From NCBI GenBank assembly GCA_030248135.1, contig JASANC010004154.1:26431-90430 (forward strand): a stretch of DNA of 64,000 bases, written 5' to 3'. A model generated the notes under the pieces. It was not told the origin of the DNA. It did not search any database and worked only from the letters and a program-made list of their open reading frames with translations. Below are positions 1-64,000 of this stretch, in pieces. This DNA is from Theristus sp. LFF4_11. Taxonomy: Eukaryota > Nematoda > Chromadorea > Monhysterida > Xyalidae. The translations under genes were made by a program, and so were the position numbers. Within the stretch, counting starts at the first letter, position 1. Each line of letters starts with the position of its first letter.

Positions 1-2412
1 ATGCTTCAAAAAACAAAAAACCGTTTTTTGGGGATCTTTAGAAAAATAGTTCTAACTCGCCTCTGCGTTAAGCTATTAACAAAATTCAAAAACCAATCGA
101 TTTCGCTATTGTTTGCGCACATTTTTTATGTTAACAATGTTGTACAAAAAATGCTGTTTCATGCTTTAAATTTGAGAAAAACTAAAAGAGTATGTGGTTT
201 TTGCCCTGTTTAGGCACTTTTAAAGCGGATGCGGAGTAGGGTTGCTAAGTGATTCTGAAAGCCCTTGAAAAATGCTACAAGTATGCAAAAAATAAAAAAA
301 ATCGGTTGCCCTTTAAGAAGTAACGAAGCATTACAATATCGGTCGCGCGCATACATAAAGGGTATTTCCCGGTATGTCGACAAATTGTGGAGCAACGGAG
401 ACAAAAACCAAAAACGGGTATTAGGGCAACTTTTTGCGCTGAATCCGAAAAAGTAAGTGCCGTTGCGAAATTTTGTTACAGTAACCCAATATTTGCATTT
501 TTTTGGCTTTTTGGCTCTTTTTTGGATTGTTTCTAATCCGTGTGGTGTTATACTTGAACTAATCAGGTCAAATTTGGTATCAATCGGCTCCCCTTGATTA
601 TGCGAACAATTTCCATTTAGATACCGCAACTATATTATAATTACCGTAACCCGCAGAGCACGATTTTTGCTATTTCTAACCATTTTTAGGCCTGAAAGTG
701 ACATTTTTCATCCCTGCAGTGTTCTAGTTGTTCCAATTGAATCAAATGTGTATCAGTCAATTAGTCTTGATCAGATAAACAACTTTCATTTGGATACCGT
801 AACCAAAGTTTGACTTTCGTACCCCTTTAAGCACGGTATTCTAATAAGTTTTCACCATTTTCAGGCACGAAATTGGCTTTATGGTCCATGCAATGTTATA
901 CTTGAACGAATCTAGTCAAATTTAGCATCAATCGACTCCCGTTAATTAGGCAAACAACTTTCACTCAGATACCGTAATCCTTGTTTGACTACCGTACTTC
1001 ATGAAGCACGGTATTTTAGTAATTTTGTACCTTTTTCAATCCTGAAATTGGCTATTTTGATCCATGTAGTGTTACCCTTGAACAATTCTAGTCAAATTCG
1101 CGATCAATACACTCCCATTGATCAGGGAAACAACTTTCACTCAGATACCGTAATCATTGCTTGACTACCGTTCCAAGTGTGTTCCTCCCCACCCTCAAAT
1201 TTTTAAAGGCCATCTCAGGTGTTGAAAGTTGAAACCTTAAAAAAATTTTGGGTAAAAAAATCTTACTTAGAAAAACGTTCAAAATCTGAGTTCAAAAACC
1301 TGATCGCGAATTTGACTAGAATTGTTCAAGGGTAACACTACATGGATCAAAATAGCCAATTTCAGGATTGAAAAAGGTACAAAATTACTAAAATACCGTG
1401 CTTCATGAAGTACGGTAGTCAAACAAGGATTACGGTATCTGAGTGAAAGTTGTTTGCCTAATTAACGGGAGTCGATTGATGCTAAATTTGACTAGATTCG
1501 TTCAAGTATAACATTGCATGGACCATAAAGCCAATTTCATGCCTGAAAATGGTGAAAACTTATTAGAATACCGTGCTTAAAGGGGTACGAAAGTCAAACT
1601 TTGGTTACGGTATCCAAATGAAAGTTGTTTATCTGATCAAGACTAATTGACTGATACACATTTGATTCAATTGGAACAACTAGAACACTACAGGGATGAA
1701 AAATGTCACTTTTAGGCCTAAAAATGGTTAAAAATAGCAAAAATCGTGCTCTGCGGGTTACGGTAATTATAATATAGTTGCGGTATCTAAATGGAAATTG
1801 TTCGCATAATCAAGGGGAGCCGATTGATACCAAATTTGACCTGATTAGTTCAAGTATAACACCACACGGATTAGAAACAATCCAAAAAAGAGCCAAAAAG
1901 CCAAAAAAATGCAAATATTGGGTTACTGTAACAAAATTTCGCAACGGCACTTACTTTTTCGGATTCAGCGCAAAAAGCTGCCCTAATACCCGTTTTTGGT
2001 TTTTGTCTCCGTTGCTCCACAATTTGTCGACATACCGGGAAATACCCTTTATGTATGCGCGCGACCGATATTGTAATGCTTCGTTACTTCTTAAAGGGCA
2101 ACCGATTTTTTTTTATTTTTTGCATACTTGTAGCATTTTTCAAGGGCTTTCAGAATCACTTAGCAACCCTATTCCGCATCCGCTTTAAAAGTGCCTTAAC
2201 AGGGCAAAAACCACATACTCTTTTAGTTTTTCTTAAATTTAAAGCATAAAACAGCATTTTTTTGTGTAACATTGTTAACATAAAAAATGTGCACAAGCAA
2301 TAGCGAAATCGATTGGTTTTTGAATTTTGTTAATAGCTTAACGCAGAGGCGAGTTAGAACCATTTTTCTAAAGATCCCCAAAAAAACGGTTTTTTCGTTT
2401 TTTGAAGCATAA
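1..2412. repeat. Giant palindromic (foldback) element
   Basis: Positions 1-1104 are the near-exact reverse complement of 1302-2412, around a spacer of about 200 bp. The arms match to the first base of the window, so the element may extend further left. Each arm also contains about four degenerate tandem units of roughly 175 bp, each carrying a 'GATACCGTAA' core (near 610, 793, 967 and 1142) and an 'ATCTAGTCAAATT' core. Short ORFs that appear in both arms with the same protein are products of the palindrome, not genes. No transposase was seen. Confidence 0.9.
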
Positions 2413-2757
2413 AACCGGGTCAAATTAAAAAATAAATATGATTTTCGAACTCAGCGCATCGAGACGGTTCGGTTGGTGCTAATTTCGTCAAAATTTGAAA
2501 ACTTTTCAAAAACTGTGCCTAAGGGGGGTCGGTATTCTGAAAAAGCCGATCTTAAAATGTCTTGCATTGAAGTTTTTTTGCAATGTGCCAATTCTTAACA
2601 ATTTTTCTGTTTTCACAGTATTTCGAAAATTTTCCGTCTCAAGATGAATTCTCAAGAAGAATAAAATTCAACCGGCTTATCATCTGTTTTGTGATAATTT
2701 GGATGATGTGCCTGACTGTGGGGGACGGATAAATGATTCAAAAGTGACCTCATTTGA
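2413..2757. other. Spacer without recognisable gene
   Basis: AT-rich unique sequence between the palindrome and the first open exon. A short upstream exon carrying the start codon of the following gene may lie here. The ATG at 2644 reaches a stop after six codons, so it is not that start in simple form. Confidence 0.4.
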
Positions 2758-5700
2758 GCGTTCAGACCGTCAACATCGAAGACAACACGACGACGCCTGT
2801 CATCCAGACGCAAACATTCGCCCTCGACCGACCAAAAGTCGACCTCAGCAACGAAACGAAACCGCAGACTGTCGAAAAGCGCCTCCGACAAGGACTCGGA
2901 TGATGAAGTTGAGACGAATACAAAAAACAACAAGCGCAACACTGCCGGCAAACCGACGGCGTCATCAACGGTCGCCGTGTCACGAAGTCGTCGATCTAAC
3001 GCAACACCGCACCAGTGCTCACCAAGGAAACGACGGCGAAAAACGAGCGGTGCTCGCTCGAAAAACTCACCAACGCAAAATGCACGGAACGGCGAACCGC
3101 GGCAGTTACGAAGCAGCAGCGGATCTTCGGTGAAGTCGACAGAAAACAGAAATGGCAGAGACAGCGCCAGCGCATCGCCCACAGACGCACCAAACGAGCC
3201 GATGGTCACACGGTCGAAGAGCCGCAGTTCGGAGGCGACCCGCAGGATCATTGTCCAGTCCGACTCGGATGGCCAAAACACGGATGCAACGACCAGCGCA
3301 CTACGCCAGAACAAAGAGCTCTTCCAAGATGGACTGACACAGCCGAGAGACACGGCGCTCCGTACGTGTGTTGGGGGGAATGGTGAAATGTGCAGTTATT
3401 TTTGGTTTCGGCTCTTTGTCGTCGTGTCTGCAGTTTGCGCTCTCGACACGATTTTTTGCTTCAAAGATTGTCAAGCGGCATTTTTGGAACAGTGAAGGCA
3501 ATCGAATACAAAGTCAGCACGAGCGATCGAAATCAGACACAAAAAGATCGTGGCGAGACCGAGTACCGTAGCGGCAGCGGGTAGAGAGATGCCGTGCACT
3601 GGACATTTCACACTTTGGGTTTTTCATCTGACAACAATTGTGATTATTGTTTCGGGAGATTTTTGCAATTTTGTTTATTGTTAAACGATGGTGGTTTCTG
3701 TGTTTCAGATTCACCGCCTCCTGCACAACGCACATTGAGCATGGCGGAGAAAAGGGAAAAGATCCGAGAGATGCTTGCGAACAATCAACTGGTGAAATTG
3801 GATGGTGTAACCGAAATACGAATGCAGCAGCTGACTGAGATTGTCTGCGAAGGTGTGGTCTGCGAATCTGCATACAGTCGAACTCTAAATTATAGGCAAT
3901 CAGCTGATTGGTCGGTGATCATTCACGTGATGGGTGCTTTCTGTGCATGGCAGATTCCGCCCCCACAGCAACAGCAGCGCAGAACGCATCACGTTGTCAC
4001 CGATCAATCAGCTGTTTGATTATAATTTAGAGTTTGACTGTGGGCTCGATTGGAAAAACACGATAACTGAGCATTGACGTGGCTACAAATGAAGTCGTTG
4101 AACATAGCATTTTGGAACATTTGTTTGATCTGTTTTCTCCAAGTTTTCCTACATTCGACTCAATGCACGCGTAAGAAATATGCAATCAGCTTCATCAAAA
4201 TTGCCGCAGTGTCCCATCACGAGATAGGACAGAGAGTCGGTTTGGGCAATTTTCAAATTGCCGACATCAAGCAAAAAACGTAGTTTTTTTCGACGTGCAC
4301 AACAAGCAAGCGCTCGTGAATCCAAACGCAAATACAGGTCCAACTCAATAACATATCCAAATAGCTGATTGGTTGGTGATGGTGGTCACGTGATGCATGC
4401 ATTCTGTCTGTGCAAGACGGCCGCCGCAATTCTCAGCAATTCATGCACAGAATGCCTGCAATGCAACCAATCAGCTAGTTGGATATGTTTTCGAGTTCGA
4501 CTGTAGATCAATGAAGAATCTTTCAGTTCAACGCGACTGCAGTGTGGCAGAGAGTGATCGCTCGTGCGCAAAGCAGGCGCCCAGTCTACAGAACGAGCCG
4601 AGTGCGTTCAACTGCGAAACGACCCCGCACAAGGCGACGCCAGCAGCAGCCGCGGGGCAAAGCAGCGAGCCGGCCGCAGCCGGTGCGTTTCGCGTGAACG
4701 CGCTCTCTTTCGCCGCTGCTCTTTCGCCGCGCATCGGTCGGTAGTGCTGCGGTTTTGCTACTGGTTTTCTTGATGGTTTTCTTTTGTGATTTCAATTGTG
4801 GGTGTGTTTTCGGCTTACAATATTTGTTTTTGAGGGTTTTGGTCCGACATCAGGTCTGTGGTTGTTTATGAATAACGTTTTCAAGGCCGTTCGGGCTGCG
4901 AGCGGTGCACTAATACCTTCGATTTGCACTGTTGCACACGCACAACAGCACGCACAGACGTGCATATAATTGCGACAATACTCTGTGCGCATGTATGTGC
5001 CAGTGTGTTTGTTTGTCATGCTAAAAACATGTGTTGAACCACGGTATTCAGACAAGGACTGCACAAACAAATGGGATTAAAAACATGACACGTATTACTT
5101 AAAAAAAGTTTTTCTTTCAGTGAAACGAATTGAGAAACTGCACGAGATCGATCAACGAGCGACGGTGAAATTCACAGTAGCAGAAGAGCATCGAGCGAGT
5201 GACCACCAGACGCCAGATGACAAAAATGTCGACAAATTTTACGAGGATCTCGCAAACACGCCGTCGACCAGCAAACAAGGTGGTGCGCGTTTTTTGGTGG
5301 ATTTTAATTCGAACCCACAGCTTGAAAAGAGACGTGGGGTTTTAAATTCGACTCTTCTGATAATGCAGGCATGTATTAAAAAAATTAATGTTAGCGTTGT
5401 CTCAAACTCAGATTTCCTTTGTCCATTGCACACGTTCTGTTTCTTTGTTCAGGTTTCACCTCGCCACGGCCGTCACGTGCCACTGGAGTGACACCGGCGT
5501 TACGTCAGCTGTCGTGCGCGGCATCGCCAACAACGAATGGTAATTGGTTTGCGTGGTTGAGCGATTTTAAATTGCGATCGCTCATGATTGATTGCTGTAT
5601 TTGATCATCGACCACGATGATTGGTCAGAAATGTCACTTTTGTGGCAAGGGCATTGGTCCACAAGACCATCACTGGCGGTCCGTTCACTGCTACACCAAA

Positions 5701-7201
5701 CCGGAGTTTGCTGGCTTCGAGTTTCTGGAACCGGCGGGGGAGAAACCAAATCAAAAAAAATCATTCAAGAACCAGATCAACAAAAAGAAACCCGAACAAG
5801 ACCAAAAACAAAAACAACATTTCATTCAATGTCAAACGGCACTGCCCACAGCAATGGTGTGATGCTGAAAAAATCTTTTTCAAATCACCAATTGAAAAAA
5901 ACAATTTTTCGAGCGTCTTCGAAAGCAGGTCTCGCTGGCTCGTCGCAAGCAAGCAACGACGACGACGTCGATTTGAAGCCGAGCAAATTGCAACATGCAA
6001 ATGCTCGCCGCATCTTTGACGACGATTCGCAGCCGATCGCAGGATCCGTAAGAAATCAACAACAACAACAACAAGTGAATGAAGCGCGTGCCACGCACAC
6101 TCCGTTCGCAGCGACCGATCAGAGCACAGGCGGTGCGTTGTTGTGTTGTCATCCGTCCGTTCCATGTCAATTTTTAAGGTTCTGCGACTCACTGAATTAC
6201 AGAGCCAGCACCGGCCTGGATGGAGCAGGTGTTCGAGGCGTGGCCGGAAGCGGGCATCGACGCCGATCCATTCTGGGAGCCGCCGCTACAACTGAGGCTG
6301 CTGGTTTGCAGTGGTTTTACTTGATCTTTTTTCTTGATATTCTAATTCAATTGATCATCCAGTGGAGTTTCTTCATTCATTCTTCCGTTGAAGCTGTTAA
6401 AACCAGATACCAGAGGCCTCTATACCAGTGTTTCCGTTTTTTCGCGCAAGTTGATTCACCGCCTCTCATGCTCAGTGATGTAGCACTATTGGACTGTTAA
6501 GTTTTGTAAAACTGACCCCAGGCACAGCTGGAGAGAACATTCAAAGCATTTTTTTATCTCATTACAGGCTGGCGATCCGAACCCACCAGAAGACGATCAT
6601 CAACAGCAGCAACAACAGCCGGTGGTGCACAACCACGTCGAGGCGGCTGTTGATGCAGCGCCGATGAACGATGTGCAGGAGGCTGATGATCACGATGATG
6701 AAATGCACGCTGATGAGGCCGTGGATGCGGTTGACTTAGAGATGATGCATTGGGATGATGACCCGCATGTCGACGTTATTAGTCCGGAGCAAATTGAGAT
6801 CGCATTGGACGAACCGGACCCGGACGACTTGCGAGAGTTCCACGAGGAACAAGAGGTCGTTTAAGGCAAGCAGAGAAAAACGAATGGAAAATAGAAGTTG
6901 AAATAAAAATACACAGAAAACATCGACCAAAAAAGTTTACTCTTTGAGGCCAATTCTGGCAGCAGCCAACAATCAGCTTGCAACATCTTGAATCACTTGT
7001 TCGAATCACACGCCTTTATTTATTTTTTTTCAGTTTTCGTCGAGTGACAGTGACTCTGCGGACGTGCCAGAATGGAACCGCGCTGGCCTTTCGCCGCGAG
7101 CACTGAAACTACAGCGGCGCCGCCAACGTCAGCAACGCGAGCGCTTGGTGCTTCTGGAGAAGTTGCGCGAAAAGCGTGCGCATTTCAACAGTAAACAGTA
7201 G
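2758..7201 (+). CDS. Unidentified acidic/basic low-complexity protein, eight exons
   Basis: Exons read as about 2758-3361, 3709-3852, 5121-5279, 5453-5539, 5629-6132 (5' end uncertain), 6203-6303, 6568-6855 and 7034-7201 (TAG). All junctions are GT/AG and keep phase (1,1,1,1,1,0,0), which supports a real gene. The first exon is rich in Arg, Lys and Ser (RKRRRK-type clusters, SDKDSDDE) and looks nuclear. Exon 2 has a charged, probably helical segment beginning MAEKREKIREML. Exon 5 has a Gln run. Exon 7 is strongly acidic (PEDDHQ, HDDEMHADEAVD). The last exon is a basic helix ending in EKLREKRAHFNSKQ. No in-frame ATG opens the first exon, so a 5' exon is missing. Exon 5 could alternatively be read in another frame giving a CxxC...H...HC pattern (KCHFCGKG). 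I do not recognise the family. Introns 2 and 3 hold inverted-repeat elements. Confidence 0.65.
3875..4040. mobile_element. MITE family C, copy 1
   Basis: Inverted ends CAGTCGAACTCTAAATTATA and its complement enclose subterminal AATCAGCTGATTGGT boxes. It lies inside the second intron of the 2758-7201 gene. Related copies occur near 4334, 12008, 49886, 50785, 53617 and 55135. Confidence 0.8.
4334..4504. mobile_element. MITE family C, copy 2
   Basis: The same subterminal boxes (AGCTGATTGGTTGGTG and its inverse) and a terminal GAGTTCGACTG. The centre carries the ATGCATGCATTCTGTG block typical of the family. It lies in the same intron as copy 1. Confidence 0.7.
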
Positions 7202-8060
7202 ATTTTTATGCATAATTTTTTAAATGTTTGCATAGTTTTTTAAAAATCTTTGTTTTTTAACAAAAAAAGATACCGGTTTCTCTTTCTAAAAAACCAATTT
7301 TCGTGTTTTTCTGAAAATCTGGTCAGTCGGTTCGGCTTGGTGGATGGGCGAAAATTTCGTTTTATACTGTTATATGTTTGCTTATTGAAGTTCTCGGTGT
7401 GTTGGAATGACAATATGTCGAGTTTTTTCTCACTGCTACCGTTCTTCCTTTAATCTGCGTTTTTCACTTTCTCTTTTTTTGATAATTGCGCTTATACTTT
7501 GGTTGAGTTTCGATCAAAACATTGCCGGAAAATGTCTTCGCAGTTTTTTATCAATCCAAAATATCTAAGTCTCAGGCTGCGCTTTTTTGTTGTTTTCTGT
7601 TTGTTTACATTTTCGTTGTTATTGTCTTACATTACAATCTGTCTGGTGTGATCAATGATCATTATTACATCTTGTCTTCGTCATACTGTCCACTGCCAGT
7701 CATTCTAATGTCAGCAAGTCACACTGAGAGAACAAAAATGCTATCGACAAATTTGGGGTCCAGGAATGACAACGACCGTGTTCAAACTACAAAAGCATTC
7801 ACATTGCACACCTGCCTTCAAGTAAACAACACGGGCGGTTATACCATTTTAATTCTGCCAAATCCGAAATTGTGACACCTGCGCAAATTGTTTTTGCTTG
7901 TTCGGACAAAAAGCAATGCAAATTTTCCGCATAAAATGGACGAGTTTATGCAGTATCACCCAGTTCTCAAAAAAGCTGTCCCAAAGACCCTTTCCGTCCG
8001 CGTGCTCTGAACTGAACGTCCACAAAATTCACCCCCCCCCCTTTCGAATTGAACCACAGC
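7202..8060. other. Intergenic spacer
   Basis: AT-rich, with no ORF that looks coding on either strand. It contains the 3' UTR of the upstream gene and the promoter of the small secreted protein gene. A CCCCCCCC run lies near 8033. Confidence 0.5.
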
Positions 8061-8611
8061 ATGCAAGTGAAAACTGTACTGATCGTGTTCGTTCTTTGCA
8101 CGATGGCATTGATTGCGGTGCATGCGTCAAGCTCTGAAGAACCAGGTAGTGCAGGTTGATTTGATCTGCGTAATTTTTGCAGGTGACGGTTTTTTCGATA
8201 GACAAACGGTCGAGTCAGGTTCTACTAAAGGGGCATTCATGAAGCAGTATGTAGTGACCGCTCAGCTATTTTTTAGCACAGCTACGCGTCACTAAATACT
8301 TTAAATACTGACCGAACCACGCTGGGTCCACCGAGCGCGCACATACTGCAGAATGCGCCTCCGTTTGGTGTTCCCATTGAAACTCAATCACCATCATACC
8401 GGAATGTAACTGTGCTGCGCAAAAGTTCGCCTGTAACTTTCCGAGAAAACCACGTTTGCTTTGTCCAACTGCAGAAGGCTGCATGACCGCCGACGGGACG
8501 CTATTGAACTTTGGAGAAGAGAAAATCACGGACGGCTTGCGTGAGTTCTGCGACGAGGACGGGCTCGTCACGAACTGGCTGTCGGCGGAAGATGGGGAAC
8601 TCGAGAACTGA
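8061..8611 (+). CDS. Small secreted protein
   Basis: Exon 1 (8061-8145) encodes a clear signal peptide, MQVKTVLIVFVLCTMALIAV, followed by HASSSEEP. A 36-nt exon (8183-8218, phase 1-1) and a last exon (8475-8611, TGA) complete about 86 residues. The mature part has a GCMTADGTLLNFGEE...FCDEDGLVTNW core with two cysteines about 25 residues apart. This faintly resembles the short Cys-framed repeats of nematode MIG-18-like extracellular proteins, but the similarity is too weak to name it. Intron 1 is only 37 nt. The second intron contains a dispersed repeat fragment (8232-8290). The product is probably extracellular. Confidence 0.6.
8232..8290 (-). repeat. Short dispersed repeat, also at 59640
   Basis: The reverse complement (TAGCTGAGCGGTCACTACAT and onward) matches the block at 59645-59695 with few differences. 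It is intronic in both places. Confidence 0.55.
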
Positions 8612-8906
8612 GAGCGAAGGGCAAGAAAAAGACAGCTAACACGCACGTCACTATGACAAAACTGTGCAAAGTAACCGCTGAAAAACATTGTTTTCTATTA
8701 TTGTGTCAATTAAAAAAACTGTAAAAAACACTGATTGCTAGGCAACCTCCCTGCTACTGTTGTCAACTTCTGTGGCCCACATCAGAAATAAAATGAATCT
8801 TTTTAATTTTGCGCTCAAACTATTGAATAAGGCACTAAGAGCGAACCAATTTCTTCAATCGACGAAACGTTCAAACATCAAGCGGAAATAATCAAATATT
8901 GCAGTT

Positions 8907-11900
8907 TCAAGCTTCTGATGTCTCATTTTCGGTGCTATTACTCTGCTTGTTCGCAATATCCACCGGCCCCTCAATACTGCTGAGTAGCAGCGTTTTGTTC
9001 GCCTGCAGAATTGCGTCCAAAAAGTCGATATCTTCCGTGCGTTTGTCTAGCTCTTTATAGGGCGTCCAGCTTTGGTCAGCCTCCAGTCGATAGGCGCCAC
9101 GAAACGAGTGCGGACAATTGGGGCCCCATTCCTGAAAATCACTAAAAGAACGTGTTGATGGGAAACGTGCATTGAAAACACCGTATCAGATATTCAGAAA
9201 TGACGCAGTGACAATCGCTGCATGCCACCAGACCTGTGCACAAGCATAGGTGCACGGTACACCTCAATTTCACTCAGTGCCGCGATTTCTTAAATGGTGT
9301 CCCTGAAACTGAAGCAAATTCCCTCAATTCGATTCGAAGTAACTGAAAGATTTGAGGTACAACAGTGCGGCTTGCGGGACGATTTGAGAGCCAGCTTACG
9401 TTTGTGGCGTACCACACCGCCACTCGCACGGGTCTACTGCGCGCTCACAGACACACAAAAATGTGATCTACGCAAACTGCATCCTCTACATCACGACTAG
9501 GGTTGGCACAGGAAAAAAACGGTTTCTTTTCCGTTTTAAAACCGTTTTTTTCAGTTTTTTTTCCTGAAAAAATAAAGAACCGGTTTTTTACCTTAAAAAT
9601 TTTCAAACTTCGTGGTCAAAAAAATCACAATTCTTCGTTTGACTGATAAAATGTAAAATTATATTTTTGAAAAAACGGTGCAGTGAACTGTGTCGAACTG
9701 AACTGGTGAAGCATCATTTTGCAGAAGCTTTTGTGGCAAGGATCAAGTGAAATACGATGAAGACAAGGTGACTGCTAAACTAAGTGCATATGCAGACTGA
9801 CTGACGATGTTGTCGATTTGCAAAGGGTAACTGATGAAATGTTATTTTTCGAACGCAATCCGCTACCGGTTTCACTTTGCAGTTCTGCAAATCTCGCCCC
9901 CTAATCGGGGTCAGCTTAGAGATGTAAGGGTAAAAAAAAATTTTTTTTAAATTTTTTTTAAAAAAGTAAAAAAAATGAGCATTTTTTTAGTTTTTTTATT
10001 AAAAATTTTTGAAATTTTTTCTTTAATCTGCCCTGAAAATGCCGTTTTTGGCATAATTTTTCGAAAGTTCAACAAAAATTTTCTTTGACTTTACCTTGTC
10101 ACTTAGTCTTCAACGCTGCAGGTGGTATTCTGGATTGATTTATCGACTGTTTTCAGCCTTGGTGAGTGATGATCGACTCGCGCATTGAAGTACTTGAGCG
10201 TCGCAAAGGCTAGTTCAACAAATTCCGATGCCGCTAAGGTGAGATAGAAGCAGAGAACTCACATTTACGCATCGTTTTTCAGGATCTCGAAAGGTCGAAA
10301 TTGCACTGTCTGCCACTGCAAGCGTAACTTCGTTGGTTGCTCGTTGCTGTTTCGCCTCGTGTCGTCAGCATGATCACACCGGTTTGTTGTTGAACTTGTT
10401 TCCGTGTTATTTGAGGTGAATTGAGAGGCAAAACACGAGACGTGATGTCGTCGGTGGGAAAATGGGGTCGCCGAAACCAAGTCTGAAATTTTCACCCTCC
10501 TCCCATATGAGTGGGGGTCATATGGTAAGTCGGTGGCTCCTCAGATGGTGATATGGCTGTAGGAGAACTGAGGGAAGGAGAACTGAGCACGGAGAACTGA
10601 GGGAAGGAGAACTGGTCACGCGGAAAACTGAGTCCTACGCATGCGCCCTCAGCGGAGGACTGAGTCCCACATGTTTTTCTGGTTACATGTGAGTTTTTCT
10701 TCATTACCGTTGTTCAGCTTTGGTTTATTTAGAATTTTAAACCAAGAAGGCCTTGGTTAAAAAAATCAACACGTTTCCCGTTCCAGGAAAACAAGCAAAT
10801 GTCGATTAATCCGCGGGTGCACCTTGCTGTTAACAAAATCGCAAACATTTTTTACCCGGGCCGTAGGCACGGGTCAACTGCTAGTAATTAAAAATAAAAG
10901 GATTTGTTTGTTATTAATAATAAATAGGTATAGGGACAGGGAACAAGGCAAAAACGCATTTGGTGATCAGTTCTCCGGGGCCTCAGTCCTCCTTCCCTCA
11001 GTTCTCCGCCCGCGCGTGTAAGCTGTGACCAGTCCTCCGGGCCTCAGTCCTCCTTCCCTCAGTTCTCCGCCACCCGGTGATATTCGGACTCCCTGAAAAA
11101 TTCTGAACAACTTTCATTTAAAAAAAATTAAAAAAAAATTTTTTAAAGAAAAAAAATAGAATTTTTTTTCTTGACATCTCTAGGTCAGCTATCCGGTCTC
11201 CTTGCAACCGTCCCTCACCGCTCCCCACACCTACACGGTCACTGCCCAGTCTTTGTTTTCAATTTATTGAACGTGCTGCCCTGGAAACCAATAAAAGCGA
11301 AATTGGTTTGATTTGAAACAAAAATTGGGTAGCATTGGGTGGCAAATTGGGTCGGTTGTATGCCCGAAAACAGCATTTTACGCTGCTCAAAATCACTAAT
11401 TTTAATGTATTTCCTATTTTGAGTTCAAGATGCCAAGTTCTGGAAAGTTTAGGAGCTGGGAAGCATTCGGGTTTTTATGGTTTTAAAACGGTTTTAAAAC
11501 GGAAAAGAAACCGGTTTTTTTCCTGGCAATATAAAAAACCGGTTTTTTACCAACCCTAATCACGACATTCAATCAATGCAGCGAATCAGCGAATTGCGCA
11601 CGAAAAAAGATAAACCACCCACCAAGAAAGACGTAAAGAAGAGAAACGTAAAATACAAAAGTAGTTTTTAAAAAATTCAAAAAAAAACCAAAATAACAAT
11701 TCAATTCAATTCAAAAAAGTTGAAATAAATTAATACAAAAAACTGCGATTGTGCCGCCCGACCCACTTCCGGCGAAATCATCGACCAGAAATGCTGGCCG
11801 GAGGCGCGCGCATACAAATGGTAGACGGTGCTCGGGCGTTTCACGAAGTTGCACGCGGCGTGGTGCAGTATTTGGTCGCGTTTCGCCTCGGCGAGCACCC

Positions 11901-12533
11901 GCTGCGCCTGTTGCTGCAGTTGGCGCATCTGCTCGGCGATGACGCCCAGGCGGCCGTGTGCGCGCGCTCGCACGAACTCGTCCGACTGCAAGCAGGGCGC
12001 TCAAATACAGTCGAACTCTAAATTAGGTCTGTACATTTTTTTGACAAAATGTCATTGTCTGGAACACCGCATCGCATACTGTCTTTCTTGCGCAAATTGT
12101 TTTCAGCACACAACAAACACACCAGAGCATAGGGAATCAGCTGATTGGTTCGTGGTCACGCTTTCTATGCATGCTTTCTGTGCAGAACGCGTGACCACCA
12201 ACCAATCAGCTGATTCCCTATAATTTAGAGTTCGACTGCAGACGAAATCAATCATGTTGATCGTGGTTCTCTGTCAGAGTTTCAACAGGTGCAGTCTACA
12301 CAGATTATATGCAATCAGCTGATTGAGCGGAGATCACGTGATGCATCCAAAGGCAGCATTGTGGAGGCGGCGTCCAAGAAACTGATTCTGCAAACCAAAC
12401 TGACACCCAACCGCTTGTATCTGTCGTGCCAGTTCCACCAAGTCCTGCGCGTCTGAGCATTTCGTTGTTCGATATGGATCGACCAATTGGAGGCCGGACG
12501 GATTTGAGCTGGATTCGACTAGATTTACGGTCA
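8907..12533 (-). CDS. C1orf50 / DUF2452 family protein
   Basis: Read on the minus strand, exons are 12533-12412, 11985-11767 and 9131-8907 (TGA), all with GT/AG junctions and consistent phase. The protein carries the family signature throughout: [20 protein letters not shown], then [20 protein letters not shown], then [19 protein letters not shown], then [18 protein letters not shown], then [12 protein letters not shown]. This is the conserved uncharacterised family typified by human C1orf50 (established knowledge). It is about 188 residues as read. The first coding exon with the ATG is missing; the 12533 end is a splice acceptor. The 2.6-kb intron between the last two exons is almost filled by nested hAT-like elements, and the intron before them holds a family C MITE. 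Confidence 0.9.
9498..11558. mobile_element. hAT-like non-autonomous element D, copy 1
   Basis: Begins TAGGGTTGGCACAGG and ends with CCAACCCTA, and is flanked by an 8-bp direct repeat, ATCACGAC (9490-9497 and 11559-11566). An 8-bp duplication is typical of hAT transposition. It has no transposase ORF. A second hAT-like element is inserted in it. It lies within an intron of the C1orf50 homologue. Confidence 0.85.
9917..11182. mobile_element. hAT-like element F nested in D
   Basis: Starts TAGAGATGTAAGGG and ends CTTGACATCTCTA, with an 8-bp duplication GGTCAGCT on both sides (9909-9916 and 11183-11190). The second D copy reads straight through this site (34066-34085), giving the empty site. Its interior is related to the element at 38615-39229 and contains an inverted pair of GGAGAACTGAGGGAAGG-rich blocks (about 10558-10662 and 10969-11078). 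Confidence 0.85.
12008..12238. mobile_element. MITE family C, copy 3
   Basis: Ends CAGTCGAACTCTAAATTA and TAATTTAGAGTTCGACTG. The inner part from 12129 holds paired GGGAATCAGCTGATTGGT boxes. A partial related fragment follows at 12306-12350. It is intronic in the C1orf50 homologue. Confidence 0.75.
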
Positions 12534-12699
12534 CTGAAAGAAATCAGTCATGACACGAGTGTTAAGTCCTAGCCGGAAGGCAATAAAACAGTGCGAGCGA
12601 AAACAAACGCTGATAAATGCGATATTATTTAGAAATGCGCACCATTGCACGGTCGAATGCGTGCGTGTTTTCCTGTGCAACATTCCTGCGTTGCAGCAG

Positions 12700-13215
12700 T
12701 GTTATAACACAGCACACAGTCTTCAGACAAGGACTTGCCAAGAGACGACAACCAACCAACCAGGCGTTGCGCTGTGCTTCTTCGGTCGTACGGATACGAT
12801 CCCATTGGCGTTGGCCGATGCCGGCCACGGATCACCGCTTGTTGACTCCGGCGTGGACTCCAGTTTTGTTATGGCAAACGTGTCGTCTCAATTGAAAGGA
12901 ACGTTGAAAGCGCTGTTTTTGTGACTATGAAAATTGTCAGTTTCTAAACTACACCTGTCATCAAAACTAGAAAAACGTGACCCTTGTACATGCTACGAAG
13001 GAATCAATAAAACCGCGAAAATGTGTTGTAACTGCACTGATAAACAAAACAACTCGGTTTGCTATTCCTTTTTTAATGGAAATAACCGCACTATAAATTT
13101 GTGTTCTGATTTGGAAAATGATGATCACAAAATAAGGTAAGCAGCAAACCAAAACTTCACCGCTCTGTAAAATGTTACACAGAAGAACTCTCACAACAAA
13201 AAGTCCATCGTCCAG
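12700..13215 (+). CDS. Tentative cysteine-rich extracellular protein (partial)
   Basis: Three candidate exons join in phase: about 12700-12784, 12971-13136 and 13183-13215. The donor at 13137 is GTAAGC and the last intron is 46 nt. The joined peptide begins CYNTAHSLQTRTCQE and continues through PCTCYEGINKTAKMCCNCTD to NSVCYSFFNGNNRTINLC. It is dense in cysteine, with several N-glycosylation sites (NKT, NCT, NNS, NRT), as expected for a secreted protein or receptor ectodomain. Neither the start nor the 3' end was found, and the first two exons overlap short ORFs in other frames. I cannot name a family. Confidence 0.3.
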
Positions 13216-13587
13216 GTACATACATTTTTAAAAGTTTATCATTTCACCAACTCACGCGAGATTCCAAAGCACTGTTCCATTTACAAAACCTTCAATAAAA
13301 CAAACATTTTAAAATCAAATCAACACAACGGCGAACGGAGCAAAACAAATAAATTACTAGGGTTCAAACTCAGGCAGAGGGAGAAAGCAAAATGACAAGA
13401 GGACAATAAATATTGGAGACAAGATTCATGAAAAAAACAATCAAAGAAATCTAGATAGAAGATTGTTCAAGTTTATGATTTGTTCATACTCGTAATACCG
13501 ATAACACATAAGCAAGTAAGAAGTCATAAATCAGAGAGCCACTCCACGTTGACTGAGTTTCAATTTCAAATTGTTGTGGTGGTTCGA
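13216..13587. other. Spacer, nothing recognised
   Basis: AT-rich sequence without coding signal or clear repeat on either strand. Confidence 0.4.
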
Positions 13588-13868
13588 TAGGGTTGGCACA
13601 GGAAAAAAACCGGTTTCTTTTCCGTTTTAAAACCGTTTTTTTCAGTTTTTTTCTGAAAAAATAAAAAACCGGTTTTAAACCTTAAAATTTTTCAAACTTC
13701 GCGGTGAAAAATCACAATTCTTCGTTTGATTGATAAAATGTAAAATTATATTTTTGAAAAAACAGTGCAGTGAACTGTGTCGAACTGAACTGGTGAAGCA
13801 TCAGAAGCTTTTGTGGCAAGGGTCAAGTGAAATACGATGAAGACAAGGTGACTGCTAAACTAAGTGCA

Positions 13869-14278
13869 TACCGTATTACCTCTAATAAACCCCCATGGGG
13901 GTTTATTTCTTCAGCGACTTCTGGGGGTGGGGGTTTATTTTTGGGGGGGGCTTTATTTTTGGGGGGGTTTATTTGGAAACCATTTTTAGGGGTGGGCAAA
14001 ATGGCAAAAATACCTTCCATGGCAGGAAGGAAGTCGCAGAAACTTCTACTCTACATAGAAATTTCCTTTTACAACAGCCTTTTGTAATGAAATTACCATT
14101 AACTCATCCACTTGGGGCCTTTGGTAGCACAATTTCATCATTTTCACTGCAACCAGCCACTGAATTCGCTGGGTATGTGTTTCAAACAGGTTTCAATAAT
14201 CCCCCATGGGGGATTATTTTTGGGGGGGATTATTTGGAAACTTGTCGAGGGGGGGGGTTTAATAGAGGTAATACGGTA
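13869..14278. mobile_element. MITE family A, copy 1
   Basis: Ends TACCGTATTACCTC and GAGGTAATACGGTA form a terminal inverted repeat with a TA duplication. The uninterrupted site GCATATGCAG is seen in element D copy 1 near 9787. The interior is rich in long G runs and CCCCCATGGGGG palindromes. Confidence 0.85.
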
Positions 14279-14321
14279 TGCAGACTAACTGACGATGTTG
14301 TCGATTTGCAACGGGTAACTG

Positions 14322-15145
14322 TGTCGTGAAAACGACGGGACCGAGAGATTTGTAATCCGAATACAGGAGAAATATGTTCCTGTATTACCATCGAATTACA
14401 AATCCACAGGGTGACGCTTTCGTAACACGATGCACAACGCTGGCAAAGTTCACCGTGGCTGCGTGAGATAAAGCAGCACGGTGAATACGCTTGAAGCCTC
14501 GTAGTGCATCAACAACAATGGTCTTTGAGAAAAACACTTGGGGTGTATTTTGCTCTTAGACCTTTAGAAACCACTTTTTCCAGGGAAAATTAATGGGACT
14601 GAAAAAGGGGAATCTGACTTTGAATACATTTAGAGCGATTTCAAAAGAATTAGAAAGTCAGATTCTCCCAGTTTGGGAAATGCGGGGGCACTTTTTCTTT
14701 TTGGTGAACTTTAGGGCTGCGGTGGATTGCCGTTCTTCCGATCTCCCTTTTGTTAACCTTTCGTAAGCAACCTTTTGAATTTGTGTTTTTGATTGTTATT
14801 CTTTCTCAACGTGAGAACTGCCGGGGCGAACGCGAATTCATTATTTCTCGGATTACTGTAATTTAGGCCTTTTTACCAGCTGGATTGACAAGAAATTTCA
14901 TTCGCAACTTCATTCTCAATTTCTCTCTCAACCGTATTTTGTACTTGTTGTGCTATATACTTGTGTATTTTTGTGTTTACCTTGTATACTGACTTAGTGC
15001 TTCGACGCCAAGTCGGTGTTATTACCCAGTGTCTTATCGTACCATAACTCGGACTTAAACGTCCTTTTTGTAATATCAACGCTGATTCCTAGTCGTGATC
15101 TGTGACTGATATTAAAGCGGCCACAGGCAGTCAGAGTTCACGACA
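14322..15145 (+). repeat. 5' LTR
   Basis: It begins TGTCGTGAAAACGACGGG and ends AGAGTTCACGACA. TATATA at 14954-14959 is a candidate promoter element and ATTAAA at 15111-15116 a candidate poly(A) signal, which would put R near 14985-15130. Two inverted repeats in the upstream part could fold: 14347-14356 with 14395-14404 (enclosing 14360-14368 with 14378-14386), and 14607-14621 with 14654-14669. A spliced-leader-like motif lies at 15012-15034. Confidence 0.95.
14954..14959 (+). promoter_or_regulatory. Candidate TATA box of the LTR
   Basis: TATATA lies 190 bp before the LTR end, followed by an AT-poor stretch suited to a start near 14985. The same sequence is at the matching place in the 3' LTR. 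Inferred from position only. Confidence 0.4.
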
Positions 15146-16298
15146 AGTGGTGACCACGCTGGGAGACAACGCATTGTCTCCTGATTAGTTTTCTTTGTCT
15201 TGTTGTTTTGTTTTTTCTGTTGTTCTAGTAATTATATCCACGTCTGCTACGTTTGTTAATTTCATTAGAACATAATTCGCATTTTAAGTGACTTGTTATA
15301 TAATCTTCATACAGTTGTCTCTTCACAGTGTAGACAGAACGACAAGTATTCCGCATCGAGCGTCAAGTAAGTGTTAGCCTGTTAAGCCTGGTAGTTAGTA
15401 AGTAAGCCTGTTAAGTATCAGGTGTACCGTAGTTTATATCAAGCCTTGCACACATCCGGCTTTGAATCTACAATACTTTTGCTCTTTTTGTTCACGCCAG
15501 TACACAACGGTTGAGCTCACCCGTCTGCTTGAATATAAAATATCTGGATTTCCTACTGCACCGATCATTGTTTGTTCATTTTTTCTGATACAAGCATCTC
15601 CGCTCTAGTGCTTTCTTACACTTACGGTATCTGTGATATTGTAAATATTTTGCGATTTGGATTTCTATAAAAGATTTTTAAATTTGCAAATCTATATAAT
15701 TTTGTCATTCATCTCTTTGGTCATTTGAAACTGAGAACCTATCTGTTTTACTCTCTTAAATCTGATTTGCACCTGATTGTCTTCTTAAATCAGCAACCTT
15801 TTCATCTTACTTTTTAATCCTTTGGACGGTAACAGCCGGGTTTTTTCGGTCTTGCATTTGCCGCTCCTGTGTCTCTCTCTAGTCTGCACCCGCGAAATTG
15901 CTCATCTAACCTTTTATTTATTTATCAAATAAATTATTGATATTATTTATTTATTATTTAAATCTTTATCAATTATATAATTAACCATATTTATTATTTA
16001 TAAGTCTATTGATCTTGTTTATTTTGTCGCTTTTTGCTGGAACTGCGTATTCCTTTCTAATATTGCAACAGCGCGCATAGGCAACCAAGACGAATTAAAT
16101 TTTTTATCTATTATAGTCACCACTACAGCAGATTAACGACAACTGACAACCGGTGCACACGAAGGGCGACTCGCGCGTGGCACTAACCAAACAGCAAGGC
16201 GTGAAGGTTCTGCTAGATCGATCTGGTGTTCCTCGAGCGAGTTTTTCTTGCTTTTTCTTTGTCGTTGAATTTGAAGTTTGTGCAGTCAGCATTGAATC
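15146..16298 (+). other. Long untranslated leader of the retroelement
   Basis: 1153 bp between LTR and first ATG, AT-rich, with pyrimidine-rich and TTTATTTAT tracts around 15900-16020 and no long plus-strand ORF. It probably holds packaging signals and any splice donor for subgenomic RNA. That is inference; no element was identified. Confidence 0.6.
15148..15165 (+). promoter_or_regulatory. Primer-binding site
   Basis: TGGTGACCACGCTGGGAG starts two bases after the 5' LTR. It begins TGG, as expected for pairing with a tRNA 3' CCA end. The primer tRNA cannot be assigned without the host tRNA set. Confidence 0.75.
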
Positions 16299-19200
16299 AT
16301 GAGTAAGCAGGATCAGTCAGGCTCAGGCAAAGGTCAGGGTGGATCAAAAGTAAAACCTGAGTCAGAAGATTATTCTGATCAAGATAATGAGAGCGGTGAG
16401 ACGCCAGGAATGCCTAGTTCGGCTAAGTACTCTCGAATGTACGGTAGAACTAGAAGGTACGCCATGACATTCTTGAGAAACCGGGGCCATATTTCACCGC
16501 TGTCTTCTTTTGATCAGAGTAAGGAATCGATAGAAAGTTTTCTGGGAAAGTTGCTCAAAAGGGAAGAAACTGCCTCTCGGAATGCTGAGTCTCTGACTTA
16601 TTATTTCGATAAGTTGTCAACGATTGTGACAGAATGGGAGTGCTATCTCACAAAACTGGAAGAAGATAGCACATGTTCCAAAGATTTGAAAAATGCCGAA
16701 ATCGGCATTTATGAAAGGGCCAAAAAGGGGCTGGATGGACAATTAGGCTTTGAAGAAGTTTTTGCGCGTGTGACACGAGGCCTGCAAGAATGGCAACAAC
16801 ATTTGTCTACCATCCACACATTGCAGCAAACGTTGCACGCCGACAAAAACGACAGTCAGAGCCAAAGTGTTGCTGAGGCTGGTCACACTGGTAGTTCTAG
16901 TATTCCGGCTAATCTGCCAGGAAGTAGTGGAAAATTGGTTCCGGTTTCAGTTCCTTCAAGTTCTGATAACCAAGCTGCATCTGAGGCTTTGACTTCGATG
17001 CGGTGGAATTACCCAGTTTCATGTCAAAACAACTATTTGCCAATGGCAACAAATTTGATTTCATCAACTGGTGTCACATCAACGTGTAACCAGATAGCTG
17101 GTTCACAAAACGACTTTCAGAGTCGAAGTCAACAATCTCAAGTTGCAGGAAATTTGGCAGCATCCGGTGTTATCATGTCCTCTAACATGGATACCTATAA
17201 CTTTGCGCCAGTATCGACTGTCGATACATCCGCAGCACTTGTGCCATACCAAACGCAGGTGGTTCCAAACAATTATCTGCTTTATGGTACAGACCCGATG
17301 GGCTATGGCACATCGGCCATGAACCAGCCGAATGTGATTGAAAGTGGACCTTTTTGGTCGTCCACTAATGACAGACAACCATTCATGATGGAACAAGGGC
17401 CTTATTTCTTTAACTCGGCCACACCTGGTTCCTTTTTGCATGGTCAGCAGTTGCCTGTCAACTGTCACGTACCAAATTTTTCGGTACCACCTCCACCGGT
17501 CACCGCCAGTACAATGGGATTCCATGGCGCCTTTTCGCCATCATTCCTGCCAACCACCGGCCAATCGTATGTTCCATACAGAACTGGACATACGGCATTT
17601 CAAACGGGCAACCAAGCCGATCACGGCTTTCCTGGAATGGCAAGATCTGTTGGGGCTGGCGTACCGCCAATGGAACAACGCTTTCAGAACATGAAGTTCC
17701 ATGTTCCGTCAGTACGTCCTTGCACCTTCGACGGCACTGATGACATGGAATTCCCAGCTTTCTGGGACATGTTCCTGGCAACGGTGGAAAGAAACCCGGA
17801 ATTAAGTCCGGTCATAAAATTTTCCATCTTGCATGGATTACTGAAAGGCGATCCAAAACGTCTAATAATGGGACTACCCATAACAGACGCAAATTACGCG
17901 ATCGCTCTGAATATTCTGTACAATCGGTACGGAAATAAACAAAGGATAAGGAACAAGATCCAACATGAATTAGCAGGCATTCCGCCTGCCAAGTTGGATT
18001 TGAAGTCCTTGAACAAGACGCTCACTGCAATTCAAGCGTGCGTACTGAAGTTGTTGACTAGTCAACAACCTGCAAACCATTTTCTGATCGTAAAAGCGAT
18101 TATGGAAAAATTTCCATCTGAAATAATAGAGCAGGTTTCAGCCACAAAACCGGTTAATGCCGAATGGCAAACACACCCGTTGATTCACGCCTTAAGCGAT
18201 GTCATTCGACGTCGCGAAGAGCTTGTTGACTTATCACTGGAGCGTGTTGAGGCCAACAAACGTTGGGCTACTTATCGGCGTCAATGGGAACGACCGGAAA
18301 GAATTAGTAAACCAAAGACAGTGATTCGCGAACGCAAATCACCTTCACGTGAGCGATCAACTAGTTCAAGGCCAGCTAGTTCTCGCAATTCTAGCGCTCG
18401 TCGCTTTTCATCTCCTGGTATCTCCAGTGAAAATGAAGCGACTATTTTTGTGACTGAAACTGCTTCGCGAGAGAAATCTCCACAGCCAACCGGGAAAGTA
18501 AAAGAAAAATCAATAAAACCATCCACCACTAGGGTCGATAACAATGATTCTCAAAATAAAGGTTCCAATTCTAAAACATCGGCAACTAAATTAAAAGTAA
18601 AGACTGGCAAAGCTAAGCGGAAGCCGACCGGCACCAAGTTGCCTCGACCTTGCGCTTATTGTAGTGAAAATCACCGTCACATTGACTGCAGAAAATATCA
18701 AACAGTTAAACAACGGTTAGCCCGATTAACGGAAACAAAACGTTGCCTTATCTGTTTGGAAACCGGTCATATGGCGTCCAAATGTACCGTACGCAATGTA
18801 CGTGTCTGCAGTTTTTGCAAAGGCAAAAACCATCATATGAGTTTGTGTTTTCGTCACGAACGCATCAATAAAAGTAAAAGGGCAGATGATTCAGACAATT
18901 CAAAAATTTCTGTTTCTGCACCTTGCATATCTGATCAAAAATCATCATCAGATGATGACGTCACGAATCAGAGCGGCTCAGAATCAGACGACTCTAGCGC
19001 TTCGCATGAAATCAGTGAAAGTGCCGCAGCGTCTGAACAAGATCATGGCGAAACAGTTGCTACTGTCTGCAATGAACACGAAGCACAATTATTAACAGCT
19101 CAAGTGTTCCTTTGCTCTGAAAAATCCGCAAATAATTCAGTTGGAGCCACTGCTCTAATTGATAGTGGATCATGTAGAACTTGGGTCACACCAGGGTTAG

Positions 19201-22200
19201 TTGAAGAACTAAACCTTGAGGTAACTGAATTTGGTAATTTGTCAGTCAGACCATTCCGAACGAAGAATAACCAGCAACCATGTTATTCTATACCAGATAA
19301 AAGAGTCAGTCTGTGTATCAAATTACCTGATGATTCACATCTAAAAGTCACAGCAAATGTAGCGCCGACCGAGAAAATGGTAGGTCGAATTTTTATGCGT
19401 CCATTGTCCAAAACCGATTTGCAATTCATATATGATGCACGAATCGACAATCAAATGGGCATCAATCTCAACGACACAATGGTGTCTCAACATCCGGACG
19501 TGATTTTGGGAATGAATTGTTTTTCCGCTATCATGTTCGGAAATCTGAACGATCCATTTTCAGCTCCAATGATTAAGCTGCCAAGTGGATTGCTGTTGAT
19601 GAACACGCAACTGGGCTATATCATTGTTGGCTCAGATTCGGAAAAACCATCACCGTCACCGTTAACTCTGCTTCCTCTTCTAAACGATGACGCAGATATT
19701 GACATGACCGTCAATCCAAACCAATTGATCCGCTTCAGCGGAGCAAAATCAAATCGATCGCGTCAAGCAAGTTTCTCTTTCACAGATGATTCTTGTGGTG
19801 TTTTACCCAATGTCTTACACACTCAGCCTGAAAATTCAACATCTGAATTGAATGAAGCCTTAACGACTTCATTCAACGATTTTCAATGTCTAGAAGCAAT
19901 TGGTATTTCTGATAGAGCAAGTAAATCAGAAGATCAAATTGCTACAGAGTGCTTTCAAGAAAAAACAAAGTTTGTTCACGACCCAGTAACAAACGACCAA
20001 CGAGTCGAGGTTCCTTTTCCACCTCGACCTGGATCAACAGCAGTGCCAGACAACCGAGGTCTGGCTTATGCGCGATTCCAATCAATTCGTCGCAAATTGC
20101 TGGAAAACCCCTCACTTTTCGAACGATATCACAAAGGGTTTTTAGAACTCTTAGAAAAGGGTATAATCGAACCGGTGTCAGAAGATGAAATTTTAAAGGA
20201 AGGCAAAATTCATTTTTTGGCACATCACCCGGTTTACCGCGAAGACCATGCAACCACAAAACAACGCACGGTTTTCGACTTTTCTGCTCGAGCGGGACCA
20301 GAAGAGCTTGCGTTAAACGACGTCTTCTTGAGAGGTGATCCGTGTATCGCCGACTTGGGCAAAACGTTAATTCGCGCTCGCGAATATCCAATTTTATTGA
20401 TAGCTGACATCATGAAAGCTTTTCTCATGGTCAGTATACCAAACGAAAATCGAAAACTAACAAATTTCTTTTGGATAGATTCGTTAGAAAGCCAAGAAAT
20501 CAAAGTTTACGCATTTCGGCGTTTACCATTTGGTTTAACTTCGGCACCAGCATGTTTGGCTTACGCCATTAAATTCCTGATTGATCACAAAGGTGGTCCG
20601 TGGACAAAATACTGCAAAGATCACTTTTATGTCGATAATTTAATAACCGGCGTTGATGCTGTTGACGATGCCTTAGCATTGTACGCAGAAATCACAGAGG
20701 TGTTCCAAGAACATGCTTCATTCACTCTTCGAGAATGGCAAAGCAACTCGAAAGAGTTTATGAAAAGCGTGGACCAGTCCTTGTGCATGCAAGATTCAGA
20801 CACAAAGGTGCTGGGCCTTAAATGGCACTCCGTCACAGACATACTACGTCTCCCGAAAATTTCAGTTCCAAAAGGACTGAAAAATTGGACTAAAAGATCT
20901 GTATTGTCTGTTGTCAACTCATGTTTTGACCCTCTGGGTTTCGCAGCACCCATAATTCTGCCAGCCAAACTTTTACTACAAAAGTTGGCGCTGGAGAATC
21001 TAGATTGGGACACGCCAATACCCGATTCGTTGGCTTCCGAATGGGAAAAATTGATCCCAGACTTGGAAATGCTGAATCAATTGGAAGTTCCCAGATATTT
21101 GGGCAACGTAATCAAAAACTGTGAACGACAAATTCACGTCTTTGCAGACGCGAGTGCGTTTTGTTATGCCGCAGTCGTTTACTTACGACTTACAGATCGC
21201 ATATCAGGTCAAGAAACAACACACCTGATAATGGCAAAGTCACGCCTCAATCCAAATCCACGCAATCCTTTGTCGATTGTTAGGATGGAACTGATGGCGC
21301 TTCTAATTGCAACTAGACTCATTCACTACGTGCGCCAAGCAATGAGTGATGGAGACTCAATACCCGCTTTCACTTGGTCAGACAATCAGTGCGTCTTACA
21401 CTGGTTGCGATCTTCAAAACATTTAGGTGTTTTCGTTGGCAATAGAATCAAAGAAATTCGAAATTGCCCGAACACCAAAAACTATTTTTTACGTTCGCAT
21501 CACAACATCGGCGATGTTATGACACGCCCATCAGTCAAAGTCACTGACTTGATGGAAAGCGAATGGTTCAACGGTCCTTCATGGCTTCGCAAAGAAACAG
21601 AATGGCCGAATGAAGAACTACCTTTGATGTCTCAAGACATAAAGAACTTGGTGGAAAAGGAATTCCGCAAAAGCGCGGTAAATCCTAAATTAACGACACT
21701 TGATGAAGAGAGAGCTGACATAATCGTCAGTCCCGCTCAAACTAATCAAGAAACTAACGTCTGGAACGACCTTATCTTACGAGCATCTCAATTGCTCCGA
21801 TTGTTGCATACGGTCGTTTACGTGCTAAGATTTTTGAAAATCAAACTCTGGCAGCATGTGAAACCTGAGACCAAATCCAAATTCAACTATTTGGAAACAA
21901 TCTTTAAGCGAATTCAAACAGGAGCTATTCAAACATCAGAGTTGAGACTTGCTCATGACTTTCTTTTAAGTCATAGCCAACGTTTGTCTCACCCAGAATT
22001 GTTTGATGCACTCGAAAATGACAAAACCCACACTTTGGTCACACAATTGCAATTGTTTCTCGACCAAAATGGAGTTTTGCGATGTCAAAGTCGCGTCACG
22101 GATAAAGACGATCTGCCTCTCAGATCTAAATATCCGAAATTCTTGCCAAAAACAAGTCCTCTCACGGACTTGATAATCAACTACTTGCATCATAAAACTA

Positions 22201-25200
22201 TGCATACTTCGGTTCAGTTTGTCATGGCTGAACTCAACAGAGGATATTGGCTGCCTACGGCACGACGAGTGATAAAACGCGTTATCAACACTTGCGTAAC
22301 GTGCAAACGCTTACGTGGGCCACCGTTTTCGTTGCCGAAAATGGCTGCACTTCCCGCAAACCGCGTCACTCCCTCCACAGTTGGTTCACACATGGGTGTC
22401 GATTTATTTGGTCCTACAATCGTCTATGACGACTGTAGTTGCAAACAACGGATAAAACTGTGGATCGTGCTTTTCACATGTTTCTTCTCTCGAAGCGTGT
22501 TCCTGGATGTCGTCCGCGAAATATCGGCGCAAGAATTTATTCTGGCTTTAAAACGCCAAATTAGTCGAGTCGGCGCCATCCTGACATTAACGTCAGATAA
22601 CGCACCTAATTTTGTTTCGACAAAAGGACTCTGGGAAGTGCTTCAGCGAGAGAAGGTGAATTGTGAAGCCACTGTAGCTAATATCACAGACTTTTGCTCA
22701 AACAACGGCATTCAATGGTTTTTTGCACTACCACATTTTCCTCAGCACGGAGGTGTTTGGGAACGGATGTGTGGTATAGTGAAACAGGCACTAATTTCTG
22801 CCAAAGGCAGAAAACTGTTGCCCGTGACTCAGTTTCGCACAGTGCTATCTGAATGCGAAGCAATAGTGAATTCTAGACCGATTACATACGTCTCAAATTC
22901 ACTACATGAAATATCAGCATTACGTCCAATCGATTTCTGGTTTCCTAATGCATTGTTGGGAACACCAAGAGTTGATACTGCTGACATCAAAGCGGCTTAT
23001 TTGCCCGAATGGAACAATAGAGAATCCTTGCTGAGGTTCTATGCCCAATCGCAAGAAGTTGTTGATAGGTTTTGGAAACTGTACGTCCAACTGTACCTGC
23101 CACAACTACGCGAGAAACAAGAAAGTAGCCACCGAAAGGGCAATCGTGCCGTCCCATCACGCCAACCAATGGCTGGTGATGTTGTAATAATTCGAGATGA
23201 CACACTACCAAGAGGAGTGTGGAAGTTCGGACGTATTAAGAAACTCATTGCTGGAACTGACGGCCAAAATAGAGGTGCTGAGGTGTTTGGTTCGTCAGGC
23301 AGAACACTCAAACGACCGCTTCACCTTCTCTATCCTCTGGAATGTGCCGAAATGCCGAACGAAACAGAGGATCAAGAAGATGAATCGGAAAAGGATGAGT
23401 CCGAAAAGCTTTTAGAATCAGTCCAAGACAGTGTAGCTTCACGGACTCGATCTAAAACTAAAGAGCAACCCAAAGTTCCAGTCAGCATCCTCAGCCAAAA
23501 ATCGCTGGAAAAAGGTGGACGCCGAAGGAGCAGGTCCTTACCTTCTCATCGTGTCCGCTTTAACTTACCGGCATTGACCGTAGGACTAATAATGACCATG
23601 CTGATTCAACCATCTTCCGCTAGTTTTGAGAGCAACGCTCCAGAACCAAAGGAATGGTTTTGCTGGCTCATCATGGTTTTTGGTTCCGTTGCAATGACTG
23701 TCGTCATTGCAAATTTTCTTTCGAGGATCATGTCCAATCATAAAAACCGTTCAAAACACCAAATAATCAAGGAAAAACAGTTAATTCCGGTTTGCTTGAT
23801 GTCGAATAAAGCGCGACTTCCGGTTCAAACAACCGACGGAAGCGCTGGATTCGATGTCTATGCCATAGAACGAACATTCATCCCACCTAGAAGTCATGTC
23901 AGTCTGAACACTCATTTAAAATTGGCGTCACCGTACACCATAATGGTTTGCCCGAGATCCGGTCTGGGAAAAAAGGGTGTTTTGCCAATGAGTGGACTAA
24001 TCGATAATGACTACCGCGGTGAGATTAAAATACTCATGTTTAATCACACAGATAAGGTACAAGTAATAAACGAAAATGAACGTTTTGCACAATTAATTTT
24101 TATGGAAAGTAAGTCACCTCGATTAAAAATTGAAGCCGATCTTCCAAGTACTGCTCGTGGCGAAAGAGGATTTGGCTCGACCGGACAGACACAAATTTCA
24201 AGAAACATTACTCAAGTCGACCGAACTGAACCTCAGTCGAGCGTTCCCTGGATTGCCTTGTTGGGAAACATTGGAGCCGGGAAGTCGTCTATTCTGGCTT
24301 CCTGGCAACGATCTTTCACAAACGTTCTGTGCATTCCAGAGGACGTGGAACAATGGAGTAATTTTGGAACACATAAAATAAACTTGCTAAAAAGAATGTA
24401 TGATTTTCCAGAAACATACGCATGGATGCTACATTTACTGTCAATGCGTACGTCATTTCTGGAGAACAAATCATACGACTGTCAACTTATTATCACTGAA
24501 CGTGATTTAAGCTTTTCAAAAGTTTTTCTGGACTTTTATGCACAAAATATGTCTAGAGTAGCTTTTGAGTTGCTGGGGCTGCATAGGTCATTTTTGGAAC
24601 ACTTGCAGCAAAGAAAACCAAATTTGTACCTAAAAGTTTCATGCCCTCTCTCTACTTTACCAACGCGCATACTTCAGCGCAATAGGAACGCTGAAGCAAA
24701 CATTTGCCGAACCTTGCTTCTGAGCTTAGAGGTCAAAACAGCTGAATTTTTAGACAGCTCCCAAACACCGTTTTTGTCTTTAGCAAACGATTCTCCTACA
24801 TTTCCTTCGGATGAATTCTGGGCCGAAAAATTAGAAGAAATATGTAAAACTTCAAACATTCCAGCTCCACAGCGACGACTTCAAAACAATCCGACAGTCG
24901 GCACCTCAGACGTACAGGATTGCGATAAAAATGAGCGCCTTCCGGCCCCTCGTCTCCGACGCGTCGAGCGATCAAGTAACTTGCTCTCGTTGTTTATTTT
25001 TTGTTTCTTTTCAATTATTTTGAATATCAATTCTGTTTCCGCTGTCGATTCGCGCCTAGTCCAGTTAGCCAAAGAAGCGCTTGGTGGTTTTTTTCCGCAA
25101 AATAATGTCAGTGGTTCTCTTTGTTCAAGATCAGTATCAAACCCAAAAAGATTAAAGATAGTGGAAAGTCAACTTTGTGTTTCAAGAGGCATTGGCATTT

Positions 25201-27974
25201 TTCATTTACCAAAGAATCGCTACTGCTGGAGTATTTTGAACTGCCGCTTAAAACAAACCGATCACAGATTAGGAGTTCTGAATGGCAAAGGAAGATGCGT
25301 TCTGCACCACGGTGCCTGTGTTTGTCCTAGTTGGGCGACTGACTGCTCGCGTAGTGTAGACCATATTCCTAAAGGTATCGGCAAACCTAAAGACGTGCTA
25401 TCTGCGCTTAAACCAAATTTTTGCTCTCTTCAACCGCATAAACTTTGCAGCAATAAAAGCGAAACCGCATGGTGGTACAAGATTTTGCTTTATGACGGTT
25501 CGATTCACTACGTGACATCTTTACAAATCAAAACAGACAATGTAATTGAAGATCAGTATGTTTGTGTAGGAAATCAAAAATCAGTCAATGTTACTGGCAC
25601 CAATGCGTTTTGCCAATCTCACTTTTGTAAAAACAAACCAACTGATAAAATTTGTTATTATAAAAATATTTTGCCAACTTTTTTAGTAAGTCCTCTAGGT
25701 TCAGTTCCGATTGCCGCATGGGGACTGCAAAAAGTTTCGTTTTTTGGAGATAAACCCGCGCATAATCCTCTCGCTCAACAAAATAACCAAATTTCGTCTC
25801 AGTGCACAAATACAGGTTTATCACTTAATCCTCAAAGTACTGAAGAAATAAATTTCATAAAAATTTGCGTCGGTGTTTACTGTCATTCAACTGAAAATCC
25901 AAAACGTCAAAATTATAATTTTCCGCGAGATATTCTGATTCAACCCCACGTTTTCTTCATCAAAATTTGGTCAAGCGACAATGTAGTCAGTGAATCTCAA
26001 CTGAGTTGCGCAGCCAGCAATTTCTGTCATTTAGTTGACTGTTATTTATGTTTTGATTATTTAACTAATCCGTCTTGCGCTACTTTTGTTTATTCGGTTG
26101 TTCTTATTCTTATTTCATATTTTCTTGCATGCACCACTCTGTTAGTAATGTTTATTTTTAAAATTATTCTTGGTAAAATGTTTCAATTTTTACATACTAA
26201 CAGGCATGCACAACAACAACACTCACTCTTACCGTACCTTTGCGCGAATGTTTACCTATTGCTCTTGCTTCATGTTCATCTTTTTGCGTTAAAAGCCGGC
26301 GCGTGCAGTGAATTTGCTATTATTACCGTTAACAACGAGCATTGTGCCGTATCTGCTGATAATTCAATCGAATGTATCATTAAACAATCAACTCGTATTA
26401 ATCTAGCTCCTGAACATCAAACTGCTTGCCTCATTGTTTCTAATCGTCAAAATGACACTATTGGCAGCTTACAGATCCGCGTTCATGAACTTAGTTTATC
26501 TTGCGATAAAAAGGTTTTGTACTTCACCAGAGACGTAGACTTTGTCACCAATAGCATCAAAAGATGCCCATCCATGGGCTCCTGTTCCTATAAAAAATGT
26601 AACTCATTAAAACCAGATCAAGTAGTCGACGAATTTACAGCTGAATCCAGCAGCGCTCCCGGCTACAGCAGATGCGCAGCAGCACAGTCAGGCTGGTTTT
26701 CCGCCGACGGGGGCTGTTGGAGTTCTGGTTTCTCATGCTTGTTTTTTCGAAATTATGCAAAAGCCTTTTCTAACCATGTTTATGAGGTTTTTGAATGCCC
26801 GTCATTTAGCTTACAAGCGCAGCTTGACATAAAATTTAGTTCACAAACTAAAACCAGAGCTGTGCGCCTTCTGTTACCCGTGGCCTCTTCTGCTAAATGG
26901 AATTCTATGACCTTTCATCTGATTAGTAGTTTAAAGAAAGAAGTCTCTTTACTTTCAAATTCCAAATTTGTTATGAAAGATCGCAATAGTATGATTGTTA
27001 CCAAAGCCAGCGACGATGGTTCACCTATTCCTAATAAAGTAGGCGCATTTCAATGCAAAACTTTCAAGGACGCAGCTACAATGCATAAAACAAATTGTAT
27101 ATTTTCAAATAATGTATGTAATTGCCAACCTGCTGACGCATTACCCAATTGTCATTGTAATCAACACAATATTCTTAACTTGTTTTCTAAAAAAGAATTC
27201 AAGTTGCCAAAGATCAGTGCCGGGTTTACCATAATTCCAGATACTATGAGTTCAGTAACCGCAACATTTCAACAACATTCTTCTGTTGAATTACAAGTAG
27301 ATTTAACTGATTTGCGTCTAAAAATTAAAGTTCATAAAAACACATGTGCCATAATACCTAAACAATTACAAGGGTGTTATGGATGTTATAGTGCTGCCAC
27401 TTTTGAGTTTGTTTGTCAGACTAATTTTGGATTTGCAACTGCTTCGGTCGTCTGTAACGACGGTACGAGATTTATTACCGACTGTCAAAAACAAAACAAA
27501 ACAACTTTTGTTACGCTTCCTTTTTTTAAAGCTTCTATAGACACATTATGTAATGTTTCATGTCCTGCTGGCTCATCTACTTTTAAACTAACGGGTCAAC
27601 TCTACTTTATTCCGTTTTCACGCGTTTCCAATGTTTCTACCTCAATAATTACTCAAGGTGCTGATATCGGAGGCATGCGCTTATCAAATTTAGATTTCAC
27701 GTTTCTTACTTCTATTCTCAAATCGCACTGGTTTTGGGTTATTCTCGGAGTTGCCTCTGTGATACTTCTTTTATTGCTCACTTTCCCCCTTTTGCTTTCA
27801 TGCTTTTCTCTTGTGGGGAGCGCTGCTAACGCAGGTTTCGGTAAAATTAGAAATCAATCTCCTTTAAGTTTTTTGCACCCCCTCCCAAGCATCTTTTCTC
27901 ATTATGATTCTAATTCCAATCAAAATAAGTATCGTTTCGTAGATAATTTTAAACAAAGTTATGGTATTGAATGA
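16299..27974 (+). CDS. Gag-Pro-Pol-dUTPase-deoxynucleoside kinase-Env polyprotein (3891 aa)
   Basis: One uninterrupted frame. Approximate residues: 1-465 low-complexity N-terminus; 470-690 Gag (DUF1759); 785-850 zinc knuckles; aspartic protease with LIDSGS (D955); RT with D1370 and YVDN at 1444-1447; RNase H with D1617; integrase HHCC near 1964-2002 and catalytic D2035, D2100, E2155; DUF5641 about 2240-2348; two membrane spans 2423-2441 and 2453-2478; trimeric dUTPase 2494-2632 with all five motifs (GSAGFDVYA, PRSGLG, GLIDNDYRG, RFAQLIF, RGERGFGSTG); deoxynucleoside kinase about 2650-2850 (P-loop GNIGAGKSS 2656-2664, ERD 2734-2736, LID arginines 2790, 2794, 2796). The Env precursor starts with a signal-like segment at 2895-2914. 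Its first ectodomain ends in a span at 3263-3291. A second signal-like segment (3310-3334) opens a Cys-rich part resembling phlebovirus Gc, anchored at 3811-3840. Processing probably uses the element's protease and host signal peptidase (inference). No stop or frameshift separates Gag, Pol or Env. Confidence 0.93.
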   Translation: MSKQDQSGSGKGQGGSKVKPESEDYSDQDNESGETPGMPSSAKYSRMYGRTRRYAMTFLRNRGHISPLSSFDQSKESIESFLGKLLKREETASRNAESLTYYFDKLSTIVTEWECYLTKLEEDSTCSKDLKNAEIGIYERAKKGLDGQLGFEEVFARVTRGLQEWQQHLSTIHTLQQTLHADKNDSQSQSVAEAGHTGSSSIPANLPGSSGKLVPVSVPSSSDNQAASEALTSMRWNYPVSCQNNYLPMATNLISSTGVTSTCNQIAGSQNDFQSRSQQSQVAGNLAASGVIMSSNMDTYNFAPVSTVDTSAALVPYQTQVVPNNYLLYGTDPMGYGTSAMNQPNVIESGPFWSSTNDRQPFMMEQGPYFFNSATPGSFLHGQQLPVNCHVPNFSVPPPPVTASTMGFHGAFSPSFLPTTGQSYVPYRTGHTAFQTGNQADHGFPGMARSVGAGVPPMEQRFQNMKFHVPSVRPCTFDGTDDMEFPAFWDMFLATVERNPELSPVIKFSILHGLLKGDPKRLIMGLPITDANYAIALNILYNRYGNKQRIRNKIQHELAGIPPAKLDLKSLNKTLTAIQACVLKLLTSQQPANHFLIVKAIMEKFPSEIIEQVSATKPVNAEWQTHPLIHALSDVIRRREELVDLSLERVEANKRWATYRRQWERPERISKPKTVIRERKSPSRERSTSSRPASSRNSSARRFSSPGISSENEATIFVTETASREKSPQPTGKVKEKSIKPSTTRVDNNDSQNKGSNSKTSATKLKVKTGKAKRKPTGTKLPRPCAYCSENHRHIDCRKYQTVKQRLARLTETKRCLICLETGHMASKCTVRNVRVCSFCKGKNHHMSLCFRHERINKSKRADDSDNSKISVSAPCISDQKSSSDDDVTNQSGSESDDSSASHEISESAAASEQDHGETVATVCNEHEAQLLTAQVFLCSEKSANNSVGATALIDSGSCRTWVTPGLVEELNLEVTEFGNLSVRPFRTKNNQQPCYSIPDKRVSLCIKLPDDSHLKVTANVAPTEKMVGRIFMRPLSKTDLQFIYDARIDNQMGINLNDTMVSQHPDVILGMNCFSAIMFGNLNDPFSAPMIKLPSGLLLMNTQLGYIIVGSDSEKPSPSPLTLLPLLNDDADIDMTVNPNQLIRFSGAKSNRSRQASFSFTDDSCGVLPNVLHTQPENSTSELNEALTTSFNDFQCLEAIGISDRASKSEDQIATECFQEKTKFVHDPVTNDQRVEVPFPPRPGSTAVPDNRGLAYARFQSIRRKLLENPSLFERYHKGFLELLEKGIIEPVSEDEILKEGKIHFLAHHPVYREDHATTKQRTVFDFSARAGPEELALNDVFLRGDPCIADLGKTLIRAREYPILLIADIMKAFLMVSIPNENRKLTNFFWIDSLESQEIKVYAFRRLPFGLTSAPACLAYAIKFLIDHKGGPWTKYCKDHFYVDNLITGVDAVDDALALYAEITEVFQEHASFTLREWQSNSKEFMKSVDQSLCMQDSDTKVLGLKWHSVTDILRLPKISVPKGLKNWTKRSVLSVVNSCFDPLGFAAPIILPAKLLLQKLALENLDWDTPIPDSLASEWEKLIPDLEMLNQLEVPRYLGNVIKNCERQIHVFADASAFCYAAVVYLRLTDRISGQETTHLIMAKSRLNPNPRNPLSIVRMELMALLIATRLIHYVRQAMSDGDSIPAFTWSDNQCVLHWLRSSKHLGVFVGNRIKEIRNCPNTKNYFLRSHHNIGDVMTRPSVKVTDLMESEWFNGPSWLRKETEWPNEELPLMSQDIKNLVEKEFRKSAVNPKLTTLDEERADIIVSPAQTNQETNVWNDLILRASQLLRLLHTVVYVLRFLKIKLWQHVKPETKSKFNYLETIFKRIQTGAIQTSELRLAHDFLLSHSQRLSHPELFDALENDKTHTLVTQLQLFLDQNGVLRCQSRVTDKDDLPLRSKYPKFLPKTSPLTDLIINYLHHKTMHTSVQFVMAELNRGYWLPTARRVIKRVINTCVTCKRLRGPPFSLPKMAALPANRVTPSTVGSHMGVDLFGPTIVYDDCSCKQRIKLWIVLFTCFFSRSVFLDVVREISAQEFILALKRQISRVGAILTLTSDNAPNFVSTKGLWEVLQREKVNCEATVANITDFCSNNGIQWFFALPHFPQHGGVWERMCGIVKQALISAKGRKLLPVTQFRTVLSECEAIVNSRPITYVSNSLHEISALRPIDFWFPNALLGTPRVDTADIKAAYLPEWNNRESLLRFYAQSQEVVDRFWKLYVQLYLPQLREKQESSHRKGNRAVPSRQPMAGDVVIIRDDTLPRGVWKFGRIKKLIAGTDGQNRGAEVFGSSGRTLKRPLHLLYPLECAEMPNETEDQEDESEKDESEKLLESVQDSVASRTRSKTKEQPKVPVSILSQKSLEKGGRRRSRSLPSHRVRFNLPALTVGLIMTMLIQPSSASFESNAPEPKEWFCWLIMVFGSVAMTVVIANFLSRIMSNHKNRSKHQIIKEKQLIPVCLMSNKARLPVQTTDGSAGFDVYAIERTFIPPRSHVSLNTHLKLASPYTIMVCPRSGLGKKGVLPMSGLIDNDYRGEIKILMFNHTDKVQVINENERFAQLIFMESKSPRLKIEADLPSTARGERGFGSTGQTQISRNITQVDRTEPQSSVPWIALLGNIGAGKSSILASWQRSFTNVLCIPEDVEQWSNFGTHKINLLKRMYDFPETYAWMLHLLSMRTSFLENKSYDCQLIITERDLSFSKVFLDFYAQNMSRVAFELLGLHRSFLEHLQQRKPNLYLKVSCPLSTLPTRILQRNRNAEANICRTLLLSLEVKTAEFLDSSQTPFLSLANDSPTFPSDEFWAEKLEEICKTSNIPAPQRRLQNNPTVGTSDVQDCDKNERLPAPRLRRVERSSNLLSLFIFCFFSIILNINSVSAVDSRLVQLAKEALGGFFPQNNVSGSLCSRSVSNPKRLKIVESQLCVSRGIGIFHLPKNRYCWSILNCRLKQTDHRLGVLNGKGRCVLHHGACVCPSWATDCSRSVDHIPKGIGKPKDVLSALKPNFCSLQPHKLCSNKSETAWWYKILLYDGSIHYVTSLQIKTDNVIEDQYVCVGNQKSVNVTGTNAFCQSHFCKNKPTDKICYYKNILPTFLVSPLGSVPIAAWGLQKVSFFGDKPAHNPLAQQNNQISSQCTNTGLSLNPQSTEEINFIKICVGVYCHSTENPKRQNYNFPRDILIQPHVFFIKIWSSDNVVSESQLSCAASNFCHLVDCYLCFDYLTNPSCATFVYSVVLILISYFLACTTLLVMFIFKIILGKMFQFLHTNRHAQQQHSLLPYLCANVYLLLLLHVHLFALKAGACSEFAIITVNNEHCAVSADNSIECIIKQSTRINLAPEHQTACLIVSNRQNDTIGSLQIRVHELSLSCDKKVLYFTRDVDFVTNSIKRCPSMGSCSYKKCNSLKPDQVVDEFTAESSSAPGYSRCAAAQSGWFSADGGCWSSGFSCLFFRNYAKAFSNHVYEVFECPSFSLQAQLDIKFSSQTKTRAVRLLLPVASSAKWNSMTFHLISSLKKEVSLLSNSKFVMKDRNSMIVTKASDDGSPIPNKVGAFQCKTFKDAATMHKTNCIFSNNVCNCQPADALPNCHCNQHNILNLFSKKEFKLPKISAGFTIIPDTMSSVTATFQQHSSVELQVDLTDLRLKIKVHKNTCAIIPKQLQGCYGCYSAATFEFVCQTNFGFATASVVCNDGTRFITDCQKQNKTTFVTLPFFKASIDTLCNVSCPAGSSTFKLTGQLYFIPFSRVSNVSTSIITQGADIGGMRLSNLDFTFLTSILKSHWFWVILGVASVILLLLLTFPLLLSCFSLVGSAANAGFGKIRNQSPLSFLHPLPSIFSHYDSNSNQNKYRFVDNFKQSYGIE

Positions 27975-28035
27975 TTCTTGGTTATCTTCAATTTTAGCGA
28001 CTTCGAATTGAGTCATTCAAGACTACTCATTGCTT

Positions 28036-28219
28036 CAACAGACGATCACGACTGCCGTTCGTTTCGACCACGTGTACCAAACAACAGACGATCACGACTG
28101 CCGTTCGTTTCGACCACGTGTACCAAACAACAGACGATCACGACTGCCGTTGGTTGCGACCACCCGTGCCGAACAACAGACGATCTCAACCGCCGTCGTC
28201 TCGACTGTCCGTACCGCTA
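28036..28219 (+). repeat. Four tandem 46-bp repeats between the two ORFs
   Basis: Units start at 28036, 28082, 28128 and 28174. The first two are essentially identical (CAACAGACGATCACGACTGC...CACGTGTACC) and the last two are diverged. They fill most of the 303-bp gap between the polyprotein stop and the helicase ATG. Confidence 0.95.
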
Positions 28220-28255
28220 ACCGACAACTTTGCCGGCAACCTTCTTTGAAAGGCT

Positions 28256-28276
28256 GTCGGTGTTGTTACCCAGTGT
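28256..28276 (+). promoter_or_regulatory. Spliced-leader-like motif directly before the helicase ATG
   Basis: The motif GTCGGTGTTGTTACCCAGTG (28256-28275, plus one T) differs at one position from the copy in each LTR (15012-15032). The helicase ATG follows after one base. The core GGTGTTxTTACCCA resembles the nematode SL1 start GGTTTAATTACCCA. Its role is unknown. Confidence 0.55.
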
Positions 28277-28277
28277 A

Positions 28278-31200
28278 ATGTCAAACAAAACCCAATACAC
28301 CGCTATCGTGGTGAAATGCGCCGTGGACTCCGCAACCGTGTGGATGGATGAGCAAGCGGAAAAAAGAGCGACCGAAAGCCTGTTCGCAAACCGTCAAGTG
28401 CCTCGAGGAAAATATGGCGTGCTTGCTAAAGTTAGACTGGATTCTTTCACACGAAACATGCGAGAACAACACACGTCAGTCTACAAAATCGCACCTCTGG
28501 ACTTCATCATCACGTTCGACCACATGGAGATCAATCCGGAGAACGCCGACGAAGGCATTTTGATCAAAAACGTGTTCAAGATCCGTCGATCGGAAGATGT
28601 GCGTGGATTGGGAATCTTGATTTTGCCGACCGTGAAGGACGATCAACAACCTGATGAAGAAGACGCTAAGACCGGACTAGTCTGTGCCGGGTTTGGAAAG
28701 TCGCACCGTAAACTGGACCGTTACTGCATGTCGTTTCGAAATCGCCACATCAGTCCAGAATTTCGACATTTGAAGAAACAAGGCGCCATCGTATTCTGCT
28801 GCGCTGTGGAGTTGAAAAACATCATGAAGGAAGAAGTCCGTCGAGGTCTGAGGAGATCGAACGACCCACCAATCACCAAAAGAGCGTACTCGTTAAAATG
28901 GGCCGTACCACTTGAATCCAACGCCACTCGCAGCATTCGCCACTACGATGAAAACGGTCAAGGCATCCAAAGCCTTCAGATTTTCCGAAGATTTGTCGAA
29001 TTCTCAGTTGCAACAATCGTAAACGACTGTCATCTGGAAGCTCAACAGAAAGAAGAGAACGTCACCACTCGAGAAGTCGAATTTCGCAATGCTGGCAATC
29101 AACCAGGACCGCTGTCGTTGGATCTGGTCGCAGTCATCACATTGCCGAACAAACCGGTCAACTTCCGAACCGCCGACAGTGCTGCTATGTCCACTACGGA
29201 TTTGACTGGCCGACCGTTTCGTATCAACACGATGGTTCATGACACGGTGTTCGAAGATCTTCAGCAGAAGTTGGTGCTTGTACTCACGGTCAATCAGAGT
29301 ATGATTCTGCACGAGAAAGGCCTCACAAGAAACAAACGAACGTGGAAGATCGAAAGAATCATTGACACAGACATGGTGGCATTCCAAGTGCAGCTATTGC
29401 AACGGTCAGTGGACAAGTTCGCGAACAAACCGGAACCTCCATTCGACATCATTCCGAAGGTCTTCTTGCGAAGTGCTATTGAAAAACCGGAAAATCCGCT
29501 GAAGTTAGAACCGTTCGATCACGAATTTCTGAAGATTCCAGGAATGTCGCAGTTTCAAGCAAACGAAGTTCAAATTCAGGCAGCGCAGTTCATCCTGCAT
29601 CGAAAACCGAAGCTATGCACTATCATCGGGCCTCCAGGTACAGGGAAAAGCCAGTTTTGTGCCGCAACAATCTACCGTTTGATCAAGGAAAAGAAACGGG
29701 ACGACGAAACTTGCAAAGTGTTGGTCTGTAGTTCATCAAACACCGCAACTGACGCCGTAGCGATGAAAATCGCGGCCATTGCTAGAGCCGATGATCAAAG
29801 CGAACTAGCCGTACTTCGCGTCTTTTCGCCACAGCGAGAACGTTTGCCGCCAACGGACACGTATTCGTTTTCATTGCACGGACTCTCCACGGACATGTCG
29901 TTGCCGATCGAAGAAGACAAAGTGAACTTCGGAAATTTTGATGAAATTCAGGAGAAAAAGCGAAAACTGAACGTCAAGAAAGAACGATTACAAGCTTTGT
30001 TCGAACAATGGGAGAAAATGAAGGCTGAACGCACCAAAGAAGATGAATCAACGAGAAAAAGGCGAAACGAAATCAAAAAAGAAATGCTCGCACTGCAAAG
30101 CCAAATCAACGGTGAAATCAAAGAAACCGCTGAATTAGTGAAGGCAGTTGTTGATCCAGACGTTGTTTGCGCGACTCTCGACGGCGCACACGACAGTCGT
30201 CTGAAGGACGACGCTTTCGACTTCGTGTTCGTGGATGAAGCAGCGCACTCGAATGAGCACGAATTATACTTGAGCCTCATAAAAATGAGAATGAACAAGG
30301 CAGGAAACGGAACTGTGGTCTTCATTGGAGACTCGAATCAACTACCACCGATAATCTTCGCACCTGGAGAAGCAGGCAAGCTGATGGCGAAAACAGCACA
30401 CGAGCTACTCATTGACAGCAACAACGTGCCGGTGTTTATGTTGAGAACCCAGTATCGAATGCACCCGGAAATCGCTGAATTCCCCAACGAAGCAGTTTAC
30501 AAAGCACAGCTGCTGAACGGTGTATCAGCAAAAGAACGACAGCTCTCGTCAACCGGCTTCCCATTCCCCAAACAAGGAATTCCCATCGTGTTCGACTGGA
30601 TCGATGGCGCAGAATACATCGCAGAAGGCAAGTCGTTCGCGAACGATGAAGAAGCGGACGCTGTCGTCAACTATGTGACCTTCCTGCTGAAGCAACCTGA
30701 ATTTGCCGACTTCAAGAACTTCCGAATTCTGGCACTTTACAACGGTCAGAAGAAGGCCATTATCAATCGGCTTTTGGCAAAAGAAATCAACCCGCCGCCG
30801 TCCCTGGTGATGACGGCGGACATGAGCCAAGGAAGCGAGGAAGAACTAATCATATTGTCGGGCGTGCGATGCCAGCAAGACGCAAAGAAGCCGAACGTCG
30901 GTTTCCTGCGTGACTTCCGCCGCATCAACATGATGCTGACGAGGGCCCGGTCAGGCTTAATAGTCACTGGCCACGTGCCGACCCTTCGCGGCTCCGAAAT
31001 CTTCCGTCGCTTCATCCTTCATTGCGACCGCAAGGGGGTCGTTTACCACGGCTACCACACGCACCTGGCGGAGGAACTCAGGCGGCCATGGTTCGACGCA
31101 GCGGGTAAAAGCGCGATCGCGGCAGAGAGGGCCGATATCGGGACCTTCGAGGCAGTAGAGTCGGCTACAGTTTCGGCGAACGTCAATCATGGGCTAGCGA

Positions 31201-31577
31201 CAGCAATGATTGACCTAGACGCCCTGAAATTGACGGAGGCCGATGAGCCTGCGCCAGACACCTTCGAGACATCATCGGACGAGCCAGCCGCCGAAGCGCC
31301 CAGCGTCACAGCAGAGTCATCGACAGATGAACCATCAGTCGTACCCATGGCTCACCTGCCAACGTCAAGCGCCGACACACCGTCAACATCAACTGCTCCA
31401 ACAGCCATGTCGGCGGAGGACTTCCCGGTGCTCCATCCAGAGCCGGCTGCCGAAGGACAATGGATCGTTGTTCGCGGAAATCGTGGCAAATCCAGAGGTC
31501 GTGGCAATTCGCGGAAGTCATACGCGCGACCGTCCATCTCGACCGACCCACCAACAAAGAAGTCGCACACCGAATGA
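28278..31577 (+). CDS. UPF1-like superfamily 1 helicase carried by the retroelement
   Basis: The protein is about 1099 residues from the ATG at 28278, which I prefer because the leader-like motif ends there; an in-frame ATG at 28230 would add 16. Counted from 28230: motif I GPPGTGKS at 467-474, motif II DEAAHS at 669, motif III GDSNQLPP at 700, YRMHPE at 742, SQGSEEE at 866, TRARSG at 904. A charged, probably coiled-coil insertion (about 570-635) lies between motifs I and II, as in several UPF1-type helicases. The N-terminal 430 residues match no domain I can name. The tail is Pro/Ser/Thr/Glu-rich and ends in an RG-rich patch. These motifs predict ATP-dependent RNA or DNA unwinding (family knowledge). 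Its place between the LTRs shows it moves with the element. Base composition is more GC-rich than the polyprotein, suggesting later capture (inference). Confidence 0.93.
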   Translation: MSNKTQYTAIVVKCAVDSATVWMDEQAEKRATESLFANRQVPRGKYGVLAKVRLDSFTRNMREQHTSVYKIAPLDFIITFDHMEINPENADEGILIKNVFKIRRSEDVRGLGILILPTVKDDQQPDEEDAKTGLVCAGFGKSHRKLDRYCMSFRNRHISPEFRHLKKQGAIVFCCAVELKNIMKEEVRRGLRRSNDPPITKRAYSLKWAVPLESNATRSIRHYDENGQGIQSLQIFRRFVEFSVATIVNDCHLEAQQKEENVTTREVEFRNAGNQPGPLSLDLVAVITLPNKPVNFRTADSAAMSTTDLTGRPFRINTMVHDTVFEDLQQKLVLVLTVNQSMILHEKGLTRNKRTWKIERIIDTDMVAFQVQLLQRSVDKFANKPEPPFDIIPKVFLRSAIEKPENPLKLEPFDHEFLKIPGMSQFQANEVQIQAAQFILHRKPKLCTIIGPPGTGKSQFCAATIYRLIKEKKRDDETCKVLVCSSSNTATDAVAMKIAAIARADDQSELAVLRVFSPQRERLPPTDTYSFSLHGLSTDMSLPIEEDKVNFGNFDEIQEKKRKLNVKKERLQALFEQWEKMKAERTKEDESTRKRRNEIKKEMLALQSQINGEIKETAELVKAVVDPDVVCATLDGAHDSRLKDDAFDFVFVDEAAHSNEHELYLSLIKMRMNKAGNGTVVFIGDSNQLPPIIFAPGEAGKLMAKTAHELLIDSNNVPVFMLRTQYRMHPEIAEFPNEAVYKAQLLNGVSAKERQLSSTGFPFPKQGIPIVFDWIDGAEYIAEGKSFANDEEADAVVNYVTFLLKQPEFADFKNFRILALYNGQKKAIINRLLAKEINPPPSLVMTADMSQGSEEELIILSGVRCQQDAKKPNVGFLRDFRRINMMLTRARSGLIVTGHVPTLRGSEIFRRFILHCDRKGVVYHGYHTHLAEELRRPWFDAAGKSAIAAERADIGTFEAVESATVSANVNHGLATAMIDLDALKLTEADEPAPDTFETSSDEPAAEAPSVTAESSTDEPSVVPMAHLPTSSADTPSTSTAPTAMSAEDFPVLHPEPAAEGQWIVVRGNRGKSRGRGNSRKSYARPSISTDPPTKKSHTE

Positions 31578-31985
31578 GGCCGCCGTCATCAAATAGCCGT
31601 CAATAACAAATTTCGTAAGTTTGCTTGGTGCTTTACGTTCTGTTATTAATAGTGTTTCAGATAAAATTGAGGTTCTTATTTTATTTCACCTTTTAAAGCA
31701 CATCTCTTTACCGGATTAGATCAGAACAATAATGGGTTCAAATTCTGATATCTTTTTTGACTTTTCAGCTGGTCTCATGAGTGCTCGACATTCTTGAGAT
31801 GGTTTTTACCCAGTGTATTAACTCTAAAACAAACCTGAATTGGCTCTGTTCGGTGCAAATATAGAATCACCTGTTTTACAGGAGTCATCAACTTAAATGC
31901 ATGAACGCGCATATCGACACGACACACTCGACACCGGTGGTCACGCCAACATCACCAAAGCCATTCGTACTTACTACGTCAATGA

Positions 31986-32282
31986 TTCAGTTGCCCTTCG
32001 CTGGACGCGCGCCATCGTCCGTCCACCGCTTGGACACCAACTACGTCACAACTCCGCTCTGACTACTCAACGCTCGTCAACAGCTACAACTCGCGCGTCA
32101 ATATGCCAATCGTAAACTCCTGCCCGTGGTGTCATCAAACATCACACGACGTGAACCACCTATTCTTGTGTGCGCAACAACTTCCCGACTTCACAGCAAC
32201 AACGCTCTGGTGCGATTCAGCCAATGCTGCATGCTTCCTAGGTCTACCTACGAACCCGATCAATACAACATCTGGTCAATGA
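31986..32282 (+). pseudogene. Fragment of a non-LTR reverse transcriptase C-terminus
   Basis: The frame reads TSQLRSDYSTLVNSYNSRVN followed by CPWCHQTSHDVNHLFLC, the zinc-binding end (CxxC...HxxxHxxxC) found after the RT of Jockey/CR1-type elements. It is preceded and ended by stops and has no RT core. It lies inside the LTR element between helicase and 3' LTR. Confidence 0.65.
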
Positions 32283-32407
32283 GCAACAACAACACATTTT
32301 TCGACACTCAATTTGAACTACAGTCGTCAATTCATCAACACGCATACCGACACAAACCATTTAACACTCAATTGGAACTTCCGTTTCAACTTGAATTTCA
32401 GTAGATA

Positions 32408-32702
32408 TTGCTTGTGACACCGTATCATTCTTGTCTTGAATGTTGCCTATGACGCCGTATCATCTTGTCTCGAATTTTGCTTGTGACATCATTGCGTGTC
32501 GGATTTTGCATGTTTCTCGGAATTGATTGGTAATTCGCGCTATTCTGATTATCATTTCTCCCTTTGCACCCTCGATTAGCGGAGATCTTATCATTTTTGA
32601 GAAAAGCAACTTCTAGTAGACGAATAATCTTGCCTTGATTGAGAATGCCTGTCGTGAACTTTGAAGATAACGCCGTGTCATTCGTGTCTTGAGTTTTGCA
32701 AA
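32408..32702 (+). repeat. Degenerate short repeats in the 3' noncoding region
   Basis: A block of the form TGACxCCGTATCATxCTTGT ending in TTTTGC recurs with changes at 32413, 32450, 32482 and 32668. Spacing is 32-37 bp for the first three. Confidence 0.55.
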
Positions 32703-33167
32703 TAATTTTTATTGCTAGTTCCCAGTTTTCAGTGCGGATGCATTGCTGTCTTTTTTTATCCATTTCTATCCTGCTGGTCGTAGGTCATTCAAATTTGAGC
32801 GCTCTGCCATATCGCGACTGTGGCCTGATTGTTTCCATCTGATTTATTGGAATTTTGGGATTTATTGGCGCTATTCCCTTGGTTTGAAATTGGATCCCAA
32901 AAATAAAAATCAATGCTGACGATTTTCAATTGCATGACGAAGGATTCTTTGTTTGCATGGTAAGACATTGGGTAACAACACCGTGCCCCTTTCAAAGAAG
33001 AGACACTGCGAGTTGAAGTTAGTTGCGCACCTTCAACCAACCTTTCTAATGTTTTGCCTTGATGACGCGTCGCGTCATATTGCAAACGATCTCCTTTGGA
33101 CACACGATGAGAAAATAACTAAAATTTTCTATTCGTTCAAAATTTTCCTATTCCTTGTGGGCGGAGT

Positions 33168-33991
33168 TGTCGTGAAAACGACGGGACCGAGAGATTTGTA
33201 ATCCGAATACAGGAGAAATATGTTCCTGTATTACCATCGAATTACAAATCCACAGGGTGACGCTTTCGTAACACGATGCACAACGCTGGCAAAGTTCACC
33301 GTGGCTGCGTGAGATAAAGCAGCACGGTGAATACGCTTGAAGCCTCGTAGTGCATCAACAACAATGGTCTTTGAGAAAAACACTTGGGGTGTATTTTGCT
33401 CTTAGACCTTTAGAAACCACTTTTTCCAGGGAAAATTAATGGGACTGAAAAAGGGGAATCTGACTTTGAATACATTTAGAGCGATTTCAAAAGAATTAGA
33501 AAGTCAGATTCTCCCAGTTTGGGAAATGCGGGGGCACTTTTTCTTTTTGGTGAACTTTAGGGCTGCGGTGGATTGCCGTTCTTCCGATCTCCCTTTTGTT
33601 AACCTTTCGTAAGCAACCTTTTGAATTTGTGTTTTTGATTGTTATTCTTTCTCAACGTGAGAACTGCCGGGGCGAACGCGAATTCATTATTTCTCGGATT
33701 ACTGTAATTTAGGCCTTTTTACCAGCTGGATTGACAAGAAATTTCATTCGCAACTTCATTCTCAATTTCTCTCTCAACCGTATTTTGTACTTGTTGTGCT
33801 ATATACTTGTGTATTTTTGTGTTTACCTTGTATACTGACTTAGTGCTTCGACGCCAAGTCGGTGTTATTACCCAGTGTCTTATCGTACCATAACTCGGAC
33901 TTAAACGTCCTTTTTGTAATATCAACGCTGATTCCTAGTCGTGATCTGTGACTGATATTAAAGCGGCCACAGGCAGTCAGAGTTCACGACA
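33168..33991 (+). repeat. 3' LTR
   Basis: Same length (824 bp) and, by eye, the same sequence as the 5' LTR, ending TTCACGACA before the AACTG duplication. It carries the same TATATA, ATTAAA and leader-like motif. Confidence 0.95.
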
Positions 33992-34455
33992 AACTGACGA
34001 AATGTTATTTTTCGAACGCAATCCGCTACCGGTTTCTCTTTGCAGTTCTGCAAATCTCGCCCCCTAATCGGGGTCAGCTATCCGTTCTCCTTGCAACCGT
34101 CCCTCCTCGCTCCCCACACCTACACGGTCACTGCCCAGTCTTTGTTTTCAATTTATTGAACGTGCTGCCCTGGAAACCAATAAACGCAAAATTGATTTGA
34201 TTTGAAACAAAAAATTGGATAGCATTGGGTGGCAAAAATAACAAAATGGGTCGGTTGTATGCCCGAAAACAGCATTTTACGCTGCTCAAAATCACTAATT
34301 TTGATGTATTTCCTATTTTGAGCTCAAGAAGCCAAGTTCTGGAAAGTTTAGGAGCTGGGAAGCATTCGGTTTTTATGGTTTTAAAACGGTTTTAAAACGG
34401 AAAAGAAACCGTTTTTTTCCTGGCAATATAAAAACCGGTTTTTTTACCAACCCTA

Positions 34456-35260
34456 GTTCGGCATTAAACACAAAATTACATTCTTAAAAAGCGTTCTGTT
34501 AGAACTGAGAATGAAGAGTACGTCGCGTCACAAGCAATTGCGAAAACGTAAAAAAGCGACAAAGAAACACAGAAATGCACAGAAAGACAATCTCAGAGAC
34601 AACCGACAGAAACGAATGAACACAGAGAATCGGTAATAAGTCACATAAGTTTCAATACAATTCACATTTCTTTGCTTTTGAAGAAACATTCGACAAAATT
34701 CCATTATTTTCAATTCATTTAAATATAGCAACAATGTATCAATATCAGTCGACCAACTGTGCAAATACTGACTGGTGGATGTGGATGGGTTTGACGGTCA
34801 TGGACATTCGGTGCAGTCATCGAACGTTCACCTGGTGGCGTTGTGACACAAGAAAAACAACTCACGGCAATGTGCAGCTTTCACAAGCAGTGCGGAAATG
34901 TACGCTCAGTGAAAACACCGTTTCAAAGCTGCTTTCTCCGGTCTTTCGTAATGGATCAACTAAGTGGGTCACCGGCTTTTCAGAGAAGGGATGTCGTGGC
35001 GGTGGGTGACCTGACCACTGACCACAAAACCCTCCTTGAAAATACGCTGTTGATGAGTTCTGTTTAGTTCAGTTTCATTTAGCACCGCTGCGCACGGATA
35101 AAATGCACAAAGTAACACAAAAGCACAAACCACTGAGTTGAGTACATATGTTGCGCAAAATGCTCCCGCATGTTGATCCATTCGAAAAACACCTCTGAAA
35201 CCATCTCTGAAGCGTGTCTTCAAGCGAAACCCGAAAACCAACGAATCAACAACGGCCTCA
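34456..35260. other. Spacer with one doubtful short basic ORF
   Basis: A 42-codon ORF at 34511-34639 (MKSTSRHKQLRKRKKATKKH and onward) is Lys/Arg-rich, and GTAATA follows its last Arg codons. It could be an exon but has no other support. The rest shows no gene. Confidence 0.3.
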
Positions 35261-36898
35261 TCAGACGGAATATTCGAACGGTCGCTTGCCAACATAGGGC
35301 ACCACGAACGGATTCAGCCAGTCGACCGAGAACTGCCCGCCGAACACAACCTGCAGGCTTTTCCAGCGGTCACGGCGCTCCCAGGACGGCTGTTCCGCTT
35401 TCAATTGTTCGATGCCTGTCTCGTCGGTGCAGATTGCGTGCACCTGGTCGGAGGGATCAGAACAAGAACCGAGTGAATTGGACATAAAACTGGTGTTGCT
35501 TTGTCTCAAAATCCAACCCACAAACATAAAACAAACATCTGGTTGATTGGGTACTAAGTTACAAACCCGGTACTAAGTTACAAATGGACCCTCACTACGG
35601 GCGCCGGTTTTCGGGACGGTTTCGTATATTTCGTCTCGTTTCGAACTGCTCTGTATTGGGTGTTTCATCGGGAGTCGAGTGATTTGCAGAAACTGTAATC
35701 ATGAAACTTCCAGGAAAGATGAGCTCAAAAGCTTACAAAATAGGCACCCGCAGCAATCAGTGGACAGAGTCTCAATTCCACCAGAGCAACCCCAACCAAC
35801 ACCACGCAACCAGCGCGTCTCACCTGCGTGCCGAACATGACGTACGTGAAGATCGAGAACAACAACGCCTCGAACAGAAAGAATATCAGCAGTATGGTGG
35901 TGGCGGGCGGACTGAACGAGCTGCACTGTTTCCAGTCGTTCGAGACACACAACACCAGCTGCCAGATGCCCCAGTAGAGGCCGTGCGTCGACAGCAGCGC
36001 GATGTAGAGAGTGAACAGCACGAAGAACTTCTGGTTGTGCTCGCCGATACAGTTGTTCACCCAGGGACAGTGGTGGTCCATCTTCTTGATGCACCGCTGG
36101 CAGACGGAACAGTGGTGCGCTCGTTGCGGCTTGATGCACGCGCACTTTGAGCATTTGTAGATCACCTGCGAAAGCGGGCAACGTTGCTGTTACAGCAACT
36201 TTGGGGACACTGCGACTCAGTGCGTTCGCTTGCACACGTGCAAAGGAAAACCATTTCAATCGTTCATGTGGCAATTCAAATAGTCGTACTTTTCAATGTA
36301 ATCAAACCGACGTAGTTCAATTCAAAATTGGTAAAGTAAAGTAAATTAAATTGGTAAGTTACCAAGGGAATTCGGATCAGTTCACCAATTTTTAATTCCC
36401 GCGTCATGCATGCAACTGTTAACAGATCCATGCGCGCATAGAGTCTCGGAACCAAAATAAAATATAATAGGTTTTGATTACAAATAGGGTTGGTAAAAAA
36501 ACAGTTTTTACCTGGCCGAAAAAAACGGTTTTATTAGCGTTTCAAAAACCGCTTTATTTCCCAGCTCGAGAAAGCGTCCAGAAGTTGGCCCGTGCTATTA
36601 AAAATCACAAATACAGTCGAAAGGTGAGCCGACCTGTCCCTCCTTGAGACCGAGGCGCTGTATGTACTCGTCGGTGGCGTTGCCCTTCGGCACGGCACCC
36701 GGATTCGTCAGCATGGTCATGAGATGCGCCGCCAACGCCAACAACAGCAACAGATGAAACACGACCCCGTTGAGCGTCTGATGCAGCGGGCAGTGCGCGT
36801 CCGGCAGCAGCATGATCGCGACCACGCAGAACTCGCCGTAGAACAGCAGCAGCCACGTGATGACGGCGCACGCGATGCCGCAACAGTCGCGCACGCAC
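35261..36898 (-). CDS. DHHC palmitoyltransferase, ZDHHC3/7 type
   Basis: Minus-strand exons 36898-36634, 36165-35824 and 35443-35261 (TGA) join in phase with GT/AG ends. The protein has two spans ([20 protein letters not shown] and a second), then [20 protein letters not shown], then the cysteine-rich domain [20 protein letters not shown] with the catalytic DHHC in [13 protein letters not shown]. Two more spans follow, then [20 protein letters not shown]. This order and the GAVPKGNAT and DETGIEQLK blocks match the Golgi S-acyltransferases ZDHHC3/ZDHHC7 (GODZ-like). The C-terminus ends EYSV, a likely PDZ ligand as in vertebrate relatives. The first exon with the ATG is not identified. A fragment of element D lies just beyond the intron 1 side near 36485. 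Confidence 0.93.
36485..36560. repeat. Fragment of hAT-like element D end
   Basis: AGGGTTGGTAAAAAAACAG followed by AAAAAAACGGTTTT resembles the terminal 70 bp of element D. The other end was not found. It lies in the first intron of the palmitoyltransferase gene. Confidence 0.5.
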
Positions 36899-37288
36899 CT
36901 GTCCGCAACACACGCACAATCGACGACGGTCAGTGACAGAATCAACAGTTGATTAGGGGACGTCGTTGAATTCAGTTGGGCAATTGCCGCCCCCTAGGCC
37001 CCAGGGGACAGGTTTTATAAAAGCGTAGTGAGTGGTCCAATAGTGCTACACGACTGAGCCCCTGAATGAACTCATGAAACATCGCAGCTCCACCTTGTTC
37101 ACGCAGTCATTCACAAATGTCTGCTCTTCAAAGCGATGCGAGGAAACTATAATTTGTTGATTCACGACTCTATGCAGGTGTTCAGTGGTGTAGCACTGTA
37201 GCACTTATTGGACTGCTAAGTTTTATGAAACTGGCCTAAGTGATTCGCGCACTGTGAGTGACACCTGTTTTTTTTTAGCTCTTGTTGT
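36899..37288. other. Spacer upstream of the palmitoyltransferase
   Basis: No coding signal that I can support. It should contain the missing first exon and promoter of the minus-strand gene. Confidence 0.35.
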
Positions 37289-38578
37289 CTGTCCACGACT
37301 GTACAGCATTTTTTGCGTCGCTTCTTCTTCTCTTCTGTTCTGTGTTTCGCTGATGATCTGTGCTTGCTACGACCATTTGGCGGAGCAGCTGATTTGTCAA
37401 GCCTACAGGCAGACGTGAATCTAGTCGCTGACCACATCCACACCAAATCTCTCACCATAAATCCTTCTAAAACCAAACTCTTGGTGTTCGGTCGGTCAGC
37501 CTCTACCCGTCGCCCGCAGGTACACCTTACTGTTGACAACACCACCATAACCAATGTCAGTTCGGTAAAATATCTGGGAGTTGTGCTTGATGAACGTCTG
37601 GACTACAGTGCTCACTCGACAATTGTTGCATCATCTTGCAAGCGTGCCGTTGGATTTTTGAACCGCACATTCAGCAAAATTGTTCCAATCAATACAATGC
37701 GCTATTTGTTCACCGTTTTGTTCAGATCTGTCTTGTTGTACGGATGCGTTTCGGCTTATCCCATTTACGACAAAGACCGTAGCAAACTAGAATCTACACA
37801 GAAGTTTGCATGCAGGCTGTTCTTGCGTGATTTTGATTACGAGACCGCGTACACCAGTTTACTCTCCAGATCGAATTTGTTGCCGTTGTTCCAGTCAGTA
37901 TTCGTAAATCGTATGGTCTACGCTCATAAATGTATGACTGGTATTATTCGTGACTCAGTTTTCGAGCCACTGGTGGCTCACCGGACCCGTCTCAGTGCAC
38001 GTGCAAACCATTCACGTTCCATTTATATTCCGGCGTGCCGTACGGCTCGTCGAATGTCATCCGCAATGTGCTCTATTGCCTATGCTTACAACCTGTTGGA
38101 TCAATCAATTGTCAATCTGCCGATCTCGGCTTTCAAGCGTGCTATCAACAATACTGCTTTAATTGACAAACTGCTAAACCGTAGCAAGACATCAAAGTTT
38201 GCCAAAACCAAACCTCCAAACTTCTATTAAAGTTTTGTCTTGTACCGTCATGCTTTATCGCTCGTTCGTCTTTCTTATGGTCGTCTTGCGCTGTTCGTCA
38301 CTGTTCCCTGCATTTTTTTCCTCTTGTGCTTAACTGTAAATTTTTGTAAATTACTCCTTTATTGTACCTCCGTGCTTTATCAGTAATTCGTTTTTGCTCG
38401 TCTTACGTTGATCGTCTTTGTTTTGAATGCGTTTTTGCTTTTCGTGCTCTGCTCATTCTTCTTGCTTGACTGTGTTTTCTCTGTTTCTGTTGTGTTTTGG
38501 CTTGCCTACTCATGGTGTCTTACGCTTCTCTGGTATTATGCCGTGCACTGCAGAATAAAACTGAACTGAACTGAACTG
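37289..38578 (+). mobile_element. 5'-truncated non-LTR retrotransposon (CR1/Jockey-like)
   Basis: It contains the C-terminal half of a reverse transcriptase, a 350-bp 3' UTR and a simple (ACTGA)n tail after AATAAA (38555-38578). 5' truncation at the RT and a short tandem 3' tail are typical of target-primed integration. Target duplication not found. Confidence 0.75.
37340..38230 (+). pseudogene. Non-LTR reverse transcriptase, C-terminal part
   Basis: The frame opens at the catalytic box (CFADDLCLL, equivalent to YADD) and continues through the thumb: NPSKTKLLVFGRS, then SVKYLGVVLDERLDY, then GFLNRTFSKI, to ...KTKPPNFY and TAA. Palm motifs before FADD, the endonuclease and the start codon are absent, so this copy is a dead-on-arrival 5' truncation, although the remaining frame is open. 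Confidence 0.85.
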
Positions 38579-38614
38579 TCGCTCTCAAATGAAACACACA
38601 CGAAGACCCTGATC

Positions 38615-39229
38615 TAGGGTTGTTAAACAAAAATCAAAAAAATTTAAAAAAAGTGATTAAAAAAACAAAAATGCCGATTTTTAAAAAAAAATTCGAAAAA
38701 TTTTCCTCTAATATGCTCTGAAAACCTCAATTTTGGCACAATTTTTCGAAAGTTTAACAAAAATTTTCTTTGATATTACCTCGTAAAACCGTCAGCAGTC
38801 CATTTTGGACCGTTTTACCGACTGATTTTAGGCTTCAACAACATCTGCGATGAAGTTTTTGAGCGTCCCAAAGGTTGGCTTACCATTTCCGATGCAGATA
38901 AGGTGACGAATCGCCTCGCAATCTGAATTTTAGCGTCTGAGCTGCTCCGTTTGCAAGCGTTACGTTGTCTGGTTGCTGTTTCGTGTACTGCCGTCGCGAC
39001 ACATCATCAGAATTGATCGAATTTCAAGCCGGTATGTGTATTTTCACTTGGGCTGGGGACAATTAGTGACGTTATGGGGGTCAAGTTCCGCCATACGGGA
39101 GTCATACGGGAGGCGATTGCACATCAAATGTGGTTCTTCGAACTCCTTGGTTGATTTAGCACAACTTTGATATTTGAAATTTTTTTTTAAATTAAAAAAA
39201 GACGATTTTTGTTTTTTTAACAACCCTAC
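38615..39229. mobile_element. hAT-like MITE E
   Basis: Ends TAGGGTTGTTAAAC and GTTTTTTTAACAACCCTA, flanked by the 8-bp duplication CCCTGATC (38607-38614 and 39230-39237). The interior is related to element F (9917-11182). An inverted fragment of it occurs at about 41166-41370. Confidence 0.88.
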
Positions 39230-39920
39230 CCTGATCGTTCAAACAAAAGTCCATCTGTTTTATTCAATTCACACAACTAAAACGACATGTTCACAATGAT
39301 GGTGTGACCAACAGCGCTTGAGCTAATGAGCTTGACGACCAGCAGCAAACCCCCCCCAAAAAAAACAAACAAGCAAGCTGGTTTCTTGTACTTGTCATAC
39401 CATGGTCTTCCGAGACACTGCGTGTTTGGATCTGGAGATTCGAAGGATTGATGATAAATATACGACGACGAAGCCATCATTCGCTTTTCATTGTTGTCGC
39501 GTTTTTTCTGCGCGTTCGTTCAATCGACAATCTTCACAGAATCTTCATAGAATATTCGTTTCGAATATTCGATCGTTACAAAACAGAGCGGATCATATAG
39601 TCCATCCTGTTTTCTGTTCAATTCAAATTCAAATGCAGGAATAAAAATAACTGCGTTTTGAGGCCTGGCGCTTCTTTTTTAAAACGCACGCGCACGTGGC
39701 ATCGGCATGCTCATGCTCATGATCCACTAGCGCGCGTGCACACGCTCCGGCCCCAACAAAAACTTGTTCAAAACGCAATTGCTCTGACATCTACCTTCTT
39801 GAAACGGCTTGGCTTAGGTTAGGATTAGGTTAGGAATAGGTTTGGCTTAGGATTAGGCTTTAGGATTAAGATTTGAATCAAGTCCGTTTTAGCAATGTCC
39901 GACAACGCGCGTGTTTTACC
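39230..39920. other. Spacer with TTAGG-like tract
   Basis: No convincing gene. At 39796-39880 a degenerate run of TTAGGT, TTAGGA and TTAGGC units appears, echoed in inverse orientation at 41085-41165. Confidence 0.5.
39796..39880 (+). repeat. Degenerate telomere-like (TTAGGC)n tract
   Basis: Units such as GGCTTAGGTTAGGATTAGG and GGATTAGGCTTTAGG resemble the nematode telomere hexamer TTAGGC. Inverse copies flank the next hAT-like element at 41085-41165, and a third tract lies at 51127-51220. Confidence 0.5.
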
Positions 39921-40957
39921 TAGGGTTAGGGGGAAAAAAAATCCGGATTTTTTTTTAAATTAAAAAAAATTAAAAAAAAATTTTTTTTTACAAGTTAGGT
40001 TTGTTCGAAGCGTCTCGTCGAGCTGAGTTCATCTAGACTATTTTCAGAACGATCCGGAAAACTATAAGAGCGAAAATCGTGTTTTATTGAAATTATGTCC
40101 ATTTCATAGAGGGAAAGTTGCATTTTCAACAGTAAAACAGGACAATTTTCGACGTGTACTTGAATATTGAACCGTTCTTAGTTGTTCCTCTTTAGAAAAT
40201 TACCAAAATTTGACTGTGTTCAAAAATTCCTGTTTGCTGTAGCTAAGTCGGCAACCCCTGTCGACCCGGTCGCCCCCCCCCCCAAGACACTTACTTTCAG
40301 GTTCAACCAGCTATGCTATCTGCCACATGGCGAGAGCCCACTCTTCAAATCATCGTATCGAAAACACGTACCATGATTTCGCGATCACGTTGCGGGCAAC
40401 TGACAGACGCAAGTTTAACACGTTAGTTTAGCTCAGCACGCAAGTTTTAACATGTGGCCATGTTATCGGGTATCTGAAAAACGGTCGTGTGATGTGGTAT
40501 TAACCAACATCTCCGCTCCAATTGTTTAACAATATATCGCACAACTCCATTGTAGACCTATAACATACGCCAATCAACAAAATATCATGTTCATCTCATG
40601 GCCTACCGACTGAAAAAACATGTTCTAAGTTGCAAGAAAACGATTTCTGAAACGATATTTCAATTCAGTTAAGTCATTTCAACGCTAAAAATTGACTCTA
40701 GAAGTCATCCAAATCGAAAAACATGGAGTACGTCGGTCAAAATGACCAAATAATGACATGTACCTAAGCACACAAAGAAGTTGGGAAGAAAATTTGGTTT
40801 GAACTTTTAAAAAATTATGCCATAAATCGAATTTTCAGAGCAAAGTAGAAGAAAAATTTTTCAAATTTTTTTAAGTTTGAAAAAAAAAATCCAAATTTAA
40901 AAAAAAAAACGAAAAAAAAATTTAAAAAAAAAATTTTTTTCAAAGCCCCTAACCCTA
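39921..40957. mobile_element. hAT-like MITE H
   Basis: Ends TAGGGTTAGGGGG and CCCCTAACCCTA, flanked by the 8-bp duplication GTTTTACC (39913-39920 and 40958-40965). Long A/T runs at both ends, no transposase. The right part is repeated inversely at 41446-41750. Confidence 0.9.
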
Positions 40958-41165
40958 GTTTTACCTGAAGCGGATTTTAGAAAAGAAGGGCAGCCGTTTT
41001 GAGGTTGGCACGTTTTATGATATTACGCTCCAGTTAACTCACGCTCCAACATTGGATGTTCTCGGACATTGCTAAAACGGACCTAAACCTAAAAGCCAAA
41101 CCAAAGCCTAAGCTTAAGCAAAAGCTGTTCCTAACCTTATCCTAACCTAAACCAAGCCTTTTTAA

Positions 41166-41370
41166 GAAGCAAGAATGATGATCTGATGATGTGTCGCGAC
41201 GGCAGTACACGAAACAGCAACCAGACAACGTAACGCTTGCAAACGGAGCAGCTCAGACGCTCAAATTTAGATTGCGAGGCGAATCGTCACCTTATCTGCA
41301 TCGGAAATGGTAAGCCAACCTTTGGGACGCTTAAAAACTTCATCGCAGATGTTGTTGAAGCCTGACAGTA
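41166..41370 (-). repeat. Inverted fragment of MITE E
   Basis: GATGATGTGTCGCGACGGCA onward is the reverse complement of the 38870-39010 interior of MITE E. Confidence 0.7.
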
Positions 41371-41445
41371 CCGAAGACGAGGGGGGGTGGGGGGTACACC
41401 CCCCAGAGCACCCGAGACCTCCGCGTGGGGGGGGGGGGGTGGGGG

Positions 41446-41750
41446 TAGGGTTAGAGGCTTTGAAAAAAAAATTTTTTTTCTTTTTTTTTAAATTTGGATT
41501 TTTTTTTCAAACTTAAAAAAAATTTGAAAAATTTTTCTTTTACTTTGCTTTGAAAATTCGATTTATGGCATAATTTTTTTAAAGTTCAAACCAAATTTTC
41601 TTCCCAACTTCTTTGTGTGCTTAGGTAAATGTCATTATTTGGTCATTTTGACCGACGTGACGTACTCCATGTTTTTCGATTTGGATGACTTCTAGAGTCA
41701 ATTTTTAGCGTTGAAATGACTTACGGTAACTGAATTGAAATATCGTTTCA
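41446..41750 (-). repeat. Partial inverted copy of MITE H
   Basis: Begins TAGGGTTAGAGGC, then A/T runs, then a block with GACTTCTAGAGTCAATTTTT matching the reverse complement of 40660-40957. It is preceded by a G-rich tract (41380-41445). Confidence 0.7.
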
Positions 41751-42498
41751 CGTCATGTGCCGCCAAACATGCGCTTGTCGTTCACAGCAAACCAGACTTT
41801 CCGTTTAGCTGATGTCTTCCCGTAAACAAATGGTGAATGTCGAATCAGTCACACCAAACTGAAATTTTAGTGCCTGTACTTTGACAAACAGGCGTTTTTA
41901 AAGCAAATGACGTCATTTTAGTCAGGACACGTTTGAATAAATCCACAATACCTATATGATGGAATTGGTTTTTGGTTGAACTGAAGATTGTCAAGAGTGT
42001 ACATAATTTGTGGATTTTTTGTTTTGAATTTTTCGCTATGTTAGATTTTGATTTGATCTGTCCGGTTTTGTAATTGTCGGGGTTCCGATGCGAACGTAGG
42101 TGAGAACCGGAGCTGGGCACTTGACTTTTGTGTCACCTGGTGCTGAGAAAGAAAAAACACGCATCGTTTGTGTGCCGCTGTTACACGCTCACCAGACCTT
42201 GTAACAATCATAAATCATCATCTTCAGTAATCAGTTATCAGATTGGCTTTTCAAAATTGGCTTCCCAAAAAAAACAGGTTCTCAAAGACGATATCTCCAG
42301 TAATCACGTGTCATGGCATACCAGGGTTGTGAATCGTCTTTCACAAATGATGTCTGCATGACAAAAATTACGGTAGATTGTCATCATAATCTAAAGCTTT
42401 CGGTGGTAGTCTCCAAGTTAGAAAACCGTAACATTTTGGTTTATGCTTATTTTAATGAACGTGTTAATGAACAAGCGCATGTTTGGCGGCACATGACG
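41751..42498. mobile_element. Inverted-repeat element K
   Basis: A perfect 28-bp inverted pair (CGTCATGTGCCGCCAAACAT at 41751 and its complement ending at 42498) bounds 748 bp without an ORF of note. The target duplication was not resolved. Confidence 0.7.
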
Positions 42499-43050
42499 TC
42501 ATTTCAGTGGGACACGTTTAAAAAATAGGTCATACCCCTGGCCAAATATTTAGCATCCCCAAACCAAGTTTTCATTGGCTGCGTGGACCACTGAGCTCAA
42601 GCACTTTGTTTGAAAACGAGTTTGAAATCGAGTCCATAAAATGCATGAACCAGTCGTCCTAAACACGTCAGAAAAACTTCGATTACATTCATTTCTGTTA
42701 AGCCCTTGACGGGCCGTGAGCTTCATTGGTTACTGATTTTAATATTAGTTAGACATGTAAAACGCTTTGTAAATCTGATTCAGAGCAAAATTTACTTAAA
42801 TCTTCAGGTGCAACGCCTCCATATTTGAACGGAGTACGTGCTCTTGCGTTCAATATCTGCAATCCGAGCTTTATTGGTTTCTAATTTAATAGACATGTAA
42901 AACACCTTGTAAATCTGATTCAGCAGAGCAAATTTCACTTAAATCTTCAGATGTAAAACCTCCAGATTGATTTGTGTGACGCCTTTGTTCATTCAATAAT
43001 TAAGATTCTTTCAGTATTTTCGTATTTGAGTCTGAGACGTGTGTTGTTAA
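42499..43050. other. Spacer with a tandem duplication
   Basis: The block TTGTAAATCTGATTCAG...ACTTAAATCTTCAG occurs at about 42770 and again at 42908, a spacing of roughly 135 bp. No gene seen. Confidence 0.5.
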
Positions 43051-46000
43051 TTAAGAGACCGTCCGGAATTAGGAGGAACATTTTGGTAATACTCTGCCCC
43101 TAGCCGAAAATAGATTTCGCTCAAATTTGGTATGGAGGTACCCTTAGGTCCAACTAAGAAAAAACCGGCCCGCTTTTGGAATGAGACCCTTGTGGTGTGG
43201 TGCTACAGGTCTCCAAAGTAGGGTATGTCGTCGAAAAACGTCATTTTTGGCGTTTTGACAAACAACGTCTTTTAACGCAACACAGAAGCGTTATCGAACA
43301 TTGATGCCAATATAAAAAATGTAGTATTTTGCAAGGGCTTTCATGTGTTGTATTTAGTTTTTCAAAAAACACTAACCCTAATTCTGGTACAAACAAAATG
43401 CGTAAAAAAATTGAAGTCCAAAAGTTTCAAAAATTTCAGTTTTTAGCCTTTTATGCCCCAGCGTTCAGTTGGCCCCAAAATTTCTCTTCGCTATCTTTTT
43501 TGCAATAAAAAACTGGTTTAGAAAACATTTTAACAAGTTGCAAACCGTTCCCTCTTTTGAGGTTTTTTTTTGTTGCAAGGTTGGTTGAGAAATTTACGTT
43601 TTTGCTAGTATAAGCTTTTATTGCTTTATTAAGTTTACTTAACAAACGTTTTAACCATTGTGATTTGTACCAGATATATGTAGTTTTGAACGCTCTTTCA
43701 CGTGGTTTAATTTGTTTTAAAAAATACTAAACTATATGTTCGATGCAAACACAAAATTGCTTCAAATCCCAGACCTTTTGGTGTACCGTAAAGAAGTTCA
43801 TGGGTTCTGCAGTCACAACGCTTTAACTTATACAGTTTTTCTTTACAACATCATTTTCTCCGTAAAAAACTGGTTTAGAAAACATTTCAACAAGATTCAA
43901 ACCGGTCCCTCTTTTGAGGTTTTTTTGTTACATTATTGGTTGAGAAATTTTTTGTTTTGCTAGTATAAGCTTTTATTACTTTATTAAGTCTACTTAAAAA
44001 CCGTTTTGACCAATGTTATCTGTACCAAATATATGTAATTTTGAACGCTCTTTCACGTGGTTTAGTTTGTTTTAAAAAATATTAAACTATATGTTTGGTG
44101 CAAACTCTAAAATTGCTTCAAATGTCAGAGCTCTTGGTGTACTACGAAGAAGTTTATGATTTCTGCAGTCACAACGCTTTAACTTCTAGAGTTTTTCTTT
44201 ACGCCATCATTTTTTACCGTAAAAACTGGTCTAGAAAACATTTTAACAATATGCAAACCGTTTTTTCTTTGGAGGTTTGTTTTGTTACAATGTTGGTTGA
44301 GAAATTTTTAATTTTGCCAGTATAAGCTTTTATTGCTTTATTAAGTCCACTTAAAAAACGTTGACCAATGTGATCTGTACCAAATATATGTAATTTTGAA
44401 TGTTCTTTCACGTGGTTCAGTTTGTTTTAAAAATATTAAACTATATGTTTGGTGCAAACTAAAAATTGCTTCAAATCCCAGACCTTTTGATGTACTATAA
44501 AGAAGTTCATGGTTTCTGCGTCACAACGTTTTAACTTATCGGGTTTTTCTTTACACCACCATTTTCGCCGTACAAAACTGGTATAGAAACACCGTTTATA
44601 GTCAAAAATGAGACATCCGCTGTTTGCATTGCTAATGAGAAAATTCTACTTCCCCCCTTTTTGGCCATCATAACCTTAAAAACTACCATAAAATGTGATC
44701 AAATAATATTTTCTAACATTGAATTGCGTGCCAAATACGATCAATTTAAAACGTTTTTTTACGTGGTTGAATAAGTTTAAAAAATATAAATTTTATGTTT
44801 GGTACAAACAAAAAATTCTTTCAAATCGCAGGTCGCACGATGAATTAGTTTATGGTCTCTGCAGTCACAACATGTAAATTACCGCTTTGTTTTCGACACC
44901 ATTATTTTTAGTGTTACTGAGAACGAATATTTCCTTTTCTGGAACAATTGCTCTTTGTTTAGAGACGTCACAGATAAATCTTGAATTCATTTTAAGACTT
45001 TTTTGTTTGCACCGAACATACAATTTAAGTTTCAAAATAACTTATACAACCGAATTTCATTTTTGGCTACCAACAGTGTTTTTAGACTAGTTTTGTACAA
45101 AAACGGTTTTATACAAGTAAAACAATACCAGTTTTGTACGGCGAAAATGGTGGTGTAAAGAAAAACCCGATAAGTTAAAACGTTGCGACGCAGAAACCAT
45201 GAACTTCTTCATAGTACACCAAAAGGTCTGGGATTTGAAGCAATTTTAAGTTTGCACCGAACATATAGTTTAATATTTTTAAAACAAACTAAACCACGTG
45301 AAAGAGCGTTCAAAATTCAAAATTCAAAATTGGTCAAAACGTTTTTTAAGTGGACTTAATAAAGCAATAAAAGCTTATACTGGCAAAATTAAAAATTTCT
45401 CAACCAACATTGTAACGAAACAAACCTCCTAAGAAAAAACGGTTTGCATATTGTTAAAAGGTTTTCTAGACCAGTTTTTTTACGGTAAAAATGATGGTGT
45501 AAAGAAAAACTCTATAAGTTAAAGCGTTGTGACTGCAGAAATCATAAACTTCTTCGTAGTACACAAAGGTGGACTTTAAAAATTTTGGTTTGCCACAAAA
45601 TATTTTACTTTTTTAAAAAAAAAAAAACGGGAAAGGGCAAAAATTACATATATGTGGACAAATCACATTAGTCAAAACGGTTTCAAGGGACTTAATAAAG
45701 CAATAACAGATAATAAAAAAATTAAAAATTTCTCAACAAAATGTAACGAAAAAAACCTCAAAGAGAGAGGGTTTGAATCTGTGGAAATGTTTTCTAAACC
45801 AGTTTTTTACGGAGAAAATGATGATGTAAAGAAAAACTCATAGTAAGGTGGGCGAAAACTCAGACCAAAAGGGGGGAAAAATTGTGTGTGGCCAAAATGG
45901 TGTAGTTTTTACAACAAATTAAACCACGGAAGGCGTCAAAATACATATATTTCGACAAATCACAATGGAAGAAACGTTTTGGCGTTAAGAAGCAAAAAAA

Positions 46001-46480
46001 TACAAAAAAACACTTCAAAGAAAAAAAAAACACAAAAGAGGGGGGTAATGTGTTTTTAACGGCTGGTTGAAAAAAGATAGGAAGAGAAATGGGGCAGGAG
46101 GGAAAGAAAAAAAATGGATTGGGACATCAATTTTTTTACACATTTTGTTTGTACCAAAATTAGGGTTTGTGTTTTTTGAAAAACTAAATACAGCACATGA
46201 AAGCCCTTGCAAAATACTACATTTTTCATATTAGCATCAATGTTCGATAACGCTTCTGTGTTGCGTTAAAAGACGTTGTTTTTCAAAACGCCAAAAATGA
46301 CGTTTTTCGACGACATACCCTACTTTGGAGACCTGTAGCACCACACCACAAAGGTCTCATTCCAAAAGCGGGCCGGTTTTTTTTTAGTTGGACCTAAGGG
46401 TACCTCCATGCCAAATTTGAGCAAAATCTATTTTCGGCTAGGGGCAAAAATGTTCCACCGGTTTGCGGACGGTCTCTTAA
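43051..46480. mobile_element. 3.4-kb foldback element with internal tandem repeats
   Basis: Ends TTAAGAGACCGTCCGG and CGGACGGTCTCTTAA. The outer 300 bp of the two arms are close reverse complements (43051-43380 and 46190-46480). The left arm contains about three and a half tandem units of about 355 bp (starting near 43510, 43865, 44220 and 44570, each with AACTGGTxTAGAAAACATTT). The right arm carries decayed inverse units (45110-45860). No transposase. TTAA at both ends may be part of the duplication. Confidence 0.85.
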
Positions 46481-48692
46481 TATCTAAAGACTTTATCATA
46501 AAAAGCGGCGTTAACTGAGTAGCGCCGCGAGAGTATATTCAACAGAACTCGGGACATAAGAATGACAAATCTGACATTTAATCAGTGCATTGTTTCTTGT
46601 GACTTGTGTGTGTAACTGCGTTGCTTTGTTACACGTTTTTTGCTTTCAGTCACTTTTGCAATGCAACTGCGCGCCGTTTGTTTTATTTCGCTCGTATTGA
46701 GTCATTGTTCCGTTGGGCGTCAGTTGAGATTTTGATCATTTGACCATGGAGACGCTCACGGCTGCACAAGATAAATAGTTTTTTTTCATACAGTAGGTGC
46801 TGCGGAGAAAACTGTGCGGAACCTTTTGTTTCGTTACACACATTGCAAATAATGTGTACGCATGTACCAGTTTATGAGCATGAGAGGAGAGGAAGTAAAT
46901 AGCGCAGCGCAGCAAGTGAAACGTTTAACAACGTCACGGCAAACAAAACCTTTAATTACGGTAAATACGCATGCAGAAGATGGTCCCATGATACTTTTTC
47001 AAGCAATTTTTCATTTGCGGTATTAGTGTTCAAATAGTTCATATCATACCCGCGCGACGGTGGTACCGATGTGCTCAACCCTCAGTGTGCAGCCCACAAA
47101 AACAAACTTTTAGATATTGGCTTCATTGCCCCGGCTGCCTTGCAAATGGTGCACAGCCTTCAAAAGGGTGCACATCCCTGAACCGGTGTCGCCAAAATGC
47201 GACCGCAAAAATTTCTGGCGGTTTTGCGGGCTGCGCACATTGGTACCCCACACCGTCGCACGGGTACGGTTCATATATTAGATGGATGAAGAGCGACATG
47301 AAAAAGCAGACTATATATAGTGGCGGCCAAAAGTGTTGGAACGCTGCGCGCGTCCCGTGAACCCAACGTTGCCCATGAATTCTTATAATAGCGTTTGTAG
47401 GGCCGATGCAACAGGCGCGCAATATAAACCACAATGTAAATTCAGTGCAACAAAAATACGGACATATGAACGCACTAGGCTACATTGTATGAAGCTATGA
47501 AATCCAACCCACTCACGGAAGGAATAAACAAAAAATGACATTCAAACATGAAACCTTGCTCGTTGTGATGTGGATATGTGATATGGAAATGTCTATGGTT
47601 TCAACAATTCATATTGACGTTATCACCCACTTATCAAAAATGCAATCATATACAACCACAAATCAAAGCCACACATGTGCCACAAGGCACAAGGGAGGTA
47701 ATCATGCGGATGCGCGAGCGAGCGAAGCGAGCGGACAGCGCATCACGCATTATATGGGTAGGTATAGACCTGCGCGCGTTTTCAAAATTTAGTCGCTGTC
47801 CTGCAGCAATCAATATATATGCTGCAAACTTGATACTGTGCACACGAAGAGACCTGCCAAAGTTGCAAACTGTGCCGAAGAAAAACTTCCGCCAGACTTC
47901 TTTACGTACGTTCTAGACGCGATACCTATTCTGAAAAGTTGGTTACTTATTCTTCTGTCTCCTATTTTTCAGCTATGTCATCAAGATGTGTTACCCCTTT
48001 CAATTTTTACCTGCGACATTTTCACAGTCGAACAAAAAAGTTTCCTGGGGTAATTTCATCCGTAGATTTTAAAAATCAAGTTAGTTTTTTGCTCCAACCT
48101 TTTTTGGTCAAAATCGGACATTTTTAAAAGTTCGTAGGTTTTGACCTGGTTTCAAGTGTTCGCCTTTTCAAATTTCACCTTCGACACTTTCGCAGTCGAA
48201 CAAAAATGTTTCCCAAAATAATTTCATCTGTAGATTTTAAAACATCAGTTAAATTTTTTACCCCGACCCTTTCAGACACAGCGCATTAAAACCCCTGGCC
48301 TACACCAACAGGACGAATACAACGAATACAACAATACAATAGCAACCCTCAAATTCAAGCACATAATTTGTTGAAACAAACAAAATTAGAAAAACGGCAA
48401 CCAAATAATCAAAGTCATGACGATTCGAGCGAATCGGCCGTGGAAATTTGCGAAATCGGTCCAAAAACAAAAACAGGAACCTGTGGAGTCCAGGGTAATT
48501 CAGGATTTTGGGTTAGATTTCCTAAGGGAGCAAAGTTTTAAATACTGAATCGTGACGATTTTGGGTAAAGCGACATCCCTCCAAAACGAAAAATGAAATC
48601 AGTGCGCTGTATGCCGAATGGGAAGTTTGGGAGAATATATGCCCAACGCATTCTGAATTTTGTCCAATTTTTGGGACTCATGTAAAAAATCA
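46481..48692. other. Gene-free spacer
   Basis: No ORF with credible coding character. It contains a tandem duplication of about 178 bp (TTCACAGTCGAACAAAAAAG near 48020 and its relative near 48193) and a solitary TATATAGTGGCGGCCAAAAG at 47312, which looks like one end of a Tc1-type element. Confidence 0.5.
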
Positions 48693-49287
48693 GAATATTA
48701 TCTAAAAATGCGGAAGACGCAGATAAAAGGAGGAATATGGCTTTTGTAAGCAGTTAGAAACATTTTTGCTTCACAACTATTTTCAAGTCTCTGATGGGGC
48801 ACACGGATACAAGTACATAAGAGCCATATTTTTGCGCCGTTTATTCACTATTTCGGTTGCACATGGTAGCCCTCTTACTTTTTCGACAAACGAAACTTTT
48901 ACATTCGCTGAATTTCGAGCAGATAGTAACATAAAACTACTAAATTAAAGATTACATCTTCGATCACTGACGTCATCAACAATAAAGCTTATCTACAGCA
49001 ACGCTTTGAAGTCTCTGAATTTTTCTTTCTGCACAGAGTTTGCAGAATTTTGAACATGCTGTGATTTCACACTAAACTGAAGAGGACAAGTGAAAAACGC
49101 TTTTGAAGGTTTTTAGGTTTTTCATCAACACAAACGTGGCGCAAAAATATAACTCTTATGTATTTGTATCCGTGTGCCACATCAGAGACTTGAAAATAGC
49201 TGTGAAGCAAAAAAGTTTCTAACTGCTTACACAAAACCATATTCCTCCTTTTATATGCGTCTTCCGCATTTTTATTAGATAATATTC
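48693..49287. mobile_element. Inverted-repeat element J
   Basis: Arms of about 165 bp (48693-48855 and 49125-49287) are reverse complements, beginning GAATATTATCTAAAAATGCG. The inner part has no ORF. It lies 380 bp before the GPCR gene. Confidence 0.8.
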
Positions 49288-49667
49288 TCCACGTTCCCAG
49301 TTTCTAGTGATTCTTGGAAACTTATAAAGTTCTTTATCATACTCATTGTATTTTTTCAACTGTCATTTGCAAAAGTTCTTTTTCGTGGGCCACCGTTTTC
49401 ATAAAATACAGTATCCGTTTTATCGTATTTTGTGAACAACCTTATGAAACCAAAAAACACACGACCGCTGCCGCTATAAGTGTAACATGTAACATAGCAG
49501 AGAAATGCCGCAGTTCAAAAATAAAACACTACATTGTTTTTGAGGATAATAGCTTTTCGAATGTTTAGGAAATTTTACTGACAAAAGATGCTCTAACTTT
49601 TAACTGGCCTAAATTCTAACCACCAAATTTAAAAAGAAGAATATTTACGTCGATAACATATCCGACA

Positions 49668-52600
49668 ATGAATCAGCAACAGACGCAATGTAGTCTTCAA
49701 GAGTTGCACATCAATGAAACGGAGGTGATCGAGCGCATCAACTGGATCATGACGCATCTGCAGCTGTACCATTATTACGACTTTGAGATAACCGTTAGTT
49801 GTGAAACGTTGCTTGTGATTTATTTTTTACTTTTGAGAAATAATGCTGATTATTCCTATCTATGTACAAATGTAAGTTGAAAGTACAGTCCATCCATCAT
49901 GCAAACTAGCTGATTGGTTGGCTGCACACACGTGCAGCCTGAGGTATGCATTTTGTGCAGGCAAACTCCGCTTCCACAGCAATGCCTGCACAGAATGCTC
50001 CGTGTTGCTCGACATGATCTGCACATTGTATTCACAGCTGTGCATCTGCGTGTCCGCACTGCTACTAAACTCCGCGATGGTGTTCGTGCTCGCTCGACGT
50101 CAAATGCGTTCGTTGGTCAGCTCGTTGTTGGCGACGATGGCCGTGTGCGACGCCGTGGTGACGTCCAGTACGCTCGTGTTCTCGTGGCATTTCAATCGCG
50201 TCGCAGACGTGTACGTTACGTGACGTTGAAGTATGCTGGTTTAGGCCTGTCAGTAATGTTCTGCTAAATACAGAGCTCGTGAAAGAGAAAAGAACTGAAC
50301 CGGATCGGAATGGCGCCAGAAAATGTATCCCTTAGACACAAACAGGGTGTTTGATTTTCAACCAACATCCGGACTGGATACAATATCGTTTTTCTTACTA
50401 TAATTCAAAGTTGGGCATTCTGAGAAAAGAATGACAGGTCTACGAGAACGTACTGTATCATCGCATGTTTTTTGCGGCTGCCCCAAAAACGCCAGCACCA
50501 CTGTGCACTAACGCATTTGCGCACAGCGTCTGCGACCAGCAGCTGATGTCGTTCGGCTGGATGCTGTGCGCGTTCGTGCAGCATCAGATCGCGTACGTGC
50601 TGCACGCGCTGCGTCTCTGGCTTGCAGTCTACATGGCCTCCATCCGCCTGGCCGCGTTACGCCCGGAGTGCGCGCGCAGTAGGCGCATCTACGCGCGCCT
50701 GTGCGCCAGACCGGCGCGCAACGTCGCCGTCATGTTCGGTGCGCGGCAGTGATGTTACTTCGTTTTTTTATTGATAGTAAACTACAATCGAACGGCAAAT
50801 TGCAGGGTATCAGCTGATTGGTATGGTGATCCACGTGATGTACACGTGATGTATGCTTTCTGTGCCCTTTCTCCGCCCCATAGTCACGGCGGCGCAAAAA
50901 TCATACATCACGTGATCACGAACTAATCTGCTGATGGCCTATAATTTAGAGTTCGACTGTACATGCAGTTCTCCAGCCAAAAAAGCTCACGGTCCGAGTT
51001 TGGTGAGTTTCCAAAAAAACTTAGTGCGGCTTCACTCGTTCACGCTTGGTGGGGTTGTTCTATCTGGAATCAAATGAAATTGTATCCATCATTTCGGACC
51101 GCACCCCGCACCCCGGACCGCACCCTTAGGCTTAGCCTTTAGACTTAGGGTTAGGCTTAGTCTGAGCATTATGGTTTAGAGTTAGACTTGGGGCTTTGGA
51201 TTAGACTTATGCTCAGGCGTAGTCTCTTAGGCTGGGTCGTCGTTTCGTTTCCAGTAATCATCAGCACCCTGCAAGTGCTCGTCGGTCTGTCCGGTACGTT
51301 GCGTCAGTGGCCGGACAAAAATCCGCAGTTCGCAAAACCACCGATCAGCGAATCGAATCGGTCGACGTTGCTGCAGTTGTTCGCCGAGTTTCTGCCGATC
51401 ATTCCAAACAACCAATCAACAGTAACACTTCCAATTCACAACAATGAACGCAACAATAGCAGTGGAAATCTGTTCAACGTGATTCAAACGTTGAACCGAC
51501 AAGTGCAATGCGAAACAATGGTAAATTACTCTTTTGCCATTCTTGTGACACGCCGTTTGGCTTCACACATGGCGCAAAATTGGATTGGTATTTTTATTTA
51601 AAAATGATTTTTTGATTTTATAATGAGTACAATAAACTATGACAGCAAGTAAAGGCAACCGCACAAACTGCGGGCCGCAAGAACGGGTCTCGACACGATG
51701 CTTCAACCTTCATGTGATTGTCTAAGAATTTTATTTGAAAGTCGAAGCATATGTGCAGCCAGGCCAACACGGCGTGTTGTTTTGATGATGTTAACGAAGT
51801 GGTCTGCAACGCGCACGATCGTGTCAAGACCTGAACACGGTCCAGACACCATACTCTAGTCGTCCAGTGGACCACCTTTTGCATTTCACCATACACAACG
51901 ACCGTACATGCATACCGTAAAGTCTTGCATATGAGGCTCCTCCAATATCACATGAAGACGCCCACCCAAAAGTGGGCGAATTATCACACACATGGCGGGA
52001 AACCAAAAAAAAATCAAAAATTTGACTTGCTCAAAGTTCCACCCCGTTTACGAGGCCGGACTTCGTAATCTTCGCTTTATGAGACCTCTTCCCATTTATA
52101 AGATCACATGAAATTCTACTTTTTTCAGAAATTTTTGATTTTTAAATTTATACAAGGATAAATACCGTATTACCCCCATTAACCCCCCCCCCACCATTAA
52201 TCCCCCCACCAATAAACCCCCAGCCCCACGACAAATTTCCGAATAATCCCCCCCACAAATAATCCCCCATGGGGGTTTATTGGAAACCTGTTTGAAACAC
52301 ATACCCAGCGAATTCAGTGGCTGAATGCAGTGACATTGGTTAAATTGTGCTACCAAAGGCCCCAAAGGGATGAGTTAGTGGTAATTTCATTACAAAAGGT
52401 TGTTACAAAAGGAAATCTCTGTGAAAAGTAGAAGTTTCTGCGACTTTCTTGCCTGCCATGCAAGGTATTTTTGCCATTTTTCAACAAACCCTTACCCCTA
52501 GAATTTGTTTGTAAATACCGTAAAGTCTTGCATATAAGGTCTCCTTATATAAATTTGAAAATCAAAAATTTCTGAAAAAAGTGGAATTTCGTGTGACAGC

Positions 52601-54189
52601 CTTATAAGTGGGAGGAGGTCTTATAAAGCGAACATCAGGAATTCCGGGCCTTATAAACGGGGTAGGATTTCGACCATGTCATAATTTTGAATTTTTTGGT
52701 TTCCCGCCGTGTGACACTCTGCCCACTTTTGGGTGGGGGTCTTATAAGTGGGAGGAACCTTATATGCAAGACTTTACGGTAAACCCCCCCCCCCCCCACC
52801 AATAAACTTTCACCCCTAAAAGTCGCTGACGTATTTATCCCCCATGGGGTTTATTGGAGGTAATACGGTATGCAAGAGACTTCCCGGCATTTCAGACGCA
52901 CTACACACTGGAGTGGTCGCCGCTGGCGGTCGCGAACGACTGTGCGCTGATGCGTCTGAGTCTGTACGTGATCGGCGTCGTGTTCAAGTTGGCGCCGTGC
53001 GTCGCGTTGGCCGCGCTGATGTTCGGCCTGATGCACGCGCGGCACGTCATCCGCCGGCGCAAACGCTCGTTGCACGTCGGCGCATCGCTCAACGTCAACG
53101 TTTCATCATCATCGTCCGCCAGCGCGCAAAACAGCAACGCCGACAATCGAACGTGGCTGCAGCGATTTCCCGGGCGAAGATCGCCGAACAACCACAACAA
53201 CAAGTTAGAGGGTAGCCTCAACAGCTACGTCGGTAGGCGGCTGGCGACCGTCCATCAACAGATCACCCCGCAGAATGGCCTCAACTGCGACGGCGACGCC
53301 GCGGCGACAATGGAAAACGACGAGAGTGTGGAGCTCGACTCGTTGCTGCCGATTGGTTGCAGCACACCGGAGCCACCGGCAGACGTGGAGAAACGGTTGA
53401 GCGCAATCAGTCGAGTGGAGATGCCGAGCAGACCGATGTCAACGAACGTTGCTGTTTATGAGGTGACCATGAACATTGTTGTTGTTGTTGTGCTCGGCGA
53501 CACGGTGTGTGCTGCAGATTGCTGGTGAACGAGCCTCCACGTGGTGGCGCGCCGCCATACAATATCAATTATGTCGACTTGTTTTCTTCGAGCGAATTCT
53601 GCACTCCAACTGACTAATGTATACAACTAGCTGATTGGTTAGTTGCACGCGCGTGTGCAGTTGATGCATCATTCTGTGCAAACGCAAACTCCGCCTCCAC
53701 AACAAAGCCAGTACAGAATGCATGCATCAGCTGGCACAGATGCATGCGCACCAACCACAGGTGTGTGCAACAACAAACCAATCAGCCAGTTGTATACATC
53801 AGCGAGCTGTCTCAATTTTGCAGCTTTTTGCCTCTGTGCAGGCTGCGTTCGGCGGCGTCACCACCACGCTGCTGCTGTCAGCGCTCGGTGTCCTGGCCGT
53901 GTTCGAGGTGCCGCAAGCGATACTGGCGTTCATGGCGGCCATGTACCCGGGCGACATCTACTTCGGCGTCTACTTTATGATTGGCGAGATTCTCGAGCAG
54001 TTGTCGCTGCTCGATGGCAGTGTCTGCTTTCTGTTGTACTGTTTCGCGAGCGGAAAATTTCGTCAGCAATGTCGCAAGATGGTTCGCACTTTCTCCGGCT
54101 ACCTTCAAGATAAACAGCGGTTCGTAAACCAAACGAAGTCGTGGTTCGTGAGCCAAACAAAGTCGACGTTTGTGTTTTCTGCTGAGTAA
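49668..54189 (+). CDS. Rhodopsin-like peptide GPCR (nematode DMSR-like)
   Basis: Six exons join in phase: 49668-49793, 50038-50208, 50438-50738, 51231-51520, 52896-53462 and 53842-54189 (TAA), about 600 residues. The N-terminus is extracellular with an NET glycosylation site. TM1 contains SALLLNSAMVFVLARRQM, TM2 SLLATMAVCDAVVTSSTLVF, TM3 YVLHALRLWLAVYMASIR, TM4 GWVVVSFPVIIST, TM5 LYVIGVVFKLAPCVALAALM, TM6 TTLLLSALGVLAVFEVPQAI. TM7 ends LSLLDGSVCFLLYCFASGKF, matching the N/DGSxxFxLYC ending of DMSR/myosuppressin-like receptors. The extracellular loop before TM5 and the cytoplasmic loop before TM6 are long. The ligand is unknown; the subfamily call is moderate. Introns hold MITEs of families A, B and C. 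AATAAA at 54511-54516 is a possible poly(A) signal. Confidence 0.82.
49886..49998. repeat. MITE family C, partial copy
   Basis: ACTAGCTGATTGGTTGGCTG with CACGTGCAG and a TTTTGTGCAGGC block. The right terminal repeat is missing. It lies in intron 1 of the GPCR gene. Confidence 0.55.
50785..50959. mobile_element. MITE family C copy in GPCR intron 3
   Basis: Begins CAATCGAACGGCAAATTGCA with TATCAGCTGATTGGT and ends ATAATTTAGAGTTCGACTG. Confidence 0.7.
51127..51220 (+). repeat. Degenerate TTAGGC-like tract
   Basis: CTTAGGCTTAGCCTTTAGAC, TTAGGGTTAGGCTTAG and related units, directly before exon 4 of the GPCR gene. Confidence 0.5.
51913..52162 (-). mobile_element. MITE family B, truncated copy
   Basis: Left end TACCGTAAAGTCTTGCATAT. 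The rest is the reverse complement of family B, broken at 52162 where MITE A begins. Confidence 0.75.
52163..52870. mobile_element. MITE family A, copy 2, with nested MITE B
   Basis: Ends TACCGTATTACCCCC and GGAGGTAATACGGTA, with C/G-run interior as in copy 1 (13869). A full family B element sits inside it at 52516-52781. It ends 25 bp before GPCR exon 5. Confidence 0.85.
52516..52781 (+). mobile_element. MITE family B, full copy
   Basis: 266 bp with inverted ends TACCGTAAAGTCTTGCATAT and ATATGCAAGACTTTACGGTA. Almost the same sequence occurs at 62069-62334. Confidence 0.9.
53617..53801. mobile_element. MITE family C copy in GPCR intron 5
   Basis: Ends GTATACAACTAGCTGATTGG and ACCAATCAGCCAGTTGTATA enclose ATGCATGCAT blocks. 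Confidence 0.7.
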
Positions 54190-54520
54190 TTACAGATTGT
54201 TGTGGTTTCTTTTTCACTTTTCGCGGACGTTCATACACTGTATCGGTCGCGCTTGAAAACAATGCTTAGGTAATCGGTTCGGTTATACTGGTTTTCTGTG
54301 CGTGATGCCTGTCTGTCTGTCTTTTGAGAATAGTACTTTTGAAATAACTATAATTTGTATTTCATTTCTTTATTTTTCATCAATTCAAAAATAGTGCACA
54401 TTATTTTTGTTGTGTTTTTTAACGGCCAGATCTTAGCTGCAAAAGGAACACGGTATTTTTTGAAATAACCATATCAGTTGTCTCGGGCTATTTCATAATT
54501 TCAGTTTCGCAATAAAATCT
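54190..54520. other. Convergent spacer between GPCR and bHLH genes
   Basis: AT-rich 3' UTR sequence of two genes meeting tail to tail. TTTATT near 54368 could be the minus-strand poly(A) signal. Confidence 0.5.
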
Positions 54521-55917
54521 TCAGAACTGTAGTGCAGAAGGGTCCGTGGCGTTCACATGCACTGCGTGTTGCTGGTCTAACTGTGGCCCGTTCAGCGCTG
54601 CTTGCGCATCCATCTGCGCGTGCCATTCCGCTGAGTAGCTCCACAGAGGCATCGTCATCGCTGTGAACTCTGCAACATTGCCCACTGAAACAGAGATCCG
54701 AAATCTTGCAAATGCAATGTTGAAACTCGCATTTCCAGTCGATTACAGAATCTTAAAAATCGACTTCAAGTAACAGCGCGATGTGACCCCGATGCACTTA
54801 TACACAAATTTAGCAGTTTGCGGGTAAAAAATTTGCCAGTCGGGAATTTTTGTGAATAATAAAGAAAAAATCTCTTATCAACCAGTATCGTGCTCATTCC
54901 ACGCGGAGGACATTTGCCCGGCATAGTTCATCAACGTCTCTTGTTGTTGCTGTTGTTGCTGTTGTTGTTGTTGCTGTTGTTGTTGTTGCACTTGTTGTTG
55001 TTGTTGCTGTTGTTGTCGCATCAGTTGTCCCATGGTCGCATCACTGTCGCGTGTATTCTTAACCGAAGCTTCGTCATTCACTTGAAGAAAAAGTCGGAAT
55101 TTTTATTCTTTCACGAAGTTCAAATGTCAAGCTGTAAGTTATCGGCTATCGTCTGATTGGTTCGTGATCACGTGATGCATGCTTTCTGGGCAGAACAGAC
55201 TCCACGTTTAAATCGAACGCCTGCACAGAAAGCCTTTATCACGCCGTGTCGCATGCACGGCTGTGTGGATGGCAGCGCACCAATGCCGTTTTGTTGTTGC
55301 TGCTGTTGCGGCAGCTTCGTTGCCTTCGCATGTTTCAGCATTTCACCAAACTCGCCGGCACTCGAGCGTTTCTCGTTGCGTCGTGTCACTTTGCCGTTCG
55401 GCGCCGTCGTCGTCCGCAACATCGGCCATGCCGACACCGGCTGGTACGCGTTCGCAGCAACGAGAATCTCGGTCAGGCGGTCGATGTAGTCGATGGCACC
55501 TTGTAGGATCTTTAGTTTCGACACCTACAACATGTATGCGGGTTTGAGTGTTCGAGTTTGCCACTTCGAGTTGTTTTTAAATTGATTGATTGATTGATTA
55601 AATTATAATTGATTGATTGTTTGATTGATTGATAATTCACTGATTGATTGATTGATTGATTGATTGACTGATTCATTGATTGATTGATTGATTGCGACCA
55701 GTGTCCCAGTGAGTGCCGACGCCCATTCGCACCCGCTTGTGTCTGTCCTTGTAGCGTGGTACCAGTGTCCTCAACGTTGCGAACATGTCGTTCACGTGGT
55801 GCACACGGTGTCGCTCGCGCTCGTTGCGTCTCGCGACCACGATTCGAGGACGCTCATTGGCTCGCTTGTAGCTGCCCTTGGCTGCGTGTGCTGCACTTGA
55901 ACGTTTGTCTAGATACC
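54521..55917 (-). CDS. Achaete-scute-like bHLH transcription factor
   Basis: Minus-strand exons: about 55917-55733, 55524-55281, 55080-54883 and 54684-54521 (TGA), all GT/AG with matching phase (0,1,1). The basic region ARRNERERHRVHHVND leads into helix 1 (MFATLRTLVPRY) at the end of the first exon. Helix 2 (VSKLKILQGAIDYIDRLTEI) opens the next. RRNERERxRVxxVN is the signature of the achaete-scute group, so DNA binding at E-boxes as a heterodimer is expected from the family. Downstream exons encode a Gln tract, interrupted by MRQ and VQ, ending in ETLMNYAGQMSSAWN, and a C-terminal PLWSYSAEWHAQM, a likely activation region. The 5' end is uncertain: no ATG precedes the basic region in this exon. 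A family C fragment and an ATTG microsatellite lie in its introns. Confidence 0.87.
55135..55258. repeat. MITE family C fragment in a bHLH intron
   Basis: GTCTGATTGGTTCGTGATCA with the CACGTGATGCATGCTTTCTG block. Terminal repeats are decayed. Confidence 0.55.
55580..55695. repeat. (ATTG)n microsatellite
   Basis: About 115 bp of imperfect ATTG repeats in the first bHLH intron, close to the donor of the basic-region exon. Confidence 0.95.
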
Positions 55918-56541
55918 GTATAATGAGTACGGTACCCCGAGAAATTCAGGAAAAAAGGAACACGATTTTTTAAAAGGCACTTTTTTGAATGGAGTGGACT
56001 CTGTGCCGAAGGCCACATTTCATGCCTGATTTCCAATTGCAAAAAACATTCAAGGCAGAAAATGGCAACTGTTATTCACCGGAATTCTCGTGCTGTTTGT
56101 CGCGTTGCTTGTACGTGTACACTTTGCCTTTGTGGAGAAGATGCACGATTGGATCGGTTGAGTCCGCCTCTTTCAGGATGGTTGTCTGTATGGTTAGTTA
56201 TCACTCAATATGAGAAAAAAATAACTATTTTGAAACCAAATCACAGGATGTTTATCACCGGGAGGCTTTTTTACCTGATTCTTTTCTTTTTTTTGTCCCG
56301 TCGGCCGCGGTTCTTCAGGTGGTGTCATGTCGATGAGGCAAAACAACGCACGATAAAGAATGAGTGTCATAAAACTGGACATTGCAAATTATCGCCTTTG
56401 TCGCGAAGTCCACAAGAGCCACCTGCTTTCAGACACATATTTCACCTTAGTAACCAGCCAAATATAAACGTAAAGACGCAATCTTTGAATGAAAATTGAA
56501 AAATCATGCTTTACTGATTGAAGTGGGATGGTTCTAATATA
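55918..56541. other. Spacer upstream of the bHLH gene
   Basis: No gene identified. TACCGTATAATGAGTACGGTA at 55914-55934 is an imperfect palindrome. Missing 5' bHLH exons may lie here. Confidence 0.4.
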
Positions 56542-57221
56542 CAGGGTGTTTCAGAAATAGTGGGTAGGTGCTTGACGCGGTACTTCTTGAGTTGTGTTGA
56601 ACCATATTCAATGAAATTTTAGACAGTTGTTCAGGAAAGTTCAACTTAAATTCGTTCACCTGCACACGAATGACAGTGCAAAACACAAAAATTTTCAAAA
56701 ATTAACTAGAAAATACCTACCAGACCACACGATACCACAGGAAAACAAAGGACAACACTCAATGCAAACATTCAAAAGAACACTTCAAAATGTGCGTGGC
56801 GTTAGCAGCAAACATCAACAACAACGACAACAGTTAACACAATCAAATCTCTCAAAGTGTTCACCATGAGCCTTGCACTTATCCGTCACGGCCAAAACCG
56901 CATTCTCGCGCATGTACGCTGAAAACAAAGCAAAAACAAAGAAATCGAATTGAAAAACATTTCGTATTCATGCATGCAACGATTCGGCCGCACACAAGCT
57001 AATGTTTCACCCGGTGCCAAACAAGAGCCCCAAGTTGCGAGTTGAAATCAATGTTTTTGTGTGTTTTGCTCTGTCATTCGTGTGCAGGTGAATGATTTTT
57101 TCTGAAATTTTGCACAAATCTAAATTGAATTTTTCAAAACAGCTGCCTAAAATTTCATTGAATATGGTTCAATACAACTCGAGAAACAACGCATCAAAAA
57201 ACTACCCACAAAAACACCCTG
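56542..57221. mobile_element. Tc1/mariner-like MITE I
   Basis: Ends CAGGGTGTTTCAGAAATAGT and the complementary AAAAACACCCTG, bordered by TA on both sides. Subterminal blocks (GAACCATATTCAATGAAATT and its inverse) match as well. 680 bp, no transposase. Confidence 0.8.
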
Positions 57222-57605
57222 TATAATCACTTTCTAGTCTGAATGTCAATTGGAAACTCAATTAATTCCACCGGCTAATCCGCATGGTACATTGTATGTG
57301 CTTGCTTACCAACAGTGAATGTCAGCTGTGAATAACCATAATTGCATGTTTAGAATCATTGCGCAAAACATTTGTGCATAAGGATCGAAAAGTGTCAAAT
57401 TTCATTTTATATGCAGGATATAATTTCACATTTGGATAAAAACGTGTAATCTCAGATGAACAATTTTCACATAACAATTAAATTGAAGTAACATTTGAGT
57501 CAACAAATTGTCGATGTTATCGGAATTTGAACAAAAAGGCTGGTTTCATTTCTGACTCCAAAGAAGGTATGTGAAATTCACGATCAACACAAAAATCAAC
57601 GTTGC
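57222..57605. other. Spacer, nothing recognised
   Basis: AT-rich; 3' flank of the minus-strand four-TM gene. Confidence 0.4.
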
Positions 57606-60095
57606 TCATGAAAACGTCGGGTTCGGCCGGCCAAAGTCGAGACTCTCCACAGACTCGCGATGGCGTTGGTTATGGTTGTTGTTGCTTCCGTTCGGTGCGC
57701 GCCAATCGGCTGAATTGTAGTTGGTGACGTTGTTGATCTCTTCACCAATCGACAGTATCACATCGTCGCCGTGGTCAACGTCCGTGCTCGCTTTGCCGTG
57801 CTGTATAAGGAATGGGGATCGTGGATATGAAAAAAATTAACGGTTTTCTTGCAGTTTCGTAATACAACAGAACTGGAAACACTGAATTTGCCTGCGGCGC
57901 GGCCTGCCGTGATTCCTCCGCTGATTGGCAGTGTACTTCACGAAAAAACAAAACATTTTTCGGTTTCTGGAAATAGAGTTTCGTGAAGTGTCTTCGTATC
58001 TGTTTTCTCGTTGTCATACAACCAATCCATTGAAATTTAAAATTTAGAATTTTGAAAATACACAGAACAAAATCATAAACAAGTGTAAGAATTTGTTTCT
58101 GGCTGGTTCTGCGTGTGTTTTCAAAATTATTGGTTACCCGTGTCATACAGTTTGTCTGGTTCTTGAATATTTATTGCCAGATAGTAACTGAACGAAGACA
58201 TTAGCGGTTTACCAGGCTTACCAGGCGTAGACTCTTACAACTACCCGAAAGCGCAAGGAACAGTGCTCGCACCAGCTGTACTTAAAGCTACACAGCACCT
58301 GTTGATTGGCGCCATTCATTGCGATCACAGCGACCGCCGCGTTCCGATGGAGCATCCGGTAGGCGTGCAGATAACGATACAGCTGGTAGGCGACCAACGT
58401 GAGCCAGGCGTACAACAGCGACGTCACACCCCACACGAGCATGCCCACTAGTTTGAAGCAATCAATGATGCTTGTACAAATGGCTGCGTCAATCTTTACT
58501 ATTAAGGAAGCTGATCACTGATGTGGCCACCCCCTCTTTTGCACCTGATGTTGGCCAGGCCGAAATGTAGAAAACCATACAATTTTGTTGATTTACCCAA
58601 ACTGTGAATTTTCAGCTTTCATATTGGCTTTGCAATAAACTCCACGAAACCGAAAAGTCTTGTTTTGGATCTTGGTAGGTATGTACAATGTATGCGTTCC
58701 CAAGAACGCGGGCCTCATTTTAACTTACGAATCACATTCGTCGCAATTCGATTCCAGTAGTGCTTCGGTGTGCGCGCGAATCCGGTGCCGTAAATGACGA
58801 ACCACGTCAAGCAGTAAACACTCGATGAAAACTGCACATGTTGGTCGGAAAATGGATGAGAAGATATACGTAATTGTACAAAACACTTTGATATTCACTA
58901 ATGTTGGTGAATTTTGATCATCCATCCTACATACTGATTCTAATTTAAAAAAAATGAAACTGGTATTACGAAAGACGAATTACAACCAACGATCTATTTA
59001 CACAGGGTGACGCAGAAGTAGTGGCCGCCACTTATTTCAGCGCCATCCTGTAGTTGTCGCTGATTGTCAATGGACGTGGTCGCAAGCGCAAGCTTTTGTT
59101 TCGATTGCCACTTTAGCGTTACAACCACTGAAAACCATTTCCAAACTTTTTATGAACGCTCTATCTTGACTAAAACTAAACTTTCCATCTGCATAGTTTG
59201 GCTGCCACCGGTAGCCAAACAGCATGAAGCGTTTTAGTAAAATGTGTGGAACTGGTTTTCAGTGACAGACGCAACTCTCGTTGACAATCACCAGGATCAA
59301 AAGCAAGATCGTGTCGAGACCAAATACTCCAGCTACCGTATTACGCTGCAGACACATTCCAAAGCGTACCGTGAACGCGACATACGGCCAGACGAATGTC
59401 GGGATGCGTTTATTGACGGCGACCACGAGCACAGTGGACGTGCAAATGGCACACAAGAGCACCACCAGTTCACTGATGACGTGCATGGCGCTGAGCGGGG
59501 TGACCAGGTAGAGAATGCACAGGCACAGCGTCCACATGATCGAGAACATTGCCGACAGCTTGCAGTAGGTCTGAACGATAACGCGCAAATAGTGTGTCAA
59601 GCGACATTCATGAGGCGTAGTTAATGAAGCGCAGCTGTGTTAAAACATAGCTACACGGTCACTAAATACTGCTTCATGAACGCCCCCTTCAGTTGTGTGT
59701 CTTCAGCGGTTTTCAGCAGGTCGGACTGAAAAAGTTCAGTGAGCAAAAACTCAACAAAGTTTAAGCGCAGCTAATTTGCGCTTTTGGTCGTGATCAGGGT
59801 GCAAACGGATCAGGGTGATTTTTGGTGGCCACCTTAGGTCCTGAAATTGCGAATGGCTTTGGTTTTCTCAGCTGCGGCACATGGCCGACTTTCACTTTTG
59901 AGAGTTTGCGTTGAAAAGCCAATTAGCAACGTTTTTGCTCGAAACAGAACGAAAGCAATTGACAACAGCGACGTGCTTTACCATGACATGCATGTTGCAC
60001 AGCAACGATGATCGGTGTAATCGATCGAGCCTGCTCAACTGACTGATGATCTCATCATGGTGGTCAATGTGGAAGTTGTGGCGTTCTACTGTCAT
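57606..60095 (-). CDS. Four-transmembrane protein, unnamed
   Basis: Minus-strand exons 60095-59982 (ATG at 60095), 59570-59292, 58831-58729, 58447-58299 and 57800-57606 (TGA) join in phase into 279 residues. A hydrophilic N-terminus (MTVERHNFHIDHHDEIISQL) precedes hydrophobic segments at MFSIMWTLCLCILYLVTPL, ISELVVLLCAICTSTVLVV, GLDTILLLILFSSSVYCLTW and LGMLVWGVTSLLYAWLTLVA. The cytoplasmic-looking tail is rich in Asn, His and Asp and ends FGRPNPTFS. The layout (four spans, HVI..L pattern in TM2, AVNKR loop) recalls nematode LAPTM/DUF7027-like proteins, but I would not assign the family on this. Likely an endomembrane or plasma-membrane protein. Intron 1 holds a dispersed repeat fragment (59640). 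Confidence 0.68.
59637..59700 (+). repeat. Short dispersed repeat, also at 8232
   Basis: ACATAGCTACACGGTCACTA onward is related to the reverse complement of 8232-8290. Confidence 0.5.
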
Positions 60096-60799
60096 GGTTG
60101 GTTGTGTCTTTGGTTTTTTTTTGGTCACGCGCTGACTTCAAAAAGCTTAACAGAAACTATCAGAATGCGTCAAGTTTTCAAATAGATACTGAACGTTGTT
60201 TACCAAATGATTTTAAAAAACTTCAGAAACTGTACGCGCATATAGCAAACTGCAACGTTATGTACACGGTGTACATTTTGAAAATCGTTATCATCAGAAG
60301 TGTCAAAATCTTTTCAAGTAGACCCAACAATAAAAGTGTTGGTTATCAGTTTTCTTTCGCTGGCGCTGTGTTATACAGTTGAGGCAGCAGTGAACTGTTG
60401 AATGTCGGTCGGTTTTTTTTATGAGCACCAATCGATAAAAATGGCCAGTAATTCATCAATGAGAAATATCGATTCTGATGTTGTTCAAAAAGAATACGCA
60501 GCCATCAGAACACACTGCTCCAACGTTCTTCAATTCTGAAGCACGTAATCTAAAACCACGTTAACGTTGAACGACTAGTTAATTCAAAAAATGTATTTTT
60601 AAATATTGGCTGACCTTTCTGGAAAAACTTACAATTTTTTACCACATTCCTTGTTTCGAACTTACCGAAATTTGAGGTGGCGTAGAGGTAGATAAGAACG
60701 ACATTGCCAAAACCATTTCAAAACAAAGGAGACGTCTGCAAGTACAGATGGAAACTGCGATGAAAAACCGAAAACCCGTTTATAGGCTAGCGGTGACCA
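60096..60799. other. Spacer between minus-strand genes
   Basis: No coding signal that I can support. It contains the promoter of the four-TM gene and the 3' end of the lectin gene. Confidence 0.4.
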
Positions 60800-61526
60800 T
60801 CAAAGCGTGCGTGTGCAGCATAAAAGCGCAAGCGATTTGCTAGAAAAAAAAGAAAATAAAAATCTGTGAAGCGACTGCTTGCACGAACACTGGCAGTTGT
60901 CGCCGTAGAACAACGGCCGACACACGCAGTACACTGTCGTCCACGGCGGCACCTCTGTGAGGCACGTGCCTCCGTTGTAGCAGCGTACGCTGTTGCACGT
61001 CGTCGTCCAGTCGCCTGTGAATGTGCTTTTTATGAAATATTATGCAATTGCTTTCACAGTTTACGGGAAAAGAAACGCCAAGAAAAGAAATTCTACTCTC
61101 AAAAAACGGCTCTGCATCCGCGGTATGTATTTTTTCAGAAAAAAAGAGGCCGTTTTTTGCTATTCACGTGCACGGTTTTCTGCATGTGAACCTGTAAGTG
61201 CACAAACAGTTGCATCTATACATGTGCATTATTTTTCTGTGTGTATGTGGAACTAAAATTTAGTCACGATATAAGCTTTTTAAAAAAGTGTTTATGAAGC
61301 TAATAAGTAACAAAAAAAAACACCAACGATATTCACAGATGAATTTAAACTTCCGCACGGTACAGTCGCCCCATAGGGGATTCATGACACCATAAGTGGT
61401 GCTGAATACCAGACGCGTACACTCAACCGTTTGATAAGAGGGCTCATTGGTCGCCCAGATTGACGGATTCACGTTGCCCCACTCCGGGCGTGCGCTGTCA
61501 TAGACCCAGTTGTTCTCGCGGTCGTA
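60800..61526 (-). CDS. C-type lectin-like and EGF-like domain protein (partial)
   Basis: Exon 61526-61328 encodes the C-terminal half of a C-type lectin-like domain: NNWVYDSARPEWGNVNPSIW, then ATNEPSYQTVECTRL, then LWGDCTVRKFKFICEY, with the WGDC and FICE ends typical of the fold. It splices in phase (TATC joined to GCGACTGG, giving YRDW) to exon 61014-60800, which encodes an EGF-like module, CNSVRCYNGGTC...YCVCRPLFYGDNC, and then a short tail to TGA. The lectin N-terminal half must lie upstream. A candidate peptide AEKEFRKNCLPAVTVSMLRK is readable at about 61801-61742, but I could not connect it. Likely secreted. Whether it binds sugar is unclear: EPS stands where EPN is usual, a weak sign against canonical calcium-dependent binding. 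Confidence 0.75.
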
Positions 61527-62068
61527 CTGTGGAAAACAAATGAGAAAACGCGACATATGATTCAGGATTCATGTACGGCGGAACATGTGTATTCGTTATG
61601 CACACGGTAACAGTGTAACAGGCAACGGCGTCTGGTCCGAACACAAGTGTCCGGTGTCCTGTCCGCGTTGGTATCCCGTGTCGTCTCCCAGAAATAAAAG
61701 TAACCCAGGTAAGTAACTCTTGGGTCACCTTCCGAAGCATGGACACCGTGACAGCGGGCAAACAATTTTTTCGGAACTCCTTTTCAGCGTGCAGTACTTA
61801 TATCATCATTTGTCCCGACTCCCGGTCATTTATACCCCGTGCGATGATGTGAGGTGGAGCATGCGGGTGTGCGGCTGTCACAACTCGGCTAGCGAATGGC
61901 GTAAAATTGAAAGACAACGCTCTTGTATTCCAATGGAAGAAACTTTAGGAATTGACTTTTGAAACTTTTAGACTGGCATCTTCAAACGCAGATTCATTGA
62001 TGGCCGTTTGCGTTTGCGGCGCGGTAAATGCAAATGGGTTTGCGTACGCACAACAATAAAAGAAAGAC
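61527..62068. other. Region with unresolved 5' exons of the lectin gene
   Basis: Minus-strand frames near 61560-61800 look partly coding, but exon borders could not be fixed. GTATAAAT on the minus strand near 61835 might be a TATA box. Confidence 0.35.
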
Positions 62069-62334
62069 TACCGTAAAGTCTTGCATATAAGGTCTCCTTA
62101 TATAAATTTGAAAATCAAAAATTTCTGAAAAAAGGGGAATTTTGTGTGACAACCTTATAAGTGGGAGGAGGTCTTACAAAGCGAACATTAGGAAATCCAG
62201 GCCTTATAAACGGGGTAGGATTTTGACCAAGTCAAAATTTTGAATTTTTTGGTTTCCCGCCGTGTGACACTCCGCCCACTTTTGGGTGGGGGTCTTATAA
62301 GTGGGAGGAACCTTATATGCAAGACTTTACGGTA
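62069..62334 (+). mobile_element. MITE family B, full copy
   Basis: 266 bp, nearly the same as 52516-52781, with ends TACCGTAAAGTCTTGCATAT and ATATGCAAGACTTTACGGTA. Confidence 0.9.
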
Positions 62335-62936
62335 TTTGTTGCGGAAAAAAGTTTTCACGCCATGAAGAAAGACGCCCCGCCATCGAAGCCGGGCACACCT
62401 CCAATGTGTCGCCTGCGCCCCGTGCCGCCGATCGATCGCCTGCCATCCAGACTGCGTTCTGCCATGCCAGCAGATCGTCGTTTTGCGTCTGAAAATTCAT
62501 CGATGCAGTATCAGTGAAGCTTTCGTTAAAAGCCCGTTTTTTTACCTGACGTATGCAGACGTGACGTCAGACGTCACACGAGAACCGACCTGACGTGCCG
62601 TGCGTAAGGCGTAAACGGGCCGTAAGTGTTTGCTTAAGGCGCGTTTAGCAATTAGTTTTTTGTGCGTACGCACGGACACGACACGTAAAAAATGGCTACG
62701 CGATTTAGAAATGTGACGTGACGAATTTAGAAAAATACCTCCACGTGACGGTGCGCGACGCCACGTGAACCATAGTGCGCAACGTTCACCACCAAATGAC
62801 GACAACAACGGAAGGCAGGACAGTGAGGAAGCCGACGGGGCTTACTCTAACCCAACGGCCCTCTTCAGAGCCTCCTGTGGGCGTCCTTGGGGGCTAGCCA
62901 CAGGGAACAGCACCCCGCGGTGGAACTGTCCATTGC
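62335..62936. other. Ambiguous exon and 5' region of a retrotransposon
   Basis: At 62365-62516 (+) a Pro-rich frame, KKDAPPSKPGTPPMCRLRPV to SMQYQ and TGA, is open. The opposite strand has a good splice acceptor (GAATTTTCAG at about 62499) opening a frame TQNDDLLAWQNAVWMAGDRS, which could be an upstream exon of the lectin gene. I cannot decide. From about 62700 the sequence is probably 5' UTR of the non-LTR element. Confidence 0.35.
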
Positions 62937-64000
62937 ATGTCCCGCGAACACCTGAAAATTGCGGCGTTCAACTGCCGTGCGCTCACATCGGACATACAGC
63001 AGAGGTCCCTTGCGGAGGACGCAACTGAGCATCGAATAGACATTGCGTGCGTCAGCGAAACACGGCTGCCAACAACATACGAGCAGGTTTCCGACCTGCT
63101 AGGCGAACGCAACTACAGATTGATAACATTCAATAACAATGACAATACAAATCACCACTCTGGCGTTGGCTTCCTGATCAGCGAGCGCGCTGAGGGGTCG
63201 CTGGCGGCCATCGTTCCAGTCAGCGACAGGGTGGCGTGCGCTCGCTTCAGCACGTACATGGGCGTGCGGTCCGGCAGCAGAAGACGGCGAGGCTTGTTCA
63301 TCGTTGTCGCGTACGCGCCGCATGAGGGGCACGATGCCGAGGTCAAGGACACGTTCTATCGAGAGCTGGCGCATTCCGTCACGCTGGCGTCATCGGGCGA
63401 CGTGGTGCTGATCGCGGGTGACCTGAACGCAGCCGTGGGGCCGCTGTCACCACTCGAGCGTAGCGTCGGCGCGCAGCACGGTGTCCGTTCCGATAAACGG
63501 ACCGATAACGGTCAGCGTTTGGTGACTTTTGCGGAAAATAATGGCTTTGTGCTGTCGTCCACCACATTTCAGCACAGCAAGCGTAAGACGGCGACGCATC
63601 GACTACCGAACGGACAACTCCGGCAAATCGACCATGTGCTGATCGCAAGACGATGGCGGGCGTGCATCACGGACGTCAGGAGTTGCTGGCGCACCCACGT
63701 GGACTCGGACCATGCGCTGGTCGTTGCCAAGTGCCATCTCCAGTTCCCGCGGACCCAGAGAAGGGCGACGGGCGCGCCGCTGATTGACATCGAGCGACTC
63801 GGCGATGATGCAGTGAGAGACAAATTCAAAAGCCGTTTAGACATGATTGCGACCAATGATGATTTGAGCTGGGTGAGAATTCGTGAAGACATGTGGACTG
63901 CTGCAGTGGAGGCCTGCGGTCGAAAGAGCCGACGCAAACAGCAGAATCCAATATTCCGATCCGAGACAATAAACTTAATTAAAAGAAGACGCAAATTAAT
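62937..64000 (+). CDS. Non-LTR retrotransposon, APE endonuclease part (runs off the window)
   Basis: From the ATG at 62937 the frame is open to the window edge (354 codons). Endonuclease/exonuclease/phosphatase motifs occur in order: KIAAFNCRAL (metal-binding Asn), CVSETRL (catalytic Glu), VVAYAPH, AGDLNAAVG (Asp/Asn), QIDHVLIARRW, DSDHALVVAK (Asp-His). This is the target-nicking nuclease at the start of ORF2 in Jockey/CR1/I-type elements. RT should follow beyond 64000. The frame is intact and GC-rich compared with its surroundings, so the copy may be young. It differs in composition from the truncated RT at 37340-38230; whether they are one family cannot be told because they do not overlap. 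Confidence 0.88.
   Translation, partial: MSREHLKIAAFNCRALTSDIQQRSLAEDATEHRIDIACVSETRLPTTYEQVSDLLGERNYRLITFNNNDNTNHHSGVGFLISERAEGSLAAIVPVSDRVACARFSTYMGVRSGSRRRRGLFIVVAYAPHEGHDAEVKDTFYRELAHSVTLASSGDVVLIAGDLNAAVGPLSPLERSVGAQHGVRSDKRTDNGQRLVTFAENNGFVLSSTTFQHSKRKTATHRLPNGQLRQIDHVLIARRWRACITDVRSCWRTHVDSDHALVVAKCHLQFPRTQRRATGAPLIDIERLGDDAVRDKFKSRLDMIATNDDLSWVRIREDMWTAAVEACGRKSRRKQQNPIFRSETINLIKRRRKL

Follow-up and report, generated by a model that had tools for sequence, protein, structure and literature searches.

A single LTR retroelement of 19,670 bp, which codes for a dUTPase-like domain, a deoxynucleoside kinase (dNK)-like domain, an envelope-like protein and a UPF1-like helicase, occupies positions 14322-33991 of the window, i.e. 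the 64,000-nucleotide stretch of the Theristus sp. LFF4_11 genome analysed here. We consider it on balance probable that this is a BEL/Pao element in which kinase and dUTPase supply clean dNTPs while the helicase unwinds or protects the long RNA during copying. A similar kinase-helicase pair is present in an unrelated giant of the same genome, which suggests that this combination is likely to matter for retroelements of such size, and the presence of an own helicase and nucleotide enzymes in two unrelated giants makes the length limit of reverse-transcribed genomes testable.

The boundaries of the element are defined by a 5' LTR (14322..15145) and a 3' LTR (33168..33991), which, like all oriented features given below, lie on the forward strand and exhibit 0 differences across their 824 bp. 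The LTR termini, TGTCGTGAA and TTCACGACA, form a 9-bp inverted repeat, and AACTG is found as a target-site duplication on the left (14317..14321) and on the right (33992..33996). The empty site is represented by a paralogue of the target repeat at about 9789..9916 that carries no insertion, to which the flanks of the element match over 45 bases (95.6%) and 88 bases (97.7%), with AACTG occurring once at the junction, and the contig continues beyond both element ends (C2646:40752-60421 of 90,430). The preliminary description had deduced a single LTR element from these features and from two open frames, and this deduction is borne out, as is the presence of all the genes it named in one BEL/Pao-type element according to Pfam profiles and motifs. 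A search of the host assembly for additional full-length copies, which the same description had envisaged, recovered helicase-bearing relics but no second intact copy with the full set, the complete gene set being intact in one copy only. Together with the rearranged appearance in the assembly of other copies (C68, C436, C2022 and C1424), this single occurrence might indicate a composite or a misassembly, with elements nested in one another or an erroneous join that places a host helicase gene between two LTRs. Such an explanation is hardly credible, however, in view of the identical LTRs, the one duplication and the paralogous empty site, an unbroken frame of 11.7 kb, the lack of any extra LTR copy inside the element in a self-comparison of the window, and a relic (C2490) in which fragments of the same LTR flank a helicase piece.

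The first open reading frame, ORF1 (16299..27974; open from 16296 with its first ATG at 16299), specifies a polyprotein of 3,892 codons that was scanned against Pfam in pieces and in which Gag, protease, Pao-type RT/RNase H, integrase, dUTPase, dNK and a phlebovirus-Gc-like envelope follow one another. The Gag region includes DUF1759 (17742..18149, E 9.5e-20) and, 3' of it, two CCHC-type zinc knuckles (18744-18785 and 18807-18848), while an aspartic-protease-like DSGS at 19161..19172 is recognised by motif only. The reverse transcriptase piece with its YVDN active-site motif (19899..20849; RVT_1 1.2e-4, under the curated cut-off) is followed by the Pao-specific profile Peptidase_A17 (20889..21383, E 7.8e-46), by an integrase (21900..23030) composed of an H2C2 zinc domain (Integrase_H2C2 6.3e-8) and an rve core (2.7e-5, under the curated cut-off) with the D, D and E residues present, and by DUF5641 (23040..23336, E 8.8e-12). 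Taken together, the profile matches of the two ORFs go far beyond what chance would give. The dUTPase domain (23808..24185, E 1.4e-29) displays five motifs by eye. The adjoining dNK domain (24255..24815, E 4.5e-15) retains an intact P-loop (GNIGAGKS), ERD motif and LID arginines, and its closest solved structures are chains named deoxynucleoside kinase, including 1j90, the Drosophila enzyme; the P-loop, ER(S/D) and LID arginines fit a deoxynucleoside kinase, whose activity is predicted. The envelope consists of an N-terminal region that is Gn-like by position and contains a hydrophobic signal-like stretch (24891..26303), and of a Gc-like Phlebovirus G2 domain of the class II fusion type (26304..27299, E 1e-73), the best solved match being 7a4a (E 4.3e-43), the Gc of Atlas virus.

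Based on the Pao profile, the YVDN motif in RT and an envelope nearest to Atlas Gc, the element can be placed with BEL/Pao. The order typical of this group is kept, with protease (motif only), RT, RNase H (no own profile score) and integrase between LTRs and next to a short duplication, while the window RT reached at most 35 bits against three Ty3-type proteins and gave no alignment with a Ty1-type one. Its YVDN motif and phlebovirus-like envelope match the criteria for nematode belpaoviruses (Atlas, Cer13 type) in the accessible part of PMC9094657. Atlas virus, an endogenous belpaovirus of Ancylostoma ceylanicum, resembles the window element in being BEL/Pao with identical LTRs, a single Gag-Pol-Env frame, YVDN in RT and a phlebovirus-like Gc, but differs in size (9,204 nt, LTRs of 271 nt, 2,828 residues), and the available main text mentions neither helicase nor dUTPase and a kinase once, as CDK4 (PMC9094657).

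The resemblance to large DNA viruses noted in the preliminary description is a functional one only: no DNA polymerase, capsid or packaging gene was among the Pfam matches of the ORF1 pieces and ORF2, and LTRs, RT, integrase and a primer site for a tRNA are all present. Among solved structures, the kinase is nearest to deoxynucleoside kinase chains and the helicase to cellular UPF1/NAM7. A DNA-virus origin was ruled out, given that no DNA-virus hallmark gene was seen in the element by Pfam. PHROGs and NCBIfam returned general helicase, dUTPase and kinase families only, and a search of viral contigs with the window RT confirmed nothing.

ORF2 (28278..31577, first ATG at 28278, within a frame of 1,118 codons open across 28221-31577) contains AAA_11 (29559-30359, E 2.6e-36) and AAA_12 (30393-30974, E 5.2e-41), and its SF1B core ATPase/helicase motifs are intact. 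The closest solved relatives are the cellular NAM7/UPF1 proteins (E 1.7e-46) and the predicted fold also has UPF1 as its best structural match, so far as can be judged from a model built on a 13-row alignment (the window and 12 of the 28 protein-search matches) whose quality is low except in the core (mean pLDDT 49). Judged by these features, ORF2 belongs among the UPF1-like SF1 helicases. No Pfam match precedes residue 443, residues 1-409 are modelled at pLDDT <50, and the UPF2-binding cysteine/histidine-rich region of UPF1 was not recognised by Pfam in the N-terminus. The protein search retrieved 28 SF1 helicases, all of them distant (best 1.4e-13), and nothing else; as such searches require shared 5-residue words and similar length, absence from them is weak evidence.

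A primer-binding site, TGGTGACCACGCTGGGA (15148..15164), can pair with the 3' terminus of host tRNA-Arg(ACG), including the added CCA. The 14-base tRNA end, TCCCAGCGTGGTCA, occurs at 25 genome sites versus 2 in a backward control; among four of the 25 that were fetched, C45 and C541, selected for inspection because the next C is absent, are tRNA-Arg(ACG) genes ending there, and the other two are not tRNA genes. The leader (15146..16298) comprises 1,153 nt with zero ATG and has the splice-donor-like GTAAGT twice, at 15367 and 15398. The gap 5' of ORF2 is likewise free of ATG and harbours a 46-bp tandem repeat in 3.7 copies (28036..28205), and the lack of ATG was reproduced in 15% of simulations using the gap's own base make-up as compared to 1% using that of the window. 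These ATG-free leaders, the donor-like sites and an acceptor-like ATTTTAG ending at about 27997 suggest a model in which unspliced RNA would serve as the message for ORF1, and RNA spliced between one of the donor-like sites and this acceptor as that for ORF2. Two dispersed repeats have left fragments in the 3' non-coding region (31578..33167), at about 32045-32297 and 32491-32649.

The nearest relatives in the same genome, the B group, comprise five near-identical loci whose RT, where present, is 69% identical to that of the window. The preliminary description had raised the prospect of family members lacking helicase, kinase and dUTPase, and this was realised in part: dUTPase and a sense-strand helicase were not found in the five loci, but dNK is kept in four of them. 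Since these relatives manage without dUTPase and a sense helicase, not every member of the family needs them. This variable gene set, and the fact that stray genes do enter LTR elements as reported in part of PMC6431247, would be in line with extra genes that are passengers of host or viral origin, picked up by chance and devoid of a role. Nevertheless, such an origin is very improbable given their open frames, intact motifs and excess of silent differences, the presence of helicase fragments in a number of diverged relics, and the comparable kinase-helicase pair in three Ty3-like elements. In relic C2490, a helicase piece of 112 codons (83% identical) is positioned between window-type LTR pieces (90% and 73%), with 0.82 silent and 0.11 amino-acid-changing differences per site relative to the window helicase, and further helicase pieces are found in C68, C3364 and C1974, in the last of which a Gag piece shares the strand of the helicase. 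The kinases of the window and C2022 differ by 0.81 at silent and 0.36 at amino-acid-changing sites; silent sites are saturated, and the Ty3-like kinase is the one case for which a dN/dS ratio (0.15) could be stated.

Three other elements of this genome (C1424, C2275 and C2356) possess a dNK followed by a UPF1-like helicase. C2275 is complete, with 18,802 bp, identical 724-bp LTRs, a CGGT duplication and the primer-site-like TGGTAGCACCGACCC, so that one genome contains two giant elements, the window element and C2275, with LTRs still identical. In C1424 and C2275, RT_RNaseH/RT_RNaseH_2 and integrase profiles are in Ty3 order (rve under the cut-off in both), the C1424 pol scores 294-345 bits against three Ty3-type proteins, and C2356 is placed solely by a 75% match to the C1424 pol end; on these grounds all three appear to be of the Ty3/gypsy type. 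A search with the Ty3-like dNK matched 6 proteins. One-off capture of the helicase was ruled out by the helicase relics and the Ty3-like parallels.

The helicase (15 rows) and kinase (14 rows) trees are compatible both with a pair gained twice and with one that moved as a unit between Ty3-like and BEL elements. We regard transfer as a unit as a real but minority possibility: the window helicase scores 130-143 bits against the three Ty3-like ones, as compared to 163 for human UPF1 and at most 102 for the other ten compared, and the best trees group BEL and Ty3-like copies for both helicases and kinases. On the other hand, these groupings are weakly supported (69/63 and 43/4) and were flagged for long branches and unusual composition, the kinases are merely 22-29% identical, and the gene order is unlike, with separate ORFs after pol in the Ty3-like elements versus a kinase inside ORF1 and the helicase as ORF2 in the window.

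UPF1-type helicases also work in RNA decay, which makes a replication role one of two. The helicase might thus mainly counteract the host's control of RNA, through nonsense-mediated decay or RNA silencing, rather than act as a replication factor, by occupying RNA or host partners and thereby sparing a 19-kb RNA with a long post-stop region. In agreement with this, 5-6 kb of transcript would lie 3' of the ORF1 stop, long 3'UTRs are described as sensed by UPF1 in the portion of PMC3484045 available, suppression of RNA silencing is reported for the SF1 helicases that insect LINEs carry in that of PMC5563155, the helicase is nearer to UPF1 than to viral helicases in solved structures and fold, and an unrecognised UPF2-binding N-terminal region would be expected of a possible decoy. 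However, intact ATPase/helicase motifs exceed the needs of a decoy and the pairing with a nucleotide kinase is unexplained by antagonism alone, and we therefore rate this alternative as rather unlikely.

The preferred reading, in which kinase and dUTPase would ensure a clean dNTP supply and the helicase would act on the genomic RNA during reverse transcription, is favoured mainly because the pair recurs in elements of almost equal size from two superfamilies. It presupposes production and activity of the proteins; the extra genes might then ease limits on the copying of a ~19-kb RNA, namely dNTP supply, template structure and RNA decay, and the envelope may permit exit from cells. The alternatives are that helicase and dNTP supply ease very long RNA copying or that they help the element to evade RNA control by the host. 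It has been reported that HIV-1 has no helicase of its own and uses host helicases (PMC3484045, available part), and that in the gene-capture cases covered by one review inter-LTR material seldom exceeds 10 kb, with Burro and Ogre as exceptions (PMC6431247, in part). Burro, a planarian Ty3/gypsy-like element, shares with the window element giant size (>30 kb), a very long polyprotein, a dUTPase-like domain and env homology, yet it is Ty3-like and its dUTPase sits between protease and RT. Neither a helicase nor a nucleoside kinase is named for it in the same passages; the 3 mentions of a helicase in that paper concern Helitrons, Megavirales and Teratorn, and kinase has 0 mentions. This implies that an element can be large without needing a helicase.

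A bolder and more doubtful proposal is that these elements represent an unrecognised giant enveloped grade, separately reached in BEL/Pao and Ty3 (the envelope being seen here in BEL/Pao only), which would have passed the usual ~10-kb range through a UPF1-like helicase and an own dNTP supply. The link between helicase gain and long genomes in RNA viruses offers a parallel, and the nidovirus helicase in particular is linked with large genome size. Nidovirus nsp13 is likewise a UPF1-like SF1 helicase, encoded by RNA genomes of exceptional length, although these viruses do not use reverse transcription and its fold match ranked 42, far weaker than UPF1.

Taken separately, dUTPase, phlebovirus-like envelopes and other SF1 helicases are already known in retroelements, and retroviruses also carry a dUTPase in their polyprotein. 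The four proteins matched by the dUTPase-dNK segment (P0031-P0034) are all Ty3- or Ty1-type polyproteins carrying dUTPase and, unlike the window element, none of the four lists a dNK domain, in a search that covered proteins of up to 1,750 residues. An SF1 helicase is borne by insect LINEs (TRAS) and by Ty1/copia fusions with conserved motifs, which is however of the RNA-virus type and not UPF1-like, and kinase, dUTPase and envelope are not mentioned for them in the accessible text of PMC5563155. In a partial search of open-licence literature, no LTR element with a dNK or with the full set of the window element was found, nor was any report of BEL/Pao with dUTPase (a weak negative, as the slash spelling hides the name), and helicase, dUTPase and kinase are absent as terms from the available part of PMC7264820. 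The canonical SL1 leader had 0 exact-pattern matches in the assembly, the corresponding Rfam search being silent, as in its controls. A piece of an RdRP gene adjoins the relative on C1046, which fits a nematode host and is not specific to it.

The element, a BEL/Pao-type LTR retroelement, occupies positions 14322-33991 of the forward strand. An 824-bp LTR lies at each end, and the two copies match at every base; the absence of any difference over 824 bp indicates a recent insertion. The LTR ends bear 9-bp terminal inverted repeats and AACTG stands at either side of the element; an uninterrupted copy of the flanking repeat at ~9789-9916, with a single AACTG at the junction, shows in a paralogue what the empty site looks like. 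Two bases past the 5' LTR begins TGGTGACCACGCTGGGA, which is perfectly complementary to the 3' terminus of a host tRNA-Arg(ACG) plus CCA. This 14-base tRNA end occurs at 25 genomic sites, and among four that were fetched two are tRNA-Arg genes ending there, picked for the absence of a following C, and two are not tRNA genes. The 3' non-coding region of the element also holds two dispersed-repeat pieces (32045-32297 and 32491-32649), the latter with more than 30 copies at 84-87% among the matches listed.

ORF1 (open over 3,892 codons), compared with profiles in pieces rather than as a whole, matches DUF1759, the Pao-specific profile Peptidase_A17, integrase, DUF5641, dUTPase, deoxynucleoside kinase (dNK) and phlebovirus G2, together with a weak RT match (1.2e-4). 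Inspection of the pieces by eye revealed two CCHC knuckles, a DSGS protease motif, YVDN in the RT, the D, D and E of the integrase, five dUTPase motifs, and the P-loop, ERD and LID arginines of the kinase. ORF2 (open over 1,118 codons) is a UPF1-like SF1 helicase containing GPPGTGKS, DEAA, QYRMHP, SQGSEEE and NMMLTRAR; its closest solved chains are NAM7/UPF1 (24 sequences pass E <= 0.001, the best at 1.7e-46) and its closest fold is UPF1, the predicted model being confident in the core only. YVDN is given as an RT motif in PMC9094657.

The 1,153-nt leader upstream of ORF1 contains no ATG, a property shared by 2 of 630 leader-length stretches drawn from either strand of the window, including those that overlap the leader (median 18 ATGs). 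The gap from ORF1 to the first ATG of ORF2 is likewise ATG-free, as are 24 of 1,274 gap-length stretches of the window; in a simple simulation this occurred in 1% of cases at window composition versus 15% at the gap's own, which makes its lack of ATG less telling than that of the leader. The leader holds two GTAAGT sites, and ATTTTAG lies just past the ORF1 stop. This arrangement fits scanning translation, in which ORF1 would be read from full-length RNA and ORF2 from a predicted spliced RNA.

An RT search of the genome returned 37 matches, comprising the window itself (100%), contigs C68, C436, C2022 and C1046 (69%), three short C68 pieces (51-68%) and others at 27-39%. These four contigs and C374, which begins at the kinase, constitute group B, whose members are 99.0-100% identical to one another over the main shared stretches compared. 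A kinase search matched C436, C1046 and C2022 at 52% and two separate stretches of C374 at 66% and 47%, with one stop, but gave no match on C68; none of the 16 matches of a genome-wide dUTPase search fell on group B contigs. The place taken by dUTPase in the window element is occupied in group B by a second Gn-like block (27.9%) between integrase and kinase (L031:7685-8734 and L029:4503-5552, in stretches taken from these contigs). No helicase was found in C1046, C374 and C436 before their common similarity endpoint, ~1.2 kb past the envelope frame, a 3' limit set by loss of shared similarity; C2022 is broken off within the envelope. C68 carries a reversed helicase piece (49%; L055:2725-3726) between pol and the 3' end, in place of dNK and envelope, a structure that template switching between elements with and without a helicase might have produced. 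The group B copy in C436 also includes a ~149-bp tandem array in two blocks, with inverted pieces (L034, C436:10001-20000), which is either a rearranged copy or an assembly error.

A helicase search of the genome yielded 16 matches: the window, C1974 (39% over residues 19-507), C68 (48%), C3364 (47%), C2490 (81%), C2160 (26%), three Ty3-like loci, and seven short stretches spread over C1395, C553 and C1073. LTR searching gave seven pieces at 72-90% beyond the two LTRs of the window, and the C2490 helicase piece is flanked by pieces of the LTR type of the window element (90% and 73%), with a third (75%) farther away. Two Gag-like pieces accompany the C1974 helicase, one upstream in the same orientation and one on the opposite strand. 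None of the BEL-type helicase pieces amounts to a complete gene, and stops interrupt some of them; over 112 codons, the proportion of sites that differ between the window and C2490 helicases is 0.82 for silent and 0.11 for amino-acid-changing sites. On this evidence the helicase is not a late arrival in the family of the window element.

In each of the Ty3-like loci, on C1424, C2275 and C2356, ORFs for a kinase and then for a UPF1-like helicase come after a Ty3-like pol, with no envelope recognised in any of the three. C2275 holds an entire element of 18,802 bp, with identical 724-bp LTRs, a CGGT duplication and the PBS-like TGGTAGCACCGACCC. The Gag-like piece of C1424 lies on the opposite strand, so this copy or its assembly is rearranged. 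Identity among the three loci is 57-61% for kinases and 37-46% for helicases; the window helicase shares 27% with that of C1424 over 507 residues, and the window kinase 22-29% with the Ty3-like ones. Trees group the BEL with the Ty3-like copies with weak support (helicase 69/63, kinase 43/4), and both one transfer and two captures of the kinase-helicase pair are possible. Two of the Ty3-like elements also share a conserved ORF (31%) downstream of the helicase (L041:9073-9729 and L040:1698-2144), that of L041 being without a Pfam match.

A nucleoside kinase and a dUTPase are useful for making DNA when dNTPs run short and dUTP abounds. A UPF1-type helicase could clear structure and proteins off the 19-kb RNA while it is copied, and would then act in replication within one kit with the kinase, a reading that we prefer since elements of two superfamilies, 18.8 and 19.7 kb long, both combine kinase with helicase. 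Against this, group B does without the helicase, and the giant Burro elements of planarians are larger still, with no helicase named for them in the available part of their description (PMC6431247). A serious rival is that the helicase could save the 19-kb RNA from decay following an early stop codon; this protection and the preferred replication role may both be true.

Several of these components have published precedents: the hookworm Atlas virus is a BEL element with the same type of envelope (PMC9094657), dUTPase is already known in retroelements (PMC6431247), and SF1 helicases are known in insect LINEs and Ty1/copia fusions (PMC5563155). Retroelement proteins bearing dUTPase also figure among the public protein matches to the dUTPase-dNK piece of the window. 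In a partial literature, in which the term BEL/Pao was unsearchable as written, no publication turned up that describes an LTR element with a deoxynucleoside kinase, a BEL or Ty3 element with a gene for a UPF1-like helicase, or the complete gene set.

Elsewhere in the genome, C1377 has adjoining dNK-like and dUTPase-like ORFs (L037:5704-6363 and 6759-7205) outside any recognised retroelement, the former 22-23% identical to Ty3-like dNK, and on C64 and C3220 dNK and dUTPase matches lie within ~3 kb of each other; these pairs may belong to some other mobile element or to the host. On C2160 and C3402 a dUTPase ORF stands beside an ORF of more than 1,100 codons (L038:5632-6159 and 6682-9999; L039), with a DNA_pol_B_2 match in L038 only, and these loci look like a Maverick- or linear-plasmid-like element. 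Within the window, a 305-codon ORF at 37313-38230 with a weak RVT_1 match, under the cut-off, is perhaps a fragment of another retroelement; the arms of a 1.1-kb inverted repeat (98%), set apart by a short spacer, take up positions 1-2410, and at 43481-45847 several repeats, some direct and some inverted, cluster together and are 78-88% alike.
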